From Bradyrhizobium sp. WD16 (GTDB lineage: Bacteria > Pseudomonadota > Alphaproteobacteria > Rhizobiales > Xanthobacteraceae): a stretch of DNA of 64,000 nucleotides. The DNA is taken from contig NZ_CP028908.1 of the NCBI RefSeq assembly GCF_024181725.1, forward strand, positions 5,631,501-5,695,500. The letters run 5' to 3'. A program made the position numbers and the translations under genes. How positions within the stretch are numbered: the first letter of the stretch is position 1; the number at the start of each line of letters is the position of its first letter. Under the pieces are notes generated by a model that had not been told where the DNA came from, searched no databases, and saw only the letters and a program-made list of their open reading frames with translations. This document shows, piece by piece, positions 1 through 64,000 of this stretch.

Positions 1-78
1 CTAGTGCGGTTTTGGATCTGACGCTCGTATGAAGAATTCGCTGCAATGCTGAAACAAGCGTCAGATCCACCGCACTAG
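1..78. repeat. CTAG-bounded hairpin repeat, family A (copy A1)
   Basis: This is a 78 bp imperfect palindrome with CTAG at both ends (1-4 and 75-78). The outer stem TGCGGT/ACCGCA is followed by a TTT bulge on the left arm, then an inner stem GGATCTGACGCT/AGCGTCAGATCC and a loop containing GCTGCAA. Other family A copies lie at 7499, 7663, 18177, 41657 and 62345. The window edge cuts off whatever lies upstream; at the other loci family A is usually joined to family B by a 13 nt linker. The right-hand CTAG supplies a TAG in reverse orientation that closes the AtuA-like remnant. Confidence 0.9.
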
Positions 79-420
79 CTCTCCAGATACTCGACGCGCG
101 GATCGACCAGCCGGCTCCGCCCGCCAGCGCCTCGACGATCGGCGCCGCGCGAGATAGGCGTTGGCCGCACCCATATTCGTGACGATGCGCACGCCGTTGC
201 GGCGACAGGCCGGCAGCACGGCGCGCATCCGTGCTTCGAGCAGCGGATCGAAGCCGGCCTGCGGATCGCGGCGCCGCGCCTGCTGGGCCAGCGCCACCGT
301 GCGCTCGCCCAGACATTCGAAGATCAGGTAGTCGAGACGGCCTTTTTCGGCGAGCTCCACCGCCGGCTCGATGCGATCGCCGGAATAGCCCGCACCTCCG
401 CCCAATCTGATCGTTCGCAA
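75..420 (-). pseudogene. AtuA/DUF1446-family N-terminal remnant (truncated)
   Basis: The first ~88 codons read as the start of an acyclic terpene utilisation AtuA-like (DUF1446) protein, with a glycine-rich LGGGAGYSGDR start, LDYLIFECLGERTVALAQ and VRIVTNMGAAN. The start is a TTG at 420 with GAGGA upstream. Family members are about 450-600 residues, but here family-like sequence stops near position 155 and only a short arginine-rich tail follows. In a neighbouring frame the sequence ends in a TAG lying inside the CTAG of repeat A1. I infer an internal deletion or truncation, possibly linked to the repeat. It lies downstream of the monooxygenase on the same strand and may once have belonged to that catabolic operon. 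Confidence 0.65.
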
Positions 421-622
421 AGCCCGCGTCCTCGTGACAAGTGTGGTGGTTCGACGAGCATCCGAGTTCGCTAAAGAGCATGCGCCAGGATCGAGCGAAC
501 GCCGGACGTCGCTATATCTTCCAAGGCAAAGGTGCTTGTGCGGATTGGCGTTTCGCGTCGAAGTCTAGACCGCAAGCCTGTTGAGAGACAATCAGCACGA
601 TCCAGGTCCTGTATTCCGCAGA

Positions 623-2233
623 TCAGAATACGCCGACAGCCTGTCGCAACACCGACGCTGCGTCATTGGGCCCCTCGCCGGCAAACGCGACAAACTGGTC
701 CGGCCGCACCAGAATCGTGTCGGCGCGATAGAGCTCCCGGCCGCCGGTCCTGGTGTCGGTGATGATCTTGAATGGGATGTGAAGTTGGGCGGCTGACCGG
801 CGGAACGCATCGGCGCAATCCATCGGGGCACCAAGATCGATGAGGGTGAAGCCATCGCCCAGTTCCTCGAACACATTGCGCCCGGACGACAGGGGGTGTG
901 GCGTCAGATGGTGCCCCGCGCGCGCCTCGAAGCCATGTGCGCCGATGGCGCTGCTCGCGCCGCCCGCCGCCCCGCTGACGATCGACGAGCCCTCATAATG
1001 CGGCTCGAAGCTGTTGACCTCGCTGCGCGCACCGGATTGACGCTGCCGCCAGGCCGCCTCGAACGCCGCGCGGTCGCGCGACGGGTCGAACGTGCGGAGG
1101 AAATCCCGATCGCTCAAAATCGCCTTCTCGATGAAGTCGCGCGCCGTCGAGGCGAACACCGGCTGACGTTCTTCGCTGTAGCTGTCGAGCAGACGGGGTC
1201 CCGCCCAGCCCTGCAGCTCGGCGGCGAGCTTCCAGCCGAGATTGACAGCGTCTTCGAAACCGGAATTGACGCCGTAGCCGCCGTAGGGTGGATGGCTGTG
1301 CGCGGCGTCGCCAGCGATGAAGACGCGCCCGCTGCGATAGCGATCGGCAATGGCGAAGCGCAGGTCCCAGAAGCCGATGTGCTCGAATTCGACGTCGAAT
1401 TGCGCGCCGACGGCGTCCTCGAGATAACGGCGGAAATTGAAATTGTCCCGCGTCGTACCCGGCGGCACGGGCGCGTGAAAGAACCAGGTGGTGCCGAGAT
1501 CGACCCGGCCGAAGAACTTCCAGTAGCCATCGAGCTCCGGCTGCAGGACGTTGTAATAGGATTTGCCCGGGAAGCGCTCGAGCAACCGATGCAGCCCGCT
1601 CGACCGGAACACCAGCAGCACCATCGTTCGATCGTGGTCCGACAGGGTCTGGGTGATGCCGGCCTGTTCACGGACAGCCGACCGGCTGCCGTCGCAGCCG
1701 ACTGCATAGGACGCGCGCATCGTCCGGCGCGTGCCGGTTTCGCGGGCCAGGATCGCGACCTCCACGCCGCCGTCGTCCTGCCGGATCGTTTCGAAATCCC
1801 AGCCGTAGAGAACTTCGACGTTGGCGATCTGCGCCGCGCGACGCCGCAATACAGCCTCGGTGGCGTATTGCGGCAGCCGCTCATTGTCAGTGAAATAGAA
1901 CGGACGGACGAGCTCGCGCTGCAGCCAATCGTAAGCATAGCCGCTGAGCAGCGTGCCGTAGGTGGTGATGCCGCCAATGCCGTAGTCACGCGGAATGGTG
2001 CGCGCGGCCCGGAGCTCCGTTTCGGCGCCCCAGAAGAAGAAGTGCTCCATGGTGCGCTGGGTGAGATTCTGCCCCTTGGGAATCGACTGCGGCGTGCGGT
2101 GGCGCTCGACCACGATGCATCGCACCCCACGGCGGCCGAGCTCGATGGCAAGCCCCATGCCGACCGGGCCGCCGCCGATGATCGCGACCTCGGCGTCATT
2201 GCGGGAAGCATTCGCGTTCGCTGTCTCTGCCAT
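623..2233 (-). CDS. FAD-dependent aromatic monooxygenase (PheA/TfdB-type)
   Basis: This is a 536-residue flavoprotein hydroxylase of the class A (PHBH/phenol 2-monooxygenase-like) family, expected to use NAD(P)H and O2 to hydroxylate an aromatic or related ring. Visible motifs are the Rossmann FAD motif IIGGGPVGMG near residue 18, the GCDGSRSAVRE (DG) motif near residue 180, and RVFIAGDAAHSHPPYGG (GD motif) near residue 298. Length is normal for the family. It lies 87 bp downstream of the iclR gene on the same strand, with an operator-like palindrome between them, and an aromatic-acid-type transporter diverges on the other side of iclR. The substrate cannot be read from the sequence. Confidence 0.88.
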   Translation of the reverse strand: MAETANANASRNDAEVAIIGGGPVGMGLAIELGRRGVRCIVVERHRTPQSIPKGQNLTQRTMEHFFFWGAETELRAARTIPRDYGIGGITTYGTLLSGYAYDWLQRELVRPFYFTDNERLPQYATEAVLRRRAAQIANVEVLYGWDFETIRQDDGGVEVAILARETGTRRTMRASYAVGCDGSRSAVREQAGITQTLSDHDRTMVLLVFRSSGLHRLLERFPGKSYYNVLQPELDGYWKFFGRVDLGTTWFFHAPVPPGTTRDNFNFRRYLEDAVGAQFDVEFEHIGFWDLRFAIADRYRSGRVFIAGDAAHSHPPYGGYGVNSGFEDAVNLGWKLAAELQGWAGPRLLDSYSEERQPVFASTARDFIEKAILSDRDFLRTFDPSRDRAAFEAAWRQRQSGARSEVNSFEPHYEGSSIVSGAAGGASSAIGAHGFEARAGHHLTPHPLSSGRNVFEELGDGFTLIDLGAPMDCADAFRRSAAQLHIPFKIITDTRTGGRELYRADTILVRPDQFVAFAGEGPNDAASVLRQAVGVF

Positions 2234-2320
2234 AGCCTGCTTGTACGTGATCGCGCCGGCATCGCGGCGCCCGATGGGACGACCGGTGCTGAAATGCAGG
2301 CCCGACCGCCGGTCGTCAAG

Positions 2321-3106
2321 TCAAAATCTTATTATACGAGATTTGTCACGCAGCTCGACATCATTTGCCGCAGCGATCGCCTGCGCCGAGCCCCGCACCT
2401 CGGCTGCGATCTTGTCGATCTGCGCGCCTGTCACACTGCTGCCAGCAATGGTGACGCACAGGCTCGCCACAGGATAGCCGCCATCGAGCACCGGGGCGGC
2501 GATCCCCACCGCCCCCGGCGTCACCTCGCCATGGGCCACAGCAAATCCGGCGCGGCGGACCTGCTTGAGGCACTCCCGGATCTCTGCCGGGCTGCTGCCG
2601 AGCCCGACCGCGCGCAAGTCCTGGAGATTGCGGGTGATCAGCGGCAGCTGCTGCGGCTTCGGCAGAAAGGCCATGATCGAGCGTGCGATCGCACCGCGGC
2701 CCAACGGCATGGGACGGCCTCTCGGATAGCTGCTGGCAGGATTGGGAGCCGAAGATCGGGAGGCAACGCACAGCATCTTGTTGCCGTACCAGCGCACGAT
2801 CAGCGCGGTGCAAGGGTGCGCCGCCGTGAGCCTCGCCAGTTCCGGCTTGGCCGCGATCATCAGCGGATCGGCGCGACGGCTCAGAAAGTCCATCTCGACG
2901 ACCCGCGGCCCCAAGGTGAAGCTGCCGTTGCGCGTCGGCATCAGCAGGCCGGATTCCTTCAGACCCTTGAGATAGCGGTAAAGCGTCGGCCGGCTGTAGC
3001 CGAGTTCGCTCATCAACTCCTCGGGCGTCCATTCGAGATGCTGCTCCGAGAACAGGTCGAGAATGGCGAGCACGCGCTCGAGGCTATTGGTCTTGGCCGC
3101 TGCCAT
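2321..3106 (-). CDS. IclR-family transcriptional regulator
   Basis: This encodes about 261 residues from the ATG at 3106. An N-terminal winged helix (SLERVLAILDLFSE ... LGYSRPTLYRYLKGLKESGLL, about residues 7-60) precedes an IclR effector domain (GPRVVEMDFLSRR, then the conserved RGRPMPLGRGAIARSIMAFLP stretch). The longer reading frame up to 3220 runs through the promoter/operator and has no family-like sequence, so the start was placed at MAAAKTNSLERV. It sits between the monooxygenase gene (same strand) and the divergent MFS gene. Two matching 21 bp operator-like sites at 2324-2344 and 3197-3217 suggest it controls both, responding to a small aromatic or organic acid (inference). Confidence 0.9.
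   Translation of the reverse strand: MAAAKTNSLERVLAILDLFSEQHLEWTPEELMSELGYSRPTLYRYLKGLKESGLLMPTRNGSFTLGPRVVEMDFLSRRADPLMIAAKPELARLTAAHPCTALIVRWYGNKMLCVASRSSAPNPASSYPRGRPMPLGRGAIARSIMAFLPKPQQLPLITRNLQDLRAVGLGSSPAEIRECLKQVRRAGFAVAHGEVTPGAVGIAAPVLDGGYPVASLCVTIAGSSVTGAQIDKIAAEVRGSAQAIAAANDVELRDKSRIIRF
2324..2344. promoter_or_regulatory. Operator-like palindrome upstream of the monooxygenase
   Basis: A 21 bp interrupted palindrome has arms AAATCT and AGATTT around TATTATACG. It matches the site at 3197-3217 at 17 of 21 positions in the same orientation. It overlaps the last codons of iclR and lies about 80 bp upstream of the monooxygenase start. I infer an IclR-type regulator binding site. Confidence 0.6.
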
Positions 3107-3196
3107 GGTCCTGAGATTCTCCTGCGTTCGTCTCTCGATAGCCCGGTTTGCCCGGGCGCAAAACCGGCTGCGGCAGCGCCGGACTTGAACCCAATC

Positions 3197-3217
3197 GAAT
3201 CTCACTATAAGAGATTT
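3197..3217. promoter_or_regulatory. Operator-like palindrome between iclR and the MFS gene
   Basis: This 21 bp site has arms AATCTC and GAGATT around ACTATAA, and is a near copy (17/21) of the site at 2324-2344. It lies in the divergent promoter region, about 90 bp upstream of iclR and 60 bp upstream of the MFS gene. The likely ligand is the adjacent IclR protein (inference). Confidence 0.6.
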
Positions 3218-3275
3218 CAATAAAATGAATTATCATGCATACGGGCCCACCCCGTATCGGGAGGAGAGCGCGGCG

Positions 3276-4637
3276 ATGGCGACAGCGAGCTTGCGCGGGA
3301 CCGCCCTAAGCGGCCCCATCGACGTGGCCGGCTTCATCGACGCCTACCCCGTCGGCCGCTTCCAGGTCCGTGTTCTTCTGATCTGCTCGGCGGTGCTTTT
3401 CATCGACGGCTTCGACACCCAGGCGATCGGGTATGTCGCGCCTGCCCTGGGCCACGAGTGGAGCCTGCCACGTGGCGCGCTTGGCCCGGTTTTCAGCGCC
3501 GGCCTGTTCGGGCTGATGATCGGCGCTTTGATCTTCGGCCCCGTCGCCGACCACATCGGTCGCAGGCGCATCGTCATGTTCAGTACAGCGGCCTTCGGCA
3601 TCGGAACGTTGCTGACGATGCTCGTCCAGGACGCCGGCTGGCTGATCGCGCTCCGCTTTCTCACCGGGCTTGGGCTCGGCGGCGCCATGCCCAATGCGGT
3701 GGCTCTCACTTCGGAATTCAGCCCTCATCGTCGGCGCGCCACCATGGTGATGATGACGTTCGCCGGATTCTCCATCGGCGCGGCCCTTGGCGGCCTGCTG
3801 GCCGCCGCCCTGATCCCGGCATTCGGCTGGCGTTCGGTGTTCCTGGTCGGGGGCATCGCACCACTTCTGCTGCTGCCTCTGCTGATGGCGTACCTCCCGG
3901 AATCGATCCGCTATCTCGCGCTCGATGGCCGGCGCGACCGTGAGGTCGCAGCCCTGCTTGCCGGCATCGCGCCCAGCGCATCGTTCGAGGCGGCAACGCG
4001 ATTTACCATTGCCGAACCGAAACTGACCGGCCTGCCAGTCGCCCATCTGTTCGCAGAGCGGCGCACCACCACCACCATGCTGTTCTGGGTGGTGTTCTTC
4101 ATGAGCCTGCTCGATCTGTACCTGCTCTCGAACTGGCTGCCGACGGTGCTCAACGATCTCGGCGCGACCGTCTCGGTGGCCGCGGCAGTCGGGGCCATGC
4201 TGCAGGTTGGTGGCGTGGTGGGCACGTTCGCGCTCGGCCGCTTCATCGACCGCTTCTCGTTCCGCGCGCTGGCCCTGACTTATCTCGCCGCCGCGCTGGC
4301 CGTGGCTGCGATCGGAGCATCCGGCCATTCCATCATTCTCGCGGCCGTCGCGATCTTCGCTGCCGGCTTCTGCATCGTCGGCGGCCAGATCGCCGCCAAC
4401 GCGCTGACCGCGACCTATTATCCGACCGCGATCCGCGCCACCGGCGTCGGCTGGGCGCTGGGCATCGGACGGATCGGCTCGATCGTCGGGCCGCTGGTGG
4501 GCGGCTTCATGCTGGCGCAGAATGTCGGGGCACAGCCGCTGTTCACGGCCGCGGCCATTCCGGCCATCATTGCCGCGATTGCCGCATTTGCGCTGAGCCG
4601 GACTGCGACGCCGGCAGCAGCCGCGGATCGCCGCTGA
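3276..4637 (+). CDS. MFS transporter, aromatic acid:H+ symporter (AAHS) type
   Basis: This is an about 453-residue major facilitator with 12 predicted hydrophobic segments. The first segment carries the AAHS signature FIDGFDTQAIGYVAPAL, and the cytoplasmic loop carries the MFS motif GPVADHIGRRR. A conserved acid-transporter stretch, ALTSEFSPHRRRATMV, follows segment 4. The start at 3276 is preferred over 3225 because GGGAGGAG lies 9 nt upstream of it. It diverges from iclR and has an IclR-like operator in its promoter. It probably imports the substrate of the monooxygenase as a benzoate-type acid (inference). Confidence 0.87.
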   Translation: MATASLRGTALSGPIDVAGFIDAYPVGRFQVRVLLICSAVLFIDGFDTQAIGYVAPALGHEWSLPRGALGPVFSAGLFGLMIGALIFGPVADHIGRRRIVMFSTAAFGIGTLLTMLVQDAGWLIALRFLTGLGLGGAMPNAVALTSEFSPHRRRATMVMMTFAGFSIGAALGGLLAAALIPAFGWRSVFLVGGIAPLLLLPLLMAYLPESIRYLALDGRRDREVAALLAGIAPSASFEAATRFTIAEPKLTGLPVAHLFAERRTTTTMLFWVVFFMSLLDLYLLSNWLPTVLNDLGATVSVAAAVGAMLQVGGVVGTFALGRFIDRFSFRALALTYLAAALAVAAIGASGHSIILAAVAIFAAGFCIVGGQIAANALTATYYPTAIRATGVGWALGIGRIGSIVGPLVGGFMLAQNVGAQPLFTAAAIPAIIAAIAAFALSRTATPAAAADRR

Positions 4638-4646
4638 TCCCGATGA

Positions 4647-6362
4647 TCAACCAGGGCGAGCGCTCCCGTCTCCAACCAGGAAATCGAAATCGCAGCCCTC
4701 GTCGGCCTGCAGCACGCTGGCGTCGAACAGCCGAGCATAGCCGCGCGCCGGCGGCGGCGCCTTCGGCCGGCGGTCGAGTTCGGCCTTGCGGCGGGCCAGT
4801 TCGGCATCGTCGACCAGGAGCTCGATGCGGCGGGCTGCTACGTCGAGCCGGATCTGGTCGCCGGTCTTCACCAGCGACAGCGGACCGCCGACCGCCGCTT
4901 CCGGCGTGATGTGCAGCACGATGGTGCCGAACGCGGTGCCGCTCATGCGCGCGTCGGAAATCCGCACCATGTCCTTGATGCCCTTGGCCCCGAGCTTCTT
5001 CGGGATCGGCAGATAGCCCGCCTCCGGCATTCCCGGCGCGCCCTTCGGTCCGGCGTTGCGCAGCACCAGCACGTCCTGCTCAGTGACATCGAGGTCGGGG
5101 TCATCGATCCGCGCCGTCATGTCCTCGACGGATTCGAACACGACGGCGCGGCCGGTATGCTGCAGCAGTTCCGGCGTCGCCGCCGATTGCTTGATCACCG
5201 CGCCGCGGGGGGCGAGATTGCCGCGCAACACCGCCATGGCCCCTTCGGCCTTGATCGGCGCCTGACGCGGACGGATGACATCCTGCCCCGGCACGTCTTC
5301 GGCGGCGGCGACCACCTCGCGCAAAGTGCCGCCGGCAACCGTCTTGGCGTCAAGATCGACGAGATCGCCGAGCTGCTTCATCAGCGTCGGCAAGCCGCCG
5401 GCATGATGGAAGTGCTCCATGTAGTGCAACCCGGACGGCTTGAGGTCGACCAGTACCGGCACTGCGCGGCCGAGACGGTCGAAGCCGTCGAGGTCGATGC
5501 GCTCCGCCGTACGGTTGGCGATGGCGGTGAGATGGATCAGTCCGTTGGTCGAGCCGCCGATCGCCTGGAGCACCACCAGCGCGTTGCGGAAGGCGGACGC
5601 GGTCAGGAGTTCGCTCGGCCGCGGCCCGCCGGCCTTGGCCATTTCCGCGGCGCGGCGGCCGCTGAGCTCGGCGCAGCGCACCCGCTCCGCATGAGGCGCC
5701 GGAATGGTCGCGCTCATCGGCAATGACAGGCCGAGCGCCTCGGTGATGCAGGCCATGGTGCTCGCCGTGCCCATCACCATGCAGGTGCCGACCGACGGTG
5801 CAAGGCGGCCGTTGACGGCGGCGATCTCCTCCTCATCGATCTGGCCGGCCCGATGGGCGCTCCACAGCCGCCGGCAGTCGGTGCAGGCGCCGAGCACCTC
5901 GCCCTTGTGATGGCCGACCACCATGGGCCCGACCGGCAGCACCACCGTCGGCAGGTCGACGCTGGCAGCCGCCATGATCTGCGCCGGCAGGGTCTTGTCG
6001 CAGCCGCCGATCACCACGACAGCGTCCATCGGCTGGGCGCGGATCATCTCCTCGGTATCCATCGCCATCAGGTTGCGCAGATACATCGAGGTCGGATGGG
6101 CGAAGCTCTCGTGGATCGAGATCGTCGGGAATACCATCGGCATGCCCCCGGCCAGCATGACCCCTCGCTTCACCGCCTCGATCAGCACCGGGACATTGCC
6201 GTGGCAGGGATTGTAGTCGCTGTAGGTGTTGGTGACGCCGATGATCGGCCGGTCGAGCGCATCGTCCGAATAGCCCATCGCCTTGATGAAGGCCTTGCGC
6301 AGGAACAGCGAAAATCCCGCGTCGCCATAGCTGGTCAGGCCTTTCCGGAGCCCTCTCGTCAT
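4647..6362 (-). CDS. IlvD/Edd-family dehydratase (sugar-acid or dihydroxy-acid)
   Basis: This 571-residue protein belongs to the Fe-S dehydratase family that includes IlvD, Edd and L-arabonate/xylonate dehydratases. Visible motifs are NTYSDYNPCHGNVP, the cluster-ligand region GGCDKTLPAQIMAA, and CTDCRRLWSAHRAG, followed by GTASTMACITEALGLSLP. The start at 6362 is chosen because GGGGAAG lies just upstream; a start at 6377 is possible. It is convergent with the MFS gene (9 bp gap) and divergent from a DapA-like gene. That pairing of an IlvD/Edd enzyme with a DapA-fold enzyme is typical of non-phosphorylated pentonate or hexonate degradation, so I favour a sugar-acid dehydratase over a biosynthetic IlvD. 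Confidence 0.85.
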   Translation of the reverse strand: MTRGLRKGLTSYGDAGFSLFLRKAFIKAMGYSDDALDRPIIGVTNTYSDYNPCHGNVPVLIEAVKRGVMLAGGMPMVFPTISIHESFAHPTSMYLRNLMAMDTEEMIRAQPMDAVVVIGGCDKTLPAQIMAAASVDLPTVVLPVGPMVVGHHKGEVLGACTDCRRLWSAHRAGQIDEEEIAAVNGRLAPSVGTCMVMGTASTMACITEALGLSLPMSATIPAPHAERVRCAELSGRRAAEMAKAGGPRPSELLTASAFRNALVVLQAIGGSTNGLIHLTAIANRTAERIDLDGFDRLGRAVPVLVDLKPSGLHYMEHFHHAGGLPTLMKQLGDLVDLDAKTVAGGTLREVVAAAEDVPGQDVIRPRQAPIKAEGAMAVLRGNLAPRGAVIKQSAATPELLQHTGRAVVFESVEDMTARIDDPDLDVTEQDVLVLRNAGPKGAPGMPEAGYLPIPKKLGAKGIKDMVRISDARMSGTAFGTIVLHITPEAAVGGPLSLVKTGDQIRLDVAARRIELLVDDAELARRKAELDRRPKAPPPARGYARLFDASVLQADEGCDFDFLVGDGSARPG

Positions 6363-6482
6363 GCGCTTCCCCTGCAATGCGGACCCTCGGTCCGGCGACT
6401 ATGCAAGCATGGCTTTTATCAATATTTTCCGCCGGCGCGATCCCTTTCCCGGGCATCGCTCGCATGCCGGAGGTCCGTTCCT

Positions 6483-7412
6483 ATGAAGCTCACCGAGTCA
6501 GCCCAGGGCGTCTTTTCGATCGCCGTCACCCCGTTTCTGCCCGATGGCCGCCTCGACATGGATTCGGTTGGTCGCATGACAGATTTTTATGTGCGCTGCG
6601 GCGCGACCGGACTGACCATCCTCGGCATCATGGGCGAGGCGCCGAAGCTCAGCGAAGAGGAGTCGCTCGCTATCACCAAGGCGGTGACCTCCCGCACCAA
6701 GGTGCCTGTAATCGTCGGCGTCTCGGCCCCGGGCTTTGCGGCAATGCGGTCGCTGGCGCGCGGCGCCATGGAGCGCGGCGCCGCCGGCGTCATGATCGCG
6801 CCGCCATCGCACCTGCGCACCGACGACCAGATCATCACCTATTACGCCCAGGCGGTGGAGGCGATCGGCGACGACATTCCCTTCGTCATCCAGGATTACC
6901 CGCTCACCCTCACCGTCATCATGACGCCGAAGGTAATCCGGCAGATCGTGCAGAACCATCCCTCCTGCGTCATGCTCAAGCATGAGGACTGGCCGGGCCT
7001 GGAAAAGATCACGGCGGTGCGCGGCTTCGAGAACGACGGCTCGATGAAGCACATCTCGATCCTGACCGGCAACGGCGGCCTGTTCCTCGATTTCGAAATG
7101 GAGCGCGGCGCCGATGGCGCCATGACCGGCTACGCCTTCCCCGAGATGCTGGCCGATGTCGTCCGGCTGTCCAAGGCCGGTGAACGAGACAAGGCCCACG
7201 ACCTGTTCGACGCCCATCTGCCGCTGGTGCGCTACGAGCAGCAGCAGGGCGTCGGGCTCGCCGTGCGCAAATATGTCCTGCAGAAGCGCGGTGCCATCGC
7301 CTCCGATGCCCAGCGCAAGCCCGGCTCGTCGCTGAGCGCGGCCGCCAAAGCCGAGGTCGAGTACCTGCTCGCCCGCCTCGCCCGGCACGATCCGCGGGCG
7401 AAGATCGGCTAG
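6483..7412 (+). CDS. DapA-family aldolase/dehydratase
   Basis: This is a 309-residue class I lyase of the dihydrodipicolinate synthase/N-acetylneuraminate lyase superfamily, starting at MKLTESAQG. The barrel shows GATGLTILGIMGEAPKLSEEE (phosphate/carboxylate-loop region), FVIQDYPLT with the expected active-site tyrosine, and CVMLKHED with the probable Schiff-base lysine. The C-terminal half (GADGAMTGYAFPEML, then RYEQQQGVGLAVRKYVLQKRG) resembles 2-keto-3-deoxy-sugar-acid dehydratases more than lysine-biosynthetic DapA. It is divergent from the IlvD/Edd dehydratase 120 bp away and probably acts on its 2-keto-3-deoxy product (inference). The stop codon TAG at 7410-7412 is part of the CTAG that starts the repeat locus. 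Confidence 0.85.
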   Translation: MKLTESAQGVFSIAVTPFLPDGRLDMDSVGRMTDFYVRCGATGLTILGIMGEAPKLSEEESLAITKAVTSRTKVPVIVGVSAPGFAAMRSLARGAMERGAAGVMIAPPSHLRTDDQIITYYAQAVEAIGDDIPFVIQDYPLTLTVIMTPKVIRQIVQNHPSCVMLKHEDWPGLEKITAVRGFENDGSMKHISILTGNGGLFLDFEMERGADGAMTGYAFPEMLADVVRLSKAGERDKAHDLFDAHLPLVRYEQQQGVGLAVRKYVLQKRGAIASDAQRKPGSSLSAAAKAEVEYLLARLARHDPRAKIG

Positions 7413-7740
7413 TGTCCCGTTTCCAACGTTCGTATTCCTTCGCAGCAGGCGCTCATACGAACGTTGGAAACTAAAGGGACACTAGCATCAATATGATTCT
7501 AGTGCGGTTTAGGATCTGACGCTCGTATGACGAATTCGCTGCAAATGCTGATACGAGCGTCAGATCCACCGCACTAGTGTCCCGTTTCCAACGTTCGTAT
7601 TCCTTCGCAGCAGGCGCTTCTACCAACGTTGGAAACAAAGGGACACTAGCATCAATATGATTCTAGTGCGGTTTTGGATCTGACGCGCGTATGAAGAACT
7701 CGCTGCAATACTGAAACGAGCGTCAGATCCACCGCACTAA
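7409..7740. repeat. Repeat locus: tandem B-linker-A composites (B1-A2, B2-A3)
   Basis: Four CTAG-bounded hairpins lie in a row: B1 7409-7485, 13 nt linker 7486-7498 (CATCAATATGATT), A2 7499-7577, B2 7574-7649, linker 7650-7662 (same sequence), A3 7663-7740. A2 and B2 share the CTAG at 7574-7577; the last boundary has decayed to CTAA. Family B has outer stem TGTCCC/GGGACA, a TAAA-type bulge and inner stem GTTTCCAACGTTCGTA. B2 carries mutations in one arm (CTACCAACG). The array lies between convergent genes, with the DapA-like gene's stop inside the first CTAG. Confidence 0.92.
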
Positions 7741-7786
7741 AGCGTTTTCCCGCAAGGTGTCGCCGTGGGCCAGACGCGCGCGCCGC

Positions 7787-10003
7787 TCACGCCGGCGCGC
7801 CGTCGAAATCCGATGGCTGGCGCTGGCTGATCGAAATCTCGGCGCCGCCGTCGTTGCGCAGAATCTGCAGCGAGATGTTGCGGCCGTAGCGGTACAGCGC
7901 CATGTCGACCCGGCCGTTGCCGAGTTCGAGATTGCGCAGCACCACCATGTCGAGAAAATTCGGCAGCATCGGCGCCACCAGCCGGATCCGATTGACTTCC
8001 GGCTCGCATTGAATGCCGAGACAGGCCTGCAGCATGGCGAGCGGCGCCGCGCCGGCCCAGGCCTGGGGCGCGCAGGCCACCGGATAGAGCGTCGGCGCCT
8101 GGCCCTTGATCCGGCGGAAGCCGCAGAACAGTTCGGGCAGCCGCCGCAGTTCCATGTAGGATGCCGCGCCGCCGATCGCCTCGAACACGGTCGCCACCTC
8201 GTCCTTGAAGCCGTAGCGACACAGGCCAAGCGCGATCATCGCGTTGTCGTGGGGCCAGATCGAACCGTTGTGGTACGACATCGGATTGTAGCGGCTCTCG
8301 CCCTGGGCGACAGTGCGAATGCCCCAGCCGGAGAAGAACCGTGGCGACATCAGGCCGGTGGCAACGCGCCGGGCGCGATGCGGGGATGCCAGTCCGCCGA
8401 ACAGCACGTGCCCGGCATTGGATGTCTGCACCCGGCAAGGCTCGCCGTCACCGTCGAGGGCGATGGCATAGGTGCCGATGTCCTCGCACCAGAAGCGCTG
8501 GTCGAAGCGGATCGCAAGCCGCAGCGCCTCTTCGTCGAGGCGCAGCGCCTGTTCGTCGAAACCAAGGCGGCGGGCCACCCCTGAGATCGATCGCCTGGCG
8601 GCGAAGACGTAGGCCTGCACCTCGGCGAGCGCGATCGCGCCTTCGGCGAGGCGGCCGTCGGCGTGGAACACCGAATCGTAGGAATCCTTCCAGCCCTGAT
8701 TGGCCAGTCCGCCTTCGACGTTGCGGCTGTGGCGCAGAAATCCGTCCTGGTCCGCCGCGCAATGCCGCCCGATCCACTCCAGCGCGGCGCTGATCTGAGG
8801 CCAGAGTGTCTTCACGGTGGCGTAGTCGCCGGTCCGTGAGGCATATTCTCCGGCGAGCAGCACGAACAGCGGCGTCGCATCGACGCTGCCGTAATAGAGC
8901 CCGAACGGTACTTCCCGCAGCTTCGCCATCTCACCACAGCGCATCTCGTGGAGGATCTTGCCCGGCTCGGCGTCGTTGAGCGGATCGACGCAATCGGCCT
9001 GGAACGCCGCGAGCCGCGACAACACCCCGCGCGCCAGGGACGGCATGCACCACAGCATCTCCAAGGCGGTGATCAGGCCATCGCGGCCGAACGTCGTCGA
9101 GTACCAGGGAATTCCCGCATAGGGATACGCTCCTTCAGCGGTCTCCGTGGTCAGCATGCGCAGGTCGGCGAGCGAACGGCTCAGCACGCGGTCGAACACG
9201 TCGCTCGACGTGCCGATGGCGACCGTCTCGCTGCGCTGACGCCTCAGCTCGCGCGAGGCCTGCGCCATGCCCTTGAAGAAGTTGATCGGTGCCCCCTCCC
9301 CCTCGGTGCCGCAGCCTACCGCCACGAAGATCGAACTGCGGGCATGGGGATCGAGCACGAGATCGTAAGTGGCGACGTCGTCTTCGAGCTGGTCGGGCTG
9401 GGGCTCGAACCGCAGCGTCGTCGTCCTGATCTCGCCGTCGAGACCGAGATAGGACAGGCGCGCCGTTCGCTCGTCTCGCCAGACCGGACGGAGCGAACCG
9501 CGACGGGCGCGGTGGCTGCCGCGGGCCTCGAAGATGTCGGCGAAATCGCTGTCGAAGCTCAGGGCCAGCGTGACGCCGACACGGCTCTGGCCATGGTTCT
9601 GGATGCCGAAGCGAATGTAGAAATGTGCGTTCCAGATGAAGCAGGTGCGGGTGATGTGGATGGTGTCCTTGGCGAGCACCAGTCGGTCGCCGCGGTAGAT
9701 GTCCGGGTTGGTGAGGTCCGCCGTCAGGCTGGTGTTGTCGTCGCGGACATTCGAGCCCAATAGAAGCGGCTGAACGCCGTTGATGGTGAGTTCGAGCAGC
9801 GACAGATAGCGTGTGTCTTGATTGAAGATGCCGTCAGGTTCGCCGAGCGCGGCACCGATGTCTCCATAGTCGTTCAGCACGGCGAAAGTGTCGTTGTGCT
9901 TGAGCGTACGGCGCGGCCGTTCGGACGGCCCCTTCGCAGCGATATAGAACTGCGCCTGTTCGGATCTGTCGGCCGCGACGGCGGCTACTGATGTGATGGT
10001 CAA
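7787..10003 (-). CDS. Amylo-alpha-1,6-glucosidase / glycogen-debranching-type protein
   Basis: This is an about 738-residue protein with an N-terminal glycogen-debranching beta domain (RPRRTLKHNDTFAVLNDYGD ... GIFNQDTRYLSLLEL, about residues 30-220) and a C-terminal (alpha/alpha)6 barrel containing GIPWYSTTFGRDGLITALEMLW and YHNGSIWPHDNAMIALGL. Such proteins hydrolyse alpha-1,6 branches of glycogen-like glucans. There is no ATG near the first family-like residues; I chose the TTG at 10003 (LTITSVAAV) with a GGGGG tract upstream. The open frame extends to 10438 but without family-like sequence. The nearby GT4 glycosyltransferase and ABC exporter suggest a linked glucan function. Confidence 0.85.
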   Translation of the reverse strand: MTITSVAAVAADRSEQAQFYIAAKGPSERPRRTLKHNDTFAVLNDYGDIGAALGEPDGIFNQDTRYLSLLELTINGVQPLLLGSNVRDDNTSLTADLTNPDIYRGDRLVLAKDTIHITRTCFIWNAHFYIRFGIQNHGQSRVGVTLALSFDSDFADIFEARGSHRARRGSLRPVWRDERTARLSYLGLDGEIRTTTLRFEPQPDQLEDDVATYDLVLDPHARSSIFVAVGCGTEGEGAPINFFKGMAQASRELRRQRSETVAIGTSSDVFDRVLSRSLADLRMLTTETAEGAYPYAGIPWYSTTFGRDGLITALEMLWCMPSLARGVLSRLAAFQADCVDPLNDAEPGKILHEMRCGEMAKLREVPFGLYYGSVDATPLFVLLAGEYASRTGDYATVKTLWPQISAALEWIGRHCAADQDGFLRHSRNVEGGLANQGWKDSYDSVFHADGRLAEGAIALAEVQAYVFAARRSISGVARRLGFDEQALRLDEEALRLAIRFDQRFWCEDIGTYAIALDGDGEPCRVQTSNAGHVLFGGLASPHRARRVATGLMSPRFFSGWGIRTVAQGESRYNPMSYHNGSIWPHDNAMIALGLCRYGFKDEVATVFEAIGGAASYMELRRLPELFCGFRRIKGQAPTLYPVACAPQAWAGAAPLAMLQACLGIQCEPEVNRIRLVAPMLPNFLDMVVLRNLELGNGRVDMALYRYGRNISLQILRNDGGAEISISQRQPSDFDGAPA

Positions 10004-10245
10004 GGGACCCCCGATCGCGGCTGGCGACGAAATTTGGTCCGGCGGCGGCGTTGCGGCAGAAGTGGAACCCGGACGCACGATTGCAGCACGGAAGAAGGCA
10101 CAAGGATACTGCCTTTGTGTCGGCCTTTTCTCTTGGCCTTTATGCATCCCGGCGGCTTCCATCGCGCTCACGCGCGAGCGCCGTCCGGTTCCGGACTTTC
10201 GCGGAACCCAACCAGACCCTGCATTCCCGCAGGCGGAGAGACCCG

Positions 10246-11007
10246 ATGCCAACGAGCCCCACCACCGCGGCCGGAGCACTGATCGCGGCCTGCGTCGCTG
10301 CCCCGCTCGCGCTGCTGCCGGTGGCGGCCTGCGCGCAACAACCGCCGGCACCGGCTGCGCCACCCGCTGTCGAGGCTCCCGCCAATCCTTCAGCCAACCC
10401 GCCGGCCGCTCCGCCCAGCCCGGCCACGGCCGCTCCATCGAGCACCACTGCCGGCACCCCCGCGGTCGTTCTCAATGGCGAGGAGGTCGAGAGCATCATG
10501 GGCAAGAAGATCCGCAGCAGCCGCGGTGAGGACATGGGCCGCATCGTCGATCTCATCGTCGACAAGGCCGGGCAGATCCGCGCGGCGATCATCGATTTCG
10601 GCGGGTTCCTCGGAGTGGGCACCCGGCAGATCGCGGTCGACTGGAACTCGTTGCGGTTCCCCAGCAATCCCAAGGCCGATGCGCTGGCGGTAGATCTGAC
10701 GCGCGATCAGCTCAAGGGCGCCCCCGCCTACAAGCCGGGTGAGCAGATCGTCGTGCTCGGACAGCAGCCCCGGGCCGCACCGGCCGGGCGATACGGCAGC
10801 GCAGGCCGGCAGCACCGCCCGCCCGCAATGACGCCCCCAGAGCAATGGACCAGCCGTTCAAGGCTCCCGCTCCGGCTCCGGCGCCCTCGCAGCGGAACAA
10901 CGAGGCTCCGCGCGCATCGCGCCGAAGCCGCCGGGGGCTCGACTGGTTCGTCTTCTTCGTCGCCGATGTCCAGACCGGTTTCGGCGCCTTCGTCGCCGTC
11001 TACCTGA
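10246..11007 (+). CDS. PRC-barrel domain protein (exported, proline/alanine-rich)
   Basis: This 253-residue frame starts with a signal peptide (hydrophobic ALIAACVAAPLALLPVAACAQ) and a long Pro/Ala linker, followed by a PRC-barrel (VVLNGEEVESIMGKKIRSSRGEDMGRIVDLIVDKAGQIRAAIIDFGGFLGVG, about residues 70-160). AGGCGGAGAG precedes the ATG. After about residue 180 the sequence becomes Arg/Ser-rich and overlaps the next gene by 163 bp, which is unusual and suggests a frameshift or lost stop near 10780-10830. It may be an envelope or stress protein; no firm function can be assigned. Confidence 0.7.
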   Translation: MPTSPTTAAGALIAACVAAPLALLPVAACAQQPPAPAAPPAVEAPANPSANPPAAPPSPATAAPSSTTAGTPAVVLNGEEVESIMGKKIRSSRGEDMGRIVDLIVDKAGQIRAAIIDFGGFLGVGTRQIAVDWNSLRFPSNPKADALAVDLTRDQLKGAPAYKPGEQIVVLGQQPRAAPAGRYGSAGRQHRPPAMTPPEQWTSRSRLPLRLRRPRSGTTRLRAHRAEAAGGSTGSSSSSPMSRPVSAPSSPST

Positions 11008-12170
11008 CCGCCCAGAAATGGACCCAGGTCGACATCGGCCTGGTGCTGACCATCGGCGGCATCATCTCGCTCGTCGGCCAGATCCCGGCGGGCGCGTTGC
11101 TCGACGCCATTCGCTCCCCCCGCCTTGCCGCCGTGGTGTCGCTGCTGCTGATCGGCGCCAGCGCCTTCGTCCTCGCGATCTGGCCGGTGTTCCCCGCCGT
11201 CGTCGCCTCGCGCGTCGTCCAGGCCACGGCAAGCAGCGTGCTCGGTCCGGCGATCGCGGCGATCAGCCTCGGCCTCGTGCCGCGCAGCGAAATCGGCGAG
11301 CGCTTCGGCCGCAACGCGGCGTTCGCCTCCGTCGGCACCGGCGTCGCCGCCGCCGGCATGGGCGCCTGCGGGTATTTCATCTCCAATCAGGCGGTGTTCT
11401 TCGTGGCTGCGGCCTTCGTCGCGCCCGCGGTGTTTTCGCTGATGCAGGTCCGGCGCGAGGAGATCAATCCGACCCGGGCGCATGGCGGCACCAACCCGCA
11501 CCCCCTGAACATCGCGACGGGTTTCGCCGAGCTCTCGCGGCAGCCGGCGCTGCCCATCCTCGCCTGCAGTGTGATGCTGTTTCATCTCGCCAATGCAGCG
11601 ATGCTGCCGCTGACCGCCAGCATGCTGACTGTGCGCTCGGCAAGCTCCGCCCCGGCGCTGATCGCCGTCGCCATGGTAGTGCCGCAACTGACGGTGGCGC
11701 TGCTGTCCCCGACCGTCGGCCGCAAGGCCGACCGCTGGGGCCGGCGCCCGCTGCTGGCAATCGGCTTTCTGGCGCTGACGATCCGCGGGCTGCTGCTGGC
11801 CTGGGTGACGACGCCCCATGCCATGATCGCGGTGCAACTGATCGATGCGATTTCGGCGGCCGTGCTCGGCGTGCTCGTGCCGCTGACGGTGGCCGATCTG
11901 ACCCGCAACACCGGCCACTTCAACCTCGCCCAGGGCCTGATCGGCAGCGCCATGGGCATCGGCGCCTCGGTCAGCACGACCCTGGCAGGCTATCTGTCGG
12001 ACCGCTTCACCAGCTCGGTCACGTTTCTCTGCCTTGGCTCCGTCGCCGGCGCCGGCCTTCTGCTGATCCTGCTGAAGATGCCAGAGACCCGGCCGGGCGC
12101 CGACGATGACGACGACGACGACGACCGGCCGGCGGCACCAACGCTCAGCCCGCCACCAGGCGCGGCTTGA
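10845..12170 (+). CDS. MFS transporter with polyaspartate C-terminus
   Basis: This 441-residue major facilitator has a proline/alanine-rich N-terminus of about 35 residues, then 12 hydrophobic segments starting at LDWFVFFVADVQTGFGAFVAVYL. The inter-domain loop is RREEINPTRAHGG, and the second half has the motif GRKADRWGRRPLLA. A run of eight aspartates (12101-12124) precedes a Pro-rich end. It overlaps the PRC-barrel frame at its start, so translation may begin later or be coupled. Its end overlaps the convergent GT4 gene by 26 bp. The substrate is unknown; the closest resemblance is to multidrug/sugar-efflux-like MFS_1 carriers. Confidence 0.82.
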   Translation: MDQPFKAPAPAPAPSQRNNEAPRASRRSRRGLDWFVFFVADVQTGFGAFVAVYLTAQKWTQVDIGLVLTIGGIISLVGQIPAGALLDAIRSPRLAAVVSLLLIGASAFVLAIWPVFPAVVASRVVQATASSVLGPAIAAISLGLVPRSEIGERFGRNAAFASVGTGVAAAGMGACGYFISNQAVFFVAAAFVAPAVFSLMQVRREEINPTRAHGGTNPHPLNIATGFAELSRQPALPILACSVMLFHLANAAMLPLTASMLTVRSASSAPALIAVAMVVPQLTVALLSPTVGRKADRWGRRPLLAIGFLALTIRGLLLAWVTTPHAMIAVQLIDAISAAVLGVLVPLTVADLTRNTGHFNLAQGLIGSAMGIGASVSTTLAGYLSDRFTSSVTFLCLGSVAGAGLLLILLKMPETRPGADDDDDDDDRPAAPTLSPPPGAA

Positions 12171-13209
12171 TCTCGGCCCCGGCCTTCTCCGCGCAGATCT
12201 CGCGATAGATCGACAGATAATCGCGCGCCATCCGCCGCGCGGTGAAGCGTTCCTCGAAGCGGCGGCGGATCGTTTCGCGCGACAGTTTCGAAATGTCGCG
12301 GATCGCCGCCACCGCGCTCAGCTCGTCCTCGACGACGAAGCCGGTCACGCCGTCCTCGATGATCTCCGGAACCGAGCCGCGGTTGTAGGCGATCACCGGC
12401 GTACCGCAGGCCATCGCCTCGATCATCACGAGGCCGAACGGCTCAGGCCAGTCGATCGGCACGATCAGCGCCAGCGCGCCACTGAGGAATTCGGGCTTCT
12501 GCGCATCGGTAATCTCACCGATGAAATCCACATTCGGATTGGCGATCAGCGGACTGATCTCGTCGTTGAAATAGTCGAGATCGGCGCGGTCGATCTTGGC
12601 GGCGATCCGCAAGGGCAAGCCGCAACGCTCGGCGATGTGGACGGCCCGATCGACCCGCTTCTCGGGAGAGATGCGGCCGAGAAACGCAAGATAAGACGGC
12701 TTGACCGGCTGCGGCATCAACAGCCTTTCGGGCAGGCCATGAGGAACGGTCGCCACCCAGTTGGCGGCATGGATCGGACGGCGCTGGGAGTTGGAGATCG
12801 ACACCACCGGAACTGAAGAGAAGGTCGCGAACATCGGCTGGTGTTCCGGCAGGTCGAGCCGACCGTGCAGCGTCGTCACGAACGGCGTCTGCTGCCGCGA
12901 CATCAGCGAAAATGGATAGTAGTCGAGATGGAAATGCAGCATGTCGAACTCGCCGGCCCGCCGGCAGACCTCCTCGATCATCATCATGTGCAGGGCGTTC
13001 GGGTCGCGCACCGAGCCGTCCAGCCGCAGTGCTCGCGGCCACATCGGCTCGAGCTTCGCCGTCGTCACCGAATCGCCGCTGGCGAACAGCGAGACGTCAT
13101 GGCCGAGCGCCACAAGTTCGTCGGTCAGCCATGAAATCACCCGTTCGGTGCCGCCATAGAGCTTGGGCGGTACAGCTTCGGTGAGCGGCGAGATTTGCGC
13201 GATACGCAT
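12145..13209 (-). CDS. Glycosyltransferase family 4
   Basis: This 354-residue GT-B enzyme has an N-terminal acceptor domain (MRIAQISPLTEAVPPKLYGGTERVI) and a C-terminal donor domain (YLAFLGRISPEKRVDRAV near residue 175; the EX7E-type motif WPEPFGLVMIEAMACGTPVIAYN near residue 265). It is expected to transfer a sugar from an NDP-sugar in the cytoplasm. AGGGATCC lies just upstream of the ATG. It diverges from the ABC exporter gene 248 bp away. Nearby debranching-type and ABC exporter genes suggest a role in a glucan or glycoconjugate pathway (inference). Confidence 0.88.
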   Translation of the reverse strand: MRIAQISPLTEAVPPKLYGGTERVISWLTDELVALGHDVSLFASGDSVTTAKLEPMWPRALRLDGSVRDPNALHMMMIEEVCRRAGEFDMLHFHLDYYPFSLMSRQQTPFVTTLHGRLDLPEHQPMFATFSSVPVVSISNSQRRPIHAANWVATVPHGLPERLLMPQPVKPSYLAFLGRISPEKRVDRAVHIAERCGLPLRIAAKIDRADLDYFNDEISPLIANPNVDFIGEITDAQKPEFLSGALALIVPIDWPEPFGLVMIEAMACGTPVIAYNRGSVPEIIEDGVTGFVVEDELSAVAAIRDISKLSRETIRRRFEERFTARRMARDYLSIYREICAEKAGAEIKPRLVAG

Positions 13210-13457
13210 GATGGATCCCTAACTTTCGGCACATGACTTGCACGCAGCGCGATCCGGGGCCGATGCGGAATCACACTGCCGTCTCTCAATCGCCACAGCC
13301 TGTCCTCAAAAGTCCGTCACGAATGGAACACGGCTATCTGGACCGACTTCTACAAGCCGTGGTGCGCGCACTTGTTCCTGCGCATCACGTTCGCGACGAA
13401 GGTCGGACAAATCATCCGTACAAAGCCAATGTGTCGTGGTCGGGGTGAAAATATCTC

Positions 13458-15221
13458 ATGAGCGATTTTTGCCGCTGGACCGATCGTCCCATCGCGTTTC
13501 TTCTGTGGTACGCGCTCAGAAGGAAGGTGGCCCATGCCCTGATCCTGAGCGCCGTGCTGGTCGCGGTCGGCTTTTCGGTCAGCACCCAGTATGGCGTGAA
13601 GATCCTGGTCGATACCCTGTCGACCCCGCGGCACGGCGGAGATCCCTGGCCCGCCTTCGTGCTGCTGGTTTCGCTGATCGCCGCGGACAACCTGTGCTGG
13701 CGGGTCGCGAGCTGGGTGGCGAGCTTCACCTTCGTTCAGGTCACCGGCGACATCCGGCGTGACCTGTTCCGCCACCTCACCGCCCATTCGCACAGCTATT
13801 TCGCCGAGCGCCTGCCGGGAGTGCTGACCAGCCGCGTCACGGCGACGTCCAACGCCGTATTCGCGATCGAGAACATGTTCATCTGGAATGTGCTGCCGCC
13901 CTGCGTCGCGACGGTCGGCGCGATCGCGTTCCTCGCCACCGTCAGCCTGCCGATGGCGGCCATCCTGATCGCGCTGGCCGCGGTGATCGTGGTCGCCATG
14001 TTCCGCTTCGCCGCCGCCGGGCGGCCGCTGCACCATGAATTCGCCGACAAGGCGGCGGATGTCGACGGCGAGATGGTCGATGTCGTCGGCAACATGGCGC
14101 TGGTCCGCGCTTTTTGCGGACTCGTGCGCGAACATACGCGATTTGACGAGACCGTCTCGCGCGAGCTGAATGCGCGGCGCCGCAGCCTGCTCTATCTCGA
14201 GAAGCTCCGGCTCGGCCATGCGATCGCGACCGTCGTCCTCACCCTTGCCCTGCTCGGCTGGGCCATCACCCTGTGGCAGCGCGGTGCCGCCAGCACGGGC
14301 GATGTCGTGCTGGTCTGCACGCTCGGCCTGTCGGTGCTCAGCGCGACGCGCGATCTCGCGGTGGCGCTGGTCGACGTCACCCAGCACCTCGCGCGTCTAT
14401 CGGAGGCGCTGCTCACACTGCTGGTTCCCCATCAGCTGCGCGACCACCCCGAAGCGGTCCCGCTGGTTCCCAAGCGCGCCGGCATCACATTCGATAACAT
14501 CAGCTTCCGCTATCCCGGCGGCCGACAGGTCTTCACCGGCTTCAGCCTCGCGATCGAGCCCGGCCAGCGTGTCGGTCTCGTCGGCCGTTCCGGCGGCGGC
14601 AAATCCACGCTGCTCACGCTGCTGCAGCGGTTCCACGATGTCGACGACGGCCGAATCCTGGTCGACGGCCAGAACATCACCCGGATCACGCAGGAAAGTC
14701 TGCGGCAGGCGATCGCGACAGTTCCCCAGGACACCACCATGTTCAATCGCTCGCTGCTCGAGAACATCCGCTACGGGCGGCCCGATGCCAGCGACGAGGA
14801 GGTCTGGGAGGCCGCCGTCGCCTCGCGCTGTCACCTTTTCATCGAGAAGCTGCCGCAAGGACTGCAAACCGTGGTCGGCGACCGCGGCCTGAAGCTGTCG
14901 GGTGGCCAGCGCCAGCGCATCTCGATCGCCCGGGCCTTCCTCAAGAACGCGCCCATCGTGCTGCTGGACGAAGCCACCTCGGCGCTCGACTCCGAATCCG
15001 AGGAGGCGATCCGCACCGCGCTGGAACGCCTGATGGTCGGCCGCACGGTGATCGCCATTGCTCATCGTCTCTCGACCTTGCGGCACTTCGATCGTATCGT
15101 GGTGCTCAATTCCGGCTCCCTGGTCGAAGACGGCGCCCCCGAAGTCCTGGTTCAGCGCGAAGGTCCCTATCGCCGGCTGATCGAGCAGGAGGCTCGGCGG
15201 CTCGCCATCCAGGCAGCCTGA
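13458..15221 (+). CDS. ABC transporter, fused permease and ATPase (exporter type)
   Basis: This is a 587-residue half-transporter. A type I exporter transmembrane domain with six segments (about residues 15-310) is followed by an ATPase domain with Walker A GRSGGGKST (about 385), a Q-loop VPQDTTMFNRSLLENI, the signature LSGGQRQRISIARA and Walker B IVLLDEATSALD, then the H-loop AIAHRLSTL. All catalytic residues are present. It probably works as a homodimer exporting a lipid, peptide or glycan across the inner membrane. The neighbouring GT4 gene suggests a saccharide-linked substrate (inference). Two GC-rich hairpins follow the stop codon. Confidence 0.9.
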   Translation: MSDFCRWTDRPIAFLLWYALRRKVAHALILSAVLVAVGFSVSTQYGVKILVDTLSTPRHGGDPWPAFVLLVSLIAADNLCWRVASWVASFTFVQVTGDIRRDLFRHLTAHSHSYFAERLPGVLTSRVTATSNAVFAIENMFIWNVLPPCVATVGAIAFLATVSLPMAAILIALAAVIVVAMFRFAAAGRPLHHEFADKAADVDGEMVDVVGNMALVRAFCGLVREHTRFDETVSRELNARRRSLLYLEKLRLGHAIATVVLTLALLGWAITLWQRGAASTGDVVLVCTLGLSVLSATRDLAVALVDVTQHLARLSEALLTLLVPHQLRDHPEAVPLVPKRAGITFDNISFRYPGGRQVFTGFSLAIEPGQRVGLVGRSGGGKSTLLTLLQRFHDVDDGRILVDGQNITRITQESLRQAIATVPQDTTMFNRSLLENIRYGRPDASDEEVWEAAVASRCHLFIEKLPQGLQTVVGDRGLKLSGGQRQRISIARAFLKNAPIVLLDEATSALDSESEEAIRTALERLMVGRTVIAIAHRLSTLRHFDRIVVLNSGSLVEDGAPEVLVQREGPYRRLIEQEARRLAIQAA

Positions 15222-15225
15222 CGCT

Positions 15226-15270
15226 CTCGCCTGCCATGGGCGAGTGAGCGGCGTTCTTCGAACCGCCGCT
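15226..15270 (+). terminator. Paired hairpins downstream of the ABC exporter
   Basis: CTCGCC/GGCGAG (15226-15244) is followed by AGCGGCG ... CGCCGCT with an inner TTC/GAA (15247-15270). They begin just after the ABC stop codon and before the mscS gene. There is no U-tract, so termination strength is uncertain. Confidence 0.45.
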
Positions 15271-15338
15271 GCCATGACGCAACTTCACCGCGAACACCTG
15301 TTGAATTCCCTTAATTCTTAACCGGAGAACTGTGCAAC

Positions 15339-17783
15339 GTGCCGCGACCGATCGTCTTTGTGCTCCCTGTCCTGTTCTGCGCCCTGTTCGTCCTGGGCGC
15401 CGCGCCCGCACGCGCCCAGCCCCCCTCGCCTGTACCACCGTCAGCGGCCGCAACCGCACCCATCGCGCGGCCGGCGCTGACGCCCGAGGAAGCCAGGCGC
15501 GCGCTCGAAACGCTGCAGGATGACGCCAGGCGCGCGCAGGTGATCGAAACGTTGCGGGCGATCGCCGCCGTGCCGCAGACGGCGTCGCCACCGGCAACAC
15601 CTTCATCGTCGCCACAGGCCGCGCCCGCAACGCCGGGCGCGAGCACCAAGAGTGACGGCAAGGACGACAGCATTCCGCCCCTTGCCGCCGACAGCCTCGG
15701 CGCTCAGTTGCTGCTCGCCATCTCCCGCAATCTCGATGACATCTCCACCGAACTGAGCCAGGGGGCGCAGACCGTCACGCGCTTTCCGGAGCTCTGGCAT
15801 TGGCTGGTGCGGACCGTTTCGGATCCCGCCTCCTACAATCTGCTTCTCGACATCGCCTGGAAGCTCGCGCTGGTGATGGGCGCCGCGCTGCTCGCCGAAC
15901 GGCTGGTCGCCCGCCTCGTCGCGCGGATGCTGGTCTACCTCGAAACCCATCTGCCGGGCGCGGCGCGCCGGCCGGCTCCCGAAGTTGCCGATGCCATGCC
16001 GCTGGTGCCGCCGCTCGAAACCGAACGGCCCGAACAAGTCCGCAAGCGCCACATGGTGCTGACCCGCGCATGGCAATCGCTGATCCGGCTGCCTTATGTG
16101 CTGGCTCGTTTCGTCGTCGATCTCGGTCCGGTGCTCGCCTTCACGGCGACCGCGATGGTCCTGCTCAGCACACGCCTCGGCGAACTCGGCACCACCCGTC
16201 TCGTCATCCTCGCCCTGATCGACGCCTACGCCCTGTTGCGGGCGATCGAGTGCCTGACCCGCATGGCGGTGTCTTCAGGTCCGCTCAGTCTCGTCACAGT
16301 GCGGCACGAAACCGCGGCTTACGTCTCCATCTGGGTCAGACGGCTCGTCACCGTCGGTGCTTTCGGCTTCGCTCTTGCCAATGCCGCCTACCTGTTGGGA
16401 CTTTACCAGTCCGGCTATTACGCGCTGCTGCGCATCGTTCTGCTGGTGATGCATCTGCTGGTCGTGGTCATCATCCTGCAATGCCGCCAGGCCGTCGCCC
16501 GGGCGATCCGCGCCGATCGCGACGGCACCGCCTTCCTAGCAACGAGCCGCAATCGCCTCGCCAGTCTGTGGCACATTCCGGCGATCGCGCTGGTCTTGGC
16601 GCTCTGGGTGGTCTGGGCACTCAATGTCCGCAACGGCTACGCGCTGCTCCTGCAGTACTTCGTCAGCACCGCCGCGGTGCTGCTGGTGGCGCGGCTGCTC
16701 ACCATCATCGCGCTCGGCGTGATCGATCGCCTGTTTCGCATCCACCCCGATCTGTCGCAGCGCTTCCCCGGCCTCGAGGCCCGCGCCAACCGCTATCTGC
16801 CGCTGTTGCGCAACACCGTATCAACGGTGATCTCGGCGGCAACGCTGATTGCGGTGCTGGAGGTCTGGGGAATCGACGCCATGGTCTGGTTCGCCGTCGG
16901 CCAGATCGGCAACCGTCTGGTCTCCGCCGTCACCACCATCGCCATCGCCGTCTTCGCGGCGCTGGCGGTCTGGGAGGTCGGCAACGCGCTGCTCGAACGC
17001 CAGCTTAACCGCCTCGTCCATGACCATCATCATGCCCGCGCCGCCCGCCTGCGCACCTTCATTCCGATGCTGCGCACCACGCTGTTCGCGGTGATCGCCG
17101 CCGTGGTGGCGTTGACCGCGTTGAGCGAGATCGGCGTCAACGTCGCCCCCCTGCTCGCCGGCGCCGGCATCGTCGGCATCGCGGTCGGCTTCGGCTCGCA
17201 GAAGCTGGTGCAGGACCTGATCACCGGATTGTTTCTGCTGCTCGAGAACGTCGTCCAGGTCGGCGACACCGTCACCGTGTCAGGCGTCACTGGCACGGTG
17301 GAGAATCTGTCGATCCGCACCATCCGCCTGCGCGATGGCGACGGCTCGGTGCATATCGTGCCCTTCAGCTCGGTGACCAGCGTGACCAATGCCAGCCGCG
17401 GCAAGGGCAATGCGGTGGTCAACGTCTCCATCGCCTTCAAGGAGGATACCGACCGCGCCAGCGCCGTGCTGAAATCGATCGGCGCCGAATTGCGCAACGA
17501 CCCGGACTTCCGCCATCTCATCCGCAGCGATCTGGAGCTCTGGGGCGTCGACAAGGTCGACGGCAGCATGGTGACGATGGTCGGACAGATTCCCTGCACC
17601 GACGCCGGCCGCTGGCCGGTCCAGCGCGAATTCAACCGGCGCATGAAGAAGCGCTTCCAGGAGAACGAACTCGAGATCGCGACGACGAGGTCGACGGTCA
17701 TTCTCCAGGCACCGCCGCCGGCCGAACCCGACGAGGTCCAGCAAGGTCGCGAGCGGCGCCGCATGCCGGCGCACCCCGGCTAG
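15339..17783 (+). CDS. Large MscS-family mechanosensitive channel
   Basis: This 814-residue protein has a signal peptide (FVLPVLFCALFVLGAAPARA), a periplasmic Pro/Ala-rich region, about ten transmembrane segments, and a C-terminal MscS core. The pore helix region LLAGAGIVGIAVGFGSQKLVQDLITGLFLLLEN (near residue 600) precedes the beta domain VQVGDTVTVSGVTGTVENLSIRTIRLR. The size resembles the YbiO/MscK-type channels that release solutes on hypo-osmotic shock. The start is a GTG at 15339 with CCGGAG upstream. The stop TAG at 17781-17783 lies inside the CTAG opening the following repeat locus. Confidence 0.88.
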   Translation: MPRPIVFVLPVLFCALFVLGAAPARAQPPSPVPPSAAATAPIARPALTPEEARRALETLQDDARRAQVIETLRAIAAVPQTASPPATPSSSPQAAPATPGASTKSDGKDDSIPPLAADSLGAQLLLAISRNLDDISTELSQGAQTVTRFPELWHWLVRTVSDPASYNLLLDIAWKLALVMGAALLAERLVARLVARMLVYLETHLPGAARRPAPEVADAMPLVPPLETERPEQVRKRHMVLTRAWQSLIRLPYVLARFVVDLGPVLAFTATAMVLLSTRLGELGTTRLVILALIDAYALLRAIECLTRMAVSSGPLSLVTVRHETAAYVSIWVRRLVTVGAFGFALANAAYLLGLYQSGYYALLRIVLLVMHLLVVVIILQCRQAVARAIRADRDGTAFLATSRNRLASLWHIPAIALVLALWVVWALNVRNGYALLLQYFVSTAAVLLVARLLTIIALGVIDRLFRIHPDLSQRFPGLEARANRYLPLLRNTVSTVISAATLIAVLEVWGIDAMVWFAVGQIGNRLVSAVTTIAIAVFAALAVWEVGNALLERQLNRLVHDHHHARAARLRTFIPMLRTTLFAVIAAVVALTALSEIGVNVAPLLAGAGIVGIAVGFGSQKLVQDLITGLFLLLENVVQVGDTVTVSGVTGTVENLSIRTIRLRDGDGSVHIVPFSSVTSVTNASRGKGNAVVNVSIAFKEDTDRASAVLKSIGAELRNDPDFRHLIRSDLELWGVDKVDGSMVTMVGQIPCTDAGRWPVQREFNRRMKKRFQENELEIATTRSTVILQAPPPAEPDEVQQGRERRRMPAHPG

Positions 17784-18254
17784 TGCCCGCTTTCCGAAGT
17801 TCGTGCTACATCGTGGCAACCTCTTACACGAACTTCGGAAAACAACGGGCACTAGCAAATTTATGATTCTAGTACCCTTTTATTTCCGAAGTTCGTGTCC
17901 GGACGATGCCGCAACTGACTCACGAACTTCGGAAACAGGCTACTGGTGTCCCGGTTCTAACGTTCGTATCACTTTGCAGCGAGCGCTCGTACGAACGTCA
18001 GAACCAAAGGGACACTAGTGTGGCGTCTCGCAATTGCCTATGCCCTTCGCGGCAAGCTCCTGTAGGCAATTGCGAGACATAAGCCGCACCAGCTTTTTGA
18101 TTTTGCTAGTGTCCTTATGTCTCCGAATGACCGTGCGAGCATGAGGCAAATGGAGCGGTAATTCGGAGACAGGACACTAGTGTGGTTTTGGATCTGACGC
18201 TCGTACGGAGAATTCGCTGCGACGCTGATACGAGCGTCAGATCCACCACACTAG
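17780..18254. repeat. Repeat locus with all five families (C-linker-C, B, D-linker-E, A)
   Basis: Six hairpins fill the convergent intergenic region: C1 17780-17855, linker 17856-17868 (CAAATTTATGATT), C2 17869-17946, B3 17943-18018, D1 18015-18092, linker 18093-18105 (CTTTTTGATTTTG), E1 18106-18180, A4 18177-18254. Neighbours without a linker share one CTAG (or the decayed CTGG at 17943). D1 ends in CCAG instead of CTAG. A4 has outer stem TGTGGT/ACCACA where A1 has TGCGGT/ACCGCA, a compensated change. The mscS stop codon is inside the first CTAG, and the FAD oxidase gene ends 14 bp after the last. Confidence 0.92.
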
Positions 18255-18267
18255 ACCGGGCTCGAGC

Positions 18268-19698
18268 TCAGATCACCTTGCCCGGGTTGAGAAGCCCCTC
18301 GGGATCGAGCGCCGCCTTGAGCGTGCGCATCAGCGCGATCTCGGTCTCGCTGCGGGCATGCCCGAGCCATTTCTTCTTCGCCGTGCCGATGCCGTGCTCG
18401 GCCGAGATGCTGCCGCCCACGTCGCGGACGAGGCCATAAACGATGGCGTCCATCTCCTCCTTCGGCTGGCGCTCCACGGTCAGGCCGTGGACCCAGGAGA
18501 CGAGATGCAGATTGCCGTCGGCGATGTGGCCGTAATAGACGCTTTCGCATCCAGGGATGGCGGCCGCGAGGGCCGCCTTGCAGCGCGTCGCGAACTCGTC
18601 CATCCGCGCGACCGAAAGGCCGATATCGTAGGAGATGTGCGGCCCGAGCACCTGGCCGAATTCCGAGCAGATGTCGCGCACCGCCCAGAGCCCCTGGGTC
18701 TGCGCCAGCGATTGCGATACCACGGCGTCGACCAGCAACCCGCGTTCCATCGTGTCCTCGAGCCAGTCCTGGAACCGCGGCGCATCCGCGGCCTCGTCAG
18801 CGCCCTGGGCTTCCACCAGCACATAGATCTGTCCGCCGGATGCGATCGGCGGACGGACACCGGCGCGCGTCGTGATCACCTCCCAGTAATCGGACCACAT
18901 CACTTCGAAGGCGGAGAGCAGCGGGCCGAGCCCGACGCGCGCAGCGTCCAGAAACCTGAGCACCGCCGGATAATCGGCGAGCGCGCACAGCGCCGTCATG
19001 GTCGAGCGCGGTTTTGCAAACAGCCGCAGCACCACCCGTGTGATGATGCCGAGCGTGCCTTCCGAACCGATGAACAGGTGCTTCAGGTCATAGCCGGCGT
19101 TGTTCTTGAGAAGCTTGTTGAGATTGGTGATGACGGTGCCGTCGGGAAGCACGACTTCGAGGCCGAGCACGAGCTCGCGCGTCATGCCGTAGCGGATCAC
19201 GCGGTTGCCGCCGGCGTTGGTCGAGAGATTGCCGCCGATAGCGCAGGAGCCGCGCGAGCCCAGATCGAGCGGAAAGAACAATCCGGCGTGATCCGCGGCC
19301 TGCTGGATCACCTGCAGCGGCGTGCCGGCCTTGACCGTCATGGTGGCGCTGGTGGGATCGATCTCCTCGATACCGACCATGCGCTCCGTCGAGATCGCCA
19401 CCCAGCCCAGCTCCGGCGCCGCGCCACGGCACAACCCGGTCAGGCCGCCCTGCGGCACGAACGGCAGCCCGACCCTGCGGCAGGCTTTGACCGCCGCGGC
19501 GACGCCCGCGGCATCGAGCGGACGCACCACCGCGCGCGGCACCTGGGGCGGGGTGGCGCTCCAGTCGTTGCAGTTGCGCGCGGGAATGTCGTCCCCGAGC
19601 AGCACGGCCTGCGAGCCGAGCAAGGCGCGCAGCGCGTCGAGCTCGCGGTCCAGCCTGTCGACTTCCATGACGCCATCCATCGCATTCTCACTGATCAT
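18268..19698 (-). CDS. FAD-linked oxidase, GlcD / D-2-hydroxyacid dehydrogenase type
   Basis: This is a 476-residue flavoenzyme of the VAO/PCMH family. The FAD-binding domain shows VRPLDAAGVAAAVKACRR, LPFVPQGGLTGLCRGA, and DLGSRGSCAIGGNLSTNAGGNRVIRYGMTRE, followed by SEGTLGIIT. The C-terminal FAD-oxidase_C domain ends with the conserved EHGIGTAKKKWL. Such enzymes oxidise D-lactate, glycolate or D-2-hydroxyglutarate with a quinone or flavoprotein acceptor. It is the last gene of a three-gene operon with a D-threonine-aldolase-like protein (10 bp gap) and a 2-hydroxyacid dehydrogenase. The operon probably degrades a 2-hydroxy or hydroxyamino acid (inference). Confidence 0.88.
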   Translation of the reverse strand: MISENAMDGVMEVDRLDRELDALRALLGSQAVLLGDDIPARNCNDWSATPPQVPRAVVRPLDAAGVAAAVKACRRVGLPFVPQGGLTGLCRGAAPELGWVAISTERMVGIEEIDPTSATMTVKAGTPLQVIQQAADHAGLFFPLDLGSRGSCAIGGNLSTNAGGNRVIRYGMTRELVLGLEVVLPDGTVITNLNKLLKNNAGYDLKHLFIGSEGTLGIITRVVLRLFAKPRSTMTALCALADYPAVLRFLDAARVGLGPLLSAFEVMWSDYWEVITTRAGVRPPIASGGQIYVLVEAQGADEAADAPRFQDWLEDTMERGLLVDAVVSQSLAQTQGLWAVRDICSEFGQVLGPHISYDIGLSVARMDEFATRCKAALAAAIPGCESVYYGHIADGNLHLVSWVHGLTVERQPKEEMDAIVYGLVRDVGGSISAEHGIGTAKKKWLGHARSETEIALMRTLKAALDPEGLLNPGKVI

Positions 19699-19708
19699 CT
19701 GTCCTGCC

Positions 19709-20788
19709 TCAGCGCAGCCGGCCGCGCGCCGCGACCGGCAGCGTGCCGATGATCTCCTCGCCCCGCACCATCACCACCTCGTCGACCATATTGACGACGA
19801 CGCAGACATGGTTCGGCACGATGCGCACGACGTCACCGACATTCGGCCGCGTGTTGCTGCGCGACAGGTCGAGAAAGCCGTGCTCCTCGGCGAAGCGCGC
19901 GATCTTCGCTTCGGGATGCTCGAGGATCAGGCCGTGGCCCTCGAGTCCTCCGGTATCCGAGGTCAGGGTCTTGGAACCGGCATCGATGATGCCGCGCTCG
20001 GGCGCTGCGCGGCTGACCACCGTGGCATAGACATGCAGCGCGCAGTCGTCCCAGCCGGCGACGCCCGCCGCGACCTGCATGCGGTCGTTGTAGATGTAGG
20101 TGCCGAACCGATGCTCGGTGGCTCCCTTGAGCTTGCCGACATTGGGCAGGTTCGGCGTACCGCCGGTCGAGACGATCTCGGGCTCGAGCCCGAGCGCGCG
20201 GACCCCGGCCACGGCCTCGTCGAAGAACCGCTGCGCCTCGGCCCAGCCGCTCTCGGTCGGATACATCAGGAAGCCGGCGAAACGCAGGCCGCGCGTCTCC
20301 TTGAGGAGGTTGGCCAGCGCGATCGCCTCGGCCGGCGTTTCGACGCCGGCGCGCTTGCGCCCGGTATCGCATTCGATCACCACGCCAAGCTCCCTGCCGC
20401 CGATCTCGGCGGCGGGCGGCAGACCTTCAATGACCACCGGATTGTCGGCCGTGACGGTCACGCGCGTGTGCGCAAGCAGCGCGCCGAGCCGGCGCGCCTT
20501 CTCTTCGCCCAGCAGATTGTAGCTGATCAGGATGTCGTCGAGCCCGGCCCCGGCCATGACCTCGGCCTCGCCGAGCTTCTGGCAGGTGATGCCGCGGGCG
20601 CCGGCGTCGCGCTGCAGGCGGGCGAGATAAGGGCTCTTGTGCGTCTTGATGTGGGGGCGGTTGGCGAGCCCCGCCTCGTCACACACGGCCTGGATACGCG
20701 CGATGTTGCGCTCGACCCGGTCCATGTCGATGACCAGCGCCGGCGTGCCGTAGTCGCGGGCGATCTTCGCCGCCAACGTCGTGGTCAT
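19709..20788 (-). CDS. DSD1-family PLP enzyme (D-threonine aldolase / D-serine dehydratase-like)
   Basis: This 359-residue protein has an alanine-racemase-fold N-terminal barrel, starting TPALVIDMDRVERNIARIQ, with the PLP lysine region RPHIKTHKSPYLARLQ near residue 50. The C-terminal D-serine dehydratase-like domain contains GWDDCALHVYATVVSR, DAGSKTLTSD and the metal-site region PNHVCVVVNMVDEVVMV. Members cleave or dehydrate D-3-hydroxyamino acids such as D-threonine or 3-hydroxyaspartate. Its start codon overlaps the stop of the upstream dehydrogenase gene (ATGA), indicating translational coupling. The exact substrate is not evident. Confidence 0.86.
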   Translation of the reverse strand: MTTTLAAKIARDYGTPALVIDMDRVERNIARIQAVCDEAGLANRPHIKTHKSPYLARLQRDAGARGITCQKLGEAEVMAGAGLDDILISYNLLGEEKARRLGALLAHTRVTVTADNPVVIEGLPPAAEIGGRELGVVIECDTGRKRAGVETPAEAIALANLLKETRGLRFAGFLMYPTESGWAEAQRFFDEAVAGVRALGLEPEIVSTGGTPNLPNVGKLKGATEHRFGTYIYNDRMQVAAGVAGWDDCALHVYATVVSRAAPERGIIDAGSKTLTSDTGGLEGHGLILEHPEAKIARFAEEHGFLDLSRSNTRPNVGDVVRIVPNHVCVVVNMVDEVVMVRGEEIIGTLPVAARGRLR

Positions 20789-21774
20789 GCCAGCACCTCC
20801 GGATTGATGACATTGTCCCGGATCGGCGCGCCGTCGAGCACGGAAAGGATATTGCGGGCGGTCTGTTCGCCCATGCGATCCAGGGCCTCGCGGGTGACGC
20901 CGGCGAGATGCGGCGCGACAACGACGTTGTCGAGCCTGAACAATGGATTCTCCGCCGACGGCGGCTCGCGATCGAACACGTCGAGGCCGGCGCCGGCGAG
21001 ACGGCCGGTAACCAGCGCGTCGTAAAGCGCCGTCTCGTCGACGATGCCGCCGCGCGCGGTATTGATCAGACAGGCCGAGGGCTTGAGGCTGCGCAGCCGC
21101 GCGGCACCGAACAGGCCGACGGTCTGCGGCGTCTTCGGGCAATGCAGGGTGACGAAGTCCGCGTCCTTGAGCGCGGCATCGAGATCGGGGGCGTGGCGGC
21201 AGCCGGCCGACTCGATCTCGGCCGCGCTCTTATAAGGATCGAACACCACCACCTTCATCTCCATGGCGAGGCAGCGCTTCGCCGTGCGCGAGCCGATGCG
21301 GCCGAAACCAACGATCGCCACGGTCCTGCCGTAGAGGTCGAACGGAATGGCGCCGAGCCGGTCGCCCCAGCGGCCCTGCTTGACCAGGCGGTCGAGTTCG
21401 GCGCCACGCTTGGCCAGGGCCAGCATCATGTACAGCGCCTCCTCGGCGACCGACGGCGAATTGGCGATGCCGGTGGTCATCAGCGGCACTTTCGCCGCGG
21501 TCAGCGCCGGCACGTCGATGGCATCGAACCCCACCCCCATGCGCGCTACCACCTCGATGCCTGCCGAAGCCGCGATCTCCGACGCGCCGAAGCGCGTCGG
21601 CCCGAGCGCGACGCCGTGCACCGGGGCATGACGACGCAACAGCGCATTGAAATCGTCCTGGGCAATGGCGTTGGGAAACTGGATGGCATCGATGTCGTCC
21701 CGCGCGCCGAACAGCGCCATGCCTTCCGGCGGCAGGGTCTCGGTGATCAGCAGAGTCTTTCGGTTCGTCGCCAT
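20785..21774 (-). CDS. D-2-hydroxyacid dehydrogenase (NAD-dependent)
   Basis: This is an about 329-residue D-isomer-specific 2-hydroxyacid dehydrogenase. The Rossmann motif VAIVGFGRIGSRTAKR is near residue 150. The catalytic set is present: Arg in LINTARGGIVDE, Glu in DVFDREPP and His in VVVAPHLAGVTREA. It resembles the phosphoglycerate-dehydrogenase-like subgroup. I chose the ATG at 21774 with a GAGAGGG sequence upstream; a GTG at 21783 is also possible. It is first in an operon with the DSD1-like enzyme and the FAD oxidase, and diverges from the RraA-like gene. Confidence 0.87.
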   Translation of the reverse strand: MATNRKTLLITETLPPEGMALFGARDDIDAIQFPNAIAQDDFNALLRRHAPVHGVALGPTRFGASEIAASAGIEVVARMGVGFDAIDVPALTAAKVPLMTTGIANSPSVAEEALYMMLALAKRGAELDRLVKQGRWGDRLGAIPFDLYGRTVAIVGFGRIGSRTAKRCLAMEMKVVVFDPYKSAAEIESAGCRHAPDLDAALKDADFVTLHCPKTPQTVGLFGAARLRSLKPSACLINTARGGIVDETALYDALVTGRLAGAGLDVFDREPPSAENPLFRLDNVVVAPHLAGVTREALDRMGEQTARNILSVLDGAPIRDNVINPEVLA

Positions 21775-22020
21775 GCCCCTCACGCCCTCTCGAGGATTTT
21801 AGCTTCGCTTGACGCGCCCTCGTCCCGCCGCGTCGCCAATGCCAAATCCTCTCCACCAGGTTTCTTCTGCTAACCCAGCGCAGGCGGGCCAGCAACCACC
21901 GTACGCGCAGGGCACATTGCGCAATCTCTGTGCCACCCGCCGTGCTGCGGCGCGCTCGACCTTGCTGCAGCCGTGACGAACGGGCAGTCTGCCGCGTCTC
22001 GTTCATGCGGAGACTGCAAC

Positions 22021-22737
22021 GTGACCCACGCCGCCGAACCCTTGCCCGCCGCCGTGCTGCAAGCCCTCACCCATTTCGACACGCCCACGATCTGCAATGC
22101 GCTGGAAATCGTCGCGCCATCCCGGCGGCTGAACGGCTACACGGTCAAGCCGCTGGTCTGCCCGTTTCCCAATCTGCCGCCGATCGTCGGCTATGCCCGC
22201 ACGGCCACGATCCGCGCGACCTCGGCGTCGGAACTGCCCGCAGCCGAGCAGCGCGCCCGCCGCTCCGCCTATTACGAATATGTCGGCACCGGTGCCGGTC
22301 CGCGCATCAGCGTCATCCAGGATCTCGATGGCGCCAGCGTCGGCTACGGCGCCTTTTGGGGCGAGGTCAATAGTGCGGTGCACAAGGCGCTTGGCTGCCG
22401 CGGGGTGATCACCGACGGCTCCATCCGCGACATCCCGCAATGGGCGCCGGACTTCCAGGCACTGGCCGGCTCGGTCGGCCCGTCCCACGCCTATGTCCAC
22501 GTCACGGCGTTCGGCGAGCCGGTCAACGTCGCCGGCATGACGGTGCGTTCCGGCGACCTGATCCACGCCGATCGCCACGGCGCCGTGGTCATTCCCTTCG
22601 AGCATGCCGCGCAGCTGCCCGCGGCGGTCGATCTGTGCAGCCGCCGCGAGGAGGTCATCCTCAAAGTTGCGCGCAGCCGCGACTTCACGCTGGAGCGGCT
22701 CAAGGAGGCCCTGACCCGGTCGGCCGAGATCCATTGA
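22021..22737 (+). CDS. RraA / HMG-aldolase-family protein
   Basis: This 238-residue protein of the RraA-like (formerly demethylmenaquinone methyltransferase-like) family starts at a GTG (MTHAAEPLP) with GGAG 8 nt upstream; an earlier GTG at 21973 is less likely. Typical motifs are FDTPTICNALE, GAFWGEVNSAVHKALGCRGVITDGSIRD, and VRSGDLIHADRHGAVVIP. Catabolic members cleave 4-hydroxy-4-methyl-2-oxoglutarate or oxaloacetate with a divalent metal; others bind RNase E. The divergent catabolic operon argues for a metabolic role (inference). Confidence 0.8.
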   Translation: MTHAAEPLPAAVLQALTHFDTPTICNALEIVAPSRRLNGYTVKPLVCPFPNLPPIVGYARTATIRATSASELPAAEQRARRSAYYEYVGTGAGPRISVIQDLDGASVGYGAFWGEVNSAVHKALGCRGVITDGSIRDIPQWAPDFQALAGSVGPSHAYVHVTAFGEPVNVAGMTVRSGDLIHADRHGAVVIPFEHAAQLPAAVDLCSRREEVILKVARSRDFTLERLKEALTRSAEIH

Positions 22738-22846
22738 AACCCGGCGGATCGGCGGTATAGGCAGGGCGGACAGGGTCGGGTAGACTAAATGGAACCAGGG
22801 CGGCCCTCGCCGCCCGACCTTGCCGCCGGGGCCTTAGCAGACATCA

Positions 22847-24151
22847 ATGACCGTCACCGACATTGCCACCCGCACCTATAACCACGGTTGGCGGCTCGAC
22901 CCGATCATCCGCAGCCTTCTCGACACCGATTTCTACAAGCTGTTGATGCTGCAGATGATCCGGAAGATGTATCCGGACGTCCACGTCACCTTTTCGCTGA
23001 TCAATCGCAGCAAGCACGTCCGCCTCGCCGAGGTGATTGACGAGAAGGAACTGCGCGCTCAGCTCGACCATGCGCGCACCGTGCAGCTGTCGAAGAAGGA
23101 ACACATCTGGCTGGCCGGCAATAGCTTCTATGGCAAGGCCCAGATGTTCTCGTCGGACTTCCTGGCCTGGCTGGTCGATTTCCGGCTGCCGGAGTACGAG
23201 TTGCGCAAGGTCGACGGCCAGTATGAACTTTATTTCGAGGGCCCCTGGACCCACACCAGCATGTGGGAGATCCCGGCGCTCGCCATCGTCAACGAGCTGC
23301 GCTCGCGCCAGGCGATGAAGGGACACGGCCGCTTCGCCCTCGACGTGCTCTATGCCCGCGCCAAGGCCAAGCTGTGGACCAAGGTCGAACGGCTGAAACA
23401 GCTCGACGGGCTGTTGCTGTCGGATTTCGGAACCCGCCGCCGCCACGGCTTTCTCTGGCAGCGCTGGTGCGTCGAGGCCGTCAAGGAGGGCCTCGGCAAT
23501 TCCTTTACCGGCACTTCCAACGTGCTGCTCGCCATGGACAACGATCTCGAAGCGATCGGCACCAATGCCCACGAGTTGCCGATGGTCTCCGCCGCCCTCG
23601 CCAACAGTGACGAGGAATTGCGGGTCGCGCCCTATCGAGTGCTCGACGACTGGCGGCAGATGTATGCCGGCAACCTCCTGATCGCCCTTCCCGATGCCTT
23701 CGGCACCACCGCCTTTCTGCGCGATGCGCCGGACTGGGTCGCCGACTGGACCGGTTTCCGGCCGGACAGCGCCCCGCCGATCGTCGCCGGCGAGCAGATC
23801 GTCCGGTGGTGGAACGACAAGGGCCGCGATCCCAGTCGCAAGATCCTGATCTTTTCCGACGCCATGGATGTCGACAGCATCGAGCGGACCTATCGTCATT
23901 TCCACGGCCGCGTCCGCACCAGTTTCGGTTGGGGTACCAATCTCACCAATGATTTTATCGGCTGCACGCCGGACGGCGCGGCGGACCTTGACCCGATCTC
24001 GCTCGTCTGCAAGGTCACCTCGGTGAATGGTCGGCCTGCGGTGAAACTCTCGGACAACACCGAGAAGGCCACCGGCGACCCGGAGGAGATTGCGCGCTAT
24101 TTGCGGGTGTTCGGCGGCGACGATCGATTCACCAGCGCGGTGCGGGTGTAA
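22847..24151 (+). CDS. pncB: Nicotinate phosphoribosyltransferase
   Basis: This 434-residue enzyme makes nicotinate mononucleotide from nicotinate and PRPP in the Preiss-Handler NAD salvage pathway. Typical sequence includes [15 protein letters not shown] near the N-terminus, [16 protein letters not shown] in the middle with the conserved FGTRRR, and [25 protein letters not shown] containing the phosphorylatable-histidine region. The C-terminal part [17 protein letters not shown] is also characteristic. Length fits bacterial PncB. A small VanZ-like gene follows 17 bp later and may be co-transcribed. Confidence 0.95.
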
Positions 24152-24168
24152 CGGGAGACACGCATCGC

Positions 24169-24504
24169 ATGACCAGACTGTTCCGCCTCGCCGCCTGGCT
24201 GCTGTTCGCCGCCATCGTTCTGGCGACCCTTGGTTCGCCGAGCCTGCGGCCGCAGAGCTCGTTCGGCCACGACACCGAGCATGCCTTCGCCTTCGTCCTG
24301 CTCGGCGCCGCCTTTGGCCTCGGCTATGCCGAACGCCGCATGGAACTAGTGTTCGCGGCGATCCCCCTGATCGGCGTAATCGAGCTGCTGCAGCTCTGGG
24401 CGCCGGGGCGCCATGCCAGGATCGAGGATTTCGTCGTCAATCTTCTGGCCTTCTGGGTGGCGCTTGCCGTGGCGAACCTGCCCCGCCTGGTGCTGCGCCG
24501 CTGA
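24169..24504 (+). CDS. VanZ-like membrane protein
   Basis: This 111-residue protein has three to four hydrophobic segments and the VanZ-like pattern DTEHAFAFVLLGAAFGLGY followed by PLIGVIELLQLWAPGRHARIEDFVVNLLAFWVAL. The family is small and membrane-bound, and its function is poorly known (VanZ gives low-level teicoplanin resistance). It lies 17 bp after pncB in the same direction. About 130 bp separate it from the convergent TctC-type gene. Confidence 0.75.
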   Translation: MTRLFRLAAWLLFAAIVLATLGSPSLRPQSSFGHDTEHAFAFVLLGAAFGLGYAERRMELVFAAIPLIGVIELLQLWAPGRHARIEDFVVNLLAFWVALAVANLPRLVLRR

Positions 24505-24638
24505 TCCGACACGCGATCTCGAAGCCGGTCTGGCGCCCGAAAGCCGGCGCGGGCCTCGCGGCGACGCCTTGGGTGGCTCCGGCGCTGAACAGAATCACTT
24601 CGCCCATGCGGTGACGTTCGCGGCATTCCGCACCCGCC

Positions 24639-25619
24639 TCAACGGGCTGTCTTTACGAAGAGCCTGGCGATCCCCGCCCACTTGATGATGTCGCCGCGCA
24701 GATAGCGATCGAACTCGGCCGTGGTCATCACCATCGGCGCAGCGCCCTGGGCCGCCCGTTGCGCCCGGACCTCAGGCTGCGTCACGGCATCCCGGATGGC
24801 CACGTTCAGCGCCTCGACGACCGGCTTCGGCGTTCCCGCCGGCGCCACGATGCCGAGCCAGATCGTTGCCTCGTAGCCGGGGACGCCGGCCTCGTCGGCG
24901 GTCGGTACGTCCGGCAGCACGCTGGTGCGGGTCTTGCCGGTGGTGGCAAGCGCCCTGACCTGACCGGCGGCGATATTGGGCGCCATGACGGTGACAGCGT
25001 CGATCATCATCTCGACCTGGCCGCCGATGATGTTGTTGCGGGCTTCGCCGCTGTTGCGGTGAGGCACATGGACGATGTCGGCGCCGGTCATGGCTTTGAA
25101 GAGTTCGCCGGCCATGTGATAGGGCGTCCCAGTACCGGAGGAAGCGTAGTTGAGCGTGCCGGGCCGGCTCTTCGCGAGCGCGATGAACTGCCGCAGCGTC
25201 GTCGCCGGGACCGACGGATGGACCACGATGACGAGGTCCGAGGAATTCACCGGCGCCACCGCGACGAAATCGCGCATCAGCTGATAATTCCGGTCGGGCA
25301 GCAGGGTCTCATTCGCGGTCTGGGTGTTCGACATCATCAGCAGCGTGTAGCCGTCCGCCGGCGATCTCGCCGCCTCGAGCGTGCCGATGACGCCGCCGGC
25401 GCCGGGCCGGCTTTCCACCACGAAGGGCTGCTTGAAACGATCCTGCAGATACTTGCCGATCAGTCGCGCGGCAACGTCGGCCGGGCCGCCGGCCCCGAAC
25501 GGAACGATGACCCTGACGAGATGTGTCGGATAGTCGGCAGCCTGCGAATGCGCACTGGCGCGGCCGAAGACGACCGCGGATAACGCGGCCAGCAGCGCCC
25601 ACGCGATCCCCGGCGCCAT
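24639..25619 (-). CDS. Bug/TctC-family periplasmic solute-binding protein
   Basis: This 326-residue protein of the tripartite tricarboxylate transporter receptor family has a signal peptide (IAWALLAALSAVVFGRASA) and the family start YPTHLVRVIVPFGAGGPADVAARLI. The ligand loop TLNYASSGTGTPYHMAGELF and PDVPTADEAGVPGYEATIWLGIVAPAGTP are also typical. GGGAGGGAGGGA lies directly upstream of the ATG at 25619. No TctA/TctB membrane genes are adjacent, as is common for orphan Bug proteins. It diverges from an M20 amidohydrolase gene and may bind that enzyme's substrate (inference). Confidence 0.9.
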   Translation of the reverse strand: MAPGIAWALLAALSAVVFGRASAHSQAADYPTHLVRVIVPFGAGGPADVAARLIGKYLQDRFKQPFVVESRPGAGGVIGTLEAARSPADGYTLLMMSNTQTANETLLPDRNYQLMRDFVAVAPVNSSDLVIVVHPSVPATTLRQFIALAKSRPGTLNYASSGTGTPYHMAGELFKAMTGADIVHVPHRNSGEARNNIIGGQVEMMIDAVTVMAPNIAAGQVRALATTGKTRTSVLPDVPTADEAGVPGYEATIWLGIVAPAGTPKPVVEALNVAIRDAVTQPEVRAQRAAQGAAPMVMTTAEFDRYLRGDIIKWAGIARLFVKTAR

Positions 25620-25802
25620 TCCCTCCCTCCCGGATCTTGTTGTCGTTCTCAACGGGGGGCGCAGCTTAGCACCATCCGCAGGCCGGATGCGACCCCCACG
25701 GCCGTCATCGCGGTCCGACCGCGCATGGCTTCGCGGCGGCGGCAAATGGTGCTAATCGGCAGGACGCCGGGATTGCTTAAGGACGTAAGGGACTCATTCT
25801 TC

Positions 25803-27053
25803 ATGGCTCACAGCGCCTCGAACCTGCAGATCAATTCGGACCGGCTCTGGGGCACGATCCACGAAACCGCGCAGTTCGGCGCCACGCCCAAGGGCGGCGT
25901 GCGCCGCCTGACCCTCGGCCCCGAGGACCAGAAGGTGCGCGACTGGTTTCGCGCGGCCTGCGAAGCCGCTGGCTGCACGGTGCATGTGGATACGCTCGGC
26001 ACCCTCTATGCCATCCGGCCGGGGCGCGACATGACCATGGATCCGGTCGGGCTCGGCTCGCACCTCGACACCCAGCCGACCGGCGGCAAGTTCGACGGCA
26101 TCCTCGGCACCCTCTCCGCCCTGGAGGTGGTGCGGACGCTGAATGATGCCGGCATCACCACCGATGCGCCGCTGTGCATCATCGACTGGACCAACGAGGA
26201 AGGCTCACGCTTCGCGCCGGCGATGATGGCCTCGGCGGCCTATGCCGGCGACTTCACCACCGAGGACATCCTGTCGCGCCGCGACGCCGACGGCATCAGC
26301 GTCGGCGAGGCCCTCGACGCCATCGGCTATCGCGGCAAGGAAGCGGTCGGCGCCGTCAAGCTGCAGAATTTCGTCGAGCTGCACATCGAACAGGGGCCAA
26401 TCCTCGAGGCCGAAGGCAAGACCATCGGCGTGGTCGAGCATGGCCAGGGTGTCATCTGGTATGACGGCGTGGTCACAGGCTTCGCCGGCCATGCCGGTGC
26501 GACGCCGATGCCGCTTCGTCGCGACGGCCTCGCCGCGCTCAGCGAGGTGGTTCTCGCGGTCGAGGCGCTAGCGACCGCACTCGGTCCGAATGCGGTGGGC
26601 ACCATCGGCGAGGCCGTGATCAGCCATCCTTCGCGCAACGTGGTGCCGGGCGATCTCGCCTTCACTCTCGACCTGCGCAGCGCCGATGCCGGCGTCCTCG
26701 ATCGTCTCGACGAGGCCGTGCGCGAGAAGATCGCGGCAATCGCGACGCGCCGCAACGTGGCCGTCGAGCTGACGCAGGTGTGGCGCAAGCTGCCGACCCA
26801 TTTCAATGGGAAGCTGGTCGACGCGGTGGAGACGGCGACCAGGGCGCTCGGCTATTCCCATCGCCGTATCACATCCGGCGCCGGTCACGACGCCTGCAAT
26901 CTCGCCAACGTGATGCCGGCGGCAATGATCTTCGTGCCCTGCAAGGACGGTGTCAGCCACAACGAGCTGGAAGACGCCACCCAGGCGGACTGCACCGCCG
27001 GTGCCAACGTGCTGCTCCACACCGTGCTGTCGCTGGCCGGCATCGCTGACTGA
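25803..27053 (+). CDS. M20 Zn-dependent amidohydrolase (hydantoinase/carbamoylase family)
   Basis: This 416-residue protein belongs to the family of allantoate amidohydrolase, beta-ureidopropionase and N-carbamoyl-L-amino acid hydrolase. Metal-ligand motifs are visible: GLGSHLDTQPTGGKFDG near residue 82, DWTNEEGSRFAP near 127, and the histidines of VELHIEQGPILEAEG near 194 and KDGVSHNELEDA near 385. The start at 25803 was chosen over 25725 because it begins the family-like sequence. A strong hairpin follows the stop. Substrate class is uncertain. Confidence 0.88.
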   Translation: MAHSASNLQINSDRLWGTIHETAQFGATPKGGVRRLTLGPEDQKVRDWFRAACEAAGCTVHVDTLGTLYAIRPGRDMTMDPVGLGSHLDTQPTGGKFDGILGTLSALEVVRTLNDAGITTDAPLCIIDWTNEEGSRFAPAMMASAAYAGDFTTEDILSRRDADGISVGEALDAIGYRGKEAVGAVKLQNFVELHIEQGPILEAEGKTIGVVEHGQGVIWYDGVVTGFAGHAGATPMPLRRDGLAALSEVVLAVEALATALGPNAVGTIGEAVISHPSRNVVPGDLAFTLDLRSADAGVLDRLDEAVREKIAAIATRRNVAVELTQVWRKLPTHFNGKLVDAVETATRALGYSHRRITSGAGHDACNLANVMPAAMIFVPCKDGVSHNELEDATQADCTAGANVLLHTVLSLAGIAD

Positions 27054-27072
27054 GCGAGGCACCATCGACGCT

Positions 27073-27102
27073 CCGGAGCGCGATCGATTGATCGCGCTCC
27101 GG
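27073..27102 (+). terminator. Hairpin terminator after the amidohydrolase
   Basis: This is a perfect 13 bp inverted repeat, CCGGAGCGCGATC / GATCGCGCTCCGG, with a 4 nt loop, 20 bp after the stop codon. The stem is very stable but has no clear T-tract. Confidence 0.6.
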
Positions 27103-27116
27103 TTGGCGAAGTTCGA

Positions 27117-27283
27117 AGGCGCGCGCCGCCGAGATCGTAGAACCCCTCCTGAAGATGCAGATCGCTGTGGCAAACTCCGCAACGGGTCACCTCGACCACG
27201 ACCTCGGATCCCTTGGGCTACGGATCGGCGACGTCGATCGCCTGCACAGGCTCGCAGACCGGTTGGACGGCGTAGGCGCGCAT
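27117..27283 (-). pseudogene. Zn-dependent alcohol dehydrogenase, 5' remnant
   Basis: With GGGAGGA upstream, an ATG at 27283 opens MRAYAVQPVCEPVQAIDVADP, then an in-frame TAG at 27218-27220, then PKGSEVVVEVTRCGVCHSD and LHLQEGFYDLGG. This is the N-terminus of a medium-chain Zn alcohol dehydrogenase, including the catalytic-zinc cysteine motif GVCHSD. Family sequence stops near 27120; a full gene would be about 340 codons. The premature stop and truncation make it a clear pseudogene. Its ribosome-binding site and start are intact. Confidence 0.85.
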
Positions 27284-27375
27284 AGATTCTTCCTCCCTGT
27301 TCTGTCATCGGCCTTTGCGGCCTGTTGCCGACTTGGTGAAACATCCCCGGCGAGGCGAGCCGGGGATCGAGATCT

Positions 27376-27786
27376 TCAGGCCCGATAGGACGCGATCTCG
27401 ATCAGGCTGCCATCGGGATCGCGGCAATAGACGGAGGTGAGGACGCCGCGGGCGCCCTGCTTGGCGACGGGCCCCTCCTCGATCGCGACGCTGCAGCTCT
27501 GAAGATGCCCAACCACCGCCTCGGGCGTTGCCGTGGTCAGGAAGCAGAGATCATCACTGCCGGCCTTGGCGTGACGCGCAGTGAACCATTCGACCGTATC
27601 GGCCAGGGCCGGCCGCAGATTGATCTTCTGCTGACCGAACACCATCGACACCCGCTGCGCCTTGCCCTGCCCTGGATTGAAATCCTGCCGGACCATGCCG
27701 AGGACGCGCGCATACCACGCGGCGGAAACTTCTACATCGGCGACATTGACGACGAGATGATCGAGCCCCGTGACCGCGAGAGCCAT
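27376..27786 (-). CDS. Glyoxalase / VOC-family protein
   Basis: This 136-residue single VOC module has paired beta-alpha-beta-beta-beta halves: LDHLVVNVADVEVSAAWYARVLGM and then DDLCFLTTATPEAVVGHLQ, ending VYCRDPDGSLIEIASY. Metal ligands plausible for the family are the early His and the final Glu. It resembles fosfomycin-resistance or glyoxalase-like proteins annotated only as VOC family virulence/bleomycin-type proteins. It is 7 bp downstream of the DUF3297 gene on the same strand. Confidence 0.85.
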   Translation of the reverse strand: MALAVTGLDHLVVNVADVEVSAAWYARVLGMVRQDFNPGQGKAQRVSMVFGQQKINLRPALADTVEWFTARHAKAGSDDLCFLTTATPEAVVGHLQSCSVAIEEGPVAKQGARGVLTSVYCRDPDGSLIEIASYRA

Positions 27787-27793
27787 GGCGGCC

Positions 27794-28036
27794 TCAGCTG
27801 CGATCGCGGAAATAGGGTTCGACCGTCCCGGACAGTTTGACGGTCATCGGATTGCCGAAGCGGTCCTTGGCCGTGCCGACCGGAACCCGGACCCAGCCCT
27901 CGCTGACGCAGTACTCCTCGACGTTGTCCTTTTCGACGCCCTTGAAGCGGATACCGATGTCGCGGGCCAGGATTTCGGCGTTGTAGTAAGGGCTTTTCGG
28001 ATCAACCGAGAGGCGGTCGGGGAATTCATCCGTCAT
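27794..28036 (-). CDS. DUF3297 family protein
   Basis: This 80-residue protein, MTDEFPDRLSVDPKSPYY onward, matches the small conserved DUF3297 family common in proteobacteria; the function is unknown. GGAAAAG lies upstream of the ATG at 28036. A much longer open frame extends upstream through the next gene, but only this part has family-like sequence. It is followed closely by the VOC gene, which suggests an operon. Confidence 0.82.
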   Translation of the reverse strand: MTDEFPDRLSVDPKSPYYNAEILARDIGIRFKGVEKDNVEEYCVSEGWVRVPVGTAKDRFGNPMTVKLSGTVEPYFRDRS

Positions 28037-28121
28037 CGTCACTTTTCCATGCGGTCCTGCCGATTCCATAGCTCCCTTGGGCGGCGCTGACAATGTCGGC
28101 CCTTTCGCCGGCTGCCGCGCT

Positions 28122-28997
28122 TCAGTGCGGCCCCTCGCCGGCCGCGCGCAGCGCCGAAAGCCCCTCGCGGTAGCTCCGATAGCGCAGCCTGACGCCGAGT
28201 TCGACGGAGAGCAGACGGCTGCGGACGCGCTTGCTCTCGCTGAAGAAGCTGCGCGACATCGGGCTGAGCTCCGCCTGCGCGAACGGAATTTCGGGCGGCG
28301 CTGCGACGCCGCAGAGACCGGCGGCATAGGCGACGACGTCCTGCGGCGGCGCCGGCTCGTCATCGACAACGTTGTAGATCGCGCCGGCGCGCGGCTGCCG
28401 CCGCGAGGCGGCGACCGTCTGGACGATGTCGTCGACGTGGATGCGGTTGAAGACCTGGCCGGGCTTGACGATACGACGCGCCGTCCCGACCGCGAGCTGA
28501 TCGAGCTGGTTGCGGCCCGGGCCATAAATGCCGGCAAGGCGGAAGACCTGCACCGGACCTCGCCGGTCGCGGCCGAAGGCGAGCCATGCCTGTTCGACGG
28601 CGAGCCGCCGGCGCGACCGTTCCTCGCCGGGCGTCGGCGGACTGGCTTCGTCGACCCAGCCGCCCTGCCGGTCGCCATACACACCGATCGTGGAAAGATA
28701 GCCGATCCAGCGCAGCGACGGCGCCGCGGCGAGATCGTCACCATAGACCCGCAACACCGGATCGCCGTCGTCGTCCGGCGGCACCGACACCAGCACGGCA
28801 TCGCTGGTTGCGAGATCGCGGGCGAGTGTTGCGTCATGGTTGCGGCCATCGAACAGGTGCAGTTGCAGGCCGGAGCCGGCAAGCGCTTCGGCCTTGGCGC
28901 GCGTTCGCACGCTCGCCGCGACGGCGTCGCCGCGCGCGAGAGCGTCGCGTGCAATGAAACCCGCGGTGTAGCCGAGACCGAAGATGAACAGCTTCAT
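28122..28997 (-). CDS. Atypical SDR / NAD-dependent epimerase-like protein (YeeZ type)
   Basis: This 291-residue Rossmann protein has MKLFIFGLGYTAGFIARDALA (GxGxxG-like) at the start, YLSTIGVYGDRQGGWVDE with the SDR serine and tyrosine, and VFRLAGIYGPGRNQLDQL. It resembles the YeeZ-like extended/atypical SDR5 group. The family's reaction is mostly unknown. It lies 44 bp downstream of galE and may be co-transcribed with the exopolysaccharide genes, but a role there is only inferred. Confidence 0.8.
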   Translation of the reverse strand: MKLFIFGLGYTAGFIARDALARGDAVAASVRTRAKAEALAGSGLQLHLFDGRNHDATLARDLATSDAVLVSVPPDDDGDPVLRVYGDDLAAAPSLRWIGYLSTIGVYGDRQGGWVDEASPPTPGEERSRRRLAVEQAWLAFGRDRRGPVQVFRLAGIYGPGRNQLDQLAVGTARRIVKPGQVFNRIHVDDIVQTVAASRRQPRAGAIYNVVDDEPAPPQDVVAYAAGLCGVAAPPEIPFAQAELSPMSRSFFSESKRVRSRLLSVELGVRLRYRSYREGLSALRAAGEGPH

Positions 28998-29041
28998 GCC
29001 CGCAACGATCTATACGGCGCCCGGTCCGAGAATATGGCGGC

Positions 29042-30028
29042 TCAGCTCTGCGCCGGATGGGCGAGCTGATGCCAGGCCCATGCCGACCGCACGATGGTCG
29101 CGAGATCCGAATGACGGGCCACGAAGCCGAGGGTCTCGCGCGCCCGGCTCGGATCCGCCACCAGTTCGGCGGGATCGCCCGGCCGGCGCGGCCTGATCGT
29201 CCACGGCACGGCGCGGCCGGTCTCCGCGGCAATCGCGGCCAGCACCTGCTTCACAGAGAAGCCCGACCCAGTGCCGAGATTGAAACTGCCCCCGGCGTGA
29301 CCTTCGAGCAGCAGCCGCAGCGCCAGGACATGGGCCGCGGCGAGATCCGTCACATGGATGTAATCGCGGATCGCGGTGCCGTCGGGGGTCGGATAGTCGT
29401 CGCCGAATATGGCGAAGTCCGGCGCATGGCCCTGGAGCGCCATCATCGCCCGCGAAATGAGATGGGTCTCGGGATCGCGCAACTCGCCGATCACGCCCGA
29501 GGGGTCGGCGCCGCAGGCGTTGAAATAGCGCAGGCAGAACGCCGACAGGCCGTAAGCCGCACGATAATCGGCGATGATGCGCTCGACCATCCACTTCGAG
29601 GCGCCGTAGGGATTGATCGGCTTGCAGTCGAGTGTCTCGCTGATCAGGCCGCTCGGCACCTCGCCGTAGACCGCGCCGGTGCTGGACAGAATGAAGCGGC
29701 TGCAGCCGCCTTCGCGCAAGCCGGCAAGCAGCGCCAGGGTGCCGGCCAGGTTGTTGAGATAGTACTTCTGCGGATCAACGACGGATTCACCGACCAGGCT
29801 GCAGGCGGCGAAATGCATCACAGCCACGACCTGATGGTCCCTGACGGTATCGGCAATTTTTTGCCTATCGCCGATGTCGCCTTCGACAAGGGGCCCCCAG
29901 CGCACGAAATCGCGATGGCCCGTGGTTAAATTATCGTAGCTGACGGGGGTGAAGCCGGCCTCGGCGAGCGCCTTGCAGCAATGCGCTCCGATATAGCCGG
30001 CGCCTCCGGTGACCAGGACATTCTGCAT
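29042..30028 (-). CDS. galE: UDP-glucose 4-epimerase
   Basis: This 328-residue extended SDR interconverts UDP-glucose and UDP-galactose, supplying precursors for exopolysaccharide. It has VLVTGGAGYIGAHCCKAL (NAD motif), SSTGAVYG (catalytic Ser), NPYGASKWMVERI (YxxxK) and the substrate region RYFNACGADPSG. Length is standard. It sits at the end of the minus-strand exopolysaccharide operon, 32 bp after the GT26 gene. Confidence 0.93.
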   Translation of the reverse strand: MQNVLVTGGAGYIGAHCCKALAEAGFTPVSYDNLTTGHRDFVRWGPLVEGDIGDRQKIADTVRDHQVVAVMHFAACSLVGESVVDPQKYYLNNLAGTLALLAGLREGGCSRFILSSTGAVYGEVPSGLISETLDCKPINPYGASKWMVERIIADYRAAYGLSAFCLRYFNACGADPSGVIGELRDPETHLISRAMMALQGHAPDFAIFGDDYPTPDGTAIRDYIHVTDLAAAHVLALRLLLEGHAGGSFNLGTGSGFSVKQVLAAIAAETGRAVPWTIRPRRPGDPAELVADPSRARETLGFVARHSDLATIVRSAWAWHQLAHPAQS

Positions 30029-30060
30029 GTTCGAACCACTCCGTGCCGGCCGTCATGACG

Positions 30061-30879
30061 TCAGGGGCGCCGGGCGAAGGCCGCTTCCCCGGAGCGCGTC
30101 AACAACAGATACATGGCACGTGGATTGGTCGTCGCATAGCGCCAGATGAGGCGGCGCGGCTCGAGGGCGATGCGCCACGCCCATTCGAGGCCGGTCGCCT
30201 GCATCCATCTCGGCGCCCGGGAGCGGCTGCCTGACAGGAAATTGAACAGACCACCAGAGGTCTTGATCACCCCGACATCGCCGAGCCGGTCGGTGAATCT
30301 CGTCACGAAGCGCTGTTCGCCGGGTACGCCCAGGGCGATCCAGAGAAAATCCGGCTTGAGGCGATTGATTTCGTCGACCTTGTCCTCCAGCGCCTTGCCG
30401 GTGAGATAGCCGTGGCAATGACCGACGATGCGCAGACCGGGATGCGCCCGGCGCACATTGGCGACCGCAGCGCGGTTCTCCGCATCGTTCGCGCCGTACA
30501 TGTAGAACGTCAGCCCGCGGGCTGCGGCTTTGTCGGCGACGACGTGAAACAGATCGGTCGTGGCGACCCGCTCGGGCAGCGGGCACGCCGTGCGCCAGCG
30601 CGACGCCATGACCAACGGCTGGCCGTCGGCGCTGATCAGATCCGCCGCGCGGAAGAGACCGTCGAGGTCCGGATCGGTGGCGCAGCGGGCCAGAACCTCG
30701 CCATTCGCCGACGTCAGATAGAGCGGCCGGCCGAATTCGTGGCGGCGCAGCGCCGCGCCGATCATGAAGTCGGCGGTCTTCTCCATGTCCAGCACGCCTA
30801 GCCGCAAGCCGCCCAGCAGCACGCGCGGAATGTCGGCGGTCGCGGCGCGACCGACCGGGTTCTTTCGTCGTTCAAGCAT
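30061..30879 (-). CDS. WecG/TagA/CpsF-family glycosyltransferase (GT26)
   Basis: This 272-residue GT26 enzyme adds a sugar such as ManNAcA or glucose to a lipid-linked acceptor during polysaccharide assembly. Motifs are YLTSANGEVLARCATDPDL, SADGQPLVMASRW, GLTFYMYGANDAENRAAVANV, and PDFLWIALGVPGEQRF. Its start overlaps the end of the Wzz-like gene by 8 bp, showing translational coupling. Within the cluster it is the only candidate for an early chain-building transferase on this strand. Confidence 0.9.
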   Translation of the reverse strand: MLERRKNPVGRAATADIPRVLLGGLRLGVLDMEKTADFMIGAALRRHEFGRPLYLTSANGEVLARCATDPDLDGLFRAADLISADGQPLVMASRWRTACPLPERVATTDLFHVVADKAAARGLTFYMYGANDAENRAAVANVRRAHPGLRIVGHCHGYLTGKALEDKVDEINRLKPDFLWIALGVPGEQRFVTRFTDRLGDVGVIKTSGGLFNFLSGSRSRAPRWMQATGLEWAWRIALEPRRLIWRYATTNPRAMYLLLTRSGEAAFARRP

Positions 30880-33151
30880 ATTCGCATTCCTGCACTACGC
30901 CGGCGCCGGGGCCATCGATTTCGTTGATCACGACACCCAACAGCTTGCGCGCGTCGCTCCCCAGAGCCGCCAGCAGACCCTCCATGGCGGCATTGATGTC
31001 GACCTGGGCCGGCAGGGCGGCCAGCAACCCGTCGGCGAAGTCGAGGATGCTGCGGTCCCAGTCGGCGAAAGGGGCCGCCGGCCCGTCGAGGATGATGAGG
31101 CCGCATTCGGTGGTCGCGCGGGCGTGCTCGGCGATCATCCGCTCGGCTTCCGCCATCAGCGCCGGCTCCGCGCCGGAGCCCAGCGGCAGCACGGTGACGC
31201 GGTTGAGGGTTTCGATCGGCGAGCCCAATCCGCTCGGCGTCGGCAGCCCGGCGTCGCGCGTCGGACGGAACGCCTGAAGTCGCTGCGACAACCCGCCCTG
31301 CGGCAGATCGCTGTCGATCAGCAGCACATCGAAACCGTCATGGGCCGCGGCGAGCGCCGCGTTGAGGGCGGTGACCGAACGGCTGGCATCGCCGCGCGTG
31401 CCGATCACCGCCAGCAACGGCGCGTGACGCATCGAGGTACGACTGGCGGCGACGACGCGGATCTCCCGCATGGCCTCGGCGAAGGCGCCGGCCGGACCGC
31501 CGATCCGAAGGGTCGGCCAGCCGATCCGGTTGAGATCGACGGCGCCCTGGCCAGAGCTGTCGGCATTGCGCGGATAGACCTCTTCCGACTGCAGCCGCAT
31601 GATCAGCGGCTTATCGCGCGGCGGCAGCGCCGCACTGGCAACCGGCGTCTCCTGCTTGAGCATCACGTGCGGCAGCCCGGCTGCCTGCAACGGTGCCGAG
31701 ACCGTCTGCGTCACAGGCGCCGGCGCCGTCAGGGCACGCAACCGGTCGAGCAGCACGATCGCCGCGATGCTCCCTCCCGAGCCGAACAGCAGGCCGGCGA
31801 GCATCAATAGCGCCATGCCGGGTGGAAAGCTCCGCCGCTGGGGGATATTGGCCTCGCTGGTGACGCGCGCGGTCGACGTGTTGAGGCGCTCCTGCTCTTC
31901 GGTCTCGCGCGACCGCTTCAGGAAGGCCTGATAGACGCCGCGGTTCGCCTCGACGTCGCGCTCCAGTTCGCGCAGCCGGACCGAAGCCTTAGTCATGTTC
32001 ATGCTCTGGCGCTTGAGGCCATCGAGCGCCCGGGAGAGCCCGTTCTCGTAGTCGCGGGCGCGAATCAGGTCGTTCTTGGCCGCCTGGGCGAAGCGGGCGA
32101 TCTCCTCGTTGATGTTCTTCTTCAGGTCCGCGACCTGCGTATCCATCGACCGGATCGCAGGATGGCGCGGCCCGAGTTCGTTGGCGAGCTCCGCCTGCCG
32201 CCGGCGCGCTTCGGCGTATTGGGTCCGCAGGCCGGCCAGCGTCGGCGAGCGCAGCGCCTCGGCGGTGGCGCCGCCGTCGCCGCTGGCGCGGATGGTTTCG
32301 GTGATCTGGTCGTAGCGGGCCTGGGCGTCGAGGGTCGCCGCACGTGCCGTGCTGAGCTTGGCATTCATTTCCGAGAGCTGCTGGTCGGTCACCGAGGTGT
32401 CCTGGGTGCCGACGAAATTGTTCTCGGCCTTGTAGGCCGCCACCGCATTCTCGGCGGCGCGCAGCCGCTGCTCGAGCTCCTTGAGCCGTGCCGAGAGGTC
32501 GACGGTGGCGCGCCGCGCCGACGACGACTGGACGTTGGAAGCCTCGGCGAGATAGGCCGCGGCCACCGCATTGGCGAGTTTCGCCGCCTTGACCGGATCC
32601 CGTGACCAGACATCGACATCGACGATGAACGTGCGGTCGGTGCGCTTGACGTTGACATGCTTGGTGAGCGCTTCCAGCGCTCCTGTGCGCAGGTCTCGGT
32701 CCGCACCGCCGGTACCGCCGAACGAGACCAGACGAGTCAGGCCGGCGAGCAGGCCAGCGGACTGGCCGCCGCCGAATTCGGGATCATCCTCCAGATGGGC
32801 GCTGTCGACGACGCGCAGGAGAACGCTGCTCGAGGTGATCAGACGCGCCTGGCTCTCGACGACCATCGGCAGGTTGGCGGCGTCCTGGGTCCGCGGCGCC
32901 AGTTCGCGGTCGACCAGCTGCAGCTCCCGCGGATCGACGTAGAGCTGCGCCGTGGCGATGTATTTCGGAGCCAGACTCTTGCCGACGATCAATCCCGCGA
33001 GGGCGCAGCCGAGCCCTGCGCCGAGGATGAGATAGCGTCGCCGCCACAGCAGCAGAACGAGGTCGAGCAGGTTGAAGCCGGCGAGCGCCGGTGCTCCCCG
33101 CTGCTCCGCCGGCGCAGCAGGATCGGCCGGGGCCAGGTCATAGGCCAGCAT
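30872..33151 (-). CDS. Wzz/GumC-like chain-length protein with degenerate BY-kinase domain
   Basis: This 759-residue protein has an N-terminal Wzz domain (first membrane helix near residue 40), long periplasmic coiled-coil GNVR segments (RLKELEQRLRAAENAVAAYK), a second membrane helix near 450, and a C-terminal P-loop-like domain from about 570. That domain keeps a Walker A'-like LLIDSDLPQGG and Walker B-like LIILDGP, but the Walker A position reads GTRGDASRS without the Gly-Lys-Thr/Ser. There is no tyrosine-rich tail. It likely controls chain length and export of the polysaccharide but may lack kinase activity (inference). Confidence 0.88.
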   Translation of the reverse strand: MLAYDLAPADPAAPAEQRGAPALAGFNLLDLVLLLWRRRYLILGAGLGCALAGLIVGKSLAPKYIATAQLYVDPRELQLVDRELAPRTQDAANLPMVVESQARLITSSSVLLRVVDSAHLEDDPEFGGGQSAGLLAGLTRLVSFGGTGGADRDLRTGALEALTKHVNVKRTDRTFIVDVDVWSRDPVKAAKLANAVAAAYLAEASNVQSSSARRATVDLSARLKELEQRLRAAENAVAAYKAENNFVGTQDTSVTDQQLSEMNAKLSTARAATLDAQARYDQITETIRASGDGGATAEALRSPTLAGLRTQYAEARRRQAELANELGPRHPAIRSMDTQVADLKKNINEEIARFAQAAKNDLIRARDYENGLSRALDGLKRQSMNMTKASVRLRELERDVEANRGVYQAFLKRSRETEEQERLNTSTARVTSEANIPQRRSFPPGMALLMLAGLLFGSGGSIAAIVLLDRLRALTAPAPVTQTVSAPLQAAGLPHVMLKQETPVASAALPPRDKPLIMRLQSEEVYPRNADSSGQGAVDLNRIGWPTLRIGGPAGAFAEAMREIRVVAASRTSMRHAPLLAVIGTRGDASRSVTALNAALAAAHDGFDVLLIDSDLPQGGLSQRLQAFRPTRDAGLPTPSGLGSPIETLNRVTVLPLGSGAEPALMAEAERMIAEHARATTECGLIILDGPAAPFADWDRSILDFADGLLAALPAQVDINAAMEGLLAALGSDARKLLGVVINEIDGPGAGVVQECEYA

Positions 33152-33253
33152 CAGCGCAACACTCCCTGCTCATGGCAAGGAATGCGCCGGGTCGCCGCGG
33201 AGCTGTTTACGCCGCGGATCTCAAGTCCTCTGCAACGGACGACCATTGACAAA

Positions 33254-33278
33254 CTCTTAACCTTACCGATCTCTTAAC
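33254..33278 (-). promoter_or_regulatory. Direct repeat upstream of the Wzz-like gene
   Basis: Two copies of CTCTTAAC (GTTAAGAG on the coding strand), 17 bp apart start to start, lie in an AT-rich stretch about 100 bp upstream of the Wzz-like gene. AT-rich DNA is rare here, so this is a plausible activator or repressor site at the operon promoter. No specific regulator can be named. Confidence 0.35.
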
Positions 33279-33305
33279 TTTCCATCAAAAGAACGAAGAA
33301 ACGGT

Positions 33306-34040
33306 TTAAATCCTCGCTGCCTGCAGCCCTTCCGCAACGCTGACGATGGCGAGGTCGCGGCGCTTTGCGCCCTTGAGGGCGTGATCGAGCAGCGCCTCCG
33401 AGCAGCCATAGGCGCTCGGACGGCGACAGACGTCGTGGCCAAAGAAGATCAACCAACCGTTGTCGGCGACAGCCGCATCCATCAGGTCGTCGAGCCGGGC
33501 GCGATCGATCTCGCGGTCGATCAACGGCACCGCCTTGAGAAACTGCAGGTCGACCCGACCGCGATTGATACCCGGAACGATGCTGCGGCTGGTCCGGAAA
33601 TGCTGCGCCAGCTGCCGTTTGCCGCGGAACGTGCCGACACCATAGGGAAACGCGAAATTGGCCAGCCTCGCGCCGGGCACCAGCTCTTCGAAACAGGCGC
33701 GATTGCGGGCAATCTCGGCCTCGAGCGTCGTCGGATCGAGATCGCTGGCCCTGATGTGCGAATAGGTATGGCAGCCAAGCTCATGACCCCGCGCATGAAG
33801 ATCCGCGAGTTGCGCCGCCGTGGCGTGCTGCCAGAACTTGTCGCGCTCGCCGACGAGCGTGCCGGAGACATAGAACGTCCCGTGCGCGCCATAGGCCTCG
33901 AGCGCGGCGGCTCCGACGGTTGCCGCGCTGTGCGGCACGTCGTCGAAGGTGAAACTGACCATCGGCCGCGGATTGGCGAGCTGCGCGCCCGCCATCGGCA
34001 CGTGCATCGCCAGGCGATGCGACAGCCGATCGCGAAGCAC
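33306..34040 (-). CDS. Polysaccharide deacetylase (NodB-type)
   Basis: This carbohydrate esterase 4 protein of about 244 residues has motif 1 SFTFDDVPHS, motif 2 HELGCHTYSHI (metal histidines), motif 3 FAFPYGVGT, and a late FFGHDV. All metal and catalytic residues expected are present. It removes acetyl groups from N-acetylated sugars in a polysaccharide. The start is uncertain: the open frame runs to 34223 through the methyltransferase gene, and I chose the GTG at 34040 just after that gene's stop (ATG at 34007 is an alternative). Confidence 0.82.
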   Translation of the reverse strand: MLRDRLSHRLAMHVPMAGAQLANPRPMVSFTFDDVPHSAATVGAAALEAYGAHGTFYVSGTLVGERDKFWQHATAAQLADLHARGHELGCHTYSHIRASDLDPTTLEAEIARNRACFEELVPGARLANFAFPYGVGTFRGKRQLAQHFRTSRSIVPGINRGRVDLQFLKAVPLIDREIDRARLDDLMDAAVADNGWLIFFGHDVCRRPSAYGCSEALLDHALKGAKRRDLAIVSVAEGLQAARI

Positions 34041-34062
34041 CGACCAGGTCGTCCCGGCAGCC

Positions 34063-34890
34063 TCAGAGCTTGCGAAGAATGAGGTGGTAATCGCCACGCC
34101 TGACATCCTTGGTGTTGAACAGGAACGCGTTGCTGACCGACGCCGCAACGTCGAGCAGCTTGCCGAAAGCGGGCTTGCCGACGCGCAACTCGGGATATCG
34201 TGGCGACTCGTAGATGCGATCATAGAGAACCTCGTAGCCGAGGCTGCGAGCGAAGCGCTTCAGGCGCTCCGGCTCGACCAGCGGATGGAAATGAACCGGG
34301 AACGGCGGCTCGCCAGGCTTGCCGGCACCGGCGACGCCCATGATGTTGCGGTAGTACCAGACGTGGAAGGCGTGTGGCGTGACGCGCGTGACGAAGCCCG
34401 ACAGGGAGTTCGGATTGGGCGCGCCGATCATGATCAGCCCGCCGCGACGAAGCGCTTCGTTGAAGCGCCGAAACGCCCGCTCGACTTCGGAAAGGTGCTC
34501 GATCACGTTGTCGCAGATGATCAGGTCGAAGCTGTCGCGCGGAAAGCGACAGGCCTGGATGTCGCCGAGAATCTTGCGCCGGGCATAGCCGTTATTGGTG
34601 AGTTGCACCTCGTCGATGTCGACGACGGTGATGTCGGCCCGCGCCAGCACCGACGGCGGCAGGAAGCTCGTCGACCCGCCGCCGGCCTCGTAGATCGTCG
34701 GTGCCGACGACGGCAGCACTCGCTGCAGCACGTCGTGAGCCTGCTTCAGGCTATCTCTCGCCTCGCCGGGCGGCAGAACCGCAAGATACCCCGTCTCGGC
34801 GTGCCGGCGCGCGGACGCCTCGACGGACGACAACCTCACTGCAACGCAGCTCAGGTCGATCGGCATACTTGAGTTCCAGTTCGCCACCAT
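34063..34890 (-). CDS. Class I SAM-dependent methyltransferase
   Basis: This 275-residue methyltransferase has the SAM-binding motif I APTIYEAGGGSTSFLPP near residue 65, the acidic strand-2 end ITVVDIDEVQL, and the core motif FDLIICDNVIEHLSEVERAFRRF typical of methyltransferase 11. GGGAAAGGG lies 8 nt upstream of the ATG at 34890. As part of an exopolysaccharide cluster it probably methylates a sugar or a lipid carrier (inference). It diverges from the GT2 gene across 269 bp that include a run of eight cytosines (34917-34924). Confidence 0.85.
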   Translation of the reverse strand: MVANWNSSMPIDLSCVAVRLSSVEASARRHAETGYLAVLPPGEARDSLKQAHDVLQRVLPSSAPTIYEAGGGSTSFLPPSVLARADITVVDIDEVQLTNNGYARRKILGDIQACRFPRDSFDLIICDNVIEHLSEVERAFRRFNEALRRGGLIMIGAPNPNSLSGFVTRVTPHAFHVWYYRNIMGVAGAGKPGEPPFPVHFHPLVEPERLKRFARSLGYEVLYDRIYESPRYPELRVGKPAFGKLLDVAASVSNAFLFNTKDVRRGDYHLILRKL

Positions 34891-35159
34891 TGCTCGGCCC
34901 TTTCCCGATACGTCGCCCCCCCCCAGCCGGTCGCCGGCCCGGATCGCTTATCGGCGCGTCCGCCTGTGAAGCGATCGGCACGTCCGCAGACACATTGAGC
35001 AAAATCGGTGCCGGGGCTGCGCCAGCCGCCGGCCAGGCGCGGACCGTGGTTAACGCCCCGCGATCCATGCCGTTGACGGCGGAGTCTCGGCCAAACCTGC
35101 TCGAATTCACGGATCTTGCCGCCGGATAGAGCTGGCTCGATTTTGGCAATGAGGTCGGG

Positions 35160-36254
35160 ATGACCACGCAATCTGCCCTGGCACGGACCACCTCATCCCA
35201 TGTTGGGACAGACCTGTCCCGCGACCGCGCGCAGGCCGAAAGGCTGGAGACGGCGCTATCTCTCATCGCCGTCAAGACCGCAGCTGCCATCGTCGGTCGC
35301 GAAATCGTCGCGAGCAGCGAACGGCTCGACCAGCAGGTCGAGGCCGTGGTGTGCATCCCGGCATTCCGCCGCCCGACCCAGTTGCGCGCAACGCTCCACT
35401 CCCTCGAACGGCAGGTCACCTCCGTGCGCTTCGCCGTGGTCGTCGCCGAGAACGACGCCGAGGGGCGTGCGAGTATCGTCGAAGCGCACCACTTCCTGAT
35501 GCTCTCCGGCATTCCGGGTCTCTGCGTCCTGGAGCCTCGGCAGGGCAACTGTCGCGCCATCAATGCCGCCTTCGAGACGGCTCGCGCCGCCTTTCCGCAG
35601 GCCGACGCCTTCCTGATGATCGACGACGACGAAATCGCCTCACCGGACTGGCTCGAACGGATGGTCGAGGCATCACGAACCAGTGGCGCCGATATCGTCG
35701 GCGGACCGGTCTATCCCCGCTTCAGCGACGGCAGGGATCATCTCGCACAGCATCCTGTCTTTTGCCCGGCCTATGCCGTCACGGGACCGGTGCCGACGAT
35801 CTATGGCAGCGGCAACTGCCTGATCCGGCGCAGCGTGTTTGAAAGCCTGGCCCCTCCATCGTTCGATCTGCGATTCAACTTTCTCGGCGGCGGCGATACC
35901 GATTTCTTCGGCCGCGGCCGCGCCGCCGGCCTGCGCTTCTACTGGGTCGCCGAAGCAACCGTCGTCGAAACCGTCCCGCCCGAACGCACCCGCCTGTCCT
36001 GGATCGCCGGCCGTGGCGTCCGCATCGGCGCCATCAACTACCTCAGCCAGCGCGGACTTCAACGGACGCCCGCGGCAAGGTTCCGCTTCGCCTGCAAGAT
36101 GGCGGTGCTATGGCCCTATTCGCTGGTGAGAGCCGGCCGCATGGTGCGGCAGGGCGGAAGCTGGCTCATGGCCGTTCATCCCGTCCTGGTGGCGAGCGGC
36201 AGCCTGCTTGCGCTGATCGGGATCCGGCCACAGCCATACCGCGCCAGGATCTGA
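35160..36254 (+). CDS. Glycosyltransferase family 2
   Basis: This 364-residue GT-A enzyme shows VVCIPAFRRPTQLRATLHSLERQ at the start of the catalytic domain, the DxD motif FLMIDDDEIASPDW, GSGNCLIRRSVFE and FLGGGDTDFFGRGRAAG (late acidic motif). The C-terminus carries one or two amphipathic/hydrophobic segments. It opens the plus-strand half of the exopolysaccharide cluster. The sugar donor cannot be inferred. Confidence 0.88.
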   Translation: MTTQSALARTTSSHVGTDLSRDRAQAERLETALSLIAVKTAAAIVGREIVASSERLDQQVEAVVCIPAFRRPTQLRATLHSLERQVTSVRFAVVVAENDAEGRASIVEAHHFLMLSGIPGLCVLEPRQGNCRAINAAFETARAAFPQADAFLMIDDDEIASPDWLERMVEASRTSGADIVGGPVYPRFSDGRDHLAQHPVFCPAYAVTGPVPTIYGSGNCLIRRSVFESLAPPSFDLRFNFLGGGDTDFFGRGRAAGLRFYWVAEATVVETVPPERTRLSWIAGRGVRIGAINYLSQRGLQRTPAARFRFACKMAVLWPYSLVRAGRMVRQGGSWLMAVHPVLVASGSLLALIGIRPQPYRARI

Positions 36255-36317
36255 GCAGGGGCGAGCGGTCACCACGCCGGCATCGCCCTTGCACATCCTG
36301 CCCCGAGCGGGCCCGAA

Positions 36318-36336
36318 CCGTCCCTCGACGGGACGG
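36318..36336 (+). terminator. Hairpin between the GT2 and FemAB/GNAT-like genes
   Basis: A 7 bp inverted repeat CCGTCCC/GGGACGG with a 5 nt loop lies 64 bp after the GT2 stop. It has no T-tract; it may attenuate transcription rather than end it. Confidence 0.35.
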
Positions 36337-36383
36337 CGGGCGCGCCGAAACGAGACAGCCTGTCCAGTGAAGGAGCAGTGAGC

Positions 36384-37748
36384 GTGATCAGCAAGGCGGT
36401 GTTCACCGGCCGGGGCGCCACCCGGGCGCTGCCGTGGGGGCACCAGCCGTCCGGCCGGACCAAGCCGACCAGCATGATCGCCGACGGCCATCCGGGCGCC
36501 AAAACGCGGACGCCAGCGGACTATCGCGTCGAGGTCGTGCAGGACTGGGCTGCGTTCGCACCGGTCTGGAGCGCGATGGGTACCGAGGCCGTCACGGGGC
36601 CATTCCAGCACCGGTTCTGGCTCGACGCCTGGTATGGCGCCTTCGCCTCCGCCCAGGAAATCGAACCGCGCATCATCGTCGCCCGCGACCGTGCCGACGG
36701 CCGGCTCGCCGTCGCCTTGCCGCTGATCGTGCGCTCCCGGCGCGGTTTGCGTATCGCCCAGTTTGCCGACTGCGATCTCACCGACTACAACGCGCCGCTG
36801 CTCGGCCCCGCGGCCCCGGACGACGAAGTCGGCGCCGAACGATTGTGGCGCGCGCTCGTGGCCGCCGGGCTCGATGACGTCGACTTCGTCGAACTCAAGA
36901 AAATGCCGGTCGCGCTCGGCGGACGTCCCAATCCGCTCGCGCTGCTGCCATACGTCGCGCGTTGCGCCGTCGACGGCAATATCGTCACCACAGGCGATGA
37001 TTACGACGCCTGGCGCCATTCGCGCGGTCGCTCGGCGCGCAAGGATCTGGAGCGCTGCTGGCGGGTGTTCATGCGTCACGAGAACGCCGCCTTCCGCCGC
37101 ATCACCGATGTCGACGAGGCGCTGGACACTCTTGCCGTGATGGAGCGCCAGCAGAGCTCGCGCATGACTGAACTCGGCCAGGTCTACATTCTCGACCGCA
37201 GCGGGCCCCGCACCTTCTACCGCGAGCTCATTGCCTCCGGCCTGGGATCGGGCGACGTCGTCATGACGGCACTCGCCTGCAATGGCGACGTCATTGCGGC
37301 GCTGCTCGGAATTCGCGACGCGGCCCGCTTCGTGATGATCCGCATCAGCCATGCCGGGGCGGCGTGGTCGAATTGCTCGCCGGGCCGCCTCGTGATCGAA
37401 CGCAGCATGGCCCACCTTCACGGTGTCGGCTGCCGCGAGTTCGACTTCGGCATCGGCGACTACGACTACAAGCGCCGCTTCGGTGTCGACACCATTCCGC
37501 TGGTGGACAACGTCACGGCCCTGAACTGGCGCGCGCTGCCCAGCGCGACACGCAGCGGCGCCGTGCAGTGGCTGCGCCGCCATCCCGAACTCGACCGCCT
37601 CGCCCGCCGCTGGTTCGCAGGCCGGCGCGCCGCCGCACGCCGGTCACCGGAGGGTGCGGTCGCGCCGCCGTCGGTCGGCGCCATGAACGGAAGACCCACG
37701 CCGGCCCGGCTTCTCGCCTCGTCCGAAACGCCTCCGGCCCTGTGCTGA
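36384..37748 (+). CDS. FemAB/GNAT-like acyltransferase of polysaccharide clusters
   Basis: This is an about 454-residue protein of the acetyltransferase_6 (CelD/BioF2-like, FemAB-related) group. The core has PFQHRFWLDAWYGAFA, DLTDYNAPLLGPAA, HSRGRSARKDLERCWRVF and ECD-type end motif REFDFGIGDYDYKRRFG, which is the most conserved part of this family. A disordered Arg/Pro-rich tail follows. The GTG at 36384 is preferred because AGGAG is 8 nt upstream. It probably acylates sugar residues of the polymer (inference). Only 4 bp separate it from the flippase gene. Confidence 0.78.
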   Translation: MISKAVFTGRGATRALPWGHQPSGRTKPTSMIADGHPGAKTRTPADYRVEVVQDWAAFAPVWSAMGTEAVTGPFQHRFWLDAWYGAFASAQEIEPRIIVARDRADGRLAVALPLIVRSRRGLRIAQFADCDLTDYNAPLLGPAAPDDEVGAERLWRALVAAGLDDVDFVELKKMPVALGGRPNPLALLPYVARCAVDGNIVTTGDDYDAWRHSRGRSARKDLERCWRVFMRHENAAFRRITDVDEALDTLAVMERQQSSRMTELGQVYILDRSGPRTFYRELIASGLGSGDVVMTALACNGDVIAALLGIRDAARFVMIRISHAGAAWSNCSPGRLVIERSMAHLHGVGCREFDFGIGDYDYKRRFGVDTIPLVDNVTALNWRALPSATRSGAVQWLRRHPELDRLARRWFAGRRAAARRSPEGAVAPPSVGAMNGRPTPARLLASSETPPALC

Positions 37749-37752
37749 GCCC

Positions 37753-39213
37753 ATGCTGAACCGTCACTTCTCGGTCTATCTGATCGCGCATCTGCTGCCC
37801 GCCCTGATCGGCTTCGTTGCGATCACGCTCTACACGCGCCTGCTCAGCCCGGCCGAATACGGCCTCTACATTGTCGGCATGAGCATCGCCGGGATCTTCT
37901 TCGGCATTTTCTTCGTCTGGATCCGGCTGTCGGTCTCGCGCTACCAGGCATCCCTTGCCTCGGTCGACTTCAGCGGGACCGCCGCCGTCGCCTATGGCCT
38001 CACCTTCGCCGCCGTCGTCGTGGTCACCCCCCTCGTCCACATCTTCTTTCCCGAGATCGATACCCGCATTCTCGCCGCCGCCGTCCTCACCGCGGTGGCA
38101 AATGGCGGGTTCGAGATTGCCCAGGAATTCATGCGCGCCAACCTGCGGCCGCTGAAATTCGCGACCGTGGCGATCGTGCGTGCCGCCTTCGGCCTGGCGC
38201 TCGGCCTCCTCGCGGTAACGGCGGGATGGGGCGGCGTCGGCCTGCTGACGGCGGTGGGCAGCAGCTACATGATCGGCTGCATTCTCAACGTGGCGAGCAA
38301 CGGTTCGAAATGCGGCCCCTGCGATCGAGACCACCTGATGCAGTTCGCCCGTTACGGATTGCCGCTGTCGCTGGGCGGGCTCTCGGTCGCGATCTACAGC
38401 ACGGTCGACCGGCTGATGGTGGCCTATTTTCTCGGGGCGGACGCCGCCGGTCACTTCGGGGTGGCCGCCGAACTGCCGCGCCAGTTCCTGGTCATACTCG
38501 GCTCCAGCGTCGCCGCGGCGACCTTCCCGGTCGTGTTTCGCAGTCTCACCGGTGAGGGCCTCGCCGCAACGAGAGAGCGCCTGAACGAGAACGCGGAGCT
38601 TCTTCTGGCCGTCGTGCTGCCGGTCGTGGTCTGGCTGGTGATGGCGTCCGACCAGATCGCCGGAACGCTGGTCGGCGCCGAGTTCCGCGCCAGCGTAGCT
38701 CTGCTGCTGCCGATCGCTGCGCTCGCCCGCATGTGTGCGGTGATCAACCAGTTCTATGTGCAGATCAGCTTCCAGCTCGCCGAGCGCTCGGCGCTGCCGC
38801 TGATCCAGTCCGTGGCAACGCTGGTGCTGAGCGTCATCCTGATGGTCCCCATGCTCTGGCAATTCGGGTTGCCGGGTGCGGCCTACGCCTCGCTGCTCGC
38901 CGAAGCCAGCGGCCTCGCTTTCGGCATCATGCTGACGCGCCAAGCCTTTCCGCTGCCGTTCGACGCCGCGCGCCTGTTCAAGGTGGTGCTCTGCGCCTCC
39001 GCCATGACAGTGGCGATCTACGCCGCGCGAAGCCTCACGCCCGGCGCCGGGTTCTGTTCGCTGGTGATCGTCAGCGCCGCCGGCGGCGCTGCCTATGCAG
39101 CGGCGGCGCTGACGGTCAATATCGTCGGCGTCAGAGCGACGGCGTCGGCCGCCTGCGGCGTTCTGCTGCGCAGGCTGCGCGTACCAGCTGCCAACACCTA
39201 TTCCGGCGTTTGA
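37753..39213 (+). CDS. Polysaccharide flippase (Wzx/MOP superfamily)
   Basis: This 486-residue membrane protein has about 14 hydrophobic segments and the Wzx-type start YLIAHLLPALIGFVAITLYTRLLSPAEYGLYIV. The loop YGLPLSLGGLSVAIYSTVDRLMVAYFLGADAAGHFGVA is typical of polysaccharide biosynthesis proteins that flip lipid-linked repeat units to the periplasm. It lies between the FemAB/GNAT-like and GH10 genes with 4 and 19 bp gaps, so it is in the same operon. Confidence 0.9.
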   Translation: MLNRHFSVYLIAHLLPALIGFVAITLYTRLLSPAEYGLYIVGMSIAGIFFGIFFVWIRLSVSRYQASLASVDFSGTAAVAYGLTFAAVVVVTPLVHIFFPEIDTRILAAAVLTAVANGGFEIAQEFMRANLRPLKFATVAIVRAAFGLALGLLAVTAGWGGVGLLTAVGSSYMIGCILNVASNGSKCGPCDRDHLMQFARYGLPLSLGGLSVAIYSTVDRLMVAYFLGADAAGHFGVAAELPRQFLVILGSSVAAATFPVVFRSLTGEGLAATRERLNENAELLLAVVLPVVVWLVMASDQIAGTLVGAEFRASVALLLPIAALARMCAVINQFYVQISFQLAERSALPLIQSVATLVLSVILMVPMLWQFGLPGAAYASLLAEASGLAFGIMLTRQAFPLPFDAARLFKVVLCASAMTVAIYAARSLTPGAGFCSLVIVSAAGGAAYAAAALTVNIVGVRATASAACGVLLRRLRVPAANTYSGV

Positions 39214-39232
39214 CGGGACAGGACCCATGCCG

Positions 39233-40288
39233 ATGACCCGACGCGATTTCGGCATACTGCTCCGGGGCGCGGCCGCGTTATGCGCGGCCGGCGCGCTGTC
39301 CGGACCGGCATTGGGCCGGCCGGTCCGCAAGACACCTTATGGCGCCGCGCTGGCGCTGGCCGATCTGAAAGCCGATCCAAGGCTCGGCGAGGCGATCGCC
39401 GCCACCTGCGACGCCATCGTTGCCGTCACCGAGATGAAATGGAGCGACCTGCGGCCGCGACCTGGCGAGTTCGCTTTCGACAAGGCCGACGAGCTGGCCG
39501 CCTTCGCCCGGGTGAACAACCTCGCCATGCGCGGGCATACGCTGGTGTGGTACGCCGTCATGCCCGACTGGACCAACCAGATCGCGAACGCCGCCGAGGC
39601 CGAGCGCGTCCTGACCGAGCATATCGAGACGGTGATGGCGCGCTATCGCGGCACCGTCCGCTCGTGGGACGTCGTCAACGAGGCGATCCCGGATGCGGTC
39701 CGCGGCGTCGGCGACCGCCGTCCGACGATCTGGTCGCGCCATCTCGGCGAGCGCTATCTGCCCCTGGCCTTCAAGATCGCGGCGCGAACCGATCCCGCGG
39801 CAGAGCTGGTTCTCAACGAATACGACGTCGAATTCGGTGACACGCGCTGCCGCACCAAGCGCGCGGCCTTCCGCAACCTCGTTCACCAGTTGCTCGACGC
39901 CGGCGCACCGCTGCACGCCGTGGGCCTGCAATGCCATCTGCGCGGCGGAATGCCGGTCGACCGCGAGGGGCTGGCGGCCTTCGTCGCCGAGATGCGCGGG
40001 CTCGGCCTCAAATGCCTCGTCACCGAACTCGACGTCATCGACCAGAAGCTCCCCGGGCCCGCCGCGGCGCTGGACCAGGCCGTCGCTTCGCAGGTCGACG
40101 CGGTACTGTCGGCCGCCACCGCCGGCGGACCGCTCGACATGCTGATGACCTGGGGACTTTCGGACCGTTACAGCTGGATCCCCTACAGCTACCCGCGTCG
40201 CGACGGATTGCCCAACCGCCCGCTGCCGCTCGACCGGGACTTCCGCCGTAAACCATTTATGGACGTCATCGATCAATTTACCTCGTAA
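39233..40288 (+). CDS. Tat-exported GH10 endo-beta-1,4-glycanase (xylanase-like)
   Basis: This is an about 351-residue protein with a twin-arginine signal (MTRRDFGILLRGAAALCAAG) and a GH10 barrel. The acid/base glutamate is in SWDVVNEAIP (near residue 149), the nucleophile in CLVTELDVID (near 264), and WGLSDRYSWIP closes the active site. The start at 39233 follows AGGA by 9 nt. Xylanase-like GH10 enzymes in exopolysaccharide clusters usually trim the polymer rather than degrade plant xylan (inference). Its TAA stop lies 5 bp before a CTAG-bounded repeat. Confidence 0.9.
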   Translation: MTRRDFGILLRGAAALCAAGALSGPALGRPVRKTPYGAALALADLKADPRLGEAIAATCDAIVAVTEMKWSDLRPRPGEFAFDKADELAAFARVNNLAMRGHTLVWYAVMPDWTNQIANAAEAERVLTEHIETVMARYRGTVRSWDVVNEAIPDAVRGVGDRRPTIWSRHLGERYLPLAFKIAARTDPAAELVLNEYDVEFGDTRCRTKRAAFRNLVHQLLDAGAPLHAVGLQCHLRGGMPVDREGLAAFVAEMRGLGLKCLVTELDVIDQKLPGPAAALDQAVASQVDAVLSAATAGGPLDMLMTWGLSDRYSWIPYSYPRRDGLPNRPLPLDRDFRRKPFMDVIDQFTS

Positions 40289-40292
40289 GACA

Positions 40293-40458
40293 CTAGTGTC
40301 CCGTCTCCGAATTACCGCTACGTTTGCCTCGCGCTCGCACGGTCATTCGGAGACATAGGGACACTAGCAAAATCAAAGTGCTAGTGTGGCTTATGTCTCG
40401 CAATTGCCTACAGGGGCTTGCCGCAAAGGGCATAGGCAATTGCGAGACGCCACACTAG
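40293..40458. repeat. Repeat locus E-linker-D (E2, D2)
   Basis: E2 (40293-40367) and D2 (40381-40458) are joined by the linker CAAAATCAAAGTG (40368-40380). This is the reverse orientation of the D-linker-E unit at 41495. Family E has outer stem TGTCCC/GGGACA, inner GTCTCCGAAT/ATTCGGAGAC and a bulge ATA; family D has GTGGC/GCCAC, bulge TTAT and inner GTCTCGCAATTGCCTA. A GACA before the first CTAG may be a trace of another lost hairpin. The composite sits inside the exopolysaccharide operon, 12 bp before the next start codon. Confidence 0.92.
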
Positions 40459-40469
40459 GGTGCATTTGC

Positions 40470-41498
40470 ATGACCAGCCGAGCGACCCTGCAGATCAATC
40501 TCCATCCCTCCGACGTGCGCCACGCCGTCTGGACGCTGGATCACCAGCTCGACACCTGGAGCAGCCAGGTGGAGCGGACCGTGCTGACCGTCGACACCCG
40601 GCCGAGCCGCAGCGGCCGCTATCGCGATGCGTTGTATGACGACAACCGCCGCAAGCTGTTTCACCACCTGGAAGCACTCGCGGCGCGGCGCTCCGGCGTC
40701 GAGATCGTCGAGGTCGACTATTCGCCACGGGCCATGGATGCGGCCCGGCAGCGCTACTTCCCCCGGTCGGACGCCTATCCGCAGAAGGCGTTCGACGGCG
40801 GCCCGTTCCACGTCTACTTCCACGGCCTGATGACGGCCGACGCCGATTACGTCGTTCACATGGACAGCGACATGCTGTTCGGCGGCGGCAGCCAGAGCTG
40901 GCTCGACGAGGCCTTCGAATGGTTCGACAAGGTCCCCGAGGCGTTGTTCGCGGGGCCCCTGCCCGGTCCGCCCCGGCATGATGGCGCGCTCGGCGGCCTT
41001 CATGGCTCGCTGCCCGGCACGCGGCCGCTGCCGGCGCCGAAACGCCTCGCCGCACCCTATCCCGCTTACCGCTTCCACAGCGTCAGCACGCGCATCTTCG
41101 TCTTCAATCAGAAGCGTTTCGATACCATGTCGGGAGGCTTCGACATCCTGCGTCCCGATCTGCGCCGCCGGCTGCGAGCCCGCCTGTTTCACCAGTCGCC
41201 GTCGACCATGCCTGCGGAAGAGGCCATGACCAACACGCTGCTCGCGCGCGAGCTCTGCCGCGTCGACTTCCTCGGCAGCGGCCTCGGCCTCTACTCGTTG
41301 CACCCGCCCTATCGCTCCGAGCGTTTCTATCGCGAATTGCCGGGCCTCATCGCCCGCATCGTTACCGGCGATATTCCCGAAGGCCAACGCGGCGATTATG
41401 ATGTCAATGCGAGCATGATCGACTGGACCGAAGCCTTGCGGCATAAGACCTGCCCCCGCCGCGTCGCCCGCGCCATCAACGCCTTGCTGGCGCACTAG
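40470..41498 (+). CDS. Probable GT-A glycosyltransferase of unassigned family
   Basis: This 342-residue protein starts at MTSRATLQINLHPSD; the open frame continues upstream through repeat D2, but that is repeat sequence. It has a DxD motif in YVVHMDSDMLFGGG (near residue 130) and no other clear signature, so I call it a glycosyltransferase from the DxD motif and the exopolysaccharide context. It begins 12 bp after a repeat, with no room for its own promoter and no good ribosome-binding site. Its stop TAG (41496-41498) is part of the CTAG of the next repeat locus. Confidence 0.68.
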   Translation: MTSRATLQINLHPSDVRHAVWTLDHQLDTWSSQVERTVLTVDTRPSRSGRYRDALYDDNRRKLFHHLEALAARRSGVEIVEVDYSPRAMDAARQRYFPRSDAYPQKAFDGGPFHVYFHGLMTADADYVVHMDSDMLFGGGSQSWLDEAFEWFDKVPEALFAGPLPGPPRHDGALGGLHGSLPGTRPLPAPKRLAAPYPAYRFHSVSTRIFVFNQKRFDTMSGGFDILRPDLRRRLRARLFHQSPSTMPAEEAMTNTLLARELCRVDFLGSGLGLYSLHPPYRSERFYRELPGLIARIVTGDIPEGQRGDYDVNASMIDWTEALRHKTCPRRVARAINALLAH

Positions 41499-41823
41499 CG
41501 TGGCGTCTCGCAATTGCCTATACCTTTGCGGCAAGCCTCTCATAGGCAATTGCGAGACATAAGCCACACTAGCTTTTTGATTTCGCTAGTGTCCCGATGT
41601 CTCCGAATGACCGTGCGAGGGTGAGGCAAACGAAGCGGTAATTCGGAGACGGGACACTAGTGTGGTGGATCTGACGCTCGTTTCAGTATTGCAGCGAGTT
41701 CTTCAAACGAGCGTCAGATCCAAAACCACACTAGAATCATAATGATGCTAGTGTCCCCTTGTTTCCAACGTTCGTATGAGCGCCTGCTGCAATGGGATAC
41801 GAACGTTGAAAACAGGACACTAG
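41495..41823. repeat. Repeat locus D-linker-E then A-linker-B (D3, E3, A5, B4)
   Basis: Four hairpins: D3 41495-41572, linker 41573-41585 (CTTTTTGATTTCG), E3 41586-41660, A5 41657-41734, linker 41735-41747 (AATCATAATGATG), B4 41748-41823. E3 and A5 share the CTAG at 41657-41660. In each composite the bulge-bearing arm is next to the linker. Loops in bulge-first orientation contain GCTGCAA (A5, B4), TTGCCGCAAAGG (D3) or GAGGCAAA (E3). The stop of the upstream glycosyltransferase is inside the first CTAG, and the next gene starts 15 bp after the last. Confidence 0.93.
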
Positions 41824-41837
41824 GAACATTGGCGACG

Positions 41838-42740
41838 ATGGCCGTCTCGATCGTCATAGCCGCACGGAATGCGGCGCCCTTCATCGGCGCGACGCTCGCC
41901 AGCGCCGCCAGCCAGGGCAAGGAGCTCGGCGAGATCATCGTCGTCGACGACGGCTCGGCCGACGCCACCGCCGCCATCGTCAGGAACGTTCCCGATCGCC
42001 GCGTCCGCCTGGTGAGCAATCAGGGCCTTGGCGTCTCCGCAGCACGCAACACCGGCGCCCGCCTCGCCTCCGGCGAGTGGCTGATGTTTCTCGATGCCGA
42101 CGACCTGTTGCGCGAGGCCGCGCTCGCCAGCCTGTGCGCCATGGCGGCGGCATCGCCCGACGCGGATGTCGTCTATGGCGACTACGACCGGATCGACGCC
42201 GAGGGCCGCGCGCTCGGCCGCCGGCGGCTGCTCAAGGCCCGGCGCAAGCCCTCCGGCGATGTGCTCGAACCATTGCTCGCCGGGAATTTCATCGTCAACG
42301 GCGGCATCATGATCGTCCGCAAATGCGTTTTCGACCGGGTCGGCGGCTTCGACGAGACGCTGCGCTTCTGCGAGGACTGGCACTGCTGGTGCCGGCTCGC
42401 CGCCGTTGCCAGGTTCCGCTTCCTGCCGGAGATCGTGCTCGATTACCGCGTCCACTCCGCCAATACCATGAGCTCGACCCAGCGGTCGCCGGACGATTTC
42501 CTGCCTGCTGCCGAACGGGTGTTCGACGAAGCGGCGATCATCGGGCGGCTGCCGGCCTCGGCGCTCACGAAGCTGCGCGAAGCCGCAACGATTCATCTCA
42601 TCACCTATGCCGCCGCACAGGCCGTGCGCTTCCGCAGTTACGGCAAGGCGCTGGCCTTCGCCGCGCGAGCGGCCCGCCGGTCGCCATCGAACGTCTTGCC
42701 GATCGCCTTGCGTCTCGTCTCGGCCGGCTTCGGCCTCTGA
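41838..42740 (+). CDS. Glycosyltransferase family 2
   Basis: This 300-residue GT-A enzyme begins MAVSIVIAARNAAPFIGATLASAA, with IIVVDDGSADATA, the DxD motif WLMFLDADDLL near residue 90, VVYGDYDRID, and the late EDWHCWCRLA with the catalytic acidic pair. The ATG at 41838 is 15 bp after repeat B4; the open frame upstream (to 41742) is repeat sequence. An in-frame TTG at 41829 is an alternative. With no space for its own promoter it must rely on read-through from upstream, or on the repeat itself. Confidence 0.87.
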   Translation: MAVSIVIAARNAAPFIGATLASAASQGKELGEIIVVDDGSADATAAIVRNVPDRRVRLVSNQGLGVSAARNTGARLASGEWLMFLDADDLLREAALASLCAMAAASPDADVVYGDYDRIDAEGRALGRRRLLKARRKPSGDVLEPLLAGNFIVNGGIMIVRKCVFDRVGGFDETLRFCEDWHCWCRLAAVARFRFLPEIVLDYRVHSANTMSSTQRSPDDFLPAAERVFDEAAIIGRLPASALTKLREAATIHLITYAAAQAVRFRSYGKALAFAARAARRSPSNVLPIALRLVSAGFGL

Positions 42741-42854
42741 TGCCGGTCAATTGATCCAGAACCGGCGGCACGTGCCCTCCCCGCCGGCGACGCCGTCATG
42801 GACTTTTCCGCGGACGGGCGGCACAGTCGAGGCTCACTCACCGGGGCCGCGACC

Positions 42855-43634
42855 ATGGATCTTCATCTGCGCGGCAAGCGCGTGCTCATCACCGGCGCCT
42901 CCAAGGGAATCGGTGCCGCCGCCGCCGAGGCGTTCGCCGAGGAAGGCAGTCACCTGCACCTCGCGGCGCGCAACGCCGAAGCGCTGGAACTGCTGGCGCG
43001 GCGGCTGCGGGATGCGCATGAGGTCGAGGTCACGGTGCATGCCGTCGATCTTCGCCGGCCCGACGATCTCGCCGCCCTGGCGGAATCCGCCGGCAAGGTC
43101 GATATCCTGGTCAACAATGCCGGAGACATTCCAGGCGGCTCGCTCGAGACGGTCGACGAGGCGACCTGGCGTCACGCCTGGGATCTCAAGGTGTTCGGCT
43201 ATATCAACCTGACGCGCCTCATCTATGCCCGGATGAAGCGGCGCGGCCACGGCGTCATCATCAACGACATCGGCTCGGCGGGCGAGCGCTTCGACGCCAA
43301 TTACATCGTCGGCAGTGCCGGCAATGCCGCGCTGATGGCCTTCACCCGTGCCCTCGGCGGCAGCAGCCTGAACGACAACATTCGCGTCGTCGGCATCAAT
43401 CCCGGCCCGGTTGCCACCGACCGGGTGCTGGCGCTGTCCAGGCGGCAGGCCCTGGCCCGCTTCGGCGACGAAAACCGCTATCGCGAAATCCTCGCCGGCC
43501 TTCCACTGGGCCGGCCGGCCAAGCCGCGCGAGATCGCCGACATGATGGCCTTTCTCGCCTCCGAGCGCTCCGGCTATACCAGCGGCGTCATCATCACCAT
43601 CGATGGCGGTCTCTGCGCCGGCGGCGGACGATAA
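42855..43634 (+). CDS. Short-chain dehydrogenase with altered catalytic Lys position
   Basis: This 259-residue classical SDR has the cofactor motif VLITGASKGIGAAAAEAF and NNAG near residue 88. Where family members have YxxxK, it reads NYIVGSAGNAALMAF: the Tyr is present but the position of the lysine is serine. The C-terminus keeps GINPGPVATDR and the SGVIITIDGG end. It may be a divergent active subgroup or a non-catalytic binder. The ATG at 42855 was chosen as the first residue of the family sequence. The next gene, an MDR oxidoreductase, starts 33 bp later in the same direction. Confidence 0.82.
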   Translation: MDLHLRGKRVLITGASKGIGAAAAEAFAEEGSHLHLAARNAEALELLARRLRDAHEVEVTVHAVDLRRPDDLAALAESAGKVDILVNNAGDIPGGSLETVDEATWRHAWDLKVFGYINLTRLIYARMKRRGHGVIINDIGSAGERFDANYIVGSAGNAALMAFTRALGGSSLNDNIRVVGINPGPVATDRVLALSRRQALARFGDENRYREILAGLPLGRPAKPREIADMMAFLASERSGYTSGVIITIDGGLCAGGGR

Positions 43635-43666
43635 TCGAACCGCAATCAAACGATCGAGGAAATGCC

Positions 43667-44635
43667 ATGAAGGCCTTCGTCTTTGGCGCCGGCGGCGCCG
43701 TCATCGCCGAGGTGCCGCAGCCGGCTCCGACCGGGGTCCAGGTGCAGGTGCGGGTGAGAGCCTGCGGCCTGAACCGTGCCGATATCGGCATGTCCAAAGG
43801 CCATGCCCATGGTGCGGCCGGCGGCGTCGGCGCCGTACTCGGCATGGAATGGGCGGGTGAGGTCGCGGCGCTCGGCCCCGAGGCGCGCGGCGTCGGCATC
43901 GGCGACCGCGTCATGGGATCGGGCCAGGCGGCCTTTGCCGAATACACCCTGGCCGATCACGGCCGCCTGTTCAAAATTCCCGACGGCATGGACTTCGAGG
44001 AGGCGGCGAGCCTGCCGCTGGCCCTCACCACCATGCACAACGCGATCGTGACCAATGGCGCCTTGCAGAGCGGGCAATCGGTGCTGATCCAGGGCGCGAG
44101 CGCCGGTGTCGGGCTGATGGCCCAGCAGATCGCCAAGGCCAAGGGCGCCTCGCTCGTGATCGGCTCCTCGACCGATCCCGGCCGCCGCGGCCGGTTGACC
44201 GAGTTCGGCGCCGACCTCACCATCGATTCCAGCGACCCCGGCTGGGTCGACAAGGTGCTGGAGGCGACCGCAGGGCGCGGCGTCGATCTCGTCATCGACC
44301 AGATCTCGGGCAAGGTCGCGAGCCAGAACCTGCGCGCCACCCGCGTGCTCGGCCGCATCATCAATGTCGGCCGCCTCGGCGGAGCCCATGCGGATTTCGA
44401 TTTCGACACCCATGCGGCGCGGCGCATCCATTACATCGGCGTGACTTTCCGCAGCCGCTCGATCGAGGAAATCCGGGACATCTTCACTGCGGTTCGCGCC
44501 GATCTCTGGCCCGCCGTGGAAGCGCGCCGGCTGCGGCTGCCGATCGATCGCGTTTTCGCCTTCGACGAGATCGCCGACGCCTTCGCCCGGATGGAAGCCA
44601 ACCGGCATTTCGGCAAGATCGTGATCCGGTTCTGA
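43667..44635 (+). CDS. Zinc-independent MDR quinone oxidoreductase-like protein
   Basis: This 322-residue medium-chain dehydrogenase/reductase of the quinone oxidoreductase group has MKAFVFGAGGAVIAEVPQPAPT, NRADIGMSKG, and a nucleotide motif VLIQGASAGVGLMAQQIAKAKGA. The zinc-ligand cysteines and the structural-zinc loop of alcohol dehydrogenases are absent. It uses NADPH to reduce quinones or enones. GAGGAAATGCC lies upstream of the ATG. Co-direction with the SDR gene suggests a two-gene redox operon. Confidence 0.86.
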   Translation: MKAFVFGAGGAVIAEVPQPAPTGVQVQVRVRACGLNRADIGMSKGHAHGAAGGVGAVLGMEWAGEVAALGPEARGVGIGDRVMGSGQAAFAEYTLADHGRLFKIPDGMDFEEAASLPLALTTMHNAIVTNGALQSGQSVLIQGASAGVGLMAQQIAKAKGASLVIGSSTDPGRRGRLTEFGADLTIDSSDPGWVDKVLEATAGRGVDLVIDQISGKVASQNLRATRVLGRIINVGRLGGAHADFDFDTHAARRIHYIGVTFRSRSIEEIRDIFTAVRADLWPAVEARRLRLPIDRVFAFDEIADAFARMEANRHFGKIVIRF

Positions 44636-44754
44636 CGGCTTTTCTGAAACAATTTTAATCGCAACTAAGTCGCAACAAGGATAAGCGCCGGGCGGCCGAC
44701 TGCGGTCCGATTTGCGGGTTTGACCGGCGCCGGCAGCCTGATAAACCCCGCGCC

Positions 44755-46131
44755 ATGGAAGTCGCCAGCCCGTCAAAGACCAGAGTCGCCGCCATCTCCG
44801 TCGTCGCCAGCGCCAGCATGGCGGCGGCGAAATTCATCGTCGGCATTGCCATCGGCAGTCTCGCGCTGATTTCGGAAGCGGTTCACAGCTCGATCGACCT
44901 CGTCGCCACCATCATCACCTGGGCGGTGGTGCGTGTCTCGGACAAGCCGGCCGACGCGGAACACCATTACGGCCACGGCAAGCTGGAGAGCCTGTCGGCG
45001 CTCGGCGTTATCGCCATGCTCTATGTGCTGGCCGGCGGCATCGTCGTCGAGGCGTTCGGCCGGCTGCGCGAAGGTGTCGCGCCGGCCAGCGTATCGGCAC
45101 TCCCCTTCGCCGTCCTGCTGCTCGACATTGCGGTCAACCTGTGGCGCGCCCGGGCGCTGCACAAGGCGGCGCGGGAGACCCAGAGCCAGGCGCTCGAGGC
45201 CGATGCGCTGCATTTCGCTTCCGACGTGCTCGGCTCGGTCGCAGTGATAATCGGCCTCGCCCTGTTCGCCTTCGGCTTCCCCTGGGGCGATGCGGCGGCG
45301 GCGATCGCCATCGCCGTCATGATCGCGCTGCTCGGCCTGCGGCTGGCACGATCGACCCTCGAGACGCTGCTCGACCGAGCCCCGGACGGCGTTCCGGAAG
45401 CCGCCGACGCCGCCATTCGCGCCGTCTCCGGCGTGCTCGACATCGAGCGGCTGCGCGTTCGCATGGTCGGTCCGACCTATTTCATCGACGCCATCGTCAA
45501 GGTGCCGCGCACCTATTCGATCGACCGGATCGAGACCATCAAGCAGAACGCCCATGCGGCTGTCAGCAAGGCGCTCGGCAGCGCTGATCTGATCTTCACT
45601 GCCGTTCCGGTCGCCCGCGACAACGAGAGCGTGCGCGAGCGCATCATGGTGATCGCACGCAATCGCGGCCTCGCCATTCATCACGTCACCGTCCACGATC
45701 TCGGCGAACGCCTCACCGTCAGCATCGACCTCGAAGTTGATGGCGCGATGGCGCTCGACGCGGCCCACGCCATCACCCAGCAGCTCGAACAGGCAATCCG
45801 CGACGATTTCGGTCCCGATGTGGAAGTCGATACCCATATCGAGCCGCTCGAGCCCGAACTGCCCCACGGCGTCGACGCAGCGGAGAGCCAGATTGCGCGG
45901 ATCACCGCCGCCCTCGCCCGCCTCGCGGCGGACAATGGAGCCGTTCACGACGTCCACAATGTCCGCGTCCGCGACACCGCGGACGGACAGATCGTCAATT
46001 TTCATTGCCGGACGTCGCCGTCGATGAGCGTCAGCGACGCGCACAATCACGTCGACGAGGTCGAACGCAATCTGCGGCGCGAATTCCCCGAAGTGAAGCG
46101 CGTCATCAGTCACGCTGAACCGGCGCTTTGA
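44755..46131 (+). CDS. CDF-family metal exporter with long C-terminal region
   Basis: This is a 458-residue cation diffusion facilitator, a proton-driven exporter of divalent metals. Six membrane segments carry HxxxD pairs in segment 2 (H44-S-S-I-D48) and segment 5 (H153-F-A-S-D157), the site composition of Zn/Cd carriers. Typical members are about 300 residues; here the region after residue 210 holds what look like two or three ZT_dimer-like cytoplasmic domains (RVRMVGPTYFIDAIVKVP; LTVSIDLEVDGAMALDAAHAI; VRDTADGQIVNFHCR). This suggests expanded metal sensing or dimerisation (inference). Confidence 0.87.
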   Translation: MEVASPSKTRVAAISVVASASMAAAKFIVGIAIGSLALISEAVHSSIDLVATIITWAVVRVSDKPADAEHHYGHGKLESLSALGVIAMLYVLAGGIVVEAFGRLREGVAPASVSALPFAVLLLDIAVNLWRARALHKAARETQSQALEADALHFASDVLGSVAVIIGLALFAFGFPWGDAAAAIAIAVMIALLGLRLARSTLETLLDRAPDGVPEAADAAIRAVSGVLDIERLRVRMVGPTYFIDAIVKVPRTYSIDRIETIKQNAHAAVSKALGSADLIFTAVPVARDNESVRERIMVIARNRGLAIHHVTVHDLGERLTVSIDLEVDGAMALDAAHAITQQLEQAIRDDFGPDVEVDTHIEPLEPELPHGVDAAESQIARITAALARLAADNGAVHDVHNVRVRDTADGQIVNFHCRTSPSMSVSDAHNHVDEVERNLRREFPEVKRVISHAEPAL

Positions 46132-46256
46132 TAGCCATGGTTGCGCGAACGCGGCGCTTCGCGACCCGTTGAAGCCGCAGCACCGGCGTTCTTGTTTCGG
46201 ACTCACGAGCGGGCTGTTCCATCCCCTTCGATTCTCCGAGAGCAAGTTTTTTCGAC

Positions 46257-46271
46257 TTAACGAATCGTTGA
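46257..46271 (+). promoter_or_regulatory. CtrA-box-like site upstream of the PAS kinase
   Basis: TTAA-CGAATCG-TTGA has the TTAA-N7-TTAA spacing of alphaproteobacterial CtrA boxes with one mismatch. It lies 100 bp upstream of a PdhS/PleC-like kinase gene in an otherwise GC-rich stretch. This is inference from spacing only. Confidence 0.35.
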
Positions 46272-46370
46272 CTCTCGACAGAGTCGTAAAACTGGATTCA
46301 AATGCCCTCGATTCGAAGCGCGGCTGGCGTCGGTGTTCGCTTCGATCTTCGTCAAATCCGGGGGACTGGC

Positions 46371-48692
<2,322 letters not shown>

Positions 48693-48698
48693 GCGAGG

Positions 48699-48955
48699 CT
48701 GGCAAAATCAAAAAGCAGGTGCGGCTTAAGTCTTGCAATTGCCTGCAGGGGCTTGCCGCAAAGGACGTAGGCAATTGCGAGACGCCGCACTAGTGTCCCG
48801 TCTCCGAATTACCGCTTCGTTTGCCTCACCCTCGCACGGTCATTCGGAGACATCGGGACACTAGCAAAATCAAAAAGCTAGTGTGGCATATGTCTCGCAA
48901 TTGCCTACAGGGGCTTGCCGCAAAGGGCACAGGCAATTGCGAGACGCCACACTAG
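48699..48955. repeat. Repeat locus (linker)-D-E-linker-D (D4, E4, D5)
   Basis: A lone 13 nt linker (48703-48715, CAAAATCAAAAAG) flanked by decayed CTGG/CAGG precedes D4 (48716-48793). E4 (48790-48864) shares CTAG with D4, and is joined by the same linker (48865-48877) to D5 (48878-48955). The orphan linker implies a lost hairpin on its left. D4 has outer stem GCGGC/GCCGC where D5 has GTGGC/GCCAC, a compensated change. The region is between convergent genes, and the last CTAG contains the glnE stop codon. Confidence 0.92.
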
Positions 48956-51927
48956 CGCCGCTCGGTCGCAATCCCCAGCACGTCGTTGAAGATGCCGCGG
49001 ACATCCGCGGCGATCTCCACCACCTGCGCCTCCAGCGCCGAGAAGTCCGGCGCGTCGCCGGCGCGCGCCAGCATCCGCAGCAGCCCCTCGCCGGCGCTGG
49101 CCGGCGTGAATTTGGTGCTGACGCACAGCCGCAGCACCTGGATCAGATCGTGATAGAGCAGCGCCGCCGAGCGCAGCACGTCGGCGTCGGCCGGCCGCAG
49201 CAGTCCGAGCCGCGCGGCGTGATCGAGCACCTGCAGCGTCGAGACGCTGAGGATGTCGGGGTGTTCGGCGGCATGAACGAGCTGGAGGTACTGGGCGATG
49301 AACTCGATGTCGACCAGCCCGCCGGCGTAGTATTTCAGATCCCAGACGTCGCTCTCGCCCTTCTCCTCGGCGATGGCGTGACGCATCTCGACGACGTCGC
49401 GCGCGGTGATGCCTTGGTCGCGCGGGCGTGTCAGCACCTTGCGGATCACCGCCTCGACCTGCTGCTGCAGCGCCGGCGACGACGAGATGACGCGGGCGCG
49501 GGTCAGCGCCATGTGCTCCCAGGTCCAGGCCTCCTCGTCCTGGTAGACGGCGAAGGCATCGATGCGCGAGGCCACCGGCCCGGCGCGGCCGGAGGGCCGC
49601 AGCCGCATGTCGACTTCGTAGAGCACGCCGTAATTGGTGCGGGTGGTGAAGGCGCTGATCAGCCGCTGGGTCAGCCGCGCGAAATATTGCGCGCCTTGCA
49701 GCGAGCGCTCGCCGTCGGAATCGGGCGCGGCCTCGTCGAAGTCGTAGATCAGGATCAGGTCGAGGTCGGACGCCGCCGTCATCTCGCGGCTGCCGAGCTT
49801 GCCCATCGCCAGAATCGCCGTCTCCTGGTGCTTGATCCGGCCATACTGGGTGGCGAACTGCTCGCCGACGAGGCGATGAACCGTGCGGACGATGCCTTCC
49901 GCCACATCGGCGAAGGCGATGCTGGCCTGCTGCGCCGAGACGGTGCCGGAAAGGATGCGGGTGCCGATCAGGAACAGGCTCTCTTGGCCGTACAGGCGCA
50001 GGCGGTCGAGAAACTCCTCGTAGGAGCCGGCATCCGCCAGCGTCGCGGCGAGGCGCTCGGACACCTCGCGGCGGTCGGGCATGCCGCCGAAGAAGCGCGG
50101 ATCGATCAGCCCGTCCATGATCTGCGGCTGGCGGGCCAGCATGTCGCCGAGCCGCGGCGCGACGCCGAGGATCATGGCGACGAGCCCGACCAGTTCGCTG
50201 TTCTGGCCGAGCAGCGTGATCAGGCGGCCGCCGCGCTGCAATGCCTGGAGAAAGCGATCGAAGGCGGCGACCGCGGCATCGGGATCCTCGGCCTGCGACA
50301 GCCCCTGGATCAGCCCCGGCAGAAACTCCCTGAAGGCGGCGAGCGTCGTCTCCACCCGCAGCGCGCGATAGCTGCCGGCGAGCCAGACGCGGGTGCATTC
50401 GGCGACCATGCGCGGCTGCTTGAAGCCGAGCTTGAGGAGATGGCCGAGCAGATGCATGTCATCGGGGCCGGCGGCGAAATCGATCGCCGGCTGCGCCGCG
50501 GCGGCGGCCGGCTCGCTCTCGAACAGCCGGCTGTAGTGCTCCTGGACGCGGCCGAGATGGCCGACGAGGTCGGCGGAAAAGGCGTCGCGGCTCTCATAGC
50601 CGAAGAAGCGGGCGAAGCGCTCCACCGCCTCGGGCTCCTCGGGCAGGCTGTGGGTCTGCTCGTCCGCGATCATCTGCAGCCGGTGTTCGACCTGGCGCAG
50701 GAACAGATAGGCGCTCTCCAGCTCGGCATGGGCGCCCTTGCCGATCCAGCCGGTCGCGGCCAGGATCTGCAGCGCCTCGAGGGTGGGCCGCACCCGCAAT
50801 TCCGGATGGCGGCCGCCGGCGATCAGCTGCTGGGTCTGGGCGAAGAACTCGATCTCGCGGATGCCGCCGCGGCCGACCTTGACGTTGTGGCCTTCGACCG
50901 CAACCTCGCCGTGGCCCTTGAAGGCCTGCATCCGGCGCTTCATGTCGTGGACGTCGGTCAGCGCCGCGAAATCGAGATGCTTGCGCCAGACGAACGGCGC
51001 GATATCGCCGATCACCCGCTCGCCGGCGGCGGGGTCGCCGGCGCAGGGCCGCGCCTTGATCATCGCCGCGCGCTCCCAGGTGCGTCCCTCGCGCTCGTAG
51101 TAGTTGAGCGCGGCGTCGGTCGAGATCGCCACCGCCGTGGAGGCCGGATCGGGACGCAGCCGCAGGTCGACGCGGAAGACGTAGCCGTCGGCGGTGCGCT
51201 GGGTCAGCATGCGCGCCATGGCCTGGGTCAGGCGCACGAAGAACGGCTGCGGCTCGACGTCGGGATCGAGGTTGGTCGCCTCGGGATCGAAGAAGACGAT
51301 GAGGTCGATGTCGCTGGAATAGTTCAGTTCGCCGGCCCCCATCTTGCCCATGGCGAGCACGACGAGACCGCTGTCCTGTTCCGGCCGCTCGGCGTCGCGC
51401 GGCCTGATCCTTCCGCGCGCCGCCTCCTGGGCGAACAGGAAGCGCAGCGCGCTTTGCACGGCGGTGATCGCGACCTCGGTCAGCGCCTTGGTGACCCGCA
51501 TCACCGGCCACACCCCGCCGATGTCGCCGAGCGCGATCAGCAGCGCCGCCTCGGACTTCATCCGGCGCAGCGCCACCATCACCTCGGCCTCGCTGCCGGC
51601 GGCGGCGCAGGCGGCAACCGTGTCGCCGATCAGGCGCTCGAGGCGGCGATCGGGATCGGCGGTCAGCACGCGGCGGGCGCGGAGCGGATCTGCCCGCAAC
51701 AGGTCGAACAGATAGGGCGAAGCTTCGGCGATGGCCTCGAGGATCGTCCGGGCGAGCGGCGAGCGTGCCAGCACATCCTCGATCGCCGCGGCCTCCACCG
51801 GAGCGATCTCCGTCAGCCACTCGGACAGCCGTCGCCGCGCCGCCTCGGCGTCACCGAGATACGGCGCGCCGACGAAACGCGCAGCCAGGGAGGAATCATC
51901 CGCGGCGCCCATCGCGGGACCAGTCAT
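48952..51927 (-). CDS. glnE: Bifunctional glutamine synthetase adenylyltransferase/adenylyl-removing enzyme
   Basis: This 991-residue protein controls glutamine synthetase by adding or removing AMP in response to PII signalling. It has two nucleotidyltransferase domains: one near residue 204 with YSSDIDLIVFFDPE and one near residue 720 with AASDLDLILIYDFDE, each followed by regions rich in paired RLRPSG/RLRPDP motifs. Length is typical. The neighbouring two-component system and degP follow the order remembered for Bradyrhizobium-type genomes. Its stop codon (TAG, 48952-48954) is inside a repeat CTAG. Confidence 0.95.
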   Translation of the reverse strand: MTGPAMGAADDSSLAARFVGAPYLGDAEAARRRLSEWLTEIAPVEAAAIEDVLARSPLARTILEAIAEASPYLFDLLRADPLRARRVLTADPDRRLERLIGDTVAACAAAGSEAEVMVALRRMKSEAALLIALGDIGGVWPVMRVTKALTEVAITAVQSALRFLFAQEAARGRIRPRDAERPEQDSGLVVLAMGKMGAGELNYSSDIDLIVFFDPEATNLDPDVEPQPFFVRLTQAMARMLTQRTADGYVFRVDLRLRPDPASTAVAISTDAALNYYEREGRTWERAAMIKARPCAGDPAAGERVIGDIAPFVWRKHLDFAALTDVHDMKRRMQAFKGHGEVAVEGHNVKVGRGGIREIEFFAQTQQLIAGGRHPELRVRPTLEALQILAATGWIGKGAHAELESAYLFLRQVEHRLQMIADEQTHSLPEEPEAVERFARFFGYESRDAFSADLVGHLGRVQEHYSRLFESEPAAAAAQPAIDFAAGPDDMHLLGHLLKLGFKQPRMVAECTRVWLAGSYRALRVETTLAAFREFLPGLIQGLSQAEDPDAAVAAFDRFLQALQRGGRLITLLGQNSELVGLVAMILGVAPRLGDMLARQPQIMDGLIDPRFFGGMPDRREVSERLAATLADAGSYEEFLDRLRLYGQESLFLIGTRILSGTVSAQQASIAFADVAEGIVRTVHRLVGEQFATQYGRIKHQETAILAMGKLGSREMTAASDLDLILIYDFDEAAPDSDGERSLQGAQYFARLTQRLISAFTTRTNYGVLYEVDMRLRPSGRAGPVASRIDAFAVYQDEEAWTWEHMALTRARVISSSPALQQQVEAVIRKVLTRPRDQGITARDVVEMRHAIAEEKGESDVWDLKYYAGGLVDIEFIAQYLQLVHAAEHPDILSVSTLQVLDHAARLGLLRPADADVLRSAALLYHDLIQVLRLCVSTKFTPASAGEGLLRMLARAGDAPDFSALEAQVVEIAADVRGIFNDVLGIATERR

Positions 51928-52025
51928 GGCCGAGTTGTCTTCCAGCCTGCCTGCAAATGCAAGCGTCGCCGTGACGCAGCGGCAGCCGTCACGCCGCTGT
52001 CACGCGTGATCTCCGATGACCTCCG

Positions 52026-53507
52026 TCACGCCGGACTGACCGCGGTTCCATCCTGCGGCCGCGGCTGAATTTCGCGTGGCGCCGCGACCGGCGCGGCCAC
52101 TTCGCCGCGCCGGTGCGCCGGCAGCAGCAGCATCGCCTTCAGGCCCGGCCCGGCATCACCGAGACGCAACTCGCCGCCATGGAGGGTTGCGACCGCCGCG
52201 GCGAGGCTGAGCCCAAGGCCCGAGCCCGGCTGGGTGCGGCTCGCCTCGAGGCGCACGAAGCGCTCGACCGCGCGCTGGCGGTCGGCGGCCGGAATGCCCG
52301 GACCATGATCGGTGACGCCGATCACCACCTCCTCGCCGTCACGCCGCGCCTCGATCAGGATGTCCGGCGCCGCCGCGCCGGCGCCGGTCTCGGCGCGGTG
52401 GAGCGGCTGTCCGTATTTGATGGCATTCTCGACCAGATTGGCGAGCGCCTGGCTGATCAGTTCGCGATTGCCGCGCAGCACCGCGGGCTCGGTCTCGACC
52501 GCGAGGGTGAGGCCCTTGTCCTCGGCCAGCGGCTCGTAAAGCTCCTGGATGCCCTGGGCGACGTCGGCGGCGTCGAAATCGGCCATGTCGTCGCGCGCCT
52601 GTCCCGATTCGGCCCGCGCGATCATCAAGAGCGCATTGAAGGTGCGGATCAGGCCGTCGGATTCCTCGATGGTGCGCTCCAGCGCGGCACGGTAATCGGC
52701 CTCGCTCCGCCCGCCTGCCAGCGCCTCCTCGGCGCGGTTGCGCAACCGCGTCAGCGGCGTCTTGAGGTCGTGGGCGATGTTGTCGGACACTTCCTTGAGA
52801 CCGGCCATCAGCGCCTCGATGCGCTCGAGCATGGCATTGAGGTTCTCGGCGAGACGATCGATCTCGTCGCCGCTGCGCCCGACCTGCAGCCTTTCGCTGA
52901 GATCGCCGGCCATGATGCGCTGGGTCGTTCCGGTCATGGCGTCGATGCGCCGCAGCACCCGCCGCGCCGCGAAGATGCCGCCGAGCAGGCCGAGCACCAC
53001 GACGATCAGCAGCGACCATTGCGCGGCGGAAGCGACGATGCCGAACACCCGCCGCCGCTCCTCGAGATCGCGGCCGATCAGCACGCGGAAACCGCCGACC
53101 TGGCCGACGCGGACCAGCGCGCGGTGCTCGACCTTGTCCTGCTCGTCGAGGCGTCGATAGAAGGTCTCGGCCCAGCCGTCCTGGCCCATGACGCCGGGCG
53201 CGAGCGAACCGACATTGCCGGCGACCGCCTGGCCGGTCGAGGTGGTGAGCAGATAGAGATTGGCGCCGGGCCGCAGCGCCCGGCTCTCGATGGCGTAGAC
53301 GAGGCCGCGCAGGCCGCCGCGCGCCAGTTCGTCGTTGAGCTCGATGAATTCGGAATTGATGGTCTGGGTGATCTGCTCGGTGACCATGCGCCGGGTGTTC
53401 CAGGCGAAATAGCCGAGCAGGAAGGCGGCGAACAGCGCGAACAGGAACAGATAGAACAGCGTCAGCCGGAACGCCGTCGTTCGGATCAGTTTACCGAAGG
53501 CCGTCAC
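52026..53507 (-). CDS. Sensor histidine kinase with HAMP domain
   Basis: This 493-residue kinase has two membrane helices (about residues 14-34 and 160-180), a periplasmic sensor between them, a HAMP segment (RRIDAMTGTTQRIMAGDLSERL), and the His box VSDNIAHDLKTPLTRLRNRAEEAL with His near 245. The HATPase core has LVENAIKYGQP and GSGLGLSLAAAVATLHGG. It starts with GTG and overlaps the end of the response regulator gene by 17 bp. Upstream on the strand is degP, so it may respond to envelope stress (inference). Confidence 0.9.
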   Translation of the reverse strand: MTAFGKLIRTTAFRLTLFYLFLFALFAAFLLGYFAWNTRRMVTEQITQTINSEFIELNDELARGGLRGLVYAIESRALRPGANLYLLTTSTGQAVAGNVGSLAPGVMGQDGWAETFYRRLDEQDKVEHRALVRVGQVGGFRVLIGRDLEERRRVFGIVASAAQWSLLIVVVLGLLGGIFAARRVLRRIDAMTGTTQRIMAGDLSERLQVGRSGDEIDRLAENLNAMLERIEALMAGLKEVSDNIAHDLKTPLTRLRNRAEEALAGGRSEADYRAALERTIEESDGLIRTFNALLMIARAESGQARDDMADFDAADVAQGIQELYEPLAEDKGLTLAVETEPAVLRGNRELISQALANLVENAIKYGQPLHRAETGAGAAAPDILIEARRDGEEVVIGVTDHGPGIPAADRQRAVERFVRLEASRTQPGSGLGLSLAAAVATLHGGELRLGDAGPGLKAMLLLPAHRRGEVAAPVAAPREIQPRPQDGTAVSPA

Positions 53508-54171
53508 GGATCATGTACCCAGCACCGCGAATGGTGTGCAGCAGCGGCCGCTCGAAGCCCTTGTCGATCTTGGAGCGCAGCCGCGAGATGTGCACGTCGA
53601 TGACGTTGGTCTGCGGATCGAAATGGTAATCCCAGACGTTCTCCAGCAGCATGGTGCGCGTCACCACCTGGCCGGCGTGCTTCATGAGGTATTCGAGCAG
53701 GCGGAATTCCCGCGGCTGCAGCGTCAGTTCGTCCTGGCCGCGGCTGACGCGATGGGACAGCCGGTCGAGTTCGAGATCGCCGACGCGGTAGACCGTCTCC
53801 TCGGCGGGGCCGCTGTTGCGCCGGGACAGCACCTCGACCCGCGCCAGCAGTTCGGAAAAGGAATAGGGCTTCGGCAGGTAATCGTCGCCGCCGGCGCGCA
53901 GGCCCTTGACGCGGTCGTCGACCTGGCCGAGCGCCGAGAGGATCAGCGCCGGCGTCCGGTTGCCCTTGCCGCGCAGGCTGCCGATGACGGACAGGCCGTC
54001 ACGCTTGGGCAGCATGCGATCGACGATCAGCACGTCGTAATCGCCAGTCTCGGCCATGACGAGCCCCTCCTCGCCGTCGGCAGCATGATCGGCGACGTGT
54101 CCCGCCTCGCGAAATGCCTTGACGAGGTAGTCCGCCGATTCACGATCGTCTTCGATGATCAGGAGCCGCAT
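53491..54171 (-). CDS. OmpR-family response regulator
   Basis: This 226-residue regulator starts MRLLIIEDDRESADYL, with a receiver domain (phospho-Asp in DVLIVDRMLPKRDG; Lys in PKPYSFSEL) and a winged-helix DNA-binding domain (LTLQPREFRLLEYLMKHAGQVVTRTMLLENVW ... NVIDVHISRLRSKID). The ATG at 54171 begins the receiver fold; the frame extends to 54288 without family sequence. It partners the adjacent kinase and lies downstream of degP, separated by a 382 bp non-coding stretch with strong hairpins. Confidence 0.92.
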   Translation of the reverse strand: MRLLIIEDDRESADYLVKAFREAGHVADHAADGEEGLVMAETGDYDVLIVDRMLPKRDGLSVIGSLRGKGNRTPALILSALGQVDDRVKGLRAGGDDYLPKPYSFSELLARVEVLSRRNSGPAEETVYRVGDLELDRLSHRVSRGQDELTLQPREFRLLEYLMKHAGQVVTRTMLLENVWDYHFDPQTNVIDVHISRLRSKIDKGFERPLLHTIRGAGYMIRDGLR

Positions 54172-54378
54172 CTGTGTGCCGGGCGTATGCGCATTCGATG
54201 ATGGTTGATTGTCGGATGATGAAGGGGCGGAGGTCCGGATGGCGGCCCGGACAACGTCGGACGTCGGGACCGGGTCTGACGAAGTCACGATGTTAGGCTC
54301 CGGTCACCATGGCGCGCAGTTCGCGCCCATGCAAGCGCCCGTTGAGCGCCCGATGGGGCGCCCTCTTGAAAAGGGGAC

Positions 54379-54410
54379 GGGCGGCGAAGTGGGGGAACGC
54401 TTCGCCGCCC
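54379..54410 (-). terminator. Hairpin in the degP-response regulator gap
   Basis: An 11 bp inverted repeat GGGCGGCGAAG/CTTCGCCGCCC encloses a 10 nt loop. It is perfect in the stem and very GC-rich, downstream of degP on the minus strand. Confidence 0.5.
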
Positions 54411-54458
54411 GCGGGTCCTTCCGACAGAGGGGGGCTGTATCCACCGGAAGGTGATGGT

Positions 54459-54483
54459 GGGGACGGGCCGATGGCCCGTCCCC
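54459..54483 (-). terminator. Hairpin closest to the degP stop
   Basis: A perfect 11 bp inverted repeat GGGGACGGGCC/GGCCCGTCCCC has a 3 nt loop, about 70 bp past the degP stop codon. No U-run is visible on either side. Confidence 0.55.
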
Positions 54484-54553
54484 CGGAAAGGACCGTCGGC
54501 GGGGGCGACATTGCCGGCGATTCTTCCCTAACTCGATACTGACGCGTTTGCGG

Positions 54554-56128
54554 TCAGCTCCGGTCGAGCGGCAGCGCCACGAAACGCGAACCGTCACCCG
54601 AGCGCACCCGCATCAGCACACTGTTCTTGTTCTCCTTGCGCGCGTCGGCCAGTGCCTCGCGCACCGCGTTGGGGCTCTGCACCGCCTTGCCGGCGACTTC
54701 GAGAATGACGTCGCCTTCCTTGAGGCCCCGCTCCGCCGCGGGACCGCGCGGATCGACGCTGGTGACGACGACACCGTCCTTGCCGGCGCCGGCGACCGAG
54801 TTGGCGGGCGCGAGGTTGAGGCCGAGCTTCGGCAACTCGGTGCCCTTGCTCGCGCCGCTGTCGCTGTCGTCATCCGGCTTGGCCTTGGCCTCGATGGTGT
54901 TCGGCAGTTCGCCGAGGGTCAGGGTCACCGTCTTCTCCTGCCCCTTGTGCAGCAGCGACAGCTTGACGCTGTTGCCCGGGGCAAGGCCGCCGATGGTGCG
55001 GGCGAGTTCGCGCGCATCCTTGATCGATTTGCCGTCGACCCCGGTGATGACGTCGCCGGATTCGATGCCGGCCTTGGCCGCGGGCCCGCTGGCCTGCGGC
55101 TCGGCGACCAGCGCGCCTTCGGCCTTCTTCAGGCCGAGGCTGTCGGCGATCTCCGGCGTCACCGGCTGGATCTGGACGCCGATCCAGCCGCGACTGACCG
55201 AGCCCTTCTCCTTGAGCTGCTTGACCACCGACTGCACGGTGGCGGCCGGGATCGAGAAGGCGATGCCGACGCTGCCGCCCGACGGCGAATAGATCGCGGT
55301 GTTGACGCCGAGCACCTCGCCCGCGGTATTGAAGGCCGGGCCGCCGGAATTGCCCTTGTTCACGGGCGCGTCGATCTGGATGAAATCGTCATAGGGGCCG
55401 TTGCCGATGTCGCGGCCGCGCGCCGAGACGATGCCGGCGGTCACGGTGCCGCCGAGGCCAAACGGATTGCCGACCGCGAGCACCCAGTCGCCGATCCGCG
55501 GCTGGCTCTCCGACAACTTGGCAAAGGGGAAGTCGGTGCGGCCGTCGATCTTGATCAGCGCGAGGTCGGTGCGCTGGTCCTTGCCGATCACCTTGGCGGT
55601 GTAGGTCTTGCCGTCGTCGGTCGTGACCTCGACCTTGTCGGCGCCGTCGACCACGTGATTGTTGGTCACCGCGAAGCCGTCGGCGGAAATGAAGAAGCCC
55701 GAGCCCTGGCCGGTGACGGCGCCGCGGCCGTGCGGACCACGCAGGTTGGGAATTCCGTCGGGACCGCCGAAGCGCCGGAAGAATCGCTCCATCGGCGAGC
55801 CGGGCGGGAACGGATTGTCGTCACCGTCATTCGACGACAGCTTTTCGTTGATCTTGACCTTGACCGAGATCACCGACGGTTTCACCTGCTCGACGATGTC
55901 GGCGAAGCCCACCGGTTGCTGGACGTTGCGCACCGCCGTATTGACCTGGGCATGCGCCGCGGAACCGAGGATCGAATTGTTTGGCGACGCCGCATCGAGA
56001 CCGTAGCCGGCGATGCCGAGCCCCGCGACCACCGACGCCATCAAGGCGAGCCGGCGAGCCGCAAGCAGGGGCCGCCGCGCCGACGGCACGGTCTTCGGGG
56101 AGGACAGGTCGGGCGAACGTTCGGTCAT
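54554..56128 (-). CDS. degP: DegP/HtrA-family periplasmic serine protease
   Basis: This 524-residue protease/chaperone has an N-terminal membrane-spanning export signal (ALMASVVAGLGIAGYGL), a trypsin-like domain with the catalytic triad His (VTNNHVVDGADKV, near 155), Asp (RTDLALIKIDG, near 186) and Ser (NKGNSGGPAFNTAGEV, near 258), then two PDZ domains (about 295-380 and 430-515). It clears misfolded envelope proteins. The start at 56128 has GGAGA upstream. Position between the ccm genes and a two-component system matches the remembered Bradyrhizobium-type order. Confidence 0.95.
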   Translation of the reverse strand: MTERSPDLSSPKTVPSARRPLLAARRLALMASVVAGLGIAGYGLDAASPNNSILGSAAHAQVNTAVRNVQQPVGFADIVEQVKPSVISVKVKINEKLSSNDGDDNPFPPGSPMERFFRRFGGPDGIPNLRGPHGRGAVTGQGSGFFISADGFAVTNNHVVDGADKVEVTTDDGKTYTAKVIGKDQRTDLALIKIDGRTDFPFAKLSESQPRIGDWVLAVGNPFGLGGTVTAGIVSARGRDIGNGPYDDFIQIDAPVNKGNSGGPAFNTAGEVLGVNTAIYSPSGGSVGIAFSIPAATVQSVVKQLKEKGSVSRGWIGVQIQPVTPEIADSLGLKKAEGALVAEPQASGPAAKAGIESGDVITGVDGKSIKDARELARTIGGLAPGNSVKLSLLHKGQEKTVTLTLGELPNTIEAKAKPDDDSDSGASKGTELPKLGLNLAPANSVAGAGKDGVVVTSVDPRGPAAERGLKEGDVILEVAGKAVQSPNAVREALADARKENKNSVLMRVRSGDGSRFVALPLDRS

Positions 56129-56268
56129 GCAAATCTCCAGCCTTCTCGAGGGCGCTGCGCCCTGCTGCATGACTGAAGATGGGGCTGCCGCCCTTACAGC
56201 GCCCTGTCGGCGGCATTAATCTTTCGTAATGGAGCGGTTGCGCCGAAGCCCTGTCCGGCCGTGGCGGC

Positions 56269-56808
56269 TCAGCCCTTCTGCGGCGGCTGTTCCGCCATCA
56301 ATTCGCGCAGCTTGGCTTCTTCCTCGGGGGTCAGCCGGCTCGCGGCGACCGCAGCGGAATCGGCCTCTGGCGGGGCGCGGCGACGGCCGTGGCGCCACAG
56401 GAACACCCCGCCCGCCAGCAGCACCAGCGGCGGCAGCAACCACAGCAACAGGGTGTGGCTGTCGAAGCGCGGCTTGAGCAGCACGAATTCGCCATAGCGC
56501 GCCACCAGGAAATCGATCACCTTGGCGTCAGTGTCACCGGCGGCGATGCGCTCCCGCACCAGAAGGCGAAGATCGCGCGCCAGCGACGCATCGGAATCGT
56601 CGATCGACTGGTTCTGGCAGACCATGCAGCGCAATTCGCGCGACAGGGCTCGCGCCCGCGCTTCCTTGGCGGGGTCGGCCATCACCTCGTCGGGCTGGAC
56701 CGCCCGCGCCGCGAACGGCGCGCCCAGCGCAACGACCAGCAGCACCGCGGCAAGGCCGCGGCGCAGACGGAACAGCGGGCGAAACAAGGCAGTGCGCCGC
56801 ATCGTCAT
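56269..56808 (-). CDS. ccmH: Cytochrome c maturation protein CcmH (CycL)
   Basis: This 179-residue thioredoxin-like partner of the cytochrome c heme lyase has a signal peptide, the redox motif LRCMVCQNQS (Cys61 and Cys64), then FLVARYGEFVLLKPRF and a C-terminal membrane helix (TLLLWLLPPLVLLAGGVFLW). It reduces the CXXCH of apocytochrome c for heme ligation. Its ATG overlaps the ccmF stop by 4 bp (ATGA), so translation is coupled. The last ~25 residues are charged. Confidence 0.94.
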   Translation of the reverse strand: MTMRRTALFRPLFRLRRGLAAVLLVVALGAPFAARAVQPDEVMADPAKEARARALSRELRCMVCQNQSIDDSDASLARDLRLLVRERIAAGDTDAKVIDFLVARYGEFVLLKPRFDSHTLLLWLLPPLVLLAGGVFLWRHGRRRAPPEADSAAVAASRLTPEEEAKLRELMAEQPPQKG

Positions 56809-58790
56809 TCCGCCGGTTGCAGGGCGCGCGCCGCCTTGGCCGGCTTGGGCGCCCCCACCCGCAGGCGGCGGTCGGAGAGCGACAGGCCGCCGCCGATCGC
56901 CATCACCACCGCGCCGAGCCAGATCAGCAGAACGAGCGGCTTGTGATAGATGCGCACGGCGATGCCGCCGTCGGCGGTGGCCTCGCCCAGCGAAATGTAG
57001 AGCTGGCTGAAGCCTCGCGACATCAACGCCGCTTCCGTCGTCGCCGAGCCACGCGCGGCAAAACTGCGCTTGGACGGCGTCATCACGCCGATCGCGCGGC
57101 CCGCGCCCGTCGCCACCGTGAAGCGGCCGATCATCTCGCGGAAATTGGGTCCCTGGCGCTCGCCAAGATCGACCAGTTGCAGGTTGTAGCCGCTGATCGA
57201 GGCGACATCGCCCGGCTTCATGGTCGCGATGTACTCGCTGCTCCAGGTGGTCTCGCAGACAATGCCGATCAGGGTGAGACCGAGGCCGGCATGGGCGATC
57301 ATGGTGCCCCAGGCCGAACGCGGCAGTCCGCCGGCGCGGCGCAGCGAGATGGAAAATGGCGCGCGGAACAGAGCGATGCGCTCGGCGAAGTCGGTGAGCG
57401 CGCCGAGGATGACGAAGACACCTAGTCCGATCGCCAGCGGCGCGAACACGGCGCCGCCGCGGCTGACGGCGAGTACGATCGCGGCCGTGAACAGGGCGAT
57501 GCCGCCGGCCACCATCAGTCGCTGCGCCGCGCCGAGCAGATCGCCGCGCTTCCAGGCGAGCAGCGGCCCGAACGGCACCGCCGCCAGGAGCGGCAGGAAC
57601 AGCGGCCCGAACGTGAGATTGAAGAACGGCGCTCCGACCGAGATCTTCTCGCCGGTCAGGACCTCGAGAATCAGCGGATAGAGCGTGCCGACGAATACGG
57701 TGGCGCAGGCGGTGGTCAGGAACAGATTGTTGAGGACCAGGGCCCCTTCCCGCGAGATCGGCGCAAACAGGCCGCCCTGCTTCAGGGCCGGCGCCCGCCA
57801 GGCATAGAGCGCGAGGCTGCCGCCGATGAAGAAACACAGGATCAGCAGGATGAAGACGCCGCGGCGCGGATCATTGGCGAAGGCATGCACCGAGGTCAGC
57901 ACGCCCGAACGCACCAGGAAGGTGCCGAGCAGCGACAGCGAGAAGGTCAGGATCGCGAGCAGGATGGTCCAGACCTTGAGCGCTTCGCGCTTTTCCATCA
58001 CCAGCGACGAGTGCAGCAGTGCGGTGCCGGCGAGCCAGGGCATCAGCGAGGCGTTCTCGACCGGATCCCAGAACCACCAGCCACCCCAGCCGAGTTCGTA
58101 ATAGGCCCAGTACGATCCCATGGCGATGCCGAGGGTGAGGAATATCCAGGCCATCAGCGTCCAGGGCCGCACCCAGCGGGCCCAGGCGGCGTCGATCCGG
58201 CCGTCGATCAGCGCCGCGATGGCGAAGGCGAACGACACCGAAAAGCCGACATAGCCGAGATAGAGCAGCGGCGGATGGACGGCGAGGCCGATGTCCTGCA
58301 GCACCGGATTGAGGTCGCGGCCCTCGATCGGCGGATTGGCGAGACGCAGGAACGGATTCGATGTGATCAGGATGAAAAGATAGAACGCGGTCGCCACCCA
58401 GGCCTGCGCCGCCAGCACCAGCGCCTTCAGCGAGGCCGGCAGGTTGGTGCCGAAGCCCGCGACCAGGCCGCCGAACAGCGCCAGGATCAGCACCCACAGC
58501 AGCATCGAGCCCTCGTGGTTGCCCCAGACGCCGGTCACCTTGTAGAGCAGCGGCTTCATCGAGTGGGAATTCTCGTAGACGTTCGCCACCGAGAAATCCG
58601 AGGTGACGTGCAGCGTCACCAGCGCGGCGAAGGCCAAGCCGGCGAACAGCATCTGCGCCAGCGCTGTCGACGACGCGAGTTGCATCAGTGCCGGATCGCG
58701 CCAGCGGGCGCCGATGACGGGAATGCTCGCCTGGATCAGCGCCAGACCGAGCGCCAACACCAATGCATAATGGCCTGCCTCGGCGATCAT
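56805..58790 (-). CDS. ccmF: Heme lyase subunit CcmF (CycK)
   Basis: This 661-residue polytopic membrane protein with about 15 hydrophobic segments has the WWD domain [22 protein letters not shown] and [22 protein letters not shown] with conserved histidines. It is the core of the system I heme lyase that attaches heme to apocytochromes in the periplasm. It overlaps ccmH and ccmE by 4 bp on either side, so the four genes ccmI-E-F-H act as one operon, apart from a 101 bp gap before ccmE. Confidence 0.96.
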
Positions 58791-59317
58791 TTCGCGGTGG
58801 CCTCCGCGGTCGGTCCGGCGCCCTTCGCGCCGCTGGTCGCCGATGCATTCGCGGCATCGCCCTCCGTCACGCCCTTCCTGGCGTAATCATTCATCCAGTG
58901 ACCGTCCTTCTTGAGGGCATCGGCCACCTCCTTGGGCATGTAGTTCTCGTCATGCTTGGCGAGGACGGTGTCGGCGCGGAACACGCCGCCGGCATCGATC
59001 GCGCCCTCGGCGACGACGCCCTGGCCCTCGCGGAACAGGTCGGGAAGAATGCCCTTGTAGGCCACCGGCAGATCGGCCTTGCCGTCGGAGACCTCGAACT
59101 TCACCGCGAGGTTGTCGCCGCGCACCAGCGAGCCCGGCTGCACCAGGCCGCCGAGACGGAAACGCTTGCCGGGCGGAATGTGTTTTTCGGCGGCCATCGA
59201 CGGGGTCGAGAAGAACACGATGGAATCCCGCAGCGCGTTGAGCACCAGCGCCGCTGCCACCGCGAGCACCGCGATCGCGCCGCCGATCATGGTCAAACGC
59301 CGCTGCTTCCGGGTCAT
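58787..59317 (-). CDS. ccmE: Heme chaperone CcmE (CycJ)
   Basis: This 176-residue membrane-anchored chaperone has one N-terminal helix ([20 protein letters not shown]), an OB-fold beta barrel, and the heme-binding HxxxY motif [10 protein letters not shown] (His122, Tyr126). It receives heme from CcmC and passes it to CcmF. Residues after about 150 form a flexible Ala/Gly-rich tail. Its stop overlaps the ccmF start (ATGA). Confidence 0.96.
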
Positions 59318-59418
59318 CCGCCCACTCCTTCGCCTTGCGTCCTGCGCCTGCCGCCCTGGCGCCGATCGGATCGGAGCGAAGGCTCAGGCCTGTCGTTTTG
59401 CCGCGTCGTCGTCACGCG

Positions 59419-60528
59419 CTACCCATCGAGGCCGAGATCCTTCAAGCCGTCGTTGAGCTTCTGCAACCGCGCGGCGTCGCGGCCGAGCGCCTGACGCGCA
59501 TCGGCCCGCGCCGCCTTCGCCTTGTCGGTCTCGCCGAGCACCATATAGGCACGAACCAGCCGCAGCCATCCCTCGGGGTCGTCGCCATTGTCCTTCAGGC
59601 GCGCGGCGAGACGATCGACCATGCCGCGAATCATGGTGTCGCGGTCGCCGGCCGGCATGTTCTTGGCGGCGGCGACGTCCGCCGCACTCGGCCCGGGCGC
59701 AGCATTTCCGCCGACACGGGCCAGCGCCGCCTGGACCAGCGGCCGCCACGGCGCGCTCGGCGGCGCGCCCGCCAGCAGCGCCTGCCAAGTCGCCGCGGCC
59801 TCGGCCGTGCGGCCGTCCTGCTCGGCGGCAAGGCCGAGAAAATAGCGCGCCTTGACGTCGCCGCCGTCGAGCGCGGCGGCGCGTTCGAATGCCGCCTTGG
59901 CATCGGCGGTGACGACGCCGCCGGCGGCGGCCACCATCGCCTCGCCGAGATCGGAATGCCGATCCGCCGTCTCGCCGCCGGAGGTGATCAGATTGCGGAA
60001 CGCGCGCACCGCATCGTCATAGCGTCCCTGCCGCATCAGCACCGGGGCAAGCACCTGCCAGCCGCGGGCATCGCCCGGATTCTTTTCCAGGTGAGCCTGA
60101 ACCTGCGCCACCAGGGCGTCGAGCGAGGCCGTCGTTGTCGCCTGCTGGCGCGTCCGCTCGGCGAGCGGCAGGTCCGGCAATTGCGGCGAGCCGAGGCTGA
60201 GATAGGTCGCGATGGTCAGAGACGGCAGCCCGATCAGCGCCACCAGCGCGACCGCACGCCGCAGGTTGCGCGACGTGGCCGCCGACGAAGCTCCGCTCTC
60301 GGCGGCGCTCGCCGCCAACAGCCGCCGCCCGATCTCGGCGCGCGCCGCCTCGGCCTCCGCCGCGCCGATCAGCCCCGCGGCCTGATCGCGCGCCACTTCG
60401 GCCAGCTGGTCCCGATAGACCACCGACTCGCTGCCGCCACCGACCTTGGCCGGCCTTCGCCCAAGCGGCCAGAGCACGGCGAAGACCGCGGCGACCGTCA
60501 TCAAGGCAAGGATAAACCACAGTGACAT
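59419..60528 (-). CDS. ccmI: Cytochrome c biogenesis protein CcmI (CycH)
   Basis: This 369-residue protein has an N-terminal membrane helix (MSLWFILALMTVAAVFAVLWPL), a cytoplasmic loop with a leucine-zipper-like segment, a second helix near residue 90, and periplasmic TPR repeats (DARGWQVLAPVLMRQGRYDDAVRAF; DVKARYFLGLAAEQDGRTAEAAATW). It presents apocytochrome c to the heme lyase. The ATG at 60528 begins the typical MSLWF start; the frame extends to 60579 without family sequence. Confidence 0.93.
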   Translation of the reverse strand: MSLWFILALMTVAAVFAVLWPLGRRPAKVGGGSESVVYRDQLAEVARDQAAGLIGAAEAEAARAEIGRRLLAASAAESGASSAATSRNLRRAVALVALIGLPSLTIATYLSLGSPQLPDLPLAERTRQQATTTASLDALVAQVQAHLEKNPGDARGWQVLAPVLMRQGRYDDAVRAFRNLITSGGETADRHSDLGEAMVAAAGGVVTADAKAAFERAAALDGGDVKARYFLGLAAEQDGRTAEAAATWQALLAGAPPSAPWRPLVQAALARVGGNAAPGPSAADVAAAKNMPAGDRDTMIRGMVDRLAARLKDNGDDPEGWLRLVRAYMVLGETDKAKAARADARQALGRDAARLQKLNDGLKDLGLDG

Positions 60529-60714
60529 GAAAGACTTACGCCGGGATTCGGCCCGGATCCGAAGGCACGACAGCCGCACACAATGGCCGGGTTACACCAC
60601 GGCTGGTACCCCCCGCGCAATTGCGATTTGGCGCGGTCCCCTTCAGGTCTTTACCGGAGGTGGCGAGCACAATTGGGGCGCCTTGAAGGTTCCCGGCGAC
60701 TGGCAGGCGGGCAA

Positions 60715-62106
60715 CTAACCGGCGCGGGAGGCCTTGCGCTCGCCGGAGAGCGCCACATCGGCGGCCTTGCGCATCAGGGCGGCATAGTCGTGGCCGAACA
60801 GCACGTCGCAGAAACGGATGGCGGCATCGACCTGCATCTGGCGGAACGGCCGCGTCTTGGGGTCGCTGGCGCGTAGCGATTCGACCAGGGCCTGGGTCGC
60901 GGCCTCGGTGTATTGCTGCAGATCCGAGAAGGTTCGCAGCGTCACCTCGTTGATCGCCAGCTCGCTGGCGTAGGTACGGCAGACCGCGACGAAATCGATC
61001 AGCGCCGCAGTCTCCTCGATCTCGGTCGGATCGAGGCGAGAGGCCGCGGTGATGTCCTTGTCCGGACGCTGGCGCAACAGCCGCCGCACCCGTCCCGGCA
61101 CGCCCTCGAGTTCGGCACGCAGGATGTTGGAGATCTCGGCGCGGATCGCGGAGAGCCGCTTGCCCCAGGCGGACTCGTTGCGGATGTCGAGTTCGGTGCG
61201 CAGGCCGCGCAGCCCGTCATGGATGATCTTGAGCCGGTGCGACAGGCTCTCGAGCCGCCCCTGCTTCATGTCGGTGCGCAGTTCCGACACCAGCTCCGAC
61301 AGATCGTGGATGACCATGGCGACGGCAACGCCGTAATTGGTGGCGGCGACGCGGATCTCGTCGTCGGAACCGGCGACGGCGACCGCAAGGCGGATCACCT
61401 GCCACGGCGACGCCAGCTTCTGGATCAGGAGCGACAGCGAAAACGGCAGCGCCTCGGCCGTCTGCAGCGACGGCACGTTCATCGCCGCCTGCACCGCGGC
61501 AAGCTGGGACTCGGCGAGGTTGCGCACGTTGCCGGCAATGCGCGCCGAGAAACTCTCGAGCGGTTCGCGATTCTTGAGCACCACCGCGGTGGCCGCCAGG
61601 TCTTCGACCACGGCCGGCCCGCCGACCCGGCTCAACGCCCGCTGGTCGGCGCCACGCCCCGTCGAGGCGACCTGCTCGATCGCATTCGCCGCCGCGAGCT
61701 GGACCTTGCGCGTCGCCTGCTCCACCGTCGCGGCGGGGCCGCTGCGCAAGGCGGCATCGAGCTCGGCGACTTCGCCGACGATGGCCTCGCCCTTGAGCCA
61801 GTTCCAGATCTGGTTCAGCGACACGCGCCGGATCTGGCCCGGCCGCAACGCCGCCTTGGTGTCGACCAGGAAGGGCTCGAGCGGGCGAAATACCAGGCGC
61901 GCGGGGTCTTCGGAGCGTTGCCGCTCATTGCTGTCGGTGGCGCGCACGACCAGGCGCAGCTGCTCCAGCACCAGGCTCGCCACCGCCACGTCCTGGCCGC
62001 GCTCGACCGCACGCTCGAACTCGCGCATCAGCAGCGCCTGCGACTTCGGCGGAAGCTGTGCGAGAAAGTCCCTGAGGCGCTCGAGTGACTGCGCAGCTAG
62101 TGCCAT
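60715..62106 (-). CDS. Conserved hypothetical, mostly helical protein
   Basis: This 463-residue protein starts at MALAAQSLERLRDFLAQLP. It is hydrophilic and largely helical with coiled-coil-like stretches (LRTDMKQGRLESLSHRLKIIHDGLRGLRTELD) and no catalytic motif that I recognise. A protein of this kind next to ccmI is remembered in Bradyrhizobium-type genomes, but I know no function. It has no signal peptide and no clear membrane segment, so it is probably cytoplasmic. The start is uncertain between 62106 and 62145. About 186 bp separate it from ccmI. Confidence 0.7.
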   Translation of the reverse strand: MALAAQSLERLRDFLAQLPPKSQALLMREFERAVERGQDVAVASLVLEQLRLVVRATDSNERQRSEDPARLVFRPLEPFLVDTKAALRPGQIRRVSLNQIWNWLKGEAIVGEVAELDAALRSGPAATVEQATRKVQLAAANAIEQVASTGRGADQRALSRVGGPAVVEDLAATAVVLKNREPLESFSARIAGNVRNLAESQLAAVQAAMNVPSLQTAEALPFSLSLLIQKLASPWQVIRLAVAVAGSDDEIRVAATNYGVAVAMVIHDLSELVSELRTDMKQGRLESLSHRLKIIHDGLRGLRTELDIRNESAWGKRLSAIRAEISNILRAELEGVPGRVRRLLRQRPDKDITAASRLDPTEIEETAALIDFVAVCRTYASELAINEVTLRTFSDLQQYTEAATQALVESLRASDPKTRPFRQMQVDAAIRFCDVLFGHDYAALMRKAADVALSGERKASRAG

Positions 62107-62344
62107 AGTTCGAGGAATCCGGTCGTGCGTGCCGGGAACGCCCATGGGGTCCCGATCGGTTGATAGCAGCAGCGACGTTAAGGACGTGTTGAGGAAGAGC
62201 CCGGGCGGTGCGAATTGTGCCCCGCCCCCGGCGGCACCGGCGACCGCCTCTCCGGCCCGAGCCGCTCTCTGCCCAAACAGAGAAAGCCTTTCAGGCGAAG
62301 CCGATACCGGCTGACATTGAGAAAATACTTGGAGGTAAAAACCT

Positions 62345-62511
62345 CTAGTGCGATGGATCTGACGCTCGTATCAGCGTTGCAGCGAATTCTCCGTACGCGC
62401 GTCAGATCCAAAACCACACTAGAATCATAGCCATGCTAGTGTCCCTTTGGTTCTAACGTTCGTACGAGCGCTCGCTGCAAAGTGATACGAACGTTAGAAC
62501 CGGGATACTAG
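62345..62511. repeat. Repeat locus A-linker-B (A6, B5)
   Basis: A6 (62345-62422) and B5 (62436-62511) are joined by the linker AATCATAGCCATG (62423-62435). B5 has inner stem TTCTAACG/CGTTAGAA, whereas B1, B2 and B4 keep TTCCAACG, with CGTTGGAA in B1 and B2; the C-G to T-A change is compensated on both arms in B5. The last CTAG contains the stop codon (TAG, reverse strand) of the downstream kinase gene. The preceding 62146-62344 holds no recognisable gene. Confidence 0.93.
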
Positions 62512-63926
62512 GCCACCGCCGGCAGCACGAGCTCGGAACGCAGGCCGCCGGTCGGCGCGGCGCCCAGGGTCAGGCTGCCTTGGTAGAGCGCGGCGAGATC
62601 GACGACGATGGCAAGACCAAGGCCCGAGCCGGGCTTGGATTCGTCGAGCCGCTGGCCGCGGCGCGCGACCTGGGCCCGCTCGGCCGGCGACAGGCCGGGG
62701 CCGTCATCGTCCACCAGGATATGCAGCGTCGACGTCGGTTCCGATCCGGTTGGCGGCAGCAGCACGACCTCAACCGACACCTGGCTGCGGGCCCATTTGC
62801 AGGCATTGTCGACCAGATTACCGACCATCTCCTCGAGATCCTGGCGCTCGCCGCGGAATTTCGCCCCGTCCGGACAGGTCGCCTCGACGCTGATGTCGCG
62901 GTCGCGATGGATCTTCGCCATCGTCCGGCGCAACCCCTCGATCACCGGGGCGACATCGGTCACGGTACCGACCACCGTGACGCGGGCAGCGATGCGGGCG
63001 CGTTCGAGATGATGGGCCACCATGTTGCGCATCAGCTGCGTCTGCTCGAGGACCTTGGCGGCGAACGGATCGCCGCGATGGGCATTGGCTTCGTTGACGA
63101 TCACCGACAGCGGCGTCTTGATGGCGTGAGCGAGATTGCCGACGTGGGTGCGGGCGCGCTCGACAATCTCCCGATTGGCGTCGATCAGGGCGTTGGTCTC
63201 GCGCGCCAGAGGCGCGATCTCCACCGGAAACTCGCCTTCCAGGCGCTCGGCCCGTCCGGATCGAATCGCCGCCAGGGCCTCCGAAATGCGCTTGAGCGGC
63301 GCGAGGCCGAAGCGGACCTGGAAGATCGTGGTGACGACGAGGACCAGCGTCAGCGCCGCAAAGGTGCCGCCAAGGTAATAGTCGAACGTGCGGGTCTCGT
63401 CGAAGATCTCGCTGGCGTCCCCTGCGACCCGCACCAGGAAGCGCCCGTCGCTGCCGAAATCAACCTGTCGCACGACCATGCGCAGGCGCTGGTCCTCCGG
63501 GCCGGTGACGTAGCCGATGCGAACGCCGGCCGCGGTCAGCCGTGAATCGGCCTCGTTGAGGGCCGGCAATTCCTTGTCCCACAGCGACCGCGAAGAGCGT
63601 ACATCGGGTTTTTCGGAATCGAGCCGTCCGATCTGCCAGTACCAGCCCGACAGCGGGATTTCGAACAGCGGCTCGCCGAGCGACTGGAACTGGTGTTCGG
63701 CGTTTTCATCCGGCGTCGCGGCCTCGGCGATCAGTGTCCGCAGGTAGAGATTGAGCCGGCGGTCGAACGAGCGCTCCACCGCCTGGCGATAGACCGAGGA
63801 CAGCACGAAACCGGTGATGACGAGGATGATGACGACCCACGCCGTTGCCGACAGGAACAGGCGGGTGGCGAGCGAACTCGTGCGGCGGCGTCGACCTTCG
63901 TACCGGCGCTGCGGCGAATCCTTCAT
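62508..63926 (-). CDS. PhoQ/FeuQ-like sensor histidine kinase
   Basis: This is an about 472-residue kinase starting MKDSPQRRYEGRRRR. It has two membrane helices (about residues 25-45 and 185-205), a PhoQ-like periplasmic sensor, the His box VGNLAHAIKTPLSVIVNEA (His near 266), and a HATPase with LVDNACKWARSQ and GSGLGLAIVVDL. It resembles FeuQ-type kinases remembered upstream of ccm genes in rhizobia; its regulator would lie beyond 64000. Its stop codon is in a repeat CTAG and its first ~8 codons align with family A repeat sequence (63903-63941). Confidence 0.87.
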   Translation of the reverse strand: MKDSPQRRYEGRRRRTSSLATRLFLSATAWVVIILVITGFVLSSVYRQAVERSFDRRLNLYLRTLIAEAATPDENAEHQFQSLGEPLFEIPLSGWYWQIGRLDSEKPDVRSSRSLWDKELPALNEADSRLTAAGVRIGYVTGPEDQRLRMVVRQVDFGSDGRFLVRVAGDASEIFDETRTFDYYLGGTFAALTLVLVVTTIFQVRFGLAPLKRISEALAAIRSGRAERLEGEFPVEIAPLARETNALIDANREIVERARTHVGNLAHAIKTPLSVIVNEANAHRGDPFAAKVLEQTQLMRNMVAHHLERARIAARVTVVGTVTDVAPVIEGLRRTMAKIHRDRDISVEATCPDGAKFRGERQDLEEMVGNLVDNACKWARSQVSVEVVLLPPTGSEPTSTLHILVDDDGPGLSPAERAQVARRGQRLDESKPGSGLGLAIVVDLAALYQGSLTLGAAPTGGLRSELVLPAVA

Positions 63927-63980
63927 ACGAGCGTCAAATCCAGGAGCGTACGGGACCGGTGCCCGCTTTCCGAAGTTCGT
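63903..63980. repeat. Partial A and C repeat halves at the kinase start
   Basis: On the minus strand 63941-63903 aligns with the left arm and loop of family A (32 of 39 positions by eye), and contains the kinase start codon. On the plus strand 63956-63980 (CCGG then TGCCCGCTTTCCGAAGTTCGT) is the left arm of family C; its right arm is absent or beyond the window. The two halves face each other around a CCGG in place of CTAG. Confidence 0.7.
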
Positions 63981-64000
63981 CCATCGATACCGCATCTCCT

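What the first reader, a model, noticed from the sequence alone, without database searches (positions are those of the whole stretch)
7409..62511. Five unrelated-sequence hairpin families share one architecture: a candidate undescribed repeat system
Seen: 22 near-complete palindromes of 72-79 bp (A x6, B x5, C x2, D x5, E x4) at seven loci. Their core sequences differ, yet all have CTAG ends, an outer stem starting TG and ending CA, one 3-5 nt asymmetric bulge, a long inner stem and a loop near 20-25 nt. Families with different stems but the same plan suggest a shared mobilising or binding factor. Known palindromic repeats (REP/BIME, ERIC, MITEs) were compared from memory and none fits exactly. 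Novelty itself is unproven.
Basis: partly seen in the sequence, partly recalled or inferred. Interest (0 to 1): 0.92.

Follow-up and report, generated by a model that had tools for sequence, protein, structure and literature searches.

The report
Paired-hairpin miniature IS630-type transposons
The hairpins are halves of small two-part jumping DNA elements that carry the ends of a known transposon family, and a tiny offset in each inner arm may be what makes the two halves move as one piece.

Summary
In detail: 22 hairpins at seven loci. The "five families" are halves of three two-part elements of 166-169 bp: CTAG-[hairpin 1]-CTAG-N13-CTAG-[hairpin 2]-CTAG (A+B, D+E, C+C). The genome has 421 spacer motifs against 14 control matches. 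Units nest in one another's CTAGs, and some copies are identical, so they are recent mobile elements. The same plan with other stems was found in nine other genomes (eight genera) of the family.

Their outer arms resemble terminal inverted repeats (TIRs) of an IS630 (Tc1/mariner-like) subgroup that targets CTAG; nine copies of one such IS lie in this genome. A matrix made from IS630 TIRs fits outer arms in register (187 of 204) and inner arms only after a 3-4 nt shift (194 of 204). In 1.66 Mb, 248 of 278 bulged hairpins have the spacer on the inner side. Of 11 bulgeless E-type hairpins found genome-wide, none has a partner across a spacer.

Best reading: IS630-mobilised MITEs whose inner ends are disabled by a register shift, so the pair moves as one unit. 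Weak point: 8 of 21 element-rich genomes show no transposase of the subgroup. New variant of a known kind; mobilisation is inferred.

The parts
1..78 (+). Hairpin 2 of a type I unit whose hairpin 1 lies just outside the window (unit G000:C1:5631412-5631578)
7409..7577 (+). Type I unit: hairpin 1 (7409-7485), spacer CATCAATATGATT, hairpin 2 (7499-7577). CTAG 7409-7412 ends in the TAG stop of ORF 5853-7412
7574..7740 (+). Second type I unit sharing CTAG 7574-7577 with the first; right end is CTAA
17780..17946 (+). Type III unit (hairpins 17780-17855 and 17869-17946, right end degenerate); left CTAG holds the stop codon of a mechanosensitive-channel ORF
17943..18018 (+). Type I hairpin 1 with degenerate left end
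18015..18180 (-). Type II unit in reverse (hairpin 2 18015-18092, spacer, hairpin 1 18106-18180) lying between type I hairpins 1 and 2, whose own spacer is missing
18177..18254 (+). Type I hairpin 2, sharing CTAG with the type II unit
40293..40458 (+). Type II unit; 7 places in the genome, this one included, are 100% identical over 166 bp
41495..41660 (-). Type II unit in reverse
41657..41823 (-). Type I unit in reverse, sharing CTAG 41657-41660 with the type II unit
48699..48793 (+). Remnant: type II spacer and hairpin 2 (48716-48793); hairpin 1 not seen
48790..48955 (+). Type II unit; right CTAG coincides with the stop codon of a minus-strand ORF (48952-51927)
62345..62511 (-). Type I unit in reverse; CTAG 62508-62511 coincides with the stop codon of a HATPase_c-domain ORF
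63880..63946 (-). Degenerate type I hairpin 2 remnant (weak, 28 bits)

Best explanation
These are non-autonomous miniature transposons (MITEs) moved in trans by IS630-family (Tc1/mariner-like) transposases that insert at CTAG, probably duplicating the central TA. Each unit is two quasi-palindromic hairpins around an AT-rich spacer of about 13 bp. Only the outer arm of each hairpin has the register of a real IS630 TIR. The inner arm is its near-complement with 3-4 extra nt after about position 6-10, which takes the internal motif out of register with the CTAG tip. Shown by computation: unit structure, genome-wide copies, nested insertions, resemblance of outer arms to IS630 TIRs, the register difference, and the lone state of most hairpins without the extra bases. 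Inferred: that the transposase mobilises the units, that the offset disables the inner ends so that the whole pair moves, and that losing it (perhaps by arm-to-arm correction within the palindrome) releases a 72-75 bp hairpin as a mobile unit of its own.
For: Mobile whole units: type I at 42 and type II at 50 near-full-length places at 89-100% identity, 7 of the type II identical (lower bounds, since 40 of 420 and 40 of 466 candidates were scored); 421 spacer motifs against 14 control matches. Insertion into CTAG: 8 units of 158-159 bp and one of 164 (5 extra bases) sit in the inner CTAG of another unit, with that unit's spacer and correct partner hairpin beyond (12 parsed cases, the other 3 being 68, 70 and 232 bp; 19 further hairpins without a direct spacer gave no such parse). 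IS630 link: an IS630-family IS (DDE_3) of about 1.18 kb sits in the internal CTAG of a type II unit; 9 copies, 8 scoring as the query itself and 1 with a stop. Its ends match the type II outer arms at 13-14 of 22 positions, type I outer arms at 9-12, inner arms at 3-7; 19 of 725 other CTAG-side 24-mers reach 14 (these include element remnants). Homologues: 67 of 79 loci tested gave an end pair with CTAG on both sides, 59 with CTAGTG on both (the search favoured CTAG; 66 of the 80 loci and 13 others were used). Register: matrix from 14 TIRs of 7 loci against 102 units: outer arms best at offset 0 in 187 of 204, inner arms at +3 or +4 in 194 of 204 (offsets -2 to +7 after position 6). Best ungapped match to 128 TIRs: outer beats inner in 21 of 22 hairpins, 1 tie. 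Bulges face inward in 31 of 32 parsed units from nine other genomes. Bulge loss: 11 bulgeless II1 hairpins genome-wide, none with a hairpin-2 partner across a spacer, 10 without spacer, against 248 of 278 bulged hairpins with spacer on the inner side; p about 9e-9, not corrected for common descent.
Against: No transposition was observed. 8 of 21 genomes with at least 10 spacer motifs, including single-contig G122 (345 motifs), show no transposase of the subgroup by profile search, and 8 of 30 genomes without motifs do have one (13/21 vs 8/30, p = 0.02; 4 of the 13 hits, in G003, G054, G067 and G075, are weak and partial; the 55 genomes were picked by me from 149). Single outer arms are often not striking: share of background reaching their best match is 0.003-0.02 for type I but 0.06-0.09 for type II, and up to 0.68 in G033. 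The matching IS was not found for type I in this genome (the ends of all its IS630-type elements were not examined). 15 of 94 type II outer arms fitted best at +6. 13 of 107 pairs have one bulge facing away from the spacer, probably nested units at the second inner CTAG, not checked one by one. Two of the eight bulgeless hairpins in 1.66 Mb sit beside a spacer, one of them in a normal pair, and 14 of 278 bulged ones have neither spacer nor hairpin on the inner side. The bulgeless hairpins could descend from few events. That inner arms stay near-complements (0.919 identity) is not explained.
Confidence: 0.8

Rival explanations
1. REP/BIME-like elements moved by a Y1 (HUH) transposase of the RAYT/IS200-IS605 type, with hairpin bulge and CTAG tetranucleotide as single-strand recognition signals.
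For: Hairpins with a bulge, a fixed tetranucleotide at the foot, head-to-head pairs and large numbers resemble REP dimers (passages of PMC3733652).
Against: PF01797 rings in only 14 of 33 genomes searched and in none of element-rich G122, G064, G070, G101, G067, G146, G054, G131; this genome has a single match. The outer arms match IS630 TIRs in register. REPs are described as 20-40 bp with GTAG or CGTC at one end.
Confidence: 0.05
2. IS630-derived MITEs, but the bulge has no role in mobility: it is a relic of the founding event, and pairs persist because single hairpins are poor substrates or are lost as perfect palindromes.
For: The tests show association, not cause; bulgeless hairpins are few (5 of 215 in 864 kb of this genome, none of 44 in 260 kb of G122) and could descend from few events. 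Copies are recent and related.
Against: Offset size, place and inward side are kept in units of nine genera with different stems, and bulgeless hairpins of types II1, II2 and I2 are found without a partner.
Confidence: 0.25
3. Chromosomal structure or RNA elements (terminators, 3'-end stabilisers, protein-binding sites) kept for the host, with CTAG sites merely attracting IS630 insertions.
For: 47 of 259 chain ends coincide with the TAG stop of an ORF of at least 150 aa, against 53 of 566 sides of other CTAGs. Three different IS630-type elements were seen in CTAGs of type II units. Paired changes in type I hairpin 1 (9) exceed all of 200 shuffles.
Against: Identical dispersed copies, nested insertions and patchy distribution (62 of 149 family genomes) are those of mobile DNA. 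Over the four hairpin families few changes are compensated (13 paired changes against 85 outer-only and 105 inner-only; three of four families do not exceed their shuffles). CTAG insertion at a stop codon leaves the frame intact, which explains the bias by survival.
Confidence: 0.07

Closest known systems
RUP elements of Streptococcus pneumoniae (107 bp, TIRs like those of IS630-Spn1)
   Same: Short non-autonomous repeats with IS630-family ends, high copy number (passages of PMC3049150); found in clusters with elements inserted into one another (passage of PMC10969869).
   Different: RUP is called simple there; here two complete hairpins flank a spacer and the inner arms are out of TIR register. 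Sequences were not aligned here.
IS630 / ISY100 (Tc1/mariner-IS630 family)
   Same: DDE transposase, TIRs, insertion at TA (passages of PMC2170065, parts of its abstract included); preference for CTAG (title of Tenzen and Ohtsubo 1991 in its reference list, the only part seen).
   Different: The units have no gene.
Rhizobium RIME and Brucella Bru-RS repeats
   Same: Intergenic palindromic repeats of alphaproteobacteria; RIME recalled as holding two palindromes (recalled, not tested).
   Different: Only mentions and reference titles were seen; sequences were not compared.
REP/BIME and RAYT systems; Bradyrhizobium Br-REP1/2
   Same: High-copy extragenic palindromes, often in head-to-head dimers (passages of PMC3733652 and PMC5082802).
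   Different: Smaller hairpins, GTAG/CGTC tags, Y1 transposase; the Br-REP1 consensus CCGGAATCTCGAGATTCCGG does not resemble these stems by eye.

Membership tests
MITE of the IS630 (Tc1/mariner) family | Short, no coding capacity, terminal inverted repeats like those of an IS630-family element | tested here: met
   Unit 166-169 bp; outer arms match IS630-subgroup TIRs in register; the match of single arms ranges from strong to unremarkable
MITE of the IS630 (Tc1/mariner) family | Insertion at TA (here in CTAG) with TA duplicated | tested here: inconclusive
   Insertion at CTAG shown by nested units and by 116 of 140 parsed rows with CTAG on both sides (some type II places occur twice in the 140). 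A TA duplication inside CTAG cannot be told from a 4-bp duplication by sequence; 2 rows have CTGG on both sides
MITE of the IS630 (Tc1/mariner) family | Autonomous partner with matching ends in the same genome | tested here: inconclusive
   Type II: IS with partly matching ends (13-14 of 22), 9 copies. Type I: none identified. G055: local IS and local unit agree at 18 of 22. G122 and seven other element-rich genomes: no subgroup transposase found
MITE of the IS630 (Tc1/mariner) family | Mobilised in trans by the transposase | not testable with these tools
   Needs an excision or transposition assay
REP/RAYT (GTAG or CGTC REP) | 20-40 bp palindrome tagged at one end by GTAG or CGTC | tested here: not met
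   Hairpins 70-79 nt with CTAG at both ends
REP/RAYT (GTAG or CGTC REP) | Y1 transposase in the genome | tested here: not met
   One PF01797 match in this genome, none in several element-rich genomes, so not a general feature; its flanks here were not examined
Known Rfam RNA family | Match above a family's gathering score | tested here: not met
   Whole window: only BjrC80 at 54373-54532, outside the hairpins
RIME / Bru-RS | Sequence similarity | not tested
   Sequences not at hand
Named ISfinder MITE | Match in ISfinder | not testable with these tools
   ISfinder is not available

The most novel reading that the evidence does not exclude
The 3-4 nt inner-arm offset is a built-in register lock: it lets a palindromic transposon end keep its hairpin while disabling one of its two TIRs, so that two hairpins are forced to move as one composite MITE, and its loss converts half of the element into a new independent mobile unit. 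The same lock is kept with unlike stem sequences in nine genera of one alphaproteobacterial family, as if stems turn over to follow different IS630 transposases while the plan stays.
Probability: 0.5. Interest if true: 0.75.

Novelty: new variant of a known kind. Interest (0 to 1): 0.62.

Why it matters
It turns a puzzling set of unlike palindromes into one mobile-element superfamily with a clear test: 3-4 bases should decide whether a hairpin moves alone or only as part of a pair. It bears on how composite MITEs arise, how transposases read end spacing, and why some alphaproteobacterial genomes hold hundreds of hairpins, often at gene ends where CTAG contains the stop codon.

Tried and rejected
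RAYT/Y1 transposase as mobiliser: PF01797 in 33 genomes, absent from several element-rich ones. Rfam: no match in the hairpins at gathering scores. Close relatives for empty sites: only 3 genomes of the genus are held and a 1.8-kb query gave at best 79% identity over a substantial stretch in the other two, so nested copies inside the genome were used instead. A 1.28-kb insert between type II hairpin halves at G000:233818-235101 was set aside: by eye an IS3-like element (not searched against a family library), without a matching end pair. Compensatory change within families: tested and mostly weak. Organism name: not established; genome contigs gave the IS630 subgroup in many phyla but not this genome. 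Of 51 spacer motifs in the fetched loci of other genomes 32 parsed into units; the other 19 were dropped unexamined. Literature for a paired-hairpin IS630 MITE: searches (open-licence PMC library only) listed none that describes it, as far as the titles and abstract starts listed and the passages read show; subscription papers and ISfinder were not searched.
Full report
What was checked. The window is bases 5,631,501-5,695,500 of a single-contig 5.95-Mb genome. Its name was not established; an Rfam hit to the Bradyrhizobiaceae sRNA BjrC80 points to that group of alphaproteobacteria. All 22 hairpins are there; CTAGTG is about seven times commoner than in shuffles.

The real unit. In 864 kb of this genome (the window and 40 stretches chosen because they hold known copies) 217 strict CTAG-ended hairpins are mostly 75-79 nt long; neighbours lie 13 nt apart (78 cases) or share one CTAG (39), with 6 other short gaps. 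Sorting by stem shows that hairpin I1 pairs with I2 and II1 with II2, with nested exceptions. In 1.66 Mb, both bulges face the spacer in 93 of 107 pairs; in 13 one faces away, and in one a member has no bulge. Whole units of 166-169 bp recur at 89-100% identity (42 type I places, 50 type II places, lower bounds); type III is rarer and more decayed. The motif CACTAG-N10-17-CTAGTG occurs 421 times against 14 for the reversed control. In alignments of 23 type I and 47 type II units loops and spacers are largely conserved too. Spacers are 73% AT in DNA that is 34% AT (143 spacers, 1.66 Mb).

Movement. 116 of 140 parsed rows have CTAG at both ends (some type II places appear twice, once per strand). 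Eight units of 158-159 bp and one of 164 sit in the inner CTAG of another unit whose spacer and correct partner lie beyond, so uninterrupted copies serve as empty sites. Tandem units share one CTAG. These look like insertions of the whole unit at CTAG.

The likely mobiliser. A search for separated halves led to an IS in the internal CTAG of a type II unit at 276,636-277,819. It encodes a 360-aa protein with DDE_3 and helix-turn-helix domains, that is, an IS630-family transposase. The genome has nine copies, eight scoring as the query itself and one with a stop. Its two ends match type II outer arms at 13-14 of 22 positions, type I outer arms at 9-12 and inner arms at 3-7; 19 of 725 other CTAG sides, remnants included, reach 14. 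Relatives in G055, G145, G131, G033 and others end in CTAGTG with motifs such as TGTCCCGAGTCATAAGTTCGC. Of 79 loci tested from many phyla, 67 gave CTAG on both sides and 59 CTAGTG on both (the search gave CTAG a bonus). In G055 the local unit's outer arm and the local IS end agree at 18 of 22 positions.

The bulge. Of 51 spacer motifs in loci from nine other genomes (eight genera), 32 parsed into units; stems differ, the plan is the same, and 31 of 32 have bulges facing inward (the exception shares a hairpin with a neighbouring unit). A position matrix built from 14 IS TIRs fits outer arms at offset 0 in 187 of 204 and inner arms at +3 or +4 in 194 of 204 (102 units, 70 of them from this genome). 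With copies collapsed to 116 distinct arm pairs the counts are 106 at 0 for outer arms and 106 at +3 or +4 for inner arms. Against 128 TIRs without gaps, outer arms beat inner arms in 21 of 22 hairpins, with one tie, though the best match of a single outer arm is not always above background (shares from 0.003 to 0.68). The bulge is therefore an offset that puts the inner arm alone out of IS630 register.

A natural experiment. Five of 215 hairpins in 864 kb had no offset. A genome-wide search for bulgeless II1 hairpins, with up to 3 mismatches, gave 11. None has a hairpin-2 partner across a spacer within the 110 nt viewed on each side; one (L250) is followed by a spacer-like remnant; L253, L254, L256 and L257 abut a neighbouring unit through a shared CTAG and L252 a partial hairpin; the other five stand alone. 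In 1.66 Mb, 278 bulged hairpins had on the inner side spacer plus CTAG in 245, spacer only in 3, another hairpin in 16, and something else in 14; of 8 bulgeless hairpins 5 stood alone (one of these is L250 with its remnant), 1 abutted a hairpin and 2 lay beside a spacer. The contrast is strong, but copies are related and the test treats them as independent.

Distribution and what speaks against. The motif is in 62 of 149 genomes of the family, up to 417 copies. In 385 genomes drawn from the class, 20 have it, this genome included; of the other 19, 18 have one to five copies and one has 14. Y1 transposases do not follow it. Transposases of the IS630 subgroup are in 13 of 21 genomes with at least 10 motifs, 8 of 30 with none and 1 of 4 in between (4 of the 13 are weak, partial hits), a weak association. 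Eight element-rich genomes show none, so either other IS630 lineages serve there, or the mobiliser has been lost, or the link is incomplete.

Placement. 47 of 259 chain ends coincide with the stop codon of an ORF of at least 150 aa, against 53 of 566 sides of CTAGs outside elements. Insertion at CTAG restores CTAG, so a TAG stop survives; this fits tolerance of such sites rather than a host function.

Known kind. MITEs with IS630-family ends are known: RUP, proposed to be moved by IS630-Spn1 (passages). TA target and duplication are established for ISY100 (passages), and CTAG preference for IS630 is in the title of a paper in that reference list. I did not find the paired-hairpin plan or the register offset in what the searches named in Tried and rejected showed. 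Rating: new variant of a known kind.

Noticed in passing
G000:C1:277817-278871 (in L021): A second IS630-like element (ends GAGCAGACTCCG / GAGCAGGCTCCG, DDE_3 fragment) is inserted in the same CTAG; several IS lineages seem to use the CTAG-rich units as targets.
   Followed up: partly
G000:C1:1229292-1230554: Another IS630-subgroup relative (two frames; 10 copies of the 243-aa frame in the genome) sits at a CTAG between hairpin 2 and spacer of a type II unit, with ends TCGCCCG / TCGCTCG.
   Followed up: partly
spacers, e.g. 7486-7498 and 40368-40380: The 13-nt spacer is AT-rich and alike across genera (often CAANNTTATGATT-like), with a TATGAT or ATCAA core; it may be a bending site or a promoter element (guess).
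   Followed up: partly
G000:C1:1932672 region (L254): Left of a bulgeless hairpin lie three copies of GTTTCACGTGAAAC, resembling ParB parS sites (recalled), possibly near the replication origin.
   Followed up: no
54373-54532: Rfam sRNA BjrC80, minus strand.
   Followed up: no
all families: Inner arms stay near-complements of outer arms across genera although they are out of TIR register; what keeps them so is unexplained.
   Followed up: partly
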